Virus record (IMG/VR): IMGVR_UViG_3300009164_005523 | Span: 1 to 34,789 of that record | Length of the DNA stretch: 34,789 bases | Reading direction: 5' to 3' (one strand) | Source of the DNA: a virus | Translations under genes and position numbers: made by a program | The notes under the pieces: generated by a model | What the model was told of the DNA's origin: nothing | Seen by the model: only the letters and a program-made list of their open reading frames with translations | Databases searched by the model: none | Shown here: one piece after another, positions 1 through 34,789 of the stretch | How positions within the stretch are numbered: the stretch's first letter is position 1 | How the letters are laid out: each line of letters opens with the position of its first letter

Positions 1-772
1 CTTCAGAAAAGGCACTTAGCGGAATCACGTCAAACAACCACAGCACTGCATCATTGGCGGTGACATCACTCTTGCGATGCACTTGCTTCATGAGATCCTG
101 GAAACTACTGGACATAACTTCGCCATCCAGTACCATGGGCTCATTGAGGTCAGTGACCGTCTTTGCAATCTGTTCTTTGATGTGTTCAAAGTTGACCAGC
201 TCTTTGCCGTTGCGACTATACTGGTCGACTTTGCCATTAGGATAGACAATGGTAAGAACACGAACACCATCCAGCTTGACTTCCACCAGTTTCTCGCCCA
301 CCATCTTCTTAGGATGATCAGTGCCATCGTGTGCCAGCTGACAAGTGAACACCGGGATAACCAGGTCTTCACGCCCGCAACGTTTGACCACAGTATTAAT
401 TGTAGTCTCAGTCAAGCCGCAACGTAGGTCTTTGATGAGGATACGACGATACCAGTCGTTCCATTCTTCCTGTTTGGCTGCGCCCAGGCAAAGTTCAATG
501 GCATCCTTGGCCGCATTGCCAGTTAGCTTGCGAGCAATAAGATTATCGCAAAGCTCACGGAAAGCCTGCCATGGCAGTCCTTGACCATCAGGTCCACCAT
601 GTGTAGGCACCTTCTTGACACCAAACGTGATTAGAGCATCATAGGCAAGACGTGCGCCTTCAAAGAACTCTTCACAGTCTGTGTCCAATGCAGACTGTAT
701 GACCGCTTCCTTGGCCTTGCGACTATTGTCAGCTTCTAGTTGTTGAATTACTTGAATCGGGGTCATTGTCAT
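1..772 (-). CDS. 30: ATP-dependent DNA ligase (T4 gp30-like), C-terminus cut by window edge
   Basis: Seals nicks in phage DNA during replication and repair. The reading frame opens at the left edge, so only about 257 N-terminal residues are present. Visible are the T4-ligase-like N-terminal segment with RKLTGNAA near residues 81-88, the adenylation motif KLDG at 166-169 (K166 would carry AMP) followed by VR, SRNG at 186-189, and LDGE at 215-218. T4 gp30 is about 487 residues, so roughly half is missing here. Two in-frame ATGs exist, at 772 and 766; a GGA lies about 9 nt before the second, so the start is uncertain. The start overlaps the end of the dCMP deaminase gene by about 40 bp, suggesting coupled translation from the promoter near 2636. 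Confidence 0.92.
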   Translation of the reverse strand, partial: MTMTPIQVIQQLEADNSRKAKEAVIQSALDTDCEEFFEGARLAYDALITFGVKKVPTHGGPDGQGLPWQAFRELCDNLIARKLTGNAAKDAIELCLGAAKQEEWNDWYRRILIKDLRCGLTETTINTVVKRCGREDLVIPVFTCQLAHDGTDHPKKMVGEKLVEVKLDGVRVLTIVYPNGKVDQYSRNGKELVNFEHIKEQIAKTVTDLNEPMVLDGEVMSSSFQDLMKQVHRKSDVTANDAVLWLFDVIPLSAFSE

Positions 773-1289
773 TATCCAATCGATTTATTGTTACACCAGC
801 TTGTTTTAGGAAATCTATTCCTGCACTACTTCTATAATACTGTCTATAGTACACTTTGTCAATACCGCTTTGGTAAATTAATTTGGCACATTCTATACAA
901 GGTGCATGGGTGATAAACAATGTAGAACCTTCGGCGCTTTCGGCACTTCTGGCAACCTTGGCGATTGCATTAGCTTCTGCATGAAGTACCTCTGGTTTGG
1001 TTACTAGTTTGTAACGACTAGTATACTCCTCACCAGACTGGTCCATGTAAATGCCTTCATGCGGCCACTTCTCTTTGATTTCTTCCGGATCTAACCAACC
1101 ACCAGCATCGCCCATCCAACTGACGTCTTCACAGTTGTTATCCCAACCTGCTGGCATACCATTGTAGCCAATTGAAATGATGCGATCATCTTTGACCATA
1201 ATGGCACCTACTTGCAAGCGCCGAGCGGTGCTTAACTTGGCATAGGTCTCGGCCACTTGCATGTGGGCTTTGATGATCTTGGACTTCAT
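729..1289 (-). CDS. cd: Deoxycytidylate (dCMP) deaminase
   Basis: Converts dCMP to dUMP, feeding dTTP synthesis for phage replication. The 186-residue product has the zinc-dependent cytidine deaminase signatures HAEANA (103-108, with the zinc His and catalytic Glu) and PCIEC (130-134, two zinc Cys), plus GYNGMPAG near 41-48, typical of dCMP deaminases. The chosen ATG at 1289 overlaps the TGA of the upstream VWA gene in an ATGA arrangement, with AAGGTG about 12 nt upstream. An in-frame start 13 codons further up would lie inside the upstream gene and is less likely. The length is close to that of T4 Cd (193 residues). Confidence 0.93.
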   Translation of the reverse strand: MKSKIIKAHMQVAETYAKLSTARRLQVGAIMVKDDRIISIGYNGMPAGWDNNCEDVSWMGDAGGWLDPEEIKEKWPHEGIYMDQSGEEYTSRYKLVTKPEVLHAEANAIAKVARSAESAEGSTLFITHAPCIECAKLIYQSGIDKVYYRQYYRSSAGIDFLKQAGVTINRLDNDNDPDSSNSTTRS

Positions 1290-2581
1290 TGTACAGTAAC
1301 ACCTTCTTTGGGATCGTAGTATGCCCAAGTACCAAAAGGTGGCTCAATTTTATCGTTGCCATGAATGATGAATACCGTGTCGCAGAATTCTGGCTCGCCC
1401 CAAGCACCAAAAGGATATCCGTCTGTGAACATGATGAGCTTCTTAGGTTGTATGTCATTGCGACGCATGTATTCCCAATTGGCCATAAAGTCTGTGCCGC
1501 CGCCACCAGCTGGCTCATACTGCACTAGGTCATATCTATTGCTTTCATCGTACTCTTTGTCAGCATGAATGTCTGTGTCAAAGCACCAAATGCGAACCTT
1601 GAAGTCTTGGTACTGATCCATAATGCCTTGGACTTCACTGAGGAAATCTTTAAGCATCTTCTCGCTGATTGATCCGGAAGTGTCAATGCAAACGTGTACG
1701 TCAATTGTTTCTTCAGGCTTGCTGCCTGGAAGCCACACACCTGAGCTCCAAGTTTTCTTATTGGGGCGACTCCAAGTAAAGTCGCTTTTAATTAAACTTT
1801 GGATTTGTTGACGGATAAGTTCACGCCAATTAATCTTGGGCTCAGTGAACTCCTTAATAAGACGCTTGACCATACCGGGAACATTGCCAGCGCCCGCTGC
1901 CTTGGCGGCACTCAATACCGCTTCACGGAATTCGTCTTTGAGCTTCTTGGCATCTTCCTTGCTGATGGAAGGCATCTTACTCAGCGGGCCGTCATCGTCA
2001 CCATCACCCGAGCCTTGACCCTGTCCATCACCTTCTTCGCTTTCAGGCAAGTGTTCGTCTAGTGTAAACAATTGGCTAAGGTCAATTTTATTTGCTTGTT
2101 GGTAAATGTTGTCGTAGACTTCTTCGGTGAACATGTCCTTGTAACGTGCATCCAGCAATGGCTTGACCACTGTGATGACGTCGCCAACTTTGCCTTCAAC
2201 CAACATGCCATTAATAACATAGTCGCCGGAGATATTCCAAATCTGAGGATCTCTGTCGCCCTTGCGACTAAAGTGATCCAGTACACAATGTCCAACCTCA
2301 TGTCCAAACAAGAACTGGCACTCTCGTATGGTGAGCTTGCGTACAAAGTTTTGATTATAGTAAAACTTGCGGCCGTCTGTGGCCGCTGTGGGGATGATGT
2401 GCGTGGCATCAATCAATTGCAAGCGGGTTGCAAGATTGCCCCAAAATGGTTGCGTCATCAGCAACCCGACTCGTGCAACAACCAGCTTCTCTACCACCTT
2501 GTTGTCAACAGGCATGGGCTCCTCAGACAGGAAGTCCTGCCTTGCGTCTTTGGTCACTGCGGTAGAACCTTGAATGGACAT
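1286..2581 (-). CDS. VWA-domain protein with HExxH metallopeptidase-like N-terminus
   Basis: A 431-residue protein. Its N-terminal half carries FGHEVGHCVLDHF with HEVGH at 94-98, the zinc-binding HExxH pattern of metallopeptidases. An acidic, Gly-rich linker follows at about 181-198. The C-terminal third is a von Willebrand A domain with the MIDAS motif DTSGS at 300-304. This layout matches the VWA-like proteins with a putative metallopeptidase domain (DUF2201 type) that usually work with MoxR-family AAA+ ATPases; such an ATPase is encoded at 5113-6219. Known pairs act as chaperones in metal-centre insertion or complex remodelling; the phage role is unknown. AAGGAG precedes the ATG at 2581, and a strong sigma70-like promoter lies just upstream. 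Confidence 0.85.
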   Translation of the reverse strand: MSIQGSTAVTKDARQDFLSEEPMPVDNKVVEKLVVARVGLLMTQPFWGNLATRLQLIDATHIIPTAATDGRKFYYNQNFVRKLTIRECQFLFGHEVGHCVLDHFSRKGDRDPQIWNISGDYVINGMLVEGKVGDVITVVKPLLDARYKDMFTEEVYDNIYQQANKIDLSQLFTLDEHLPESEEGDGQGQGSGDGDDDGPLSKMPSISKEDAKKLKDEFREAVLSAAKAAGAGNVPGMVKRLIKEFTEPKINWRELIRQQIQSLIKSDFTWSRPNKKTWSSGVWLPGSKPEETIDVHVCIDTSGSISEKMLKDFLSEVQGIMDQYQDFKVRIWCFDTDIHADKEYDESNRYDLVQYEPAGGGGTDFMANWEYMRRNDIQPKKLIMFTDGYPFGAWGEPEFCDTVFIIHGNDKIEPPFGTWAYYDPKEGVTVQ

Positions 2582-2607
2582 TGCTTACTCCTTAACTGTA
2601 TAATGTA

Positions 2608-2636
2608 ATTATAGCACCTGCGGGGTCAGGAGTCAA
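2608..2636 (-). promoter_or_regulatory. sigma70-like promoter for the VWA / dCMP deaminase / ligase unit
   Basis: On the minus strand, TTGACT (2636-2631) and TATAAT (2613-2608) are separated by exactly 17 bp, about 27 bp before the start at 2581. The -35 box overlaps the last codons of the small membrane protein gene upstream. It is a near-perfect housekeeping promoter, so host RNA polymerase is the likely reader. Confidence 0.75.
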
Positions 2637-2739
2637 CCTTTAAAATAAACTTTTCTACCAATTCTTCAATGAAAATGTACACCATCATGATCCAAATTGG
2701 GGCGAGCATAATCAGAAAATTTATAATAGCTTGATCCAT
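2626..2739 (-). CDS. Small single-span membrane protein, 37 aa
   Basis: A short gene that is easy to miss. The product begins MDQAIINFLIML and has one hydrophobic stretch (about residues 5-24) followed by the charged tail EELVEKFILKVDS. Support comes from an excellent Shine-Dalgarno AGGAGG four bases before the ATG at 2739 and from a one-base stop/start overlap (TAATG) with the gene upstream. It resembles the tiny membrane proteins common in T4-like phages, but no function can be given. Its 3' end overlaps the -35 box of the next promoter. Confidence 0.65.
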   Translation of the reverse strand: MDQAIINFLIMLAPIWIMMVYIFIEELVEKFILKVDS

Positions 2740-3206
2740 TATGCCTCCTGGGCAAGGTAAGTGTTGAGCTCTTCGCCGGACAACTTGCGACCGTCCCGCA
2801 GGGTAAAAGACACCTTGTAGTTCGCACGGCCGCCACCCATGAGCAAAACATACTCCTCGACCTTGCTGGCGACTTCACGACGCATGTAACCATATTCGCC
2901 GTTGGCAGTTACCCAACGAGCGACCCACTGATTGGCTTCCCAAAACAGTTCAGTAGGGCTTTCCCAGTCTTCGCAGACCACAGCATCGTCGTCCTGGATG
3001 CTCCAGTCGATTACATACTCTTCAAAACCTTCGCTACGCTCTTCCAGCAAAGCGGTCAAGGTAGGGATACCTTGGTCCTTGATCTTTAGGGTTTGAGCAA
3101 CCGTAAGGTTGGGAACCACGTAGGTGTTGCCGCCTTTGAACTTCCAGTAAGGCTTGTTGGCATCACCGTAGTTTTCACGAACTTGCGTTTGGATTACAAT
3201 TTTCAT
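2739..3206 (-). CDS. Conserved phage protein of unknown function, 155 aa
   Basis: The product begins MKIVIQTQVRENYGDANKPY, a start I associate with a conserved phage family without assigned function. It is acidic and soluble, with no membrane segment or recognised catalytic motif; a glycine run LLMGGGRANYKV lies near the C-terminus. It is the first gene after the promoter at 3238-3266 and is translationally coupled to the small membrane protein that follows. A GGAG-type ribosome site lies before the ATG. No function is proposed. Confidence 0.75.
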   Translation of the reverse strand: MKIVIQTQVRENYGDANKPYWKFKGGNTYVVPNLTVAQTLKIKDQGIPTLTALLEERSEGFEEYVIDWSIQDDDAVVCEDWESPTELFWEANQWVARWVTANGEYGYMRREVASKVEEYVLLMGGGRANYKVSFTLRDGRKLSGEELNTYLAQEA

Positions 3207-3237
3207 TTCCGGGCTCCTTATTTCTTACTATGTACAT

Positions 3238-3266
3238 ATTATACCGCATCTAGGCACCAAAGTCAA
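3238..3266 (-). promoter_or_regulatory. sigma70-like promoter, copy 1 of a repeated cassette
   Basis: Minus-strand TTGACT (3266-3261), a 17-bp spacer and TATAAT (3243-3238). The -35 box lies inside a 43-bp sequence (3254-3296) that recurs with one mismatch at 6649-6691, also in front of a gene. It would start transcription of the 155-residue gene and the small membrane protein. Confidence 0.75.
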
Positions 3267-3300
3267 CCAAAATCTGCATAAAAAGACATCTTTTTTCAAT

Positions 3301-3340
3301 AAAAAACCCCTTATAAATCATGGACTTACAAGGGGTTATT
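3301..3340 (-). terminator. Rho-independent terminator after the queD-like gene
   Basis: A 12-bp stem with one mismatch (3305-3316 with 3326-3337) and a 9-nt loop. On the minus strand it is followed by a run of T (GGGGTTTTTT). It is the strongest intrinsic terminator in the window and ends the unit containing the queD-like gene. Confidence 0.8.
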
Positions 3341-3370
3341 TCTATGTATTGTTGCAGAAAAACAACAAGA

Positions 3371-3389
3371 TTGCTTAATTTTTAAGCAA
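3371..3389 (-). terminator. A/T-rich hairpin directly after the queD-like stop codon
   Basis: Perfect stem TTGCTTAA / TTAAGCAA with a 3-nt loop, one base beyond the stop codon. The identical 19-nt sequence occurs at 6748-6766 after another gene. It may protect mRNA 3' ends or assist termination. Confidence 0.5.
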
Positions 3390-3390
3390 A

Positions 3391-3840
3391 TTAGCCTTCA
3401 TAGATAGCTGAATTGGCACCATGCTCTGCACACTCTACTCGTACGCAATAGCAACGATCGTCAGTCTTTTCACGTATTAGTGCATCAGCAAAATTAAACG
3501 CATGTTCAGCAAACTTCTCTGCACCCACACCATCAAAGATTCTAATCTCTGCTAGATCCAATGCCGCCAGCTCTTGGAACTTGGCTAGATATGGATCACT
3601 TTTATCCAAGGCCAGCTTGTGATCAAAGTGATCTTCCAGCCATGCTTTGAGCGGTTTGAGTCCGCCAAAGTCCACTGCCCAGTTCTTATTGTCCAGTGTG
3701 TCGCAGCCAAAGGTGAATGTGAATGCTAGACTGTAACCATGTAGCAAGTGACAGTGACTGTGATCTGCATTAGGTTGACGGAATACCGCTGACAGACCAA
3801 TGTTGTGCCCGTAGTGTTTTGTTGAGTAAAATTTTGCCAT
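3391..3840 (-). CDS. queD: QueD-like 6-carboxytetrahydropterin synthase (PTPS family)
   Basis: Expected to convert dihydroneopterin triphosphate to 6-carboxytetrahydropterin, the second step toward 7-deazaguanine. The 149-residue product has the T-fold family features HSHCHLLHGYSL (27-38, with the probable catalytic Cys30 and His34), VDFGGLKPLKAWLEDHFDHK (about 56-75, the DF..LK...L..DH signature), and VRVECAEHGANSAIY near the C-terminus with the family Glu. Two positions that usually hold zinc His appear changed: HGH is HGY, and the earlier His is not evident, though extra His residues flank Cys30. With folE, queE and dpdA in the same window, a role in modified-base synthesis is more likely than biopterin synthesis. 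A strong terminator follows. Confidence 0.82.
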   Translation of the reverse strand: MAKFYSTKHYGHNIGLSAVFRQPNADHSHCHLLHGYSLAFTFTFGCDTLDNKNWAVDFGGLKPLKAWLEDHFDHKLALDKSDPYLAKFQELAALDLAEIRIFDGVGAEKFAEHAFNFADALIREKTDDRCYCVRVECAEHGANSAIYEG

Positions 3841-3928
3841 TGTTTGATTTCCTTGTTAACAATGACACGCAGAGTATTTAAAGAGGGATGAGCGCCTAAA
3901 GTCCTCTGCATGTATTTACAACTGTGTG

Positions 3929-4237
3929 TTACTTGCACCACATTAATGAAAACATTCCAGCAATGGTTTCATCTTTAAAATAAATCTTACGAGCATAAGT
4001 GTCATTGACCCAAGCCCACTCAGTGGTATGATTTATATCTTCTGCCGCCACCCAAACTTCACACCCAGGACCATATTGTTCCCAACACCAATTACGGCAT
4101 TCTATAAAATCAGATAGGATTAGTTTTGGTTCAAACTTTCCGGCACTCATGGCAGAGAATCGTCTTTTAGTAAAGTCCACTGCATGAGAAAACAATCCGT
4201 ATCCGGTGTGCCGTCTGTCTAATTTAAAAAGTTTCAT
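3929..4237 (-). CDS. Small unknown protein A of a tandem set, 102 aa
   Basis: The product begins MKLFKLDRRHTGYGLFSHAV and ends with an F-x-D-E-x5-F-x-L-x-W pattern (FKDETIAGMFSLMW), shared in form with the next three genes upstream. The ATG at 4237 overlaps the preceding stop by one base (TAATG), which decides the start; a longer version opening 13 codons earlier would overlap the neighbour more. It is aromatic and Trp-rich, with no membrane segment. Function unknown. Confidence 0.65.
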   Translation of the reverse strand: MKLFKLDRRHTGYGLFSHAVDFTKRRFSAMSAGKFEPKLILSDFIECRNWCWEQYGPGCEVWVAAEDINHTTEWAWVNDTYARKIYFKDETIAGMFSLMWCK

Positions 4238-4560
4238 TAAATTTCTCTTGGGGGAAATGGACAGCGCAACAACCACATGGTGCGACTGTCTTCATCATCA
4301 AAGTCAAGCCTAACGGTATGTTCTTTTCTTTTATTCTTAAACCAACCATCTTGTTCAAACATCAGCAACGTATCTAAGTCAGTGGTGTCTGTGTCCTTGG
4401 TGTATGCACTTTTATCTGTGACCCACTCACTGTACTCACGCACACTGAACCCAAAGTTATCCTTTAGATTCCAAGCAAAGCAATTGACCAGACCATACTC
4501 TTTCAGCAACCACTCTTTGATACTGTGCCAAGTCATGGGCTCATACACCACCGCTCTCAT
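4237..4560 (-). CDS. Small unknown protein B of a tandem set, 107 aa
   Basis: The product begins MRAVVYEPMTWHSIKEWL. Near the C-terminus it has LDFDDEDSRTMWLLRC, which fits the F-x-D-E-x5-[FW]-x-L-x-[WC] pattern of neighbours A and C. The middle is rich in Asp and Thr. It is followed directly by gene A with a one-base overlap and preceded by gene C with a 12-bp gap. No recognised domain and no function assigned. Confidence 0.65.
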   Translation of the reverse strand: MRAVVYEPMTWHSIKEWLLKEYGLVNCFAWNLKDNFGFSVREYSEWVTDKSAYTKDTDTTDLDTLLMFEQDGWFKNKRKEHTVRLDFDDEDSRTMWLLRCPFPPREI

Positions 4561-4572
4561 ATACTGACTCCT

Positions 4573-4776
4573 CTATCGATGCCACCTAAGGGCAAATAAT
4601 ACTGCATCGGCTTCGTCATTAAAATTAAAATCCATGTAATCTTCTGTGGGCTTGCACAGATACTTCTTGCCGGGCATGCCAAACATCTCTATGGCCCAAA
4701 TACATGTTTGATCCCAGTCCCTGACTGTGTCGCCAAATTGCCACGGGATTCTTACTTGAAAGAATTTATCGGCCAT
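4573..4776 (-). CDS. Small unknown protein C of a tandem set, 67 aa
   Basis: The shortest of the four related genes, MADKFFQVRIPWQFGDTVRD at the start and FNFNDEADAVLFALRWHR at the end, the clearest form of the shared C-terminal motif. Its start overlaps the end of gene D by 25 bp. Short phage proteins ending in a similar acidic-then-aromatic FALRW tail are widespread and uncharacterised. Confidence 0.65.
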   Translation of the reverse strand: MADKFFQVRIPWQFGDTVRDWDQTCIWAIEMFGMPGKKYLCKPTEDYMDFNFNDEADAVLFALRWHR

Positions 4777-5030
4777 TTTAGATAAAAGTAAACAAGATCT
4801 TCTTCACGGAAATGTCCTATCACTGCAACTCTATAGCCATAGGAGTATGCGTCTAACTCCATGACATAGGTCAGTGATTCTGGCAAAGCATGCTCCATAC
4901 ACCAAGTGCCGGGTTCACTTTTTTGCCATTCATATATGGGTTGAGCAACATATATTTCTGGATCGTCACAGTCAGCCATCATAAACTGATGCACCACAAC
5001 TTTTTTATAAACTTGATTTTCGTTGAGCAT
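4752..5030 (-). CDS. Small unknown protein D of a tandem set, 92 aa
   Basis: I start this at the ATG at 5030 (MLNENQVYKKVVVHQF). The frame stays open further upstream, but that part covers two hairpins and runs into the MoxR gene. Residues GHFREEDLVYFYLKW near the C-terminus are a one-residue-shorter version of the motif in A-C. There is no convincing Shine-Dalgarno, so expression may depend on the leader structure upstream. Function unknown. Confidence 0.6.
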   Translation of the reverse strand: MLNENQVYKKVVVHQFMMADCDDPEIYVAQPIYEWQKSEPGTWCMEHALPESLTYVMELDAYSYGYRVAVIGHFREEDLVYFYLKWPINSFK

Positions 5031-5045
5031 AACTTTGTGAGCAAA

Positions 5046-5094
5046 GGACGGGGCGTCCGCACACCCCGTCCCCCACTGGCTTTGTTTCAAAGCC
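5046..5094 (-). terminator. Two GC-rich hairpins between the MoxR gene and the small-gene cluster
   Basis: Stem GGACGGGG/CCCCGTCC (5046-5053 with 5064-5071), with an alternative shorter pairing GGACG/CGTCC (5046-5050 with 5054-5058), and a second perfect hairpin GGCTTTG/CAAAGCC with a TTT loop (5078-5094). On the minus strand only a short T run follows, so this may be a partial terminator or a leader structure. Confidence 0.5.
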
Positions 5095-5112
5095 ACCCGA
5101 CTCACCGGGATC

Positions 5113-6219
5113 TCATTTTGCCTGCATGGCCGCAGTAATGTACGTACCATACTTCTTGGCAAACTCGTTGTAGGTCTTCATCTTAGAGCCTTGGAAGACC
5201 AAGCCATAATTCTGTAGTGCAACCTTGACCGCAAGAATACAAATTTCTGTGCTGAAGTTATCCATAATGAAACGGAAGAAGTTATCAACCATCTCATGCC
5301 ATTCGGTGGGGTCTGGCTTGGACTTGTGTTTGATAAAGTAATCCTTGAGCTCATAGCACATGGAGATAGTCAAGGAGTAATGTGCAGACACTTCCTTGGT
5401 ACCAATTGTACTGACCTTGCCTGCCAGCACGTCGCTGGGGTTGGGCAGTTGGCTGGCAAACTTGCGGTGTGCCATGAACTTAACTGCCAGGCCTTCGCCC
5501 ACTGCACCGCAGATCAGATCCATTGCACTGCTGTCGTCAAGCTCAGGATCTGACAGCAACTCGCTGACGAACATCCAAGTACGTGGGGTGGCAAACGCAC
5601 GTGACGCACTCTCGGGACGCATGTCAAACAAATCCTGCTTGGCAAAGTTAAGGTAACCAACAACGTCGGAGTGCGTCTTCTTGTTGACGGCCCATTCGTT
5701 CCAACTGTCAAAGTCGCAACGCAATTCCAAGTGAATGAAACGGTTGGCCAGTGGCGCAGGCATGCGATAGGTAACGCCACGGTCGCTTTCACGATTGCCC
5801 GCCGCCATAATAACAACGTTCTTGGGCAGTCGGTATTCACCAATGCGTCGGTTCAGTGTAAGCTGGTAAGCACTGGCCTGCACCGCAGGTGCGGCGGCAT
5901 TCATTTCATCTAAGAACAGAATGACGATTGGATACTTGCTGGCAAATTCTTCACTGGGTAGTTCGCTGGGACTGGCCCAACGCATGGAGCCAGTGGTGGT
6001 ATCAAAATACGGCATGCCCTTGAGGTCTGTGGGATCAAGCAAAGGCAAGCGGAGGTCAATAAGGGCACCGCCCATGTCCTCTGCCAACTGATACGCAAGG
6101 TCGGACTTGCCAATTCCGGGAGGACCCCACAACATAACGGGACGTTGGCAACGCATTGCGATGCGAACATCTTTCTTTGCTTCACGGATAGTTACCGTGC
6201 GGACTTCTGATGCAGACAT
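5113..6219 (-). CDS. MoxR-family AAA+ ATPase
   Basis: A 368-residue AAA+ protein with Walker A GPPGIGKS at 32-39 and Walker B ILFLDEMN at about 100-107, followed by an arginine-bearing APLANRF segment. The LIDLRLPLLDPTDLKGMP stretch is typical of MoxR-like ATPases. MoxR proteins couple ATP hydrolysis to remodelling of substrates together with VWA-domain partners; the VWA/HEVGH protein at 1286-2581 is the obvious candidate. A sigma70-like promoter containing a perfect palindrome lies just before the gene, so it may be repressible. Hairpins follow its stop. Confidence 0.85.
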   Translation of the reverse strand: MSASEVRTVTIREAKKDVRIAMRCQRPVMLWGPPGIGKSDLAYQLAEDMGGALIDLRLPLLDPTDLKGMPYFDTTTGSMRWASPSELPSEEFASKYPIVILFLDEMNAAAPAVQASAYQLTLNRRIGEYRLPKNVVIMAAGNRESDRGVTYRMPAPLANRFIHLELRCDFDSWNEWAVNKKTHSDVVGYLNFAKQDLFDMRPESASRAFATPRTWMFVSELLSDPELDDSSAMDLICGAVGEGLAVKFMAHRKFASQLPNPSDVLAGKVSTIGTKEVSAHYSLTISMCYELKDYFIKHKSKPDPTEWHEMVDNFFRFIMDNFSTEICILAVKVALQNYGLVFQGSKMKTYNEFAKKYGTYITAAMQAK

Positions 6220-6266
6220 TATAAAAACCTTTCAGTGAGTTGAAAAATTAACTTCTTAGTGTATGT

Positions 6267-6295
6267 AGTATACGCTCACTGTGAGCGTATGTCAA
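6267..6295 (-). promoter_or_regulatory. sigma70-like promoter with embedded perfect palindrome (candidate operator)
   Basis: Minus-strand TTGACA (6295-6290), a 17-bp spacer and TATACT (6272-6267). Between and over the boxes lies a perfect inverted repeat at 6270-6290 with 10-bp arms ATACGCTCAC and GTGAGCGTAT around one central base. Such a placement would let a dimeric repressor block RNA polymerase directly. The binding protein is unknown. Confidence 0.72.
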
Positions 6296-6303
6296 CATCT
6301 TTT

Positions 6304-6627
6304 TTATGCTAAATTCAATTTAGGTTGCATTTCAGCAATCAACTCACGCTCACGTTTGTGAGCCCAAGCCTTGCCACGACCTGTTTCCAGGATGAACACT
6401 TCAAATGCCTCAGCGCCAAATTTACGCATTGCAGTGTACAAAGGCCATGTCTTGTCTTCTGTGCGAGCACGATAGGTGTGCTTGGCAAAGCGACTCAACA
6501 CGCTCTTGTTGACTGTGGACTCTGTCTTGGCAGTGATCCCAACGTAGCTGGTACCATTTACAACAAGCTCATAAATGATATGTGTACGGTCTGTGCGTTT
6601 TTTGCGTGGGGTGTTTTTGCAGTTCAT
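6304..6627 (-). CDS. GIY-YIG-like nuclease domain protein, 107 aa
   Basis: The N-terminal region IIYELVVNGTSYVGIT (17-32) fits the GIY-10-YIG core in degenerate form (IIY and YVG). R46 is placed like the catalytic Arg. The C-terminal ERELIAEMQPKLN matches the Glu-containing helix and P-x-LN end of GIY-YIG domains. It has only the catalytic domain and no obvious DNA-binding extension, so it may be a small free-standing endonuclease or a repair nuclease. A basic N-terminus (PRKKRTDR) is present. A promoter belonging to cassette copy 2 lies directly upstream. Confidence 0.65.
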   Translation of the reverse strand: MNCKNTPRKKRTDRTHIIYELVVNGTSYVGITAKTESTVNKSVLSRFAKHTYRARTEDKTWPLYTAMRKFGAEAFEVFILETGRGKAWAHKRERELIAEMQPKLNLA

Positions 6628-6633
6628 GTGTTT

Positions 6634-6661
6634 ATTATACAGTCTTACGCACCAAAGTCAA
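6634..6661 (-). promoter_or_regulatory. sigma70-like promoter, copy 2 of the repeated cassette
   Basis: Minus-strand TTGACT (6661-6656), a 16-bp spacer and TATAAT (6639-6634), about 7 bp before the GIY-YIG gene's ATG at 6627. The short leader leaves little room for a ribosome site. The -35 region is part of the 43-bp repeat shared with 3254-3296. Confidence 0.68.
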
Positions 6662-6766
6662 CCAAAATCTGCATGAAAAGACATCTTTTTTTGTTGTATT
6701 TTTGCAACAACTATGTTGTTAAAAAACAACAACTTGCAACGCCTGATTTGCTTAATTTTTAAGCAA
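6649..6766 (-). repeat. Terminator-promoter cassette, copy 2
   Basis: Contains the hairpin TTGCTTAA/TTAAGCAA (6748-6766, identical to 3371-3389), hairpins GTTGTT/AACAAC (6715-6730) and TTGTTG/CAACAA (6691-6710) followed by a T/A-rich tract, then the 43-bp promoter repeat (6649-6691), which differs from copy 1 by one base. It separates the 133-residue gene from the GIY-YIG gene. Confidence 0.7.
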
Positions 6767-6769
6767 TTT

Positions 6770-7171
6770 TTAGCTGAGAAACGTCAACCATTGGGTAAAA
6801 TTACTGCCGCAAAGAGCCCAAGCATTTTGCTTGTCAACGTCCCAATGATGCAGTTTATTTCTGTCTAACAAGAATGGGGTGTCGGGAAATACTCGTACAA
6901 TGCCAATGATTGCCCCTGCATTGGAAAACAAATCACTGATTATCGTGTATCCAGGCTGTAGTTTGCTGTACCATACATAGCCCTCGGGAGAGAATTGCAT
7001 GCTGTAATTGCTGTGCCAAAGTCTAAGGGAAAGTTCTTGATAAATCTTTTCATCCCAACTGTCGCTGCCAGTTTCGATGGAAAATAGCAAAGGGGCACTG
7101 ACTACCCCTTCTTTTATACCTGTGAATATCAAATCCTGATAATAGGATTTACTCTTGAACAATTGTTCCAT
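6770..7171 (-). CDS. Unknown protein, 133 aa
   Basis: The product begins MEQLFKSKSYYQDLIFTGIK and is rich in aromatic residues. It includes PEGYVWYSKLQPGYTIISDL and a central GAIIGIVRVF strand. No family is recognised. The start overlaps the end of the 95-residue gene upstream by 23 bp, consistent with coupled translation. It is the last gene before cassette copy 2. Confidence 0.65.
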   Translation of the reverse strand: MEQLFKSKSYYQDLIFTGIKEGVVSAPLLFSIETGSDSWDEKIYQELSLRLWHSNYSMQFSPEGYVWYSKLQPGYTIISDLFSNAGAIIGIVRVFPDTPFLLDRNKLHHWDVDKQNAWALCGSNFTQWLTFLS

Positions 7172-7436
7172 TGGTCAGTTTATACACTTGGAACTTATCT
7201 GTTTTGAATAATGTGTTTAGTTTAGTGGCAAGATTGAATGCATGCCCGGGATTGCTGAAACTGACTTTTTTATATTTTGGGCCAGGGTAATTAGTGAGGC
7301 TGTTAAAACTCTTCAAATTGATTGCTTTACCATCAAAAAATACCGCCCATACCCCCTCGCTTACCAAAACCTGATCAGTTTTGTAAGTTGATTTTTCGAT
7401 ATACTCTAATAGTATGGTTGGTTTAGGTCTACTCAT
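7149..7436 (-). CDS. Conserved phage protein of unknown function, 95 aa
   Basis: The product begins MSRPKPTILLEYIEKSTYKT. It contains a well-ordered NSLTNYPGPKYKKVSFSNPG segment, which looks conserved although I cannot name a family. The Lys-rich loop could contact nucleic acid, but that is only inference. Upstream is a GCTAAATA motif (7458-7465), a possible late promoter. Confidence 0.7.
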   Translation of the reverse strand: MSRPKPTILLEYIEKSTYKTDQVLVSEGVWAVFFDGKAINLKSFNSLTNYPGPKYKKVSFSNPGHAFNLATKLNTLFKTDKFQVYKLTNGTIVQE

Positions 7437-7457
7437 TTTTCAATTCTCTGCTACTAT

Positions 7458-7465
7458 TATTTAGC
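7458..7465 (-). promoter_or_regulatory. Possible late-promoter element GCTAAATA
   Basis: GCTAAATAATAGTA on the minus strand, about 21 bp before the start at 7436. A near copy (GCTAAATAATACTA) sits 24 bp before the small gene starting at 26712. T4 late promoters consist of a single -10 box, TATAAATA, so this could be the local equivalent. Evidence is limited to position and similarity. Confidence 0.35.
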
Positions 7466-7488
7466 AAAAGATTGATTGGATGACCAGG

Positions 7489-7755
7489 TTAGAAATCGAA
7501 GTTAATGGTGTTGCCCACAGAGTCATTGACTGCCAGTCGGCTCTTGATTAGCTCGTTGTAACCACCAATTCGTTCACCGTCTACAAAGATCTGAGGCACA
7601 CTGCGAACGCCTGCGCCCACACTTTCGTAAAAGGTTTTTCTTGCATCTTCATCGTCAAGGTTGATTTCTTCCCAGACATAACCTTTGTTTTTTAACCAGC
7701 TTTTGGCAGCCGTGCAATAAGGACATATAGTCTTAGTGTATACAGTAATTTTCAT
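7489..7755 (-). CDS. grx: Glutaredoxin
   Basis: An 88-residue thioredoxin-fold protein with the dithiol motif CPYC at 11-14, the cis-Pro segment SVPQIFVDG near 52-60 and GGYNEL just after it. This layout is standard for glutaredoxins. In T4-like phages such proteins donate electrons to ribonucleotide reductase, supporting dNTP production, though no reductase gene is in this window. The start overlaps the preceding stop as ATGA. Confidence 0.92.
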   Translation of the reverse strand: MKITVYTKTICPYCTAAKSWLKNKGYVWEEINLDDEDARKTFYESVGAGVRSVPQIFVDGERIGGYNELIKSRLAVNDSVGNTINFDF

Positions 7756-7982
7756 TTGAATGATCCTCCATCTAATTCGATTGACGTGACAGTATTGTCA
7801 GATAGTGATTTCCTAGCGTCTTCTAAAGTTTTTTGTAACTCAGACAATTCAAGCAACAAAAAAGAAAGCCCGTCTGCTACTCTTCTTGCATTTGCTACAG
7901 GAAGTGAAACAGAGGGGCTTTTCTTTTTTTCTGTGATGCCTACAAGGCTAATGTATTCTTCCAAGTCACGTTTATTCAGCAT
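7752..7982 (-). CDS. Unknown small protein, 76 aa
   Basis: The product begins MLNKRDLEEYISLVGITEKK. Its second half is a predicted amphipathic helix (LLLELSELQKTLEDARKSL) that could form a coiled coil. It ends in ATGA overlap with glutaredoxin. No family is recognised. Confidence 0.6.
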   Translation of the reverse strand: MLNKRDLEEYISLVGITEKKKSPSVSLPVANARRVADGLSFLLLELSELQKTLEDARKSLSDNTVTSIELDGGSFK

Positions 7983-7990
7983 GAAAGTAT

Positions 7991-8461
7991 TTATTGATTC
8001 AAAGTCTCCGCTTCAGATTCTGTATGGAACGGTCCCCAGAATTGATTGCGATTTAATGTCAGTAGCTTGGGGCAGAACTGAATACGGTCACGACCTTTGA
8101 CCCTAATGCGATACCAACCTGCGGCAAAGAAACACTTGCTGTTGGGTTCGCTGGTGTAGATTGGCAGTCTACGATGTACTTCGATGGCAGCATTGAAATA
8201 CGTTTCATGCTCAACTGGGTAGCCATTTAGGTCTGTGCGAATGTTACTGTAATATTCATCAGACTCTTTGCCAGTACCTGGTTCCCAATCTTTGATGTTT
8301 AATTGCTTGCGTACATTACGTGCTGAACCTAGATTTTGCACAAAGCCATTCTTGGCCAGAATGAATCCATCCTCGCTCTTATGCACTGCGGCAATTTTAA
8401 CTCCGTTGTTGAGCACTAGCCAGCTTTGGCCTTCTTTAGTTGTTTTAAGTTCAAATGTCAT
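7991..8461 (-). CDS. Unknown protein, 156 aa
   Basis: The product begins MTFELKTTKEGQSWLVLNNG. The N-terminal half looks like short beta strands, and the C-terminal half is basic and aromatic (FFAAGWYRIRVKGRDRIQF). The start overlaps the RNase H gene's stop by one base. No conserved catalytic motif is visible, so no function is proposed. Confidence 0.65.
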   Translation of the reverse strand: MTFELKTTKEGQSWLVLNNGVKIAAVHKSEDGFILAKNGFVQNLGSARNVRKQLNIKDWEPGTGKESDEYYSNIRTDLNGYPVEHETYFNAAIEVHRRLPIYTSEPNSKCFFAAGWYRIRVKGRDRIQFCPKLLTLNRNQFWGPFHTESEAETLNQ

Positions 8462-9417
8462 TAGATAAAAATCTCCATATATTTTTGTGCGTTACTGCCA
8501 ATATTGTCCATGCCAAACTTTCCGCATAGCTTCATGAAGTACAAGCCGCTTTGGGATTGATTACGAACCACTGCTTTGGCTTCTGCAATTGTTTTGTCCA
8601 GCTCTTGTTTAATACTATCCGGCTGTTGACTTAGGTCAATGATATGCCGATTAATATGATAGTCGTCAATGACTTGATGCTCGACTCCTTCATGGTCGAC
8701 CCAACGTTGCAACATGAGATTGTTCCATTTGAAGCCTTGTGTTTGTCGGTCACCAAATGCTTCCAATAGTTGTGTTGTGCGAACACGGGGAAAAGCACTG
8801 AACACATTGTCGCTACTGTCGCCACGCATGCACTTTTCAAACAGCAACCATTCAGGATCACCGGGTACCTTGGGTAGCTTGGTCTTTTTATCGATGACTG
8901 TCTTGCCCTTGTCATCTACCACACCATCGAGACTAATTACTTCTTTGGTAATACCGTTGAAGATCCTGACGTTAGGAGCCAACAACTGGAAGAAGTCCGA
9001 GTCGCTGGAGCAGATGATGTGTTCGTCTTCGGGATGGGTTTGTATCCACCTAGCAATGAAGTCGTCCGCTTCGCACTGCTGGTGTCGCAGTACCAGTGCT
9101 CCGCTTTTGTCTTGTAGGAATTTGCTGAATTCATCGAATGCTCCCCAGTATGCTTTATCTTCCACTTGGTCTTTTGTGCTGAGACTAGCTCGAGCTTCTG
9201 CCCTATGACGTTTGTATCTTGTGTAGACATCTTTGCGCCAACTGCGACCTTCGAGGCAGTATACGCTTCTGTCTGTTTTAAACAGTTCTTGAGCACGTTT
9301 AACGCTACTGATAAGAATGTGAAGAGTCATGCCTAGTTTCATATCTAGGTCATCACCTCTTGCCACGTGCCTAGCACGGGAAAAGGTATTAGCAGTATCT
9401 ACCAAAAGGTATTTCAT
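8461..9417 (-). CDS. rnh: RNase H / 5'-3' flap exonuclease (T4 Rnh-like)
   Basis: Removes RNA primers from lagging-strand fragments during phage replication. The 318-residue product has the FEN/PIN-domain acidic motifs: LLVDTANTF at the N-terminus (D7), CEADDF with D118/D119, SSDSDFF at 137-143, and GDSSDN at 199-204 ahead of the helix-hairpin-helix region. T4 RNase H is 305 residues. The start overlaps the preceding gene as ATGA. It works with ligase, clamp and polymerase, all found in this window. Confidence 0.92.
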   Translation of the reverse strand: MKYLLVDTANTFSRARHVARGDDLDMKLGMTLHILISSVKRAQELFKTDRSVYCLEGRSWRKDVYTRYKRHRAEARASLSTKDQVEDKAYWGAFDEFSKFLQDKSGALVLRHQQCEADDFIARWIQTHPEDEHIICSSDSDFFQLLAPNVRIFNGITKEVISLDGVVDDKGKTVIDKKTKLPKVPGDPEWLLFEKCMRGDSSDNVFSAFPRVRTTQLLEAFGDRQTQGFKWNNLMLQRWVDHEGVEHQVIDDYHINRHIIDLSQQPDSIKQELDKTIAEAKAVVRNQSQSGLYFMKLCGKFGMDNIGSNAQKYMEIFI

Positions 9418-9794
9418 AGTTCCTCGGATTCATCTAGTTTCTTTTTACGCTTTCTAGATTGTACACTCTCTGCCGCTATGCTGTCAAGTAAATCTTTGTC
9501 TTCTGCCGCGACACTTAGGCATAAATCACGAAACCAACGGTCAATCAAATCTTCGTCCGTGTCTCCCTTGTATCCAGCAAATCGTAGTTGGTCGATGAAG
9601 TACTCGTTCCAATCCAATTCAAAAAATCCGTTGCGTGGGTCTCTTGGATTGATGCTGGTGTCCAATACCGCAACCCAAGGCTCACGCTTTTCTGTGGCAA
9701 TCTCTTTGGGAGTCTTGGCCTTTTTGGGCGTAGTCGCAGGTTTCTCAACTACGGGAGGCACCGACTTCTTTTTAAATATATCAAACATACCCAT
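9414..9794 (-). CDS. Conserved phage protein of unknown function, 126 aa
   Basis: The product begins MGMFDIFKKKSVPPVVEKPA, with a Lys/Pro-rich flexible N-terminal region. A compact domain follows with PRDPRNGFFELDWNEYFI and a DRWFRDLC segment; I associate this pattern with T4-like phages of aquatic bacteria. It ends in a basic RKRKKK tail. AGGGAGAAG precedes the ATG at 9794. Function unknown. Confidence 0.75.
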   Translation of the reverse strand: MGMFDIFKKKSVPPVVEKPATTPKKAKTPKEIATEKREPWVAVLDTSINPRDPRNGFFELDWNEYFIDQLRFAGYKGDTDEDLIDRWFRDLCLSVAAEDKDLLDSIAAESVQSRKRKKKLDESEEL

Positions 9795-9966
9795 TTTTAC
9801 TTCTCCCTAGTGCTTGTTTGGCTGCCGCTTGCCAGGCTTCATTGTCTTGTTTTAATCCAATGTCGAATGCCTGTTGAACAAGTCCTTGCATTAACCAAGC
9901 TCGGTTGTTGGCTAATTCTAATAGAGCTTCTAACTCACATACTTTTCCGAACAATTGATTGTCCAT
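9781..9966 (-). CDS. Unknown small protein, 61 aa
   Basis: A mostly helical product beginning MDNQLFGKVCELEALLELAN, with a Gln/Ala-rich second half. The start overlaps the preceding stop by one base and the end overlaps the next gene by 14 bp, so it sits in a translationally coupled string. No family recognised. Confidence 0.6.
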   Translation of the reverse strand: MDNQLFGKVCELEALLELANNRAWLMQGLVQQAFDIGLKQDNEAWQAAAKQALGRSKNGYV

Positions 9967-10301
9967 TATTTTTTACCTTTTTGAAATTCTTCTACGTCTT
10001 TAACCGCAGACTTCAGCGTCTCTGCATAGTTGAGTGCAGTTTGTTTTGGTAAGCATATAGTAGACTGTTGTTTAGTGTACCCAGAGGTGAGTATATCCCA
10101 TAGCTGCCGCCAGCGACTTTTGCTCCAAAATTCGGTCTTAGTAGTAACATAGATGTTAACAGTAACGTCGTGATCATCTGCTTCTACCCACAAGTCGTGC
10201 GTACAATCTGGATCAGTACATTCGCAGACAATCTGATAGACTTTTGAATCACCCCAGTCGTTGATCTTTAGAATACCTTGCGCTGGCGATTGTGCTTGCA
10301 T
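9966..10301 (-). CDS. Unknown protein with CxC...CxxxC-like cysteines, 111 aa
   Basis: I place the start at the ATG at 10301, inside TGATG at the end of queE, giving MQAQSPAQGILKINDWGDSK. Cysteines in IVCECTDPDCTHDLWV are spaced as in a small metal-binding site. The C-terminus is basic (EEFQKGKK). It probably represents a conserved phage family; the link to queE is only positional coupling. Confidence 0.7.
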   Translation of the reverse strand: MQAQSPAQGILKINDWGDSKVYQIVCECTDPDCTHDLWVEADDHDVTVNIYVTTKTEFWSKSRWRQLWDILTSGYTKQQSTICLPKQTALNYAETLKSAVKDVEEFQKGKK

Positions 10302-11164
10302 CAGGTGCCCCACGCATTGCGCCAGATGTCAACATGCAGTCGGGGACTGTAACGATAACCTCGTTCCAAGGCCAGTTCTGCCACTTGTTTTGTATTGAAG
10401 TGATACTGGTCTGGAATACCACCTTGTGGCATTAGGTAGACTGGCGATTCGACACCAGCGTCGCGATACTCTGCCACAGCCCTATCAACATCACCAACGT
10501 CATCACCATCGGCAACAACAAACTTGAGATAATACTCACTGCCCATAGGAACATCAAGACTAGCATAAGACTTGAATATGAGTGGCCTAATTGCCTCGCT
10601 CCACGACTCACCGCTGACTGTGAGTTTGGGACTGCATGACCAAGTAACGTGGAATCGGTCTTGGGTGGTGAGGTACTTTCTAAAATCATCATGTAGTTCC
10701 TGTGTTGTGTTAGTCTCAAAGGTTAGATTCTTTAAGTCTTGCATACGGGGATGATCGAATAGTTCTTGATAAGCACGTTGCCATCCCAGCAACGGCTCAC
10801 CGCCTGTGATAACAAGATGCACATCTTGACCATTGGGTTGAGTCCAGGTATTGTTGGGCACCAGTGCCAGCATCCTGTCAACAACTTCGTTGACTTCCAG
10901 GGTGGGACTCAGCGACTTGAACGCAGGGTGCCAACTGGCATAGCTGTCACATCCAGCAGTGGCCAATGGCAAATCTTCAAACGTCTTGTACAGTGTGATG
11001 TTTTCCCCAATTTGGTCTGGTTCATCTGTGTGGGTGCCCTTGGGCATGCCAAAGCCGGCACACTTGAAGTTGCAACCAAATGTACGCAAGAACACACTGG
11101 GAGTACCACTCCATCGTCCTTCGCCCTGTATGCTGTAAAAAATTTCTGCTATCTTAAGTTTCAT
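10301..11164 (-). CDS. queE: QueE-like radical SAM 7-carboxy-7-deazaguanine synthase
   Basis: Expected to convert 6-carboxytetrahydropterin to 7-carboxy-7-deazaguanine (CDG) using SAM and a 4Fe-4S cluster. The 287-residue product starts MKLKIAEIFYSIQGEG, the QueE-type entry (EIFxSIQGEG), has the SAM-binding GGEP at 121-124, and carries Cys31 and Cys35 in GCNFKC. The third cysteine of the usual CxxxCxxC is absent: the position after Cys35 reads AGF. A candidate replacement is Cys72 in AGCDSYASWHP. The ATG at 11164 overlaps the MazG-like gene by 11 bp; an upstream in-frame ATG adds 10 residues and lies in that gene. It works with folE, queD and dpdA. Confidence 0.82.
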   Translation of the reverse strand: MKLKIAEIFYSIQGEGRWSGTPSVFLRTFGCNFKCAGFGMPKGTHTDEPDQIGENITLYKTFEDLPLATAGCDSYASWHPAFKSLSPTLEVNEVVDRMLALVPNNTWTQPNGQDVHLVITGGEPLLGWQRAYQELFDHPRMQDLKNLTFETNTTQELHDDFRKYLTTQDRFHVTWSCSPKLTVSGESWSEAIRPLIFKSYASLDVPMGSEYYLKFVVADGDDVGDVDRAVAEYRDAGVESPVYLMPQGGIPDQYHFNTKQVAELALERGYRYSPRLHVDIWRNAWGT

Positions 11165-11426
11165 AAATCGTAGACCACTTTTTAAGTTTTTCAATTTTAA
11201 GAGCGCAGGCTGCTTCTAGTGCATTAAGATCAATTATATCGAAATCATGCATGAGTTTTATCATGCACAATACATCACCGACTTCTTCAGTCAATCGCTC
11301 TCTATTAGTGCCGCCTTCTTTACGATGGATGTTGTCAATGCCGAATCGACGACACTTACTAACCATCTGAATTACTTCAGCACATTCTTCTTGTAGGATA
11401 TTTAGAATCTCGTCTTGCTTAGACAT
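11154..11426 (-). CDS. MazG-like nucleotide pyrophosphohydrolase
   Basis: The 90-residue product has the all-alpha NTP pyrophosphatase pattern: EECAEV at 13-18 and EEVGDV at 47-52, the two acidic pairs that bind Mg2+. Such phage proteins hydrolyse (d)NTPs or alarmone-type nucleotides; the substrate here is unknown. The gene starts directly after the phosphoribosyltransferase stop and ends within the queE start region. A role in trimming non-canonical or surplus nucleotides would suit its setting, but this is inference. Confidence 0.75.
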   Translation of the reverse strand: MSKQDEILNILQEECAEVIQMVSKCRRFGIDNIHRKEGGTNRERLTEEVGDVLCMIKLMHDFDIIDLNALEAACALKIEKLKKWSTIYET

Positions 11427-11939
11427 TTATTTCCCCCACCAATCTTCCCAAGGAAAATCTATCCACACGTTGTGTTCTGCTTTGTTAACTTCAAGAGCAC
11501 TGTAATCATTGATGCCAGAGCTGGCAAGATTTTCAACAAGCACCGCAAACTTTACATTGTCTTTCCAAACGCTGTCCCAGGCCTCAACCTGATCCGGTAA
11601 ACAACCGCTTTGCCAATCATTCTTGATCCATTCCAAGGTAGCGCCGGTGTCATTGATGTCGTCAACGATGAGAATATTCTTTGGTGGATCTATGTAACCA
11701 TAGGCATCTTCTGCCATCCATAGATTACTTTCACACGCATCGCTGCCGCCATCTCTCAGAGATACTTTTAGTGTGTGCATGGGTACGTTAAAGTATTGGC
11801 TCAACATCACTGCTGGGACCAGCCCACCACGAGTAATGCCAACAACATAGTCCGGCCGCCAATTGCTATTGCTGATATCACGAGCAAGCTGGGCAGTCAT
11901 GCCCTGAACTTTATCCCAACTGAGTAATAGCTTGTCCAT
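11427..11939 (-). CDS. Phosphoribosyltransferase (purine PRTase-like)
   Basis: A 170-residue type I PRTase fold protein. It has a GITRGGLVPA segment at about 34-43 and the PRPP-binding motif ILIVDDINDTGAT at 89-101. The overall look is closest to xanthine-guanine or hypoxanthine PRTases (Gpt type), but the base specificity cannot be read. It would make nucleoside monophosphates from free base and PRPP. The C-terminus is Trp-rich (FPWEDWWGK). It overlaps the peptide deformylase gene by 29 bp. Confidence 0.8.
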   Translation of the reverse strand: MDKLLLSWDKVQGMTAQLARDISNSNWRPDYVVGITRGGLVPAVMLSQYFNVPMHTLKVSLRDGGSDACESNLWMAEDAYGYIDPPKNILIVDDINDTGATLEWIKNDWQSGCLPDQVEAWDSVWKDNVKFAVLVENLASSGINDYSALEVNKAEHNVWIDFPWEDWWGK

Positions 11940-12492
11940 CTAACACTTTCTTATAATCGATGCCTGCACGTTTAAAAATCTTGTTACGTTTCTTAAGAGC
12001 AAACTCTAGCTTTATTTTACTAGCTTTGTCTCTAAAAGTCAAGCCTTTTATGTGGTCATATTCATGTTGGAATATTCTAGCAGGCCAACCTTCCAAGAGT
12101 TCTTCAACTGTTTCACCATCCACTGTTTGATATCTAACAGCCACTGCATCCGGTCTCTTCAACCAAAGGAACAATGCAGGGAAACTTAGACAACCTTCTT
12201 CGAAGGTGGCGTCGGTGGGACTGTGACCCAGTAGTTCTGGATTGATGACAATCTTACTGCCTGCTGGAATGTCTCCCATGTTGGGCCATTGCATGACAAA
12301 CATCTGTGCATCAACGCCCACTTGGTTTGCACTGAGTCCGGCGCCGGAACAGCCAACCATAATTTTCATTAATCGTTGAGCCAAGGCCTTGGCATCGATT
12401 GTTGCATAATCTAAAGGTGCCAACTCTTTGACCAGCAACGGGTGTGTCTCTGGTACTAGTTGTAGTTGATCAATTTCTTCATTTGTCATCAT
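11911..12492 (-). CDS. def: Peptide deformylase
   Basis: Removes the N-formyl group from new proteins, using a metal ion. The 193-residue product has all three signature motifs: GLSANQVG (52-59), EGCLSFP (99-105, metal Cys101) and HEYDH (143-147, metal His143/147 and catalytic Glu144). The C-terminal extension after HEYDH is long for a phage version, with a basic KLEFALKKRNKIFK helix that could contact the ribosome. Two adjacent ATGs (12492, 12489) are possible starts. Phage-encoded PDFs are known from marine phages. Confidence 0.93.
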   Translation of the reverse strand: MMTNEEIDQLQLVPETHPLLVKELAPLDYATIDAKALAQRLMKIMVGCSGAGLSANQVGVDAQMFVMQWPNMGDIPAGSKIVINPELLGHSPTDATFEEGCLSFPALFLWLKRPDAVAVRYQTVDGETVEELLEGWPARIFQHEYDHIKGLTFRDKASKIKLEFALKKRNKIFKRAGIDYKKVLDGQAITQLG

Positions 12493-13000
12493 CTGTTTCC
12501 GGTGAATTGCTGCTCAAAATAGCTTCAGTGATTCTATAATTTTCATAGGCTGCTTTTACATCTTCCCAAGACTTCTGTAGTACTTCGTGCTTGGTCAGTA
12601 AATCAACATTAGGCAAAGGCAGACTGTTCTTGTCAATCATGTCTTTGACAATTTGCATCATACCGGCCAACTCGTCTAAGTTGATTTCACCACTGTCAAT
12701 TGTTATCTTAGGATTGTTTCCTGAAATTCTTAGACTAGGTTCTGAATTGAACGTTGTGGTCAAATTTGGTGCAAATGTTATGGAACCAACAGTGTTGGCA
12801 GTGGTGACCCAGTTGTTGCTGGAACCGCCGGAAGTTAACACTTGACCGCTACTGCCGCCACCCAGTGAAATGCTATTATCCCACATGGTATTGGTAAGCG
12901 GAGGAATAGCACCATAGTTCGGATCTAATAAACTGTCGGGCACTGTAATGGTAAGAGTGTCGTAGTCAATGCCGCCGATGATGGTGTCATCGTCTTTCAT
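12479..13000 (-). CDS. Possible virion protein with fibre-like motif, 173 aa
   Basis: The middle contains SSGQVLTSGGSSNNWVTT, a Gly/Ser-rich pattern common in phage fibre and baseplate proteins, followed by beta-strand-like segments (ITFAPNLTTTF, LRISGNNPKITID). The C-terminal third is helical and acidic. It sits two bases after the folE stop, out of place among metabolic genes. A structural role is likely but not shown. Confidence 0.55.
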   Translation of the reverse strand: MKDDDTIIGGIDYDTLTITVPDSLLDPNYGAIPPLTNTMWDNSISLGGGSSGQVLTSGGSSNNWVTTANTVGSITFAPNLTTTFNSEPSLRISGNNPKITIDSGEINLDELAGMMQIVKDMIDKNSLPLPNVDLLTKHEVLQKSWEDVKAAYENYRITEAILSSNSPETDDDK

Positions 13001-13002
13001 AA

Positions 13003-13683
13003 TTACTTGCAGCCTTTGTTGACAATGTTCATGAACTCCGAACGCACAGCCGGTTCGTTTTTAAAGCAACCGCCCAGCTTGCTGGTAACAGTGCTGGAGC
13101 CCACGTCTTCTACGCCACGACTCTTGACACAATAATGTTGTGCATCGATGACCACTGCAATGTTGTCTGTTTCTAGAATATACTGAAGTGCAAAATAAAT
13201 CTGCTCAGTGAGTCGTTCTTGAATCTGTGGACGCTTGGCAAAATATTCAACGATGCGATTGATCTTACTCAAGCCCAGTACTTTGTTATTTGGAATATAT
13301 CCAACTGTGGCCAGTCCGTCGATGACAACGAAGTGATGTTCGCAGTTGCTTTGAACGTTAATGCCACGTTCCACAACCATCTCATCATATTTCATTTTGT
13401 TATCTACAGTGGTGCATTTGGGAAATGCCTCGTAGTCTAGACCCCAGAATATTTCATTGACATACATCTTGGCCACACGCTTGGGTGTGTCCATTAGACT
13501 GTCATCACTTAGGTCCAGCCCAAGTGTTTCCATGATCTGATGCATGTGGCGTTCGATAATATCAATCTTATCTTTACGCTCTATATTGTTGGAGATTGTT
13601 GGAGTTTCTACACCGCATTTGATTAAGTGCTCGTGTACTTGTTGACCCAAAGACGGATCGGTTTTGGTTTTATTGTATGACAT
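13003..13683 (-). CDS. folE: GTP cyclohydrolase I
   Basis: Converts GTP to dihydroneopterin triphosphate, the first step of both folate and 7-deazaguanine synthesis. The 226-residue product has the FolE zinc ligands Cys114 and His117 in SNCEHH and Cys185 in QHYCVKSRG, plus GLSKINRIVEYFAKRPQIQERLT at about 137-159. The length matches bacterial FolE. AAGGAAGG precedes the ATG at 13683. Its leader contains a terminator-like hairpin (13711-13736). With queD, queE and dpdA present, the product is most likely channelled to a modified DNA base. Confidence 0.95.
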   Translation of the reverse strand: MSYNKTKTDPSLGQQVHEHLIKCGVETPTISNNIERKDKIDIIERHMHQIMETLGLDLSDDSLMDTPKRVAKMYVNEIFWGLDYEAFPKCTTVDNKMKYDEMVVERGINVQSNCEHHFVVIDGLATVGYIPNNKVLGLSKINRIVEYFAKRPQIQERLTEQIYFALQYILETDNIAVVIDAQHYCVKSRGVEDVGSSTVTSKLGGCFKNEPAVRSEFMNIVNKGCK

Positions 13684-13710
13684 AGTTTTCCTTCCTTACT
13701 CGGATAATTT

Positions 13711-13736
13711 TAAAAATTGCTACCTTTGTGTAGCAA
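13711..13736 (-). terminator. Terminator or attenuator hairpin in the folE leader
   Basis: Stem TTGCTAC/GTAGCAA with a 6-nt loop (13717-13723 with 13730-13736), followed on the minus strand by TTTTTA. It lies only 27 bp before the folE start, leaving no room for a downstream promoter, so it must either end the dpdA operon with read-through or act as an attenuator. Confidence 0.62.
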
Positions 13737-13785
13737 ATCTATTTAGTATAGTATATAGACACTTTGCAGATTACCCACCAAGTTT

Positions 13786-13977
13786 CTACCAATGATGAAT
13801 AACATTGGCAATGATGACAAAGCAAGTTATGGTGTGCAGTGCCACCCAAAATGTTTTTAAGAACAGTGCAATGCGAGCTTCTGTGCGAGTTAATATGGGT
13901 ACATCCGGACGATCATCGTCGGTGGCGCCCATCAAGTGCCCAGTGGCTCGTGCCCAGATCTTTTCTAGTCCATTCAC
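13786..13977 (-). CDS. Small membrane protein, 63 aa
   Basis: The N-terminal half is soluble and charged (MNGLEKIWARATGHLMG). The C-terminal half has one hydrophobic segment, about 36-60, ending in FVIIANVIHHW. The ATG overlaps the glycosyltransferase stop as ATGA, making it the last gene of the dpdA-led operon. Function unknown; it could hold a partner at the membrane. Confidence 0.6.
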   Translation of the reverse strand: MNGLEKIWARATGHLMGATDDDRPDVPILTRTEARIALFLKTFWVALHTITCFVIIANVIHHW

Positions 13978-15050
13978 TTTAGGTTTTCCAATAGTGGAGT
14001 TGCCGAAAAGAAATTCTCTTCTAGGTGCTGTTGTTGGCGCTCAATGACTTCAGTGAGACTGTCAAAGTCTGCCATGGTTTGTTTGATCAACATGATCAAT
14101 TGGTCTTTGTTGGCAAGATAACTATCCCAAGAACTGGTCCAGGCACTGGGGTACTTACTGTTGGGCAAGTACATTTCGCTGTAACTAAGTCTATCTGGCA
14201 CCAAAGGCATTGCCCCAACACACAGTCCTTCATAGCAACTAATGCCCAAAGTCTCTTGTAAGTTTGCACTAAACACAATCTTACTTTGTCCCAGTAGCTT
14301 GTGATACTCTGCTTTGGACAATTGTTGTTCTTGACAAACTACCCACTGGTATTCAGGCATGGCTTCTGCCAAGTCCTTGAAGATCTCCACCTGCTTCTCG
14401 GGGGCAATACGATGCGGGAATAGGATTAAATCACGCTTGGGTTGTTTAGAATATTCCAGCAATACATGCTTTAGATATTCCATGGGCCAGCCTGTACGTA
14501 CAATCTTCTTATTGATCAACTGACGATCTAGCCAGAAGTCCTCGGTTGTTTTGTACAGATTGGTTTCAAACATGTCAATGTGAAACTGCGTGGCAAAGTA
14601 GTTGTGATCAGCCGCTTCATAAAATGATTTCTCAGCATGTCTTACCCAAGGAGCATCTCCAATGAGTCTACCTAAGAAATCGTGAGGGTCATATGACCCA
14701 GCATGCCACAGTGCATGAATCGTTACCGGAATACCCAGCAACTCGCTCATGTACTTTAAGTTTATGATGCCGGGATGCCATGCATCAGTAAAGATAAAAT
14801 GACTGCCAGCCTCGACGGATCCTGAGCAAAAAAGTCTTCCAAGCTGTTCAACTTGGTTTGCCTTATAGATATTAGTGCCCCCAAAATTGAGAAACGCACC
14901 AGGAGTAGTGGCGCTAGGAATATCGCCAGGGCCCGATATAACATGAACTTCATGACCTGCTCCTTGTAGTAGACGTGGGATGTGATCTTTCCATTGGCCG
15001 GTATAACGGCTTTCAACAGATTCTAAATCGATTAAAAAAATCTTACTCAT
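13974..15050 (-). CDS. GT4-like (GT-B fold) glycosyltransferase
   Basis: A 358-residue protein with features of GT-B glycosyltransferases. The second domain has LFPHRIAPEKQVEIFKDLA (about 210-228), a common nucleotide-sugar-site lead-in, and an E-x7-E motif in ETLGISCYE (Glu266 and Glu274) followed by GLCVGAMPLVPDR. The N-terminal domain begins MSKIFLIDLESVESRYTGQW. It lies in the dpdA operon, 8 bp after the 70-residue gene. Phage GT-B enzymes can glucosylate DNA bases, as T4 alpha-gt and beta-gt do, or decorate virion or host glycans; which applies here is open. Confidence 0.82.
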   Translation of the reverse strand: MSKIFLIDLESVESRYTGQWKDHIPRLLQGAGHEVHVISGPGDIPSATTPGAFLNFGGTNIYKANQVEQLGRLFCSGSVEAGSHFIFTDAWHPGIINLKYMSELLGIPVTIHALWHAGSYDPHDFLGRLIGDAPWVRHAEKSFYEAADHNYFATQFHIDMFETNLYKTTEDFWLDRQLINKKIVRTGWPMEYLKHVLLEYSKQPKRDLILFPHRIAPEKQVEIFKDLAEAMPEYQWVVCQEQQLSKAEYHKLLGQSKIVFSANLQETLGISCYEGLCVGAMPLVPDRLSYSEMYLPNSKYPSAWTSSWDSYLANKDQLIMLIKQTMADFDSLTEVIERQQQHLEENFFSATPLLENLK

Positions 15051-15058
15051 CCCTGATC

Positions 15059-15271
15059 CTATCGATTGTTATGTTCTGCCCTTGCATTGCGATTCTTTCG
15101 GCGTAGGTACGCTTCATACTTGCCCCATGTACTGCCGGGCTTGTATAGATCCGCCTCGTTAAAGGGCTTACCTTCGAAACGGCACCAGTCCCGGTACGCA
15201 TCTAGGTCCTCAAAGATTTTTGCCACTTCTGGCTTTAGTCGAAGGTATTTGTTGTTTACTTTAGTAGTCAT
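15059..15271 (-). CDS. Conserved small basic protein, 70 aa
   Basis: The product begins MTTKVNNKYLRLKPEVAKIF, contains WCRFEGKPFNEADLYKPGS, and ends in a very basic tail (LRRKNRNARAEHNNR). I believe similar proteins occur in other phages, but no function is known. It lies in the dpdA operon, between the T-fold-like gene and the glycosyltransferase. The basic tail could bind nucleic acid (inference). Confidence 0.68.
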   Translation of the reverse strand: MTTKVNNKYLRLKPEVAKIFEDLDAYRDWCRFEGKPFNEADLYKPGSTWGKYEAYLRRKNRNARAEHNNR

Positions 15272-15291
15272 ACTTTCACCTGTTTGTATTA

Positions 15292-15681
15292 TTAAAACTT
15301 AATGAAGCAGCCATTTTCGCCGTCTTCACTTACTTCAATCCAAATCTCACGACCTGGATACCTTGCTGAGATTGTTGCATTTAAATCCTCTGCAATCATC
15401 TCACATGATTTAAAGTCAAGTTCAAGGGTGCCATCATTGTAGCATTTCTCGAGCCAACGTTTAAACTGGATAAATTCAATGTCACGGTCATCGTGAAACA
15501 CTTGAATGTAAACTTTAAAATGGAAAATATGTCTATGTGAGTTAGCCAGGAAGCTGACGTCATATTCTCCTGCTGTGCAGAGATTGGGATCTGTTGCCGC
15601 CGCCGGATAGCGATGAATGCCTTCCTTGCGAAAGGTAACCCAAATCATCTTGTTAGGTCTGATATCTGTTTTGATAATCAT
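15292..15681 (-). CDS. Possible second QueD/PTPS-type T-fold protein, 129 aa
   Basis: Not a confident family match, but the order of features resembles the PTPS/QueD T-fold: SHRHIFHFKVYI near residues 48-59 (strand with His), DRDIEFIQFKRWLEKC (like DF..LK..L), LELDFKSCEMIAEDL (like LDH..... E.LA), and IWIEVSEDGENGCFI at the C-terminus (like V.V.ET). Zinc-binding HxxxHGH is absent, so it may be a non-catalytic or repurposed relative. The start overlaps the preceding stop as ATGA. It lies in the dpdA operon, fitting a pterin or deazaguanine link. Confidence 0.5.
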   Translation of the reverse strand: MIIKTDIRPNKMIWVTFRKEGIHRYPAAATDPNLCTAGEYDVSFLANSHRHIFHFKVYIQVFHDDRDIEFIQFKRWLEKCYNDGTLELDFKSCEMIAEDLNATISARYPGREIWIEVSEDGENGCFIKF

Positions 15682-16196
15682 AATGTTGTGTCCTGTGTAT
15701 ATTGATCCCAGTGGGTATAAGTTTTGTTAGTCATGAGGTCATGCAGTTGATGAGTCCACACGCCGGGGTTTGTTGCACCCCAGGTACGGTCATCAATTTT
15801 AATAGTTGTGTTATAATTGTACAATCCAATGTAGGGCAGTTTAACACTGATCATTGGCACAAAACGATTGTGCTCACATAGTCCGCTTTCCAGTAGACCT
15901 TCCGCTTGTTGAGCGTCTAAGTCTAGGGTACACCAGAAGCCAGCTTCTAAACAAGCCTTGATCATCTGCTCCCAGGGGAACCAAGCATCATAGTTGTTGA
16001 TACCAATGTTGGGGAAACTTTGGCTAGTGCCAAAATAGATGTGAGTAACTTTATTCTCACGGGCATGAGCAAGGATCTCTTCCACTGGCTGTACACCCAC
16101 AACAAACAGTGTAAACATGTCATAGCATACAGTGTGTTCAACTTCGAACCCTGTAAAATACTTAACGGCTTGCCGCTCTTCTGTGTTTAGTCCCAT
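15678..16196 (-). CDS. Conserved unknown protein in the dpdA operon, 172 aa
   Basis: The product begins MGLNTEERQAVKYFTGFEVE. It has blocks that look like a folded enzyme: VTHIYFGTSQSFPNIG, GFWCTLDLDAQQAEGLLESG, and HNRFVPMISVKLPYIGLYNY. I recall similar uncharacterised proteins in aquatic T4-like phages, but can assign no family. Its ATG lies inside the last codons of the dehydrogenase gene (10-bp overlap) and its stop overlaps the next start (ATGA). The tight coupling suggests it works with its neighbours. Confidence 0.72.
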   Translation of the reverse strand: MGLNTEERQAVKYFTGFEVEHTVCYDMFTLFVVGVQPVEEILAHARENKVTHIYFGTSQSFPNIGINNYDAWFPWEQMIKACLEAGFWCTLDLDAQQAEGLLESGLCEHNRFVPMISVKLPYIGLYNYNTTIKIDDRTWGATNPGVWTHQLHDLMTNKTYTHWDQYTQDTTL

Positions 16197-17077
16197 TTGA
16201 TATATCCTCTATTGTAGCCGCTTGGACGATCCTTACCATCCGCAAACGCTTGTTGCCATTGTGTACTACGAGTATAACACTTTGTCCAGAACTTGTCAAC
16301 ATTAATATGACCAGTCTCAATCATCCAAACTGCATCTCTCATACGTTGATGAAAATTTGGATTACGTGGGCTTGGCCGAATGGTTGTACAGGCTTTCCAA
16401 AGTTGTTGCTGTGCTTCATTTTTATTAATTGTTTTACCAACACCGTCAATTATCAGTGCATTGTTATTTAGGCTAATATCGGCACCCAGTTCATATTTTC
16501 CGCTGAGATCGATTACTACATCATAACTTTTGGTAGAACTCGAGGACAATCGATTGTCCCATAGATCAGAGTTGCTAGATCCTATGACATCAACAGTGAT
16601 GCCAGGCCACATCATTGATAACTTGTGAAATGCCACCCACGCAAGAAAGCCACTGCCTAGGATCACGATGTTGCCATGCTGTCTATCTTTGATTTGTTCA
16701 TATGCTTGGCTTACTATGTTGATGCCACAGGCCACAGGCTCGATGATGTATCTTGGATGCGCTTCGGGAATCCACACATATTCGTTTTCACGTACATTGT
16801 AGTAGTCTGCATAGGCAGGCTCGCCTCTTGTGGCAACAAAATCTCCAACTTCGATATTGAGAACTTTACTGCCAACCTTGACCACTTGTGCAAGTCCTTC
16901 ATGACCTTGCATACTCAATGGCAGCGGACCGAAGTCACCCAGCATCATATCAATGTCACTGCGACACACACCTGTCATGACGGCCTTGACAAATATATCA
17001 GCGTCGCCCAAGTCGGGATTGTCATAAGTTACTTCTTCAAAGTAACCTTGCCCTGTGGTTTGTAAACAACGTGTCAT
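16187..17077 (-). CDS. Zinc-type alcohol dehydrogenase-like (MDR family) oxidoreductase
   Basis: The 296-residue product has the MDR N-terminal catalytic-domain signature: GVCRSDIDM (Cys38, catalytic zinc ligand), GHEGLAQVVKVGSKV (His59/Glu60), and EPVACGIN (Glu113, third ligand region). A Rossmann segment VILGSGFLAWVA follows. The structural-zinc four-Cys loop is missing and the total is shorter than the usual 340 residues. Expected to oxidise or reduce an alcohol/aldehyde or sugar with NAD(P). The ATG at 17077 overlaps the Gfo/Idh-like stop (ATGA); an upstream in-frame ATG lies inside that gene. Substrate unknown. Confidence 0.85.
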   Translation of the reverse strand: MTRCLQTTGQGYFEEVTYDNPDLGDADIFVKAVMTGVCRSDIDMMLGDFGPLPLSMQGHEGLAQVVKVGSKVLNIEVGDFVATRGEPAYADYYNVRENEYVWIPEAHPRYIIEPVACGINIVSQAYEQIKDRQHGNIVILGSGFLAWVAFHKLSMMWPGITVDVIGSSNSDLWDNRLSSSSTKSYDVVIDLSGKYELGADISLNNNALIIDGVGKTINKNEAQQQLWKACTTIRPSPRNPNFHQRMRDAVWMIETGHINVDKFWTKCYTRSTQWQQAFADGKDRPSGYNRGYIKWD

Positions 17078-17961
17078 AGTAGTTCTATTTGTTTGTGAAT
17101 CCATACATCTTGTCTGCATTGGTCTTTCCAGTACTCATCATTATTTAGGTTCGTAACAGCAGACACAATCATTTTTTTGTAAGCACTTTCTGGACATAGA
17201 CCTAGTTCATGCCTTATTGAAGATGACTTAGTTTCAAATGTAATACTACTGTCATCTGCAACATCATCCTTCCAGTTGGCAGTCAGTATCCATGAGGTAT
17301 TACCATTTTTAAATTCAAACTCACAGAAATCATCTACGTTATAAATGCCATCATGATTGACAGTGCCGTAGTCTGTGGACGTGACGTCTTTTAAATTGTG
17401 TCGTTGTTCAGCCAAGGAAAATAACTTGTCACCATCTGCGTAGTTGGTCAATGCACAGTAGTAACTCAGCATGTGGGGGATAAGGTCTCGACTGACTCCA
17501 CCAAACGCTTTGATCTTGGTGGTAAACCAACTACCTGGATTAGGTATTCTATTTTTACTATTCCACTTAATGGTTACTTTACTGGCATTACTGGCCAAAT
17601 CTCGAAATGCTGAAATTTCATCACGGTGTTGATTATTCTTCACCATGGCGATGCAAGTGCTGGGGAAATCATTGACTAGTTTTTGCCAAGCAATGTTATC
17701 AACTACCCCAGGCTTTTCTACAAAGACAATGTCGGAACAACTGGCCACTAACCTAGCGATTTTATCATGCGTGAAGTTGGGTGTGCAGATGTTGACAATA
17801 TTAAATTGTCGATGTACAGCCACTGCTTCTGTTACATCAGTAAAATCTGCACCTTTGTTGGGATCTGCATCAACAGTTATTACTTGGTAACCGAGGCTGG
17901 TCAACACTGGCTTGTACACAGCTTGACCAAATCCCATGCCTACTATAAGGCTTTTTTTCAT
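17074..17961 (-). CDS. Gfo/Idh/MocA-type NAD(P)-dependent oxidoreductase
   Basis: The 295-residue product starts MKKSLIVGMGFGQAVYKPVL with a Gly-rich nucleotide-binding turn, then VNICTPNFTH (56-65) and the family hallmark EKP at 82-84, followed by a C-terminal half typical of sugar oxidoreductases. Members act on sugars, sugar nucleotides or inositols. It starts three bases after the dpdA stop and overlaps the MDR dehydrogenase, so the two redox enzymes are co-produced with the base-insertion enzyme. Whether they act on a sugar for the glycosyltransferase or on the modified base is open. Confidence 0.82.
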   Translation of the reverse strand: MKKSLIVGMGFGQAVYKPVLTSLGYQVITVDADPNKGADFTDVTEAVAVHRQFNIVNICTPNFTHDKIARLVASCSDIVFVEKPGVVDNIAWQKLVNDFPSTCIAMVKNNQHRDEISAFRDLASNASKVTIKWNSKNRIPNPGSWFTTKIKAFGGVSRDLIPHMLSYYCALTNYADGDKLFSLAEQRHNLKDVTSTDYGTVNHDGIYNVDDFCEFEFKNGNTSWILTANWKDDVADDSSITFETKSSSIRHELGLCPESAYKKMIVSAVTNLNNDEYWKDQCRQDVWIHKQIELL

Positions 17962-17964
17962 AGC

Positions 17965-19428
17965 TTACTCGAAGAAGTTGTTGTAGGAGGTTGTTGCGTT
18001 GAGAGTTTTTTTGCCAATATAACCACGTGTACCGACAATGCTCATCCAGTATCTGCTGTATTCTTCCACCAATTGATCTGCACGACCACGGTCGCTGGTG
18101 GCAAAGATATCTTCAACAATATCTCGGAAGAATTTTAAGTCGCCTTCTGTTTGAACTAGCATGCTAGGTTTAGCACCTGCATCATATTGTCTATTGGCTT
18201 CTTGCACTGCGTAAAGGTGTGTCCACACATTGTGACCCATTTGTATGGCATAGCTAAAACTATCCCAGCTAGTCTTGCCTTCCTTGCCAATTTTATTTAG
18301 ATCACCGGGTGCATAGATACAAATGTCTTTCATTGCAGTGCGTTGTATAATGGGACTGTTGATAAAATTAGGAAACTGTCCATCTTGCATCACTGCATCA
18401 CGGAAGCGACGAGTGTCGGAGGAATACTTTTTATCATCAACACTGGGGCTCATGCGATAACTCCACTTTTGTTGATCAGTGGTGTCTACTTCGTAATATA
18501 TCTGACCATTTGCTGTGGCCAAGAATGGACTTGCACAGTCAAAGCTGATGGTGAAGTTTTCGTTGTGATGTTTGCGAACAGCACGTTGGACATCTGTCAG
18601 CAAGGTTGCCCACTCTAGTTTACTAGTGCCCAAGAAGTGCATCCAGTCGTGAATGCCTTTTTCCAACAAGTTGTCGAATCTAAGAGCAACAAGACGTTTG
18701 AGTGTCAGGTGAATGTCACACATGTTCTGGCCGCCCATGGCCCAACCATTGAAGTGGCGACCTGGATACTGCTTGGGATCGCAGTACTTCTTCATGTGCT
18801 GATACCAACCATCTGCATCAGTGTGATTCTCGCCTTGGAGAACGTTTAGGAATTTACAGTTACCGTTACGATTATTAATGAACCAATCATTGTTAATAAA
18901 CGTACCTTGCACGGCTTCGTCATAGGTAGTGATGCCTGTGGCCTTTTGTCCAGCAGGACTACGAGCGACCCAAGCTGGAATATCAAGTCCCATGCCATAG
19001 TCCATGTAGGCATCCATCCACGTCAGTACTTGTTCACGCTTCTTCTGTGCCTTGGGACAGTTGGGGTCTTTCCAATTGCCTTCCCACACGCCTTTACCAA
19101 TTTGGAATCCGCCTGAGTCACCCAGCAAAAATGTATTTGCTCGGTCTCTGTTGCGGATCATGTCTTCCTTGGGAGAGTGCTTGTTGACATCTAATTCAGC
19201 ATGTCCTGCCGAGTACAAACTCCACTTGTATGTAAAGTATCCTTGATCAGCATTGAGCCAATTCATTCCCTCTACACCATGTTCAAAGTCTGCAGGTATG
19301 CGAGCAGGGTCGACATAGGTAGGATCGTGTCGTTGCTTGCCCACATACGTGGCGTAGAAACCGCTGAGGGCTGGCAAAAAGACTGCGTAGTCACTTTGCA
19401 AAGCGGTTAAGTTATCTTTATCGAACAT
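17965..19428 (-). CDS. dpdA: DpdA-like DNA 7-deazaguanine transglycosylase (TGT family)
   Basis: A tRNA-guanine transglycosylase homologue of the DpdA kind, which exchanges guanine in phage DNA for a 7-deazaguanine base. In 487 residues the TGT landmarks are visible in order: LLGDSGGFQIG (101-111, catalytic-base Asp104), LNVLQGE (194-200, like the TGT GIVQGG), GWAMGG (228-233, like GLAVGE), and SFDCASPF (295-302, probable nucleophile Asp297). The C-terminal zinc site and RNA-binding part of tRNA TGTs are not recognisable. No Shine-Dalgarno precedes the ATG at 19428, and the promoter upstream would start transcription at about that ATG. It heads an operon of eight genes. Confidence 0.87.
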   Translation of the reverse strand: MFDKDNLTALQSDYAVFLPALSGFYATYVGKQRHDPTYVDPARIPADFEHGVEGMNWLNADQGYFTYKWSLYSAGHAELDVNKHSPKEDMIRNRDRANTFLLGDSGGFQIGKGVWEGNWKDPNCPKAQKKREQVLTWMDAYMDYGMGLDIPAWVARSPAGQKATGITTYDEAVQGTFINNDWFINNRNGNCKFLNVLQGENHTDADGWYQHMKKYCDPKQYPGRHFNGWAMGGQNMCDIHLTLKRLVALRFDNLLEKGIHDWMHFLGTSKLEWATLLTDVQRAVRKHHNENFTISFDCASPFLATANGQIYYEVDTTDQQKWSYRMSPSVDDKKYSSDTRRFRDAVMQDGQFPNFINSPIIQRTAMKDICIYAPGDLNKIGKEGKTSWDSFSYAIQMGHNVWTHLYAVQEANRQYDAGAKPSMLVQTEGDLKFFRDIVEDIFATSDRGRADQLVEEYSRYWMSIVGTRGYIGKKTLNATTSYNNFFE

Positions 19429-19434
19429 GTATGT

Positions 19435-19463
19435 AATATACTTTATATAAGAGTTAAAGTCAA
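19435..19463 (-). promoter_or_regulatory. sigma70-like promoter for the dpdA operon
   Basis: Minus-strand TTGACT (19463-19458), a 17-bp spacer and TATATT (19440-19435). The predicted transcription start falls about 6-7 bp further on, at or within a base of the dpdA ATG, implying a leaderless or nearly leaderless message. Confidence 0.62.
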
Positions 19464-19466
19464 GAG

Positions 19467-20198
19467 TTATTTAGACAATGCCATGATGTAGTAGCTGTAG
19501 TTGACTAGGCCACTGTCCAATTCAAAACACATGATACCATCGGCAATCTTTAGCTTGGTTGTCTTGGCATTGGCGCTTAGATTTAGAATCTTTTGGAATG
19601 TCTGCACAGGATATTGGACTACACCATTCAGCTTGCCACTGACGCCAGTGGCGAATGTAAACGAGCCGCCGTGCGTGGCTGGTGTACCAAAGGTAATGAC
19701 CAGCTTGTCGCCATCTTGTTTGAGCATAAAACTTTGCTCTGAATTATTAGCACCAGCCTGCATGTTAAACCGTTGAATGCTACTCACCGGAGGAACAACT
19801 TCGATTGCCCATGGCACACTCTTTAACTTGACAGTCTTGACAAGAGTCTCAACCAATGTCTGGCTCATAAAGCGATAACTGTTGGTAAAGTCACCAGCGG
19901 CATTGCTGAACACTACCTTGCTCAACTTGCCGTCATCGTCGTTGACTAGGTTGATCTTTTCGTTTTCTTTGTACTCTGGGCACTTTAGAATATAATCCAG
20001 CAGTTCTAGTTGACCTAGACCGTAGACTAGTTCGCTGTCACCAATCTTTAACGAAGTGGTGGCTTGTACTACCGCAGTCTTGTCCACGGCCGCACTTTGA
20101 ATAGTCATGCCGTCTGGTGCTTGTGTGATGTGCAATGCAGGGAATACACCCACACTGTGAACATATTTAATTAGGTCTTGTAATGCGTCTTTGATCAT
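19467..20198 (-). CDS. 45: Sliding clamp (DNA polymerase processivity factor, T4 gp45-like)
   Basis: The 243-residue product has the length (T4 gp45 is 228) and alternating strand pattern of phage clamps, beginning MIKDALQDLIKYVHSVG and ending with a strand-rich INxSxYI-type tail (LVNYSYYIMALSK). It would form a trimeric ring tethering gp43 and, in T4, also activating late transcription. It lies last in the replication operon, its ATG overlapping the methyltransferase stop. gp44, a clamp loader subunit, is encoded at the right edge. Confidence 0.85.
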   Translation of the reverse strand: MIKDALQDLIKYVHSVGVFPALHITQAPDGMTIQSAAVDKTAVVQATTSLKIGDSELVYGLGQLELLDYILKCPEYKENEKINLVNDDDGKLSKVVFSNAAGDFTNSYRFMSQTLVETLVKTVKLKSVPWAIEVVPPVSSIQRFNMQAGANNSEQSFMLKQDGDKLVITFGTPATHGGSFTFATGVSGKLNGVVQYPVQTFQKILNLSANAKTTKLKIADGIMCFELDSGLVNYSYYIMALSK

Positions 20199-21145
20199 GA
20201 TTGGCTTTCTTCCTTAGGGTTAGATATAGTAATTAGACGATCTAGAGTCTGAGTATCAAGTTTTTCGTAATTCTCAGGCACCATGCCGTAGATGGAGTCA
20301 TTTCCGAGTTTTTGGAACAACATACATGTAGACCTCGGAGCATCATCTACAGTAATCTTTAATGGTACGAAATTTTCTCTTCGCACCAAATCTATAAATT
20401 TCCAGCGATCCATGTACGCCCAATGCTTTTGTTCGATCCAAGCATAGTCTTCGCTGTTGAATGCATCTGCAAAATTAATCATTGCTCTGCCACCAGGCTT
20501 CAGCACACGATTAATTTCTTTGAGCATGGCTGAAATCTCATCTGGAGGCAACATGGGAAAGGTTGCCCAACTGAATACAAATTCTACACTGGCATCGGCC
20601 ATGCCCTGTAACTCCTTCATCTTGACAGTTACAAAGCGCATGCGATCCATTTCAAAAAAGAAAGGATTGTAGCCTTCACGCACGTAGTCAAACAATTGAG
20701 GATTGATGTCTGCACACACAATCGGACTGAAGCTGGCCAACTCTCGTTTCCATACACCTCGACCAGAACCTAGATACAAACAACTGTACAAGTGGTCGGA
20801 GTGCATGCGTAGCAGGTGTATTGCAAAGTCTAACTCAGTGGGTTTGCAGTCATACAATGTATCAAGGTATGTCACATGCCAAGCCGGACTGCGTCTGAAC
20901 CAACTATCTTTGGCCACATCGCTGTGATAAAATTCTTCTTGTTTGGTCACTAGCCACTGTTGATATGGAATCAAGTCAAAGAATACTTTAGTCCTGGCTT
21001 CGGTGATACTCTGTCCATATTCAGTCAAATGCGGACCCACTGGTAATCTGTGTAAGTTTTTGGCCCAGTGGTCTACAAACTCATCAAACCTAGTTTGTTG
21101 ATCTACTGTTAACAGCCATGCACGATATAACTCTGGAGGGGTCAT
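20195..21145 (-). CDS. Class I SAM-dependent methyltransferase-like protein
   Basis: The 316-residue product has a long N-terminal extension of about 110 residues, then a Rossmann-type core: LYLGSGRGVWKREL (motif I, with SG in place of the usual CG), IVCADINPQ (motif II acid), VEFVFSWATFPML (motif IV region) and INRVLKPGGRAMINF (the common post-motif strand). The substrate is unknown; the target could be DNA, RNA or a small molecule. It lies between gp43 and gp45, with ATGA overlaps on both sides, where T4-like phages usually keep replication genes. Confidence 0.75.
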   Translation of the reverse strand: MTPPELYRAWLLTVDQQTRFDEFVDHWAKNLHRLPVGPHLTEYGQSITEARTKVFFDLIPYQQWLVTKQEEFYHSDVAKDSWFRRSPAWHVTYLDTLYDCKPTELDFAIHLLRMHSDHLYSCLYLGSGRGVWKRELASFSPIVCADINPQLFDYVREGYNPFFFEMDRMRFVTVKMKELQGMADASVEFVFSWATFPMLPPDEISAMLKEINRVLKPGGRAMINFADAFNSEDYAWIEQKHWAYMDRWKFIDLVRRENFVPLKITVDDAPRSTCMLFQKLGNDSIYGMVPENYEKLDTQTLDRLITISNPKEESQS

Positions 21146-23802
21146 TCGAATTCAAAGAAGTTAGCGAAAGCTTCGGTGGCATAGGTAACTTTAATTTGCC
21201 AGTTGAGCACACCCAACAAGTTTTCTAATTTGTTGTCAATCAATGTTTCTTCCATTTCATTGTCTGCAAACGGAAGCTCTTTAAACCACTGCGGAATATT
21301 CAACTCATCAACTGGATAGGCCACACTGGTATATCCCAAGGGATTGCCCAATAATTTGCACACGATGACCTTCTGTCCATCTAAGATTTGCATGCTATAC
21401 TTGTCGCCATTCATGTTACGCAGAGTATTCCAATTTAGACTTGCTCGCACATGTCCAGGCATGTTTGCTTTGCCTGAACGAGCCTCGGCTTCACGGAACT
21501 TGGTTAGGTTGTTGACTCGCTTGGGTGTACCTTTGTTCCACGACGGCAGTAGTCTAAAGTGATTCCTGAATTCTTCGATGTGTTTGAGCACTTGAGTTTC
21601 TGTACTGCCAGTCAATGTTTTCTCCAGTAACTCACTTAGAAAGTTCTGTATGAACTCTGGAGTGTCACTGCGTTTGAGATCCAAACCCATGGCTTTGATC
21701 TTGCCTGGCTTGTTATTGATGTCCTGCCGCTTGCCTTCAAGGTCGTAAATTAATACAGCATATCGTTTTTTAGTAATGAACAATCCCATGCTGGCAATTA
21801 GTTCACGGCCGCCTTTGATGACGCCACCTCGATCCATGGGCACGTGAAATGCATCGTACATAAACTGTGGGAAGCTGTTGTTGACTTCTTCGGCAATGCC
21901 GTCATACAATTTAATGACAGTGTCTTTATTCCAAGTGAACTCACCTGCTTCAATGCGAGGCTTCAGTGTGTTGTATGCGCTGAAGTAACAACTGTCAGTG
22001 TAGCCATAGATAATGGCATCGCCTGTGTGATCTTTAACGCCAGTGACAATCTCATTAATACTTGCCGCCATGTGTTTGGCAATTTGCCTACCGCTGAGCG
22101 TAGTACTCTGTCCAATGCGTATGTCAAAGAATCTACAACCAGGATTAAGAATGGCACCATACAAACTGTTCAATTGAATTTTACGAACCAACTGTCGCTT
22201 GTCCCAGTACTCACGTTCGCTGTCTGTTGTGGCGGCCCTGGCCTTGGCCTGCATCTCTTTACGTTCGCTGTACCAGCGAGCCAACAGTCCGGGAATGATA
22301 CCTTCTTTTTCGTAGGTGAACAATGTGCCATTGGCACTGAGGATCCACGGCTTGTTACCGTCGAAGATCAACTTCCACAAAGAGGCCGCACTGTATGTTT
22401 CAGAGATGCCAGTTTCCCAGTCAACGATTAGTTCTACACCTGCATCTTTGTTGTGTACTGCATCAAACTCACGGGCACCGAACTCACCCTCCCAGCTTTC
22501 AGCAAAGCTCTTCTTTTCTTTCTTCATGCGACCTTCAATCAAAGCCTGCGTCATACTGGGACGTAATTGGCCAATGATTGTTTCGGGTCCCATGTTCAGC
22601 GCACGAATGGCACTGGTGTACAGTGAGTTAATGTCAATGGCGCCAATCCATTCATGAATACCTTTTTTAGGATATGCAACATAGGCGCCCGCTGCCTGGG
22701 TCTGTTGGTCTTCTGTGCGATGAACACGGTTGGGCACTACCAAGCCACGACTGTGACTTTCAATAATAATTGCCTGCTCGGTGGTGGCCACGGCTCCCAT
22801 GGTAGTTGGAATCAGCACTGCGTTCTGGTGTGCAATGACATTGCTGAGATCTAAGAACTGTAGTTTGGCATCCATCTTGACCAACAAGTTGACGTCTTGC
22901 CTGTTGTATTCAATGAACTTCTTGAAGTCGTTGTTGTATAAAGCATCCAGCGATCCTTCATAAGGAGTCTTGCGTTCGCCCAGTTCATACTCACCAATGG
23001 CATCTAGTCTGTAGCTGTGGCGCTCTTCATAGGTGTACTTGCGATACAAGTTCAGATAGTCAACGTGTACACGACCAACAAGGTCGTATGTCAGTTGTTG
23101 ATTTCCGAACTTTTCGTATTCACGCTTTTTAGGATATTGATTCCAAAGACACATGCGACGTGTGTCGTCTTTGCTGAGAACTTGTGCAATACGATTAATA
23201 GTGTAGGGGATATCATATCCCTCGCTGTTCCATCCTGACAGTACATCCGCATCATCTATGAGTGCAAGGAAGGTTTCCAGTAACTCTGCTTCGCTGTCAA
23301 AGACAAATGTATTGTCAAATTCTGCGACCAAGGCCTGGGCTCGTTCTGTTGTCAGTGTCTTGGGCGGCACAGCCAAGGTGATAGTTTGACCAGTCCAGCT
23401 GAGATTGACAGTCAGTGCAGTAATGGGCATGAACGCCTGATCGCTACTGCTGAACCCTCGCTCAGGATCAAAGTCTACCTCAATGTCGAAGAACACTACA
23501 TTGAGCGTGGGTGCTTCCTTGCCCAGATAGTTATCTTCTAAACAACGAAAGATAGGATTGATGTCAGCTTCAAACAATTTCTTGTCGCTGTTGACTTTAC
23601 GTTCTTTCTGAAACTCTTTCCAAGTGCGAGTCACAATGCGACTGCATGGCGTGTTAAAGATAGTGTTATACTTGCCTTTGACATCTGCGTAATAAAAAAC
23701 ATACCGAGCAGGATAGTCAGTGTAGACTCGTTCTCCGTTTACACGTTCTACGACCTGTAGTACGTCTTTGTCTTTGTTGTGTAGTACGTCAACATAGCTC
23801 AT
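21142..23802 (-). CDS. 43: Family B DNA polymerase (T4 gp43-like)
   Basis: The replicative polymerase. In 886 residues it has 3'-5' exonuclease motifs FFDIEVD (Asp106/Glu108), GWNSEGYDIPY (190-200) and YNRQDVN (299-305), then polymerase motif A DINSLYTSAI (390-399), motif B KIQLNSLYGA (541-550) and motif C YGYTDSCYF (599-607). Motif A has Thr where Pro is usual. Motif C normally reads YGDTDS; here the first Asp (RB69 D621) is Tyr601, while the second (RB69 D623) remains as Asp603. T4 gp43 is 898 residues. The start overlaps the membrane protein gene (ATGA). Confidence 0.95.
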   Translation of the reverse strand: MSYVDVLHNKDKDVLQVVERVNGERVYTDYPARYVFYYADVKGKYNTIFNTPCSRIVTRTWKEFQKERKVNSDKKLFEADINPIFRCLEDNYLGKEAPTLNVVFFDIEVDFDPERGFSSSDQAFMPITALTVNLSWTGQTITLAVPPKTLTTERAQALVAEFDNTFVFDSEAELLETFLALIDDADVLSGWNSEGYDIPYTINRIAQVLSKDDTRRMCLWNQYPKKREYEKFGNQQLTYDLVGRVHVDYLNLYRKYTYEERHSYRLDAIGEYELGERKTPYEGSLDALYNNDFKKFIEYNRQDVNLLVKMDAKLQFLDLSNVIAHQNAVLIPTTMGAVATTEQAIIIESHSRGLVVPNRVHRTEDQQTQAAGAYVAYPKKGIHEWIGAIDINSLYTSAIRALNMGPETIIGQLRPSMTQALIEGRMKKEKKSFAESWEGEFGAREFDAVHNKDAGVELIVDWETGISETYSAASLWKLIFDGNKPWILSANGTLFTYEKEGIIPGLLARWYSERKEMQAKARAATTDSEREYWDKRQLVRKIQLNSLYGAILNPGCRFFDIRIGQSTTLSGRQIAKHMAASINEIVTGVKDHTGDAIIYGYTDSCYFSAYNTLKPRIEAGEFTWNKDTVIKLYDGIAEEVNNSFPQFMYDAFHVPMDRGGVIKGGRELIASMGLFITKKRYAVLIYDLEGKRQDINNKPGKIKAMGLDLKRSDTPEFIQNFLSELLEKTLTGSTETQVLKHIEEFRNHFRLLPSWNKGTPKRVNNLTKFREAEARSGKANMPGHVRASLNWNTLRNMNGDKYSMQILDGQKVIVCKLLGNPLGYTSVAYPVDELNIPQWFKELPFADNEMEETLIDNKLENLLGVLNWQIKVTYATEAFANFFEFE

Positions 23803-24089
23803 AGAATAATCATCCGAATCAATCCAATTGAATCAATAGTAACTAGCAGTAAGTAGTTAGCCAACATGCCGAAGGACTTCCTAGAATAACTAGCCCAGCC
23901 ATACATGGTACAGCCAGCGATCCAGATAGGATAAAGAATGATAAGAGGCGGACTAGGCACAGTGAGCATCATAGTGATTGAACACCCAATTGAAATTGCC
24001 CACGCTACAACTTCCACGGCAAAACGCAAAGGATGAGTTTTATAGTCAGCCTTTATCCAATTAAGAATTTCAATCAGGACTGGAATCAA
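23799..24089 (-). CDS. Small multi-span membrane protein, 96 aa
   Basis: The product has three hydrophobic stretches (about 25-42, 45-63 and 74-94), separated by short charged loops (YSRKSFG). The start appears to be TTG at 24089, inside TTGA at the end of the DsbA-like gene. The segment LLVTIDSIGLIRMIIL at the C-terminus vaguely recalls small PnuC-like or uncharacterised phage membrane proteins; no function assigned. Translational coupling on both sides places it in the replication operon. Confidence 0.65.
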   Translation of the reverse strand: MIPVLIEILNWIKADYKTHPLRFAVEVVAWAISIGCSITMMLTVPSPPLIILYPIWIAGCTMYGWASYSRKSFGMLANYLLLVTIDSIGLIRMIIL

Positions 24090-24346
24090 AGTGTCTTACC
24101 AACAGTTTCTAAGATGGTCTCGAGGTCAGCCATTTCACTTTGTTGTTGGGTAAAGCTGGCCTTGAATGCCGTTCTAACTGCCTTGCTGAGAATAGACGGC
24201 TTAATTTCCAGTTCTTCCGCAATGGCCTTGACTGTGTCTGAAAGCCCGCCTTTGAGGTCATCAATCTCTTGTAAGGTACGCATACCTTCATTGACCAACT
24301 GTGTTAGCTTGGCTTTCTCTTCTGCATTAAATGTACGATCACTCAT
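24086..24346 (-). CDS. DsbA-like dsDNA-binding protein (tentative)
   Basis: An 86-residue helical protein beginning MSDRTFNAEEKAKLTQLVNE. The combination LVNEGMRTLQEIDDLKGGLSDTVKAIAEELEIKPSILSKAVR resembles T4 DsbA in length and helix order (T4 DsbA binds dsDNA and aids late transcription). Identity is low, so this is a tentative call. AAGGAGAA lies before the ATG and a sigma70-like promoter just upstream, making it the first gene of the replication operon. Confidence 0.5.
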   Translation of the reverse strand: MSDRTFNAEEKAKLTQLVNEGMRTLQEIDDLKGGLSDTVKAIAEELEIKPSILSKAVRTAFKASFTQQQSEMADLETILETVGKTL

Positions 24347-24384
24347 TTACTTCTCCTTGGTAATTTAAAATTAAACTCTTACTG

Positions 24385-24413
24385 ATTATAGTATATTAAC
24401 AGTCAATTGTCAA
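24385..24413 (-). promoter_or_regulatory. sigma70-like promoter of the replication operon
   Basis: Minus-strand TTGACA (24413-24408), a 17-bp spacer and TATAAT (24390-24385): a consensus match at both boxes. It lies in the gap between the SH3/WYL-like gene and the DsbA-like gene, about 39 bp before the latter's ATG at 24346, and would drive gp43 and gp45. Confidence 0.78.
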
Positions 24414-24421
24414 TGACTATC

Positions 24422-24760
24422 TTAGACAGTTTCTTCGATATCTTGGACTTCATTGCCAAGATGAAAGGACACGCTCTTGACCTTGTCCCAGCGGAATGCC
24501 CGCCATTCTTGTTTGTTTACATCAAACACTCTAAGGCTTTCTTCGCTGACCTTGCGTGGTGTTGCTCCTTCTGCCAAGGGCTTGGGCAGTTGTGATTCAG
24601 GAATGGCAGACTCCTGTAGAGTACATTCCATGCTTCTGAAATCGCCGTTGACTTTTTCAAAATCAACAGTGACATTGCCCATGCGAAGATGTGAAATTAA
24701 CCAAGGCTTAAACGCCTCGAGGTCAACTGTTGATGGCGTATTGTTTGATAAGTCGTTCAT
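24422..24760 (-). CDS. SH3-fold / WYL_2-like protein, 112 aa
   Basis: I choose the ATG at 24760 (MNDLSNNTPSTVDLEAF) because AAGGACA lies before it; the frame is open 24 codons further. The C-terminal region LRVFDVNKQEWRAFRWDKVKSV resembles the small SH3-like barrel seen in phage WYL_2/DUF2693-type proteins. Its start overlaps the nucleosidase gene by 38 bp. Function unknown; the fold often contacts nucleic acid or proteins. Confidence 0.5.
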   Translation of the reverse strand: MNDLSNNTPSTVDLEAFKPWLISHLRMGNVTVDFEKVNGDFRSMECTLQESAIPESQLPKPLAEGATPRKVSEESLRVFDVNKQEWRAFRWDKVKSVSFHLGNEVQDIEETV

Positions 24761-25259
24761 AATGGTCTTGTCCTTTGTGTATGTTGTCGCCGAATGATTC
24801 GGCTGCGTTGGCGTCAGCTTTGTCGCTGACATACTTGTGGCAAATAAATTCTACGCCTGCTTTCCAGCAAGCCCAGGCTATAGCATAGCCTTCCATGTCA
24901 ACCAAATCTGCACCCGGGCAAGCACTGCTGTCTGTGACAAAGTTATCCCCAGTGCTGAGATGTAGTCCACCACCTCGTAGGTTGATTGGTGCTGTTGCAT
25001 GTTCCTGCGACACAATACTACCGGAGACAAAATAGTCACGTTGACTAAACGTAGTGCAATGGTAGATCCCACCATGCTCTACTGTGAGTCCGCCGGCAGT
25101 GCCAAAGTTAAACACTCTTTTGGGCTTGTGTCTTTCAATCAGCATGCCGGCATTCAATGCCGCATTGACTTTTCCAACTCCGGTATAGAACACATCAATT
25201 CGAGATCTTAGCTTAGGTGCTTCGTCTGGCAGTGCAATTAAAATAATATCATTCATCAT
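24723..25259 (-). CDS. MTA/SAH nucleosidase-like (purine nucleosidase / phosphorylase family)
   Basis: The 178-residue product shows the family pattern: ALPDEAPKL near residues 9-17 (Glu as in MTAN E12), TGVGKVNAA at about 26-34, NFGTAGGL (51-58), LVDMEGYAIAWAC (Met-Glu-Gly substrate site) and a VSDKAD segment with the catalytic Asp. It would split adenine from 5'-methylthioadenosine, S-adenosylhomocysteine or 5'-deoxyadenosine. It is shorter than the usual 230 residues. Two ATGs (25259, 25256) are possible. Directly upstream lies APRT, which could reuse the released adenine. Confidence 0.75.
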   Translation of the reverse strand: MMNDIILIALPDEAPKLRSRIDVFYTGVGKVNAALNAGMLIERHKPKRVFNFGTAGGLTVEHGGIYHCTTFSQRDYFVSGSIVSQEHATAPINLRGGGLHLSTGDNFVTDSSACPGADLVDMEGYAIAWACWKAGVEFICHKYVSDKADANAAESFGDNIHKGQDHYERLIKQYAINS

Positions 25260-25773
25260 AGGTTACAGTGGTAAAAAAGTTTATCCCTTGTTGTTGTAAT
25301 TTGGCACTGCCATTCAAGAACGGCAAGTCGACCACACAGGCATAGGATATATTGGTGACATCAAAGTTTTTTAACAGTTCGATAACAGCCAATGCAGTGC
25401 CGCCTGTGGCATTGACATCGTCGATTATGACCACGTTGGAGTTCTTGTTTAAGTTAGAATCTGCTTTGATATGCAAACTTGTTTTGGCATATTCATAATC
25501 AAACTCGTAGCTGTGTGTCGGTGGAGGCAATTTTCCTGGTTTACGTACTAACTGCATGGGCAGTCCCAATTTATAGGCCACAGCACTGCTCCAAATAAAA
25601 CCTCTTGCATCTGGAGCAATAATGTAATCACACTGTGATTGTAGCACATAATCACTGATCAAGTCAACCGATAATTTGAATGCCTGGGGGTTGGAGACTA
25701 GGCCTGTGATGTCACGATAGACAACTCCCTCAATGGGCCAATTTGGAATATTTGGAATCGATTCTTTAATCAT
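25249..25773 (-). CDS. apt: Adenine phosphoribosyltransferase-like
   Basis: Makes AMP from adenine and PRPP. The 174-residue product has the APRT pattern IPNWPIEGVVYRDIT (8-22), DARGF (55-59), VRKPGKLP (76-83) and the PRPP motif VVIIDDVNATGGTA (114-127). The length fits bacterial APRT (about 180). It overlaps the nucleosidase gene by 11 bp, so the two are likely translated together as an adenine salvage pair. A terminator hairpin sits just before the gene. Confidence 0.85.
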   Translation of the reverse strand: MIKESIPNIPNWPIEGVVYRDITGLVSNPQAFKLSVDLISDYVLQSQCDYIIAPDARGFIWSSAVAYKLGLPMQLVRKPGKLPPPTHSYEFDYEYAKTSLHIKADSNLNKNSNVVIIDDVNATGGTALAVIELLKNFDVTNISYACVVDLPFLNGSAKLQQQGINFFTTVTYDE

Positions 25774-25790
25774 CTTAGATACCGTTAAAT

Positions 25791-25816
25791 GAAAACAGGA
25801 GCCGGAGCCCCTGTTT
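25791..25816 (-). terminator. Terminator after the HTH gene
   Basis: On the minus strand, a 10-bp stem (25793-25802 with 25807-25816, one G-T pair) with a TCCG tetraloop, followed by TTTTC. It is placed just beyond the stop of the 76-residue HTH gene and before the apt start. Confidence 0.68.
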
Positions 25817-25837
25817 CCTGTTGAGCTCTAAATTAAA

Positions 25838-26068
25838 TTAGGCTTGACCAACCATACGACGTGAAACAGCGTAGCTGGTTGTACCAACTGTGTTCTTACG
25901 TGTACGAATCTTGTAACCTGCTGTGCGAAGTTCGCTAACACGGGCACGTAAGTTCTTGATACCATAGTTGCTGGCAGCAAGAGCTGAAGTAATTTCACGA
26001 CCAGTGCCACGCAAGTGGTTGACCAAAAATTCGTTCTGTGTTGTTTTCAAAGTTGTAAATGACATCAT
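25838..26068 (-). CDS. Basic helix-turn-helix protein, 76 aa
   Basis: The core FLVNHLRGTGREITSALAAS followed by NYGIKNLRARVSELRTAGYKI resembles the short HTH domains of phage regulators (HTH_51-like): a helix, a turn at NYGIKN, then a recognition helix ending in RTAGYKI. It has a basic tail and no other domain. AAGGAGA precedes the ATGs (26068 or 26065). A 5-bp inverted repeat (26096-26115) lies in its leader. It is a plausible regulator, perhaps of the palindromic promoter at 6270-6290, but nothing links them directly. Confidence 0.68.
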   Translation of the reverse strand: MMSFTTLKTTQNEFLVNHLRGTGREITSALAASNYGIKNLRARVSELRTAGYKIRTRKNTVGTTSYAVSRRMVGQA

Positions 26069-26166
26069 AAAATCTCCTTGGGATGGTTAAAATTTGCAAG
26101 CATGTCTGTACTTGCTAATAATAGTTACACTCTTAAAGGCAGGCTGCCAATAAAAGTGCCAACCGA

Positions 26167-26541
26167 TTAGAAATTCAATCTCATTGATGTCACGGTGCCA
26201 GCGTTGCTGGAGTTCAAAGTATTATCATATGCACGAGTAACAACTGCTCGCATAAACGTAATGTTACCAGTAAAATTAACGGTTTCAGTTGACGTAGTGG
26301 CCACTGAATATTGCTTATAAGTTGATGCGTCTGGCCATATTAAATCAAACCAGGAGGCAGAAGCGGAGTCGTCATTGAGCGTACCTTGTATTTTGATACG
26401 CCCTTTGAATGCACTCATGGTCCACGCCACAGTGTGTAAGCCAGATCGACTACCAAAACTGCCACCGGCACTGACTGGTGTGCCAGTGACTTCCATGGTA
26501 CTGGCAGTGGATACTAATAATTGTACACTTGTGGCGGGCAT
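26167..26541 (-). CDS. Possible virion protein, 124 aa
   Basis: The product begins MPATSVQLLVSTASTMEVTG and is rich in Ser, Thr and Gly with beta-strand-like segments (GRIKIQGTL, VNFTGNITFMRAVV, NAGTVTSMRLNF). The style matches small structural proteins of aquatic T4-like phages. No catalytic motif. Position next to another small gene with a possible late promoter supports, but does not prove, a virion role. Confidence 0.58.
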   Translation of the reverse strand: MPATSVQLLVSTASTMEVTGTPVSAGGSFGSRSGLHTVAWTMSAFKGRIKIQGTLNDDSASASWFDLIWPDASTYKQYSVATTSTETVNFTGNITFMRAVVTRAYDNTLNSSNAGTVTSMRLNF

Positions 26542-26544
26542 GAT

Positions 26545-26712
26545 TTATCCTTGAACGACTTCAACTACTACTGTATCGCCCACTAATTCTTGAGCAACCT
26601 GCTCTAGTGCGGCGTGTATTTCTTCAGTAATACTGGATTCATGTGCGTCTGCACCATCCTTGACAATTTTACTGAACTTGATAACAACCACATCTTCTAT
26701 AATCTTTGCCAT
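26545..26712 (-). CDS. Small acidic protein, 55 aa
   Basis: A short gene with an ATG at 26712 and TAA at 26545-26547, preceded by GGAG at good distance. The product starts MAKIIEDVVVIKFSKIVKDG, then a helix (EEIHAALEQVAQELVGD) and a final strand (TVVVEVVQG). It is 3 bases before the next gene. A GCTAAATA motif lies 24 bp upstream of its start. Unknown function. Confidence 0.6.
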   Translation of the reverse strand: MAKIIEDVVVIKFSKIVKDGADAHESSITEEIHAALEQVAQELVGDTVVVEVVQG

Positions 26713-26736
26713 AAAAACTCCATTATCTTATAGTAT

Positions 26737-26744
26737 TATTTAGC
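26737..26744 (-). promoter_or_regulatory. Possible late-promoter element GCTAAATA
   Basis: GCTAAATAATACTA before the small gene starting at 26712, nearly identical to the site at 7458-7465 and at a similar distance (24 bp against 21). It overlaps the end of the ClpA gene. Confidence 0.35.
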
Positions 26745-28989
26745 TTAAAGTCACTTTTGGCTTGAACTGATCCAGTACCATGTACTGCCGGCCCATGTCG
26801 AATCTCATCTGATCCAATTCCCTGGTGACTTTGATGGTGGTGTTGGCAGTGGGTCTAGTTTTCAGCAACAACCTACTCAGTGGCACCTTGATCAACTCAT
26901 CAATTGCTCGAGCCATGGGCCTAGCACCCATTTTGTTATCCCACCCACGTTCGATCAACAACTCACGTGCATGTGAATCTACTTCAACAGCCAAATCTTG
27001 TTCGGCCAGCAGTGTATTCAATTCTAGGATGAACTTGTCAGCAACCATGGCCACTTGTTCCTTGCCCAGCTTATTAAATTGGATCACTGCATCCAGTCGA
27101 TTTCGAAATTCGGGTGCAAAGAATTTCTTCAGTGCTTTACTTTCTTCACCACGGTCAACTTCCACAAATCCAATGGTGTCACGTTCGCTGGCTTCGGCAC
27201 CTAGGTTGCTGGTCAAGATTAAAATAACATTGCGACAGTCTGCCTTTTTGCCATTGCTGCCGGTGATCCATCCGTTGTCCATTATTTGTAATAACACATT
27301 ACTGACTTTGGGATCTGCCTTTTCGATCTCGTCCATGAGCAATACACAATGAGGAGTCTTTTCAATTTCTCCAATGAGTAATCCACCGCCAAGGTTGCTG
27401 TCTTCGAATCCTACATAGCCGGGCGGCGCCCCAATCAACTTAGACACACTATGTTGTTCTTGGTATTCGCTCATGTCGAATTTAATAAAATTGATGCCGA
27501 GGCTGGCAGCCAAGCTCTTGGCCAGTTCTGTTTTACCTACACCTGTGGGACCGGTGAACAAGAATTGTGCAATGGGTCTTTCTGTTTTCTTCAAACCAGC
27601 TTTACTGATGTAAATTCGTTCCAAGACCTTGTCAATGGCCTTGTCTTGTCCAAACACTTTCTTACGAATGCCGTGTTCAATGTGGTCAACTGTGTCTTCT
27701 TGCACTGTGCTGTTGAATGTTTCCAAAGGTAGCTTGGTCAAGCGACTGAGTTCTAGTAGAATTACTCCGTCATCAATAGCTGGGCCTGTGTTGGCCAGCT
27801 TGGTGCGAGTCATAACCGCATCCATGATGTCGATGCTTTTATCTGGTTGCTTGCGTTCATTGACCCAACGGGTAGTCAAGTCGACAATGTTTTCAATCTG
27901 TTCAGTGGTAATTTCTACATTGTGATATGATGTATACTGTGGTGCAAGACCTTTGAGAATGTCAATGCACAGACCACGATCCGGCTCGTCGATGACCACA
28001 CGGTTGAATCGACGCATCAACGCACGATCCTTTTCAAATGTGTCTCTGAAGTCTTCCCAGGTTGTGCTGGCAATAACTTTGAATAGTCTGCGACTTAGTC
28101 CTGGTTTGAGCATGTTGGCCAAATCGTTGCTACTGTCCTTGCCAGCCGCACCCGCACCCGCCATCATGTGTGCTTCGTCAATGAAGAGAATAGCGTTTTT
28201 CTTTTTGGCCAATAGCTTGGTGATCTCTTTGAATCGTTCCTCGAAATCGCCTCGATACTTGGTACCTGCCAGCAATGAACTAATGTCTAAACTCCAAATT
28301 TCATAACCCTTGAGCGCATCAGGAACTTCACCGCCAATAATACGCTGTGCCAGTCCTTCTACAATGGCAGTTTTACCCACGCCTGGATCGCCAATGAGGA
28401 TGACATTGCTCTTGGTCCTGCGACACAATACATGCACCATGTCGTCTACTTCATGGTCTCGCCCACTCATTACATCTAAGTTACCGACCTTGGCCTGCTC
28501 TGTTAAATTGACACAATAGTCCTTGAGTGCGTTGCTACGGCTTTGTCGTTCGGCCTTGCCTTCACCAGATGTTATAATCGATCCTGCCAGGGTCTTTTTG
28601 CTGACGCCATTATTCTTTAGCGTAGTTGCGACCCAGTTGTTCTTTTCATAAAAGATACTGGCCAATACGTCAACACTTTTAACTTCGTTTTGTCCGTAAA
28701 ACATTGCCTGACCAAATGCACGATTTAGCACCCGCTCAAGGCTTTTGGTTTCTCTCGGCGGACTGTCGTCCACGGCCTTGGGTAATTCGTTGGTAATGTA
28801 TTCCACCACTTGTTGTTTGATTACATTGACATCAATGGATGCCTCTGTCAGTAGTTCTACTAACTCTTCGTCATCTAGTAGAGCAAGAATCAAACATTCC
28901 AAAGTGAGATACTCACAGCGATGCGTGGCTGCAATTGCCGCCGCTTGTAACATTACTTGTTTTAAACTGTCTGCTGGGTTCACTGTCAT
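26740..28989 (-). CDS. clpA: ClpA-like Hsp100 unfoldase (ClpAP ATPase)
   Basis: The 749-residue product has the ClpA layout: an N-domain (1-140), AAA+ domain 1 with Walker A GDPGVGKT (200-207) and Walker B ILFIDEAH (267-274), then AAA+ domain 2 with GPTGVGKT (480-487) and VLLMDEIE. A loop IGF at 606-608 lies between SNLGA and FFAPEFRNRLD, the position where ClpA/ClpX hold the IGL/F loop that docks onto ClpP. ClpB-type middle coiled coil is absent. No clpP is in the window, so it may use host ClpP. The ATG at 28989 has AAGGAT before it; a longer start 11 codons up is less likely. Confidence 0.92.
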   Translation of the reverse strand: MTVNPADSLKQVMLQAAAIAATHRCEYLTLECLILALLDDEELVELLTEASIDVNVIKQQVVEYITNELPKAVDDSPPRETKSLERVLNRAFGQAMFYGQNEVKSVDVLASIFYEKNNWVATTLKNNGVSKKTLAGSIITSGEGKAERQSRSNALKDYCVNLTEQAKVGNLDVMSGRDHEVDDMVHVLCRRTKSNVILIGDPGVGKTAIVEGLAQRIIGGEVPDALKGYEIWSLDISSLLAGTKYRGDFEERFKEITKLLAKKKNAILFIDEAHMMAGAGAAGKDSSNDLANMLKPGLSRRLFKVIASTTWEDFRDTFEKDRALMRRFNRVVIDEPDRGLCIDILKGLAPQYTSYHNVEITTEQIENIVDLTTRWVNERKQPDKSIDIMDAVMTRTKLANTGPAIDDGVILLELSRLTKLPLETFNSTVQEDTVDHIEHGIRKKVFGQDKAIDKVLERIYISKAGLKKTERPIAQFLFTGPTGVGKTELAKSLAASLGINFIKFDMSEYQEQHSVSKLIGAPPGYVGFEDSNLGGGLLIGEIEKTPHCVLLMDEIEKADPKVSNVLLQIMDNGWITGSNGKKADCRNVILILTSNLGAEASERDTIGFVEVDRGEESKALKKFFAPEFRNRLDAVIQFNKLGKEQVAMVADKFILELNTLLAEQDLAVEVDSHARELLIERGWDNKMGARPMARAIDELIKVPLSRLLLKTRPTANTTIKVTRELDQMRFDMGRQYMVLDQFKPKVTLS

Positions 28990-28993
28990 ATCC

Positions 28994-29644
28994 TTATTTA
29001 ATTTCAAATTGATTAAACACATACTTGGGTTTAACTAATATATTAGATCTAGTGCCGTCGGCCATTAGATATCCTATAGAGTATAGCATACCTTGGCCAT
29101 GCTTGTCAATGTTAATCGTTTTGGCCCCATTCCATTCAAATGAAACAGTGGACTGATTGACTGCATTTGCGGCCAGTATCTCGGGAGTTAAAACTAACCC
29201 CTCGCTAGTAATAGTTAGCGTGTCTGATTGGATGTTACAAATTATGTCTATGGTGACCAATGTGTGGTCGCTGGCCTCCACATCGATTATACGCAGAGTC
29301 TGAGCAGAGCTCCAAGCAAGTTTCCATGCTGGAACAGTGACGTCACATTTTACAATTCGGCCTAAATGGTCGTAAAACTGTACTTCTTTAGTTTGAGAAT
29401 TCAACACCTCGGAGGCTGACAGCATCAGTTCAAACGACAAGTGTTTCTGTGGTTTGCGTATGGATATTATCGTTGGAGCAAGAACCAAGGCCTGTTCGTA
29501 TGCTTCTTTTATTTTGAGAAAGGTTTCGGCATCCCCGCCCTTGTCTGGATGCGACTTCTGAGCTAGACGTCGCCATGCATCTGAAATCAATTTCAGATTA
29601 TTAGTGGGAGTGATTCCTAATACAGTCCACGGGGCTTTTCGCAT
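28994..29644 (-). CDS. J-domain (DnaJ-like) protein, 216 aa
   Basis: The N-terminal J-domain has SDAWRRLAQKSHPDKGGD with the HPD signature at 32-34, needed to stimulate Hsp70 ATPase. The remaining 140 residues are beta-rich without the zinc-finger domain of DnaJ, so it is a class C J-protein. It ends 4 bp before the clpA start, which suggests a shared role: delivering substrates to ClpA or to host DnaK. Alternative: a private adaptor for virion assembly. Confidence 0.8.
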   Translation of the reverse strand: MRKAPWTVLGITPTNNLKLISDAWRRLAQKSHPDKGGDAETFLKIKEAYEQALVLAPTIISIRKPQKHLSFELMLSASEVLNSQTKEVQFYDHLGRIVKCDVTVPAWKLAWSSAQTLRIIDVEASDHTLVTIDIICNIQSDTLTITSEGLVLTPEILAANAVNQSTVSFEWNGAKTINIDKHGQGMLYSIGYLMADGTRSNILVKPKYVFNQFEIK

Positions 29645-29661
29645 ATTAACATGTGGACTCT

Positions 29662-29931
29662 TTACTTGACTATTGAGTCGGATATCTCTTTTTGTTTTTT
29701 ATACCATTCGTTCCAAGCGTTGATCTTAGCTCGACATTCGTGATATTTGCCGTAGTTGGCCACAACCACTTTCATGAACTCACTGAGTTGTTCCTCGTTG
29801 GGTTTAACTTTGTCCAGTTGTGAACATTCGACAGCAAGATCGTCCGGCACTGAGGGAAACTTCAGCGTCACCGGAACAGGAGTTGCACATCCAGTTAAAA
29901 ATAGCAAAGAAACCAATAGTAACTTTTTCAT
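29662..29931 (-). CDS. Outer-membrane spanin-like lipoprotein (Rz1-like)
   Basis: The N-terminus MKKLLLVSLLFLTGC is a lipoprotein signal with lipobox LTGC (Cys15). The mature part is short and Lys/Glu-rich with a helix (NAWNEWYKKQKEISDSI). Adjacent to a membrane protein with a coiled coil, it looks like the outer-membrane partner of a two-gene spanin pair that disrupts the outer membrane at lysis. Gap to the upstream gene is only one base. Confidence 0.65.
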   Translation of the reverse strand: MKKLLLVSLLFLTGCATPVPVTLKFPSVPDDLAVECSQLDKVKPNEEQLSEFMKVVVANYGKYHECRAKINAWNEWYKKQKEISDSIVK

Positions 29932-29932
29932 C

Positions 29933-30430
29933 TTATTTTACCTTCTCGACTAGCTGGTTATGTTTTTCTATTGCAGTGCTTAGACTCATGAATGGATCTT
30001 TGGCCGCTTCATTGTGAATCTCAGACACTTTTGGATCCAGCTTACATACTCGATCAATCTCTGTGGCAACTTCGACAATTTTATCTCGGTATACCACTTG
30101 TGTGTCACGAATGGTTTTAATTTTTGTTTTAATTTGTGTTTCAACAACTGTGTTGACCGAATTGCTTTTCTCTTCAGCAACTGCAACCTTCTGTTGCATT
30201 TCGGTTATCAGGTCCTGATAATGTTGATTCAATACTGCGCCACCGTACATGAAAATACCTATGACTGCCACAAACACACTCACGGGTTTGATAAAGGTGG
30301 AATAAGCGGATATTGCAGGAAGTCTAGATATGACGCTGGCAGCAAAGAAACCTGCCACACCGATTGCTGTTAAAAACAACCAAAATGCCGCAGGGAGATG
30401 TTGGATAATCCAAAAGAAAATTGTCATCAT
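29933..30430 (-). CDS. Membrane protein with coiled coil; inner-membrane spanin-like
   Basis: The 165-residue product has up to three hydrophobic segments (about 5-33 and 48-66) and then a periplasmic-type coiled coil (about 73-110, EMQQKVAVAEEKSNSVNTVV) followed by a Cys-containing tail. Typical i-spanins have one membrane span, so this is atypical and could include a holin-like part. Together with the lipoprotein it forms a likely lysis pair. A GAGCC/GGCTC hairpin (30447-30460) lies in front of its GGAGGGAG ribosome site. Confidence 0.55.
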   Translation of the reverse strand: MMTIFFWIIQHLPAAFWLFLTAIGVAGFFAASVISRLPAISAYSTFIKPVSVFVAVIGIFMYGGAVLNQHYQDLITEMQQKVAVAEEKSNSVNTVVETQIKTKIKTIRDTQVVYRDKIVEVATEIDRVCKLDPKVSEIHNEAAKDPFMSLSTAIEKHNQLVEKVK

Positions 30431-30446
30431 AGTAGTTACTCCCTCC

Positions 30447-30460
30447 GAGCCCAGGGGCTC
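30447..30460 (-). promoter_or_regulatory. Leader hairpin before the spanin-like gene
   Basis: Small hairpin GAGCC/GGCTC with inner C-G pair, 2 bp before the GGAGGGAG ribosome site of the gene starting at 30430. It could modulate translation or end the transcript of the gene upstream; no T run follows. Confidence 0.35.
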
Positions 30461-30500
30461 AATATAACTACTTAGTTAAATGAAACTTGATTTTTGATTT

Positions 30501-30935
30501 TTATACCAACGAATTAATATCGTTGATCAATGTAACAACTTTACCAGCGATTTCTTTGACTTTATCCCTGGCATTGGCCTGTTGTTCTTCGGGTGCTAGC
30601 CCCACTGTTTGCTCTCCCAATACACCGGCGTTTAATATTAACTGCTCGTAGACCTGTACGTAACTTAATATTTCATTGGTAATGGTTGCAGTGGTTAGAT
30701 CGTTGTTGGCTTTGGTCAACACCGCTTGTCCTGCGGCATTTAATAAATTAGCCCAAGTAGCGGCAACTCCGCCGGTGAAAAACTCAGCTTCGGTGGGCGT
30801 GGCGGCACTGATTTCAGTGCCCAGATTGGTCAACGCAGTGGCCAATGTTGCTCCGCCGTTGGCAGTAGATTCTGCGGCCAGGCTATTAGCCATGGCGACC
30901 AGTAATGCTTGGGCGTTGGTAAATGCAACAGTCAT
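30501..30935 (-). CDS. Unknown Ala/Thr-rich protein, 144 aa
   Basis: The product begins MTVAFTNAQALLVAMANSLA and is mostly helical with many Ala, Thr and Asn residues, no Cys and no membrane segment. Composition recalls small virion or head-decoration proteins, but no family is recognised. It starts three bases after the IF-1 gene's stop, giving an odd pairing with a translation factor. Confidence 0.6.
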   Translation of the reverse strand: MTVAFTNAQALLVAMANSLAAESTANGGATLATALTNLGTEISAATPTEAEFFTGGVAATWANLLNAAGQAVLTKANNDLTTATITNEILSYVQVYEQLILNAGVLGEQTVGLAPEEQQANARDKVKEIAGKVVTLINDINSLV

Positions 30936-30938
30936 CGT

Positions 30939-31163
30939 TTATCCTTTATATCTATAAACAATACGACCTTTGGTCAGGTCGTAGGGAGTAAGTTCGCACT
31001 TGACCTTGTCGCCCAACAATATATTAATATTGTTGATTCTAATTTTACCGCTTAGATGTGCCAATATGGCAATGCTATTTTGATGTTCCAACTGTACTCG
31101 AAACATGGCGTTGGGTAGAGACTCGGTGACTACACCGTCCATTGATATTACTTCTTTAGACAT
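30939..31163 (-). CDS. infA: Translation initiation factor IF-1
   Basis: A 74-residue OB-fold protein closely matching bacterial IF-1 (E. coli 72 residues) across its length: [20 protein letters not shown], then [20 protein letters not shown] and [18 protein letters not shown], the last block being nearly the textbook IF-1 ending. IF-1 binds the 30S A site and helps IF-2 and IF-3 during initiation. It overlaps the gene upstream by 8 bp. A phage-encoded copy could shift ribosome use toward phage messages. Confidence 0.92.
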
Positions 31164-31881
31164 TTATGGAAATTAAATACTTTTCTTCATGTCCAGGACG
31201 GGATAGTAAAAACTTATCATCATATTGTTCTACAGTATAGTTAGCACCCAAGGCCTTTTGTACCCAAATTGCCTGTGTGCTTTCCAAGGCAGAACGTTTT
31301 AAATCACCAGCACCTTCGGTTGATTCTAACTTCATAATGATTTCACGTTGTGGTGTGGGCAGTGCATAAAATTGTTGTAGTTTGATTTTATTGTTTTCAA
31401 CGACCACTTTGTTAAAAGTAGTATCGTTGAAAAAGTTTTCAATTGTAGTGATTTTTTCTTTTTCTTTATGTTCGTTGTATTCTGCTGGACTCATTGGCAC
31501 CATGGCAGCTATGGCAGATTCAGTGGCATCAGTGACCACCAATGATTTTGAATGTGTAAACTTCCAAGGCAACACGCCAGTTAGTTTCTCTATTAGATCC
31601 AGGGTATAACATATTCTCTGCGCTGCCTGTTGATTTCGTTTGATTTCAACAAACACCAGAAAGTGGTCCGAATGGTCTTCGCCAGAGCTCACGTCACAGT
31701 CTAAAATCCAACGTCCGTCTTTTTCTAGAAATGATTCCAAGTCTTGTGCTGGTGGCTTGCCCAATACTCTAAATGCTAGAGTAATCACATCTTCGTTTTG
31801 TCCAGCTTTGGCATCGTATAAATCGATGTTGAACGTGGGCAACACCACATCTTCTAAGTCTAGTGGTAATAAGCTACTCAT
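31156..31881 (-). CDS. Unknown protein, 241 aa
   Basis: The product begins [20 protein letters not shown]. It has a mixed alpha/beta character, with an acidic first half ([29 protein letters not shown]) and a second half with strand-rich ends. No catalytic motif is recognised. Its start overlaps the preceding gene's stop (ATGA) and its end overlaps IF-1 by 8 bp, so the three genes form one unit. Confidence 0.65.
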
Positions 31882-32414
31882 TCTGTGAAATCTTCCGCGG
31901 TGGAGTCTGTCAAGCCTTCGTTGTCGAAGTCATGATCATAAGCATTGTCAATGTCTTCCATGTCCACTGCTTCGCCTGCAATGTTTGCATAACCTTCTTC
32001 AACGTCTTTGATCATAGCTTTGGGTACAGTGAGTTCGATGAGCCATACAGGATCTTTGACCAGTTTTGGATAATTTGTGCCTGAACGGAAATCTTCTTTA
32101 GTTTCAATTTCCAGTGGATGAGCAAACACTCCTTTGGTGACCTTGCTCCTGATGCTGTTATTTTCTAAACGTTCCAACATTGCTGGATCTGGCGGCAGTT
32201 TTTCTGGCCACATAAACGTAGCACTGACCCAATGTCTACTGGTGATGGGACCTTCCACCAGTTCGCCTTTGATCCAATTTGGAAAAGCATAGCAGTCAAG
32301 TTCGTCTAACACTCGTTCGAAATCCATGAGTGTTTCCAGCAAATTATTGCTGTCATGCACCCCTTGGACGTTGTCTATGAGCGTTTTAAGCTCGAATTCT
32401 TTTATAGCTTGCAT
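31878..32414 (-). CDS. Unknown acidic protein, 178 aa
   Basis: The product begins MQAIKEFELKTLIDNVQGVH. It is acidic, particularly at the C-terminus (DMEDIDNAYDHDFDNEGL), with a central WLIELTVPKAMIKDV strand. No Shine-Dalgarno stands before the ATG at 32414, and the only candidate promoter element, GCTAAATA (32420-32427), is too close, so the start is uncertain. Possible phage structural or accessory protein. Confidence 0.6.
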   Translation of the reverse strand: MQAIKEFELKTLIDNVQGVHDSNNLLETLMDFERVLDELDCYAFPNWIKGELVEGPITSRHWVSATFMWPEKLPPDPAMLERLENNSIRSKVTKGVFAHPLEIETKEDFRSGTNYPKLVKDPVWLIELTVPKAMIKDVEEGYANIAGEAVDMEDIDNAYDHDFDNEGLTDSTAEDFTE

Positions 32415-32499
32415 AGGAATATTTAGCCATTGTTGACCTGTTTACATAGAAGTTTTAACTATACATTGTTTTTGGTAGTATCGGTTAAATACTTTTGAA

Positions 32500-32524
32500 C
32501 GCCTGGGACCAGGTGCCCCAGGCG
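32500..32524 (+). promoter_or_regulatory. Leader hairpin before phoH
   Basis: Perfect 8-bp stem CGCCTGGG/CCCAGGCG (32500-32507 with 32517-32524) with a 9-nt loop, 25 bp before the phoH TTG start. It lies in the divergent region between phoH (plus) and the 178-residue gene (minus). No clear sigma70 boxes were seen for phoH. Confidence 0.45.
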
Positions 32525-32549
32525 CTTAACACCTTAGGGAGAATAAAAC

Positions 32550-33302
32550 TTGAGTAAGAACCGTAGAAACGCACAATATGCATCACGCCGCAGTAATAGA
32601 CATGCTGAAGATACCTTCATCAATGATAATATAGTTCATTTAATCCCCAAACCCATTACAAGAAAGGTAGAACTTACTCCTCGTAACTCTAATCAACGAG
32701 TCTACATTAACTTGCTAAATGATTGGTCAAAGACCATACTGTTTGCCGTGGGCCCCGCAGGCACAGGTAAAACAATGTTAGCTGTTCAGGCAGCGATGCG
32801 TAGCTTTAATGCAAAAGAAGTTGACAAAATCATCATTACCCGCCCTGCGGTTAGTGTAGATGAAGATCATGGATTTTTGCCCGGTACGTTGACACAAAAA
32901 ATGGAACCTTGGACTAAACCTATATTCGATGTATTTTACGAACATTGGAGTCACAAACAAGTAGAATACTTCCTAGAAGAAGGTAAAATCGAAATCAGTC
33001 CATTGGCATATATGCGTGGTAGAACTTTTAAACATGCCTGGATCATTGCGGATGAAATGCAAAACGCCACAGCCAGTCAAATGAAAATGTTGTTGACACG
33101 CATTGGAGATGACAGTCGAATGGTTGTAACCGGTGACCTTAGACAGGGAGACAGAATTGAATGCAACGGACTAGCAGATTTCTTAGGTTTAATAGCACGA
33201 ACAGAAGGCAGTAGATCAATTGATATGGTACATTTCGATGTACAAGATGTTGAGCGACATGCTGCCGTGCGAGAGGTTCTCAAAATCTACGGTGAGGAAT
33301 GA
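32550..33302 (+). CDS. phoH: PhoH-like ATPase
   Basis: The only plus-strand gene found. The 250-residue product has an N-terminal basic stretch (RNAQYASRRSNRH), then Walker A GPAGTGKT (68-75), a TRPAVSVDEDHGFLPG block (98-112), Walker B IIADEMQN (165-172) and VTGD (193-196), all typical of PhoH. Starts at TTG (32550), supported by AGGGAG 8 bases upstream. PhoH is an RNA-binding ATPase, common in phages of aquatic bacteria and once tied to phosphate stress; its phage role is unsettled. Its 3' end overlaps the oppositely oriented gene by 16 bp. Confidence 0.92.
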   Translation: MSKNRRNAQYASRRSNRHAEDTFINDNIVHLIPKPITRKVELTPRNSNQRVYINLLNDWSKTILFAVGPAGTGKTMLAVQAAMRSFNAKEVDKIIITRPAVSVDEDHGFLPGTLTQKMEPWTKPIFDVFYEHWSHKQVEYFLEEGKIEISPLAYMRGRTFKHAWIIADEMQNATASQMKMLLTRIGDDSRMVVTGDLRQGDRIECNGLADFLGLIARTEGSRSIDMVHFDVQDVERHAAVREVLKIYGEE

Positions 33303-34069
33303 ATAACATCATCCACTAAAATATATTCAATAATCTGGTGTATCAAGCTAGGACCTAGTGCTAGCTTGATCATCTCCAGCGCATCTTCTGTTTTAATCAG
33401 AATGTGTGCAGGAAATTTTAGTCTACCAGCGCCAGCCAGTAGTCCTACAAATCCACTGCTGAGTTTGATCAAATCGGCATCGGTGTAACCTTTGAACAAT
33501 TCAATCAATCCCTCGGCGGCAGTGCGAGCTTCCCAAGCAAGATATACTCGATACTTGTATTGATTGTAGGGCAAATGGTCAACATATTCTTTTGTACTGT
33601 ACCAAGTCTTTTCTTTGGCAGCGTCTATCATGGCCGGCAATATTAATTCTGACGAAGGTTTTTGAAATACGGTTACATACTCCGGAAATTTTTCTATTAG
33701 TTCTTGAGAAAATGTTTTCTCTTTGCAGTAGAACGCAATATTGCCAGCTTCTCGACGTGTGCGGCCAATGGCGTTGGGATGATTGATCATGAATTGAGAA
33801 TACCAATCAACGAAGACATCCCAGCTGGCAAAATGAGATTTATAATCATCGATGATGATGTCATTGTCCGGTCTACTGTGTCTACCAAAGTAGCTTTTAT
33901 TTGCATTCAAATCATTTTTAGAAATATTATGCATGTACGGCGGCACTTTTTTTAATTTGGTGCTTCTGTTGGCATATCGAATATTTTTATATCTCAAAGC
34001 TGGATGATCTATGGTTATCCCATAGGGATATTCTCCATAGATCAGTCTGGTGATTAGTTTTACCTTCAT
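33287..34069 (-). CDS. Unknown protein downstream of gp44, 260 aa
   Basis: The product begins MKVKLITRLIYGEYPYGITI. It has a basic, Tyr-rich N-terminal region and a mostly helical C-terminal region (SSGFVGLLAGAGRLKFPAH). It starts 3 bp after the gp44 stop, where T4-like phages often have gp62, the small clamp loader subunit. I see no clear gp62 likeness (it is also longer than 187 residues), so it is left unassigned. Its end overlaps phoH by 16 bp. Confidence 0.65.
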   Translation of the reverse strand: MKVKLITRLIYGEYPYGITIDHPALRYKNIRYANRSTKLKKVPPYMHNISKNDLNANKSYFGRHSRPDNDIIIDDYKSHFASWDVFVDWYSQFMINHPNAIGRTRREAGNIAFYCKEKTFSQELIEKFPEYVTVFQKPSSELILPAMIDAAKEKTWYSTKEYVDHLPYNQYKYRVYLAWEARTAAEGLIELFKGYTDADLIKLSSGFVGLLAGAGRLKFPAHILIKTEDALEMIKLALGPSLIHQIIEYILVDDVIHSSP

Positions 34070-34072
34070 CGT

Positions 34073-34789
34073 CTAAACTTTGCTGAGTTCAATCATGCAA
34101 GCCGCAAGATTAATTTCTGGGTCAGCCACCAAGCCATGATTGATGAGACCTTTTCGAATAATCAATACTGCATTGTCCTGTCGACTTTCATCATCGCCCC
34201 AAAGGTCAATGTTGTCGTACATCCAGCGATAGATCTCTTCGTATTCTTCAGGACCGACTCGTCCACAGACCAATTGTCGTGCTTGACGGATCTTACCTGC
34301 TTTGAACAAGGCAGACATTTCCAGTCGCCAATCTTCGCTGTTGGATTCGCCCTTGCTGGGCAGAACTAAATGTCCATTGTTGCAGTTTTGTTGTAAACTG
34401 TTGATGGTCTTGCGTAGGTCTGGATATGTGGCACGTACAAAGCTGTCAAGCACATCTAGATCAAACTCTATACCTTCACTGATGAGAATGGTGGCCACTC
34501 GACCAGTAAACTCTGTGAGGTCTACTTTTTCAATGTGAAAACCCTGGCATCGACTGTGCAGTGCTGGAATAATTTTATTGGGATAGTTACAAGTGAGTAT
34601 GAACCTGGCATTGCCAGCAAAGTCCTCCATAGTACCACGCAGGCTGGCCTGTGCATGCTGACTTAGATAGTCTGCCTCGTCCAGCAACACCACCTTGTAA
34701 TTGCCCATAGGCATGGTGCTGACAAAATTAGTGACCTTGGTACGGAATACGTCCACACTGGTTTCACGACTGGCATTGATTTCTAATAC
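34073..34789 (-). CDS. 44: Clamp loader large subunit (T4 gp44-like), N-terminus cut by window edge
   Basis: An AAA+ ATPase that loads the sliding clamp. The frame is open at the right edge, so the Walker A region is missing; visible in 238 residues are VLEINASRET (start), VVLLDEADYLS (Walker B, about 33-43), an ALRGTMED-type sensor stretch and SRC (79-81, the arginine-finger motif), then the helical collar. It matches the gp44/RFC family. A GTG inside the frame could be read as a start but is within the conserved core. Confidence 0.9.
   Translation of the reverse strand, partial: VLEINASRETSVDVFRTKVTNFVSTMPMGNYKVVLLDEADYLSQHAQASLRGTMEDFAGNARFILTCNYPNKIIPALHSRCQGFHIEKVDLTEFTGRVATILISEGIEFDLDVLDSFVRATYPDLRKTINSLQQNCNNGHLVLPSKGESNSEDWRLEMSALFKAGKIRQARQLVCGRVGPEEYEEIYRWMYDNIDLWGDDESRQDNAVLIIRKGLINHGLVADPEINLAACMIELSKV

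Follow-up and report, generated by a model that had tools for sequence, protein, structure and literature searches.

A Phage Gene Cluster Predicted to Place a Glycosylated 7-Deazaguanine in DNA

Genes of the Locus

The window, meaning the whole stretch of viral DNA analysed here, is a 34.8 kb fragment in which the ORFs for FolE, a QueD-like, a QueE-like, and a DpdA-like protein all lie on the minus strand, as do the other features described below (proteins are named by their first position). ORFs and family or profile matches place these four genes where a preliminary description had found them. FolE, GTP cyclohydrolase I (13003–13683), scores 330 bits against the NCBIfam equivalog NF006824, for which the cut-off is 202. 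The window also encodes QueD and QueE, both under the NCBIfam equivalog cut-offs and both matching phage PHROG families. The QueD-like PTPS-family protein (3391–3840) matches phrog_2389 “QueD-like” (E 9.8e-39) and PTPS (E 1.2e-13), but its 34 bits fall far short of the NCBIfam QueD equivalog cut-off of 89. In alignment, it retains C, DH, and E and differs from E. coli QueD at two of the three zinc-ligand positions. The QueE-like radical SAM protein (10301–11194) matches phrog_2076 “QueE-like” (E 9.6e-52) and, weakly, all five NCBIfam QueE models. Three of its cysteines align with those of other phage QueE proteins, the third being preceded by a long insert, and its start is likely the ATG at 11164 because the family match begins there.

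The DpdA-like transglycosylase (17965–19428, 487 aa) represents a new subfamily, recognized by its motifs and by hhalign. The motifs DSGGFQ, GWAMGG, and FDCASP, which include the catalytic Asp motifs DSGG and FD, are invariant in the alignment of 80 relatives, and none of the 80 carries the TGT zinc motif CxCxxC..H, which is present in the E. coli TGT control. The family aligns with the DpdA2 family of the Vibrio phage nt-1 type at E 2.9e-7 and with E. coli TGT at E 1.4e-3; in the latter alignment, the FDC nucleophile motif lines up. Judged by these comparisons, the protein belongs to the DpdA/TGT superfamily and is nearer to phage DpdA2 than to the E. coli tRNA TGT, so its earlier assignment as a DpdA and not a tRNA enzyme holds. 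Its subfamily is distinct from DpdA2: the window protein and nt-1 DpdA2 do not detect each other by tblastn, and the two queries return different sets of phages. Searches of Pfam, PHROGs, and NCBIfam gave zero matches, phmmer and hmmsearch against the PDB gave chance matches only, and a DpdA scan of IMG/VR with PA5oct patterns gave none. There is good support for the proposal that the window encodes a pathway for 7-deazaguanine modification of DNA.

Two further candidate pathway genes, overlooked in the preliminary description, were found between DpdA and FolE. The first encodes a glycosyltransferase (GT) of 358 aa (13974–15050), assigned by motifs, an AlphaFold2 (AF2) model, Foldseek, and linkage to DpdA. 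The E-x7-E motif (E266/E274) and R214/K219 are invariant in the alignment. The model is of moderate confidence (pLDDT 78.8), and Foldseek ranks retaining enzymes of the GT4 type highest for it (glycogen synthase and BshA; probability 1.00), a result that together with E-x7-E identifies a GT-B fold and a GT4-type enzyme at the level of a predicted structure. The match to Pfam PF00534 (17.0 bits) is under the cut-off of 26.4. The idea that the protein is kin to the tRNA-queuosine mannosyltransferase (QTMAN/GTDC1) was dropped, as Pfam and PDB searches gave it no support. The 25% GT matches in Erwinia Ep032 and Xanthomonas PhiXhv were assigned to a separate GT family, since the neighbours of the PhiXhv gene are of the hexosamine type and a DpdA was not found.

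The second gene encodes a protein of 129 aa (15292–15681) that belongs to phrog_17812, a family of unknown function in PHROGs, and was recognized by AF2, Foldseek, and alignment as a second QueD-fold protein. Its model (pLDDT 90.2) has the bb-aa-bb topology, with E. coli QueD as the best Foldseek match (probability 1.00, TM 0.62–0.71). H23, H49, H51, and E119 are invariant, which leaves the zinc triad and the anchor Glu intact. The catalytic Cys/Asp/His triad of QueD is not conserved in the alignment, and the protein is therefore not classed as QueD. On its modelled fold, it is probably a 7-deazaguanine-tailoring enzyme. A CDG decarboxylase was reportedly named DpdL by Cui et al. in NAR in 2023, and 15292 may be a member of the DpdL family.

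Other genes accompany the module. A conserved 172-aa protein (15678–16196) is present in all 47 DpdA loci with at least 4 kb downstream, and its homologue directly precedes DpdA in phage ACP17. A small conserved ORF of 70 aa (15059–15271) occurs in 61 of 80 DpdA loci. A purine phosphoribosyltransferase of the xanthine/guanine type (11427–11939; Pribosyltran E 2.3e-14, xanthine PRT model E 3.4e-13), found in 137 of 238 related loci, could salvage the guanine that DpdA releases. Optional members are a zinc alcohol-dehydrogenase-like protein (16187–17119; ADH_N E 3.1e-9; 33/238 loci) and a Gfo/Idh/MocA-like oxidoreductase (17074–17961; PF01408 E 1.9e-4, slightly below the cut-off; 31/238 loci).

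Conservation of the Cluster in Phages and Bacteria

The window has zero megablast matches among 50,697 phages; in the synteny of polymerase, clamp, and exonuclease, it most resembles the Pseudomonas jumbo phage PA5oct. QueC is missing from the 34.8 kb window, in agreement with the preliminary description, and was also not found in five of five complete GT-bearing isolates, with hosts ranging from Pseudomonas to Synechococcus, or in 11 of 12 long relatives. The twelfth long contig (G007) encodes two divergent QueC-like PP-loop proteins; QueC matches in another relative (G005) resemble TilS and were rejected.

In IMG/VR, DpdA and 15292 are both present in 118 of 118 GT loci that have at least 6 kb upstream, and GT and 15292 are both present in 47 of 47 DpdA loci with at least 4 kb downstream; because IMG/VR loci are related, such counts are not independent. 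GT loci without DpdA (21 of 160) are all interrupted by contig ends; at one (L120), DpdA would fall past the edge. One locus (L284) speaks against the coupling, having 15292 and GT with DpdA absent from its 12 kb. The GT occurs in just 20 of 50,697 phage records, 16 of which have DpdA. In phages ACP17, X1, and BUCT-ZZ01 (Acidovorax, Xanthomonas, and Synechococcus phages), it adjoins a different, DpdA2-type gene. These three phages have no gene of the ThyA/dCMP-hydroxymethylase family, so the GT is unlikely to serve hydroxymethyl-pyrimidines. In Phosso, the GT adjoins FolE/QueE and lies 170 kb from DpdA. Vibrio phage 2.275.O carries a DpdA of the window family together with QueC and QueF, and GT or 15292 homologues were not found within 12 kb of this DpdA. 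The QueC-less cluster is coupled to 15292 in the lineages inspected and to the GT in most of them.

Four alphaproteobacteria carry a cassette of DpdA, a Vut_1/YhhQ-like transporter, and the GT, without FolE, QueD, QueE, or 15292. Since these cassettes have no genes for base synthesis, the GT appears to follow DpdA whatever the source of the base. The GT is otherwise rare: it was found in 2 of approximately 780 sampled genomes, both of which were query genomes.

Proposed Pathway and Alternative Explanations

It is fairly probable, judging from the sequence, that these window genes form a DNA hypermodification cluster with a glycosylated 7-deazaguanine as its predicted product. FolE and QueD (3391) would yield 6-carboxytetrahydropterin, which QueE (10301) would convert to 7-carboxy-7-deazaguanine (CDG); since QueC is absent, the pathway would stop short of preQ0. 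The CDG base is the probable substrate of protein 15292, with a zinc-dependent decarboxylation to 7-deazaguanine as the leading guess. DpdA would then replace guanine in phage DNA with the product, and the GT4-type enzyme would add a sugar to the inserted base. By analogy with known phages, the glycosylated base would shield the DNA from host nucleases, including restriction enzymes. After decarboxylation, 7-deazaguanine has no obvious hydroxyl or carboxyl, so the sugar would have to be joined by C-glycosylation or placed on an intermediate such as CDG. The bacterial cassettes lack 15292, and the acceptor may therefore differ between systems.

The preliminary description had proposed CDG, or preQ0 made with a host QueC, as the final base. 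The absence of QueC stands, but the proposal is incomplete: 15292 and, mostly, the GT are coupled to the QueC-less cluster, and plain CDG or preQ0 is therefore probably not the end product. A related possibility is that DpdA inserts plain 7-deazaguanine (CDG, or DG after 15292), while the GT has a different target (protein, the envelope, or some other base) and owes its linkage to gene order only. In known phages, DpdA alone is enough (PMC6884629), and clusters of 15292, FolE/QueE, and a TGT-like gene without the GT exist in phiST, MA9V-3, and others. We nevertheless find this somewhat unlikely, as the GT accompanies two DpdA subfamilies in unrelated phages, is paired with DpdA in bacterial cassettes, and keeps its link to the pathway through the rearrangement in Phosso.

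Protein 15292 might also serve the QueD with the altered zinc site as helper or structural partner, giving a heteromeric QueD with no separate step. The residues are complementary (3391 retains C/DH/E; 15292 retains three zinc His and E), and both types co-occur in phiST, ACP17, and BUCT-ZZ01. Set against this, the complete genome of Faecalibacterium phage Roos has a 15292-like protein with a DpdA-type protein and a Vut_1 transporter, with FolE, QueD, and QueE undetected by tblastn, and a mere helper role is unlikely. It is less likely still that a host QueC turns phage CDG into preQ0 for insertion by DpdA. The DpdA2 phage nt-1 inserts preQ0 (PMC6884629), and a genuine QueC is encoded by three of the four alphaproteobacteria that carry the cassette, which favours such a route; however, the QueC-less architecture is kept in five complete isolates across diverse hosts, and 15292, an extra candidate enzyme for the CDG stage, occupies the place of QueC. 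That the genes enlarge the host queuosine-precursor pool for tRNA, with the TGT-like protein as a tRNA enzyme, is highly improbable: FolE, QueD, and QueE are common to the Q pathway and occur without DpdA in some phages (PMC6884629), but the TGT-like protein lacks the zinc motif, aligns better with DpdA2 than with E. coli TGT, and is constantly found with the GT; the cluster, moreover, never proceeds as far as preQ0.

For the glycosylated base, on balance we lean slightly towards a wider reading of the gene content. It would be a new hypermodification, made by DpdA and a dedicated GT4-type enzyme in two architectures: phage clusters that supply the base themselves with FolE, QueD, QueE, and 15292 but without QueC, and the rare cassettes of alphaproteobacteria, which consist of DpdA, a YhhQ-like transporter, and the GT and in which the base is probably imported. 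The 7-deazaguanine bases of known phages bear small groups at position 7, and no earlier report of glycosylated 7-deazaguanine in DNA was found. If the reading is true, a sugar at that position would create a DNA base of a new class and would account for a large group of aquatic phages, with more than 599 contig stretches in IMG/VR, that is almost entirely without annotation. Two unannotated protein families would receive probable roles, and cultured phages, including the therapy-studied jumbo phages PA5oct, Paride, and Callisto, would gain a testable DNA modification for which no prior report was found.

Comparison with Known Systems

Vibrio phage nt-1 is a DpdA2-type 7-deazaguanine phage (PMC6884629). 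Like phages of this type, the window combines FolE, QueD, and QueE with a TGT-superfamily DpdA that lacks the TGT zinc motif; unlike them, it has no QueC, a DpdA of another subfamily, and, additionally, the GT4-type enzyme and 15292. In Cellulophaga phage phiST, the cluster order is QueD-QueE-FolE-phrog_17812-short TGT-like. Clusters of the phiST type share with the window phrog_17812, no QueC seen in the cluster, and a TGT-like gene two genes off, whereas they have no detected GT and their DpdA is from a much shorter subfamily. The GT shares the GT-B fold and E-x7-E with the retaining GT4 enzymes BshA and glycogen synthase, but identity is 12–16%, and its predicted acceptor is a DNA base, not malate or glucan. 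A functional parallel would be the glucosylated hydroxymethylcytosine of T4, which likewise carries a sugar placed on a phage DNA base, as predicted here, after replication. The base in the window would differ from that of T4 in being a purine analogue and not a cytosine, and three complete relatives have no ThyA-family hydroxymethylase gene.

Organization of the Cluster

The source record of the window is an IMG/VR virus fragment of 34,789 bases, in which the FolE (13003), QueD-like (3391), QueE-like (10301) and DpdA (17965) reading frames named in the preliminary description were all confirmed on the minus strand. FolE is a clear NCBIfam equivalog; the QueD-like and QueE-like proteins strongly match the phage families phrog_2389 and phrog_2076, respectively, yet fall below the NCBIfam equivalog cut-offs. 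In the QueE variant (10301-11164), an insert of about 40 residues or longer separates the second aligned cysteine from the third, a feature common to the window, X1, BUCT-ZZ01 and Aeromonas phage Ahp1. A guanine/xanthine-type phosphoribosyltransferase gene lies in the cluster at 11427-11939, and at 24723-25773 a nucleosidase-like (PNP_UDP_1) gene adjoins a second phosphoribosyltransferase-like gene; these genes could recycle adenine products and the guanine displaced by DpdA.

Sequence searches of Pfam, PHROGs, NCBIfam and PDB gave no match to the DpdA-like protein. Relatives of it are numerous in IMG/VR (at least 599) and rare among isolates, with 13 records, every one annotated "hypothetical protein", from PA5oct-like Pseudomonas jumbo phages, Vibrio phage 2.275.O and Sinorhizobium phage Phosso. 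The motifs DSGGFQ, GW[AS]MGG and [FY]DCASP were found in 80/80 relatives and the TGT zinc motif CxCxxC..H in 0/80, the E. coli TGT control being positive. The family profile aligned with nt-1-type DpdA2 over 191 columns, from DSGGFQ through the nucleophile region (probability 93, E 2.9e-7), and with the single E. coli TGT sequence at E 1.4e-3, FDCASPFLATANGQIY being aligned onto FDCVMPTRNARNGHLFV; a single TGT sequence makes a weaker profile, so that the two E-values cannot be compared strictly. DpdA2 was defined in the paper that reports dPreQ0 from phage nt-1 (PMC6884629). The DpdA2 alignment, the conserved motifs and the missing zinc motif place 17965 with DpdA, as originally called, and from these sequence comparisons we conclude that it is a transglycosylase of the TGT superfamily and represents a new DpdA subfamily.

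The interval from DpdA to FolE contains four genes missed by the preliminary description (13974, 15059, 15292 and 15678); almost every relative whose sequence extends far enough keeps them. Gene 13974 is a GT-B glycosyltransferase (GT): its E-x7-E and R..K residues are invariant in the alignment, and its AlphaFold model (pLDDT 78.8) matches GT4-type enzymes such as BshA and glycogen synthase (Foldseek prob 1.00). The 15292 protein belongs to phrog_17812, of unknown function, and is predicted to have a bb-aa-bb fold (pLDDT 90.2), with E. coli QueD as the best PDB match (Foldseek prob 1.00, TM 0.62-0.71). It retains all three Zn His of that enzyme as well as its anchor Glu and lacks the Cys/Asp/His triad; in the QueD-like 3391 the pattern is reversed, with the triad kept and 2/3 Zn-ligand positions changed.

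The 172-aa protein (15678-16196), without a match in database searches, is linked to DpdA as tightly as the GT, and in phage ACP17 a homologue lies ahead of DpdA. Zinc ADH-like and Gfo/Idh/MocA-like genes (16187-17961), possibly for sugar tailoring, stand beside DpdA in 31-33/238 related loci, and the epimerase-like gene gp164 of PA5oct has a similar position.

Linkage of DpdA, GT and 15292

Two GT-led IMG/VR scans gave 160 loci. Where the sequence reached 6 kb or more upstream of the GT, DpdA and 15292 were present in 118/118 loci; among the loci with 6 kb downstream, FolE occurred in 84/89 and QueE in 86/89. Starting from DpdA, 47/47 loci extending 4 kb or more downstream had GT, 15292 and 15678. 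These counts are not independent, because the loci are related. The independent evidence is the comparison across lineages, namely Phosso, where GT, 15292, FolE and QueE are clustered 170 kb from DpdA; PA5oct; and three phages (Acidovorax ACP17, Xanthomonas X1 and Synechococcus BUCT-ZZ01) in which the gene flanked by GT and 15292 is a DpdA2-type one. DpdA occurs in 16/20 GT-bearing phage records, the chance expectation being ~0.03 when calculated from record counts with relatedness ignored.

GT loci are few in prokaryotes (11 among 84,980 genomes). In four alphaproteobacteria (Azospirillum isscasi, Devosia naphthalenivorans, Pelagibacterium luteolum and a Rhizobiales isolate), DpdA, a Vut_1/YhhQ-type transporter and GT lie within ~4 kb (loci L280:7484-10685, L281:6078-9041, L282:5847-9056 and L283:131-3250), with no FolE, QueD, QueE or 15292 nearby. 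Three of the four Vut_1 matches are above the curated cut-off and one is just below it. The DpdA motifs are kept, except for DSGGY instead of DSGGF in Devosia; recombinase-like ORFs lie near 3/4 cassettes, and 3/4 of the genomes have their own QueC. The cassette is rare, with no further match in ~780 sampled genomes, and is possibly a bacterial DNA-modification island. Since DpdA and GT are paired here without synthesis genes nearby, they are the constant pair, and base supply is the variable part.

Two MAG contigs carry other arrangements. An archaeal one (L284:5189-11174) has the row PRT, 15292-like, radical SAM/SPASM, GT, HAM1-like pyrophosphatase, QueD, QueE and FolE, with no DpdA in it, and may use another insertion route. 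A Flavobacterium one (L285:4755-8398) has an ORF ("MIDSGAFTLF") that is possibly a further TGT-like type, followed by 15292-like, GT, QueD, QueE and FolE within 4 kb.

Probable Role of 15292 and Proposed Pathway

The lack of QueC noted for the window is shared by its relatives: the gene is missing in all five complete GT-bearing isolates (PA5oct, Phosso, ACP17, X1 and BUCT-ZZ01), which all have QueD, and in 11/12 long contigs. Two divergent QueC-like PP-loop proteins (L272 and L273) were seen in G007, one long GT-bearing relative. In phage 2.275.O, whose DpdA belongs to the window family, genuine QueC and QueF are present, and neither a GT nor a 15292 homologue was seen within 12 kb of DpdA.

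Homologues of 15292 also occur without GT. Five phages (Cellulophaga phiST, Chryseobacterium MA9V-3, Rhizobium RHph_I1_18, Aeromonas Ahp1 and Vibrio D479) have one in the vicinity of FolE and a TGT-like ORF; in Vibrio Bakedbeans FolE is again close by, and a TGT-like ORF was not identified. In Faecalibacterium Roos, the homologue adjoins a TGT-family gene and a Vut_1 transporter, and no base-synthesis genes were detected, an arrangement that speaks for a 7-deazapurine as the substrate of 15292 and against a part in the QueD step. Cui et al. reportedly proposed in 2023 a CDG decarboxylase named DpdL, and 15292 may be of this type.

In the proposed pathway, FolE, QueD and QueE would convert GTP to CDG, which is established chemistry of these families (PMC6884629); CDG would then be processed by 15292, the base inserted by DpdA and a sugar transferred by the GT. 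The acceptor atom is the weak point: if 15292 yields unsubstituted 7-deazaguanine, carbon 7 or another atom would be needed as the attachment site of the sugar.

PA5oct DNA runs at ~375 kbp in pulsed-field gels (PMC3936114) against a sequence of 286,783 bp, a suggestive but weak hint of modified DNA, as other causes also give slow mobility. No description of glycosylated 7-deazaguanine in DNA, or of DNA modification in PA5oct-like phages, was found in the literature searched, whose incomplete coverage of the field limits the judgement of novelty. The hydroxymethyl-pyrimidines of T4 originate from ThyA-family genes; none were found in ACP17, X1 or BUCT-ZZ01, and for this reason the GT of these three phages probably acts outside hydroxymethyl-pyrimidine chemistry.

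Follow-up and report, generated by a model that had tools for sequence, protein, structure and literature searches.

We propose that an eight-gene operon in a 34,789-bp viral fragment (the window) makes a glycosylated 7-deazaguanine and inserts it into phage DNA. Based on homologies and gene linkage, we give this reading a probability of roughly 0.6. In the literature we examined, the groups borne by phage deazaguanines at position 7 are small; if the proposal is true, a deazaguanine bearing a sugar would be a new DNA modification. It would also connect deazaguanine chemistry in tRNA with that in DNA twice over, via both TGT/DpdA and QTMAN/glycosyltransferase, and the sugar might help explain the nuclease resistance of these phages. 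What had been an odd operon now points to a branch of deazaguanine DNA modification that would be new and is open to testing.

Operon layout and the transglycosylase

The eight ORFs are all on the minus strand and are packed as the original prediction described, with gaps of 20 bp or less and start/stop overlaps. The first, dpdA (17965..19428; 487 aa), is separated by 3 bp from the gene for a Gfo/Idh/MocA-type oxidoreductase (Gfo; 17074..17961; 295 aa), which overlaps the gene for a zinc MDR dehydrogenase (MDR; 16187..17119; 310 aa) by 46 bp if the latter is read from its far ATG or by 4 bp if it is read from a conserved start at 17077. The start at 17077 is likely the true one because conserved sequence begins near there. 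The MDR gene overlaps by 10 bp the gene for a conserved orphan protein of 172 aa (p172; 15678..16196), and this in turn overlaps by 4 bp the gene for a 129-aa protein (p129; 15292..15681; phrog_17812). A 20-bp gap leads to the gene for a small basic protein of 70 aa (s70; 15059..15271), and an 8-bp gap leads from there to the gene for a GT4-type glycosyltransferase (GT; 13974..15050; 358 aa), which shares a 4-bp GTGA overlap with the gene for a 63-aa membrane protein (13786..13977; phrog_1679, E 3e-4). No homologue of this membrane protein was returned by phmmer in our neighborhood survey, and PADLOC gave no result on the window.

The window also contains three deazaguanine pathway genes that were absent from the original prediction, again on the minus strand: folE, encoding GTP cyclohydrolase I (13003..13683; PF01227, 7e-62), which lies 102 bp past the membrane protein gene; queE, encoding a 7-carboxy-7-deazaguanine synthase-like radical SAM protein (10301..11194; TIGR03365, 2.7e-10, under the curated cut-off), in which C41, C45, and C82 are kept in 130/130 homologues; and queD, encoding 6-carboxytetrahydropterin synthase (3391..3840; PF01242, 2.5e-15; TIGR03367, 2.6e-8). 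With folE, queE, and queD present, the phage is expected to be capable of synthesizing 7-carboxy-7-deazaguanine (CDG).

The 487-aa DpdA was unrecognized by Pfam, and a profile built from its alignment matched QTRT1 weakly (E 0.056). Two aspartates, D104 (in DSGGFQ) and D297 (in FDCAS), are invariant in all 255 distinct DpdA homologues, and by their motifs we take them to be the catalytic Asp pair of TGT. When run against Vibrio phage nt-1, the profile gave a single match, YP_008125322 (E 1.3e-17), which has been defined as DpdA2, and the DNA of nt-1 contains dPreQ0, dADG, and dG+ (PMC6884629). Judged by this profile match and the Asp pair, the first gene of the operon is a DpdA2-type DNA-guanine transglycosylase. 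FolE, QueD, QueE, and a DpdA2 homologue are common to nt-1 and the window phage, and in nt-1, dpdA2 adjoins folE; in contrast to the nt-1 system, the named relatives of the window phage have no QueC that we could see and carry p129, p172, and GT instead.

The T-fold protein and the glycosyltransferase

Structure models were built from alignments of window and IMG/VR sequences only. The AF2 model of p129 (pLDDT 92) found PTPS/QueD structures as its best Foldseek matches (E 6e-5, probability 1.00). A profile–profile comparison with QueD, for which only four QueD rows were used, was weak (probability 17.7%), and it was the structure model that settled the fold. By this model, p129 is a QueD-like T-fold protein, and the earlier guess of a QueD-like protein was right as to fold. 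Like QueD/PTPS enzymes, p129 has a His triad (H23, H49, and H51, conserved in 243 or 244 of 244 sequences) and a conserved Glu (E119), which we equated by eye with the QueD metal and base sites. Unlike them, it has no match to PF01242, or to any Pfam family, and the QueD catalytic Cys, placed by the same visual equivalence, is not conserved in its alignment; moreover, the phage encodes a separate true QueD. In five complete named phages, no QueC scored over the family cut-off and QueD was present. Because QueC is missing from these phages, p129 is a natural candidate to process CDG. A CDG decarboxylase was reportedly named DpdL by Cui et al. in 2023; its predicted substrate in phages is CDG, as we propose for p129, and p129 may be DpdL. 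The model of p172 was also confident (pLDDT 88); this protein had no significant PDB fold match and no Pfam match, and its sole significant viral match in BFVD was the homologue from Acidovorax phage ACP17.

The glycosyltransferase had been predicted as a GT4-like enzyme with an E-x7-E motif, and the motif was found at E266-x7-E274. Across the family, R214, K219, and E274 are invariant in all 196 members, and E266 is kept in 194 of the 196, matching the GT4 donor-site pattern (R-x4-K, E-x7-E). The window enzyme reached 17 bits against PF00534, below the cut-off of 26.4, while its homologue in Xanthomonas phage X1 reached 45.5 bits. We compared the family with a control set consisting of the PF00534 proteins of three bacterial genomes, to which we added PF12038 proteins of related genomes. 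Five distinct QTMAN-family proteins ranked top (hhalign E 4e-8 to 7.5e-13; HMMER 5e-12 to 3e-17). The 22 other GT4s came lower, the best at 5.9e-6 by hhalign and the remaining ones at 0.004 or worse. The phage and QTMAN proteins have in common a motif resembling P-L/M-V/L-P-D/N-R-L-S/T-Y-S/P-E. By sequence, the phage GT specifically resembles QTMAN, the enzyme type that puts sugar on queuosine of animal tRNA and its closest GT4 subfamily among the GT4s of three bacterial genomes. The similarity is remote (∼25% identity), and we call the window GT a relative of QTMAN and not a member because PF12038, the QTMAN N-terminal domain, had no match in it at E≤1.

QTMAN mannosylates queuosine in tRNA-Asp, and queuosine glycosylation by QTMAN and QTGAL likewise consists of a TGT-type base exchange and then a sugar transfer (PMC12313893). 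The phage GT differs in having DpdA, which is DNA-directed, as its partner and in falling below PF12038 detection. Among the papers that our literature search covered, none mentioned QTMAN together with phage. The GT profile had no match in phages nt-1, 9g, and phiST. The GT of PhiXhv-15 (25% identity) does not lie beside DpdA, and we treated it as a distant GT4.

Conservation of the module and its cassettes

Scans of viral contigs returned at least ∼600 matching stretches each for p172, p129, and GT, so the family is large. Because the scans return the closest relatives first, the counts that follow describe this operon family and not all DpdA phages. From among the matches listed, we kept loci that had both DpdA and GT, and dereplication by DpdA left 139 of them. 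Within these matches, p129 was present in 139/139 loci, p172 in 137/139, and a homologue of s70 in 128/139. Gfo and MDR were both present in 53 loci and both missing from 86 of the 139, again among the matches listed, and no locus had one of them alone. The order DpdA-(Gfo-MDR)-p172-p129-s70-GT recurs in this large family and so is not due to chance.

We also selected loci by individual genes. Among 65 loci selected by Gfo, MDR was found in 65 and DpdA in 64, the exception having its Gfo start 2.5 kb from the contig end. Selection by DpdA gave 41 loci with at least 4.5 kb of downstream sequence; all 41 contained GT, p129, and p172, and 4 contained the redox pair. On a quick PolB tree, the Gfo/MDR pair changed between present and absent at least 21 times, and on a DpdA tree, 12 times. 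Together, the counts and state changes indicate that the redox pair is a coherent optional cassette and that the core comprises DpdA, p129, p172, and GT. The original prediction had asked whether the neighbors of dpdA stay with it, and had named redox and GT genes commonly occurring apart from it in related phages as a refutation. The survey did not refute the prediction: the core genes and, where present, the redox pair stay with DpdA, and the survey favors a functional unit.

The identities first given to the two redox proteins were upheld. Gfo scored 22.5 bits against PF01408 (cut-off 24), with DgpA among its PDB profile matches, and K83 (the Lys of EKP), D159, and H163 are kept in 115 or 116 of 116 homologues, being lost only in a PA5oct-type locus (L018). 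MDR matched PF08240 (ADH_N; 3e-9, 37.5 bits), and its catalytic zinc-site residues C52, H73, E74, and E127 are kept in 112 or 113 of 113. In the PA5oct group, Gfo is without K83 and MDR is without two zinc ligands. In other lineages, the stretch from GT to folE holds genes for a DegT aminotransferase, an epimerase, a UDP-glucose dehydrogenase, a cytidylyltransferase, or a radical SAM protein. DegT seldom accompanies Gfo (1 against 12; Fisher p 0.013); this test is weak because lineage was not controlled, and the alternation of sugar genes overall is weakly significant (Fisher p 0.01–0.04) and confounded by lineage. These observations fit a predicted role for Gfo/MDR and the alternative genes in sugar tailoring.

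Unrelated phages, too, combine GT, p129, and DpdA. ACP17 has QueD, FolE, p172, DpdA, GT, p129, and QueE together and no Gfo/MDR beside this operon. In the PA5oct group, DpdA-GT-p129 sits with QueE, and Gfo-MDR-p172 lies ∼27 kb away from dpdA. The p129 and GT genes accompany FolE and QueE in Xanthomonas phage X1, where DpdA is adjacent; in Synechococcus phage BUCT-ZZ01, where a 416-aa DpdA, assigned by eye from motifs, is near; and in Sinorhizobium phage Phosso, where DpdA is elsewhere. In a scan of GTDB, a DpdA homologue lay within ∼3 kb of GT in 18 of 21 GT contigs, at least three of which look like mis-binned phage. Magnetospirillum has GT-p129-DpdA-QueD, and in alphaproteobacteria such as Devosia, Azospirillum, and Shimia, GT follows a Vut_1/YhhQ-like gene. 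We considered a PIG-L deacetylase as a general partner after seeing a similar motif by eye in an X1 protein, and rejected it, with no Pfam match there and one match in 30 records.

Proposed pathway and competing explanations

The homologies, motifs, operon structure, and co-occurrence that we observed suggest a pathway in which every catalytic step, its substrate, and its place in the order are read from homology and linkage. FolE, QueD, and QueE would produce CDG, which p129 would process in place of the QueC route, perhaps decarboxylating it or altering C7 in some other way. DpdA2 would then swap guanine in replicated DNA for the processed base, and the QTMAN-like GT4 would glycosylate the deazaguanine with a nucleotide sugar as donor, as QTMAN does with queuosine in tRNA, with p172 and s70 possibly assisting the transfer. 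The optional Gfo/Idh-MDR pair may oxidize or epimerize the sugar or its donor. The likely purpose of such a modification would be protection from host nucleases. The original prediction suggested that the operon extends the deazaguanine base, for example by oxidation or glycosylation, or makes a sugar for it, and this is partly supported. The QTMAN relationship speaks for glycosylation; the redox pair, found in just 53/139 loci among the matches listed, cannot be needed for the core reaction.

More broadly, we consider the chances evenly balanced that this is a DNA version of the mannosyl-queuosine pathway, in which DpdA replaces the tRNA transglycosylase and a QTMAN-like GT adds a sugar to 7-deazaguanine in the DNA of phages and some bacteria, and in which each lineage has its own decoration, given by interchangeable cassettes (Gfo-MDR, DegT, epimerase, radical SAM, or halogenase). 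The acceptor of QTMAN is the cyclopentenediol hydroxyl. No QueA/QueG-like step of the queuosine cyclopentene pathway was identified for the phage system, and decarboxylation of CDG by p129 would leave GT without an obvious hydroxyl to act on, which counts against glycosylation. Also counting against the proposal are the remoteness of the GT from QTMAN, the missing PF12038 match in the window GT, and, in the PA5oct group, the lost catalytic residues of Gfo and MDR and their distance from dpdA. In T-even phages, 5-hydroxymethylcytosine in DNA is glucosylated; there, too, a phage DNA base is given a sugar after replication, but the base and chemistry are different, and here the base would be inserted by transglycosylation.

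We regard as unlikely an explanation in which the phage inserts a plain base (7-deazaguanine or CDG) through p129 acting as DpdL, while GT and the redox genes act elsewhere, for example on another base or a free metabolite. The absence of QueC is in keeping with it, and so is the occurrence of p129 without GT in phages having FolE and QueD or QueE (the Cellulophaga phiST group, RHph_I1_18, and Vibrio D479), from which p129 would make a usable product alone. However, the phage GT of this family is unseparated from DpdA and p129, the bacterial GT pairs with DpdA even where p129 is not adjacent, and GT is similar to a glycosyltransferase whose acceptor is a deazaguanine base. We find it rather improbable that GT and the redox genes form a capsule, LPS, or virion glycan pathway which sits beside dpdA through shared descent of a replication region. 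The PolB-clamp neighborhood is common to most loci, and UDP-glucose dehydrogenase, cytidylyltransferase, and epimerase genes are nearby in some relatives, yet the link between GT and DpdA persists in unrelated phages and in bacterial genomes with different surroundings, GT is in 41/41 DpdA-selected loci, and Gfo/MDR was repeatedly gained or lost while still accompanying DpdA.

It is very improbable, in our judgment, that the target is tRNA, with the TGT-like protein inserting a base there and the QTMAN-like GT glycosylating it in favor of phage translation. Although tRNA is the normal target of the TGT and QTMAN relatives (PMC12313893), the window DpdA belongs to the DpdA2 family, which is associated with modification of DNA, and is located with clamp and DNA polymerase genes. 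A glycosylated deazaguanine in DNA is the reading we prefer. Hundreds of freshwater phage contigs carry the module, as do isolated phages such as PA5oct, Paride, and ACP17, in which the predicted modification is open to mass spectrometry at once.

Genes inserted in or beside the DpdA operon

At four related loci, the operon of DpdA (a DpdA2-type DNA-guanine transglycosylase) was interrupted by a tryptophan-halogenase family gene, with DpdA or the zinc dehydrogenase MDR on one side and the conserved orphan protein p172 or the Gfo/Idh/MocA-type oxidoreductase Gfo on the other. The family was assigned by PF04820 (332 bits) at L141 (6671-8209) and by similarity at L034 (6751-7953), L124 (6918-8138), and L128 (7581-8801); the DpdA operons of the four loci could include a halogenation step. 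A gene of the sulfate permease (SulP) family had Gfo on one side and MDR on the other at L016 (10843-12045), L011, L060, and L087. Radical SAM or B12-binding radical SAM genes immediately followed the QTMAN-related GT4-type glycosyltransferase (GT) at L098 (12223-13248) and L181 (9468-11273), both of which lacked Gfo and MDR.

Lost catalytic residues and unusual cysteine spacing

Catalytic residues were lost from both Gfo and MDR of L018 (36172-37940; PAC2, PA5oct group): EKP of Gfo was replaced by DIN, and the zinc Cys and His of MDR were missing. Despite these losses, both genes still adjoin p172, and ∼27 kb separates them from dpdA.

In the window, the 7-carboxy-7-deazaguanine synthase-like radical SAM protein QueE (10301-11194) has conserved Cys41, Cys45, and Cys82, kept in all homologues (130/130). 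Cys41 and Cys45 form CX3C and the third lies at 82 rather than three residues on, an unusual spacing for the radical SAM cluster motif. Putative peptide deformylase-like, MTA/SAH nucleosidase-like, and APRT-like genes were read by eye only at 11911-12492 and 24723-25773.

GT and DpdA in cellular genomes and bins

PolB and clamp genes accompanied the phage operon on three contigs labelled Neomarinimicrobiota, Euryarchaeota, and Pacearchaeota (L410, L411, and L413), which are probably phage contigs mis-binned into MAGs. GT and DpdA also occurred together in alphaproteobacterial genomes (L414-L416 and L425-L428), where they may represent a cellular DNA-modification system. Most of these alphaproteobacterial loci had a Vut_1/YhhQ-like gene, and in some an unknown protein of ∼585 aa adjoined DpdA.
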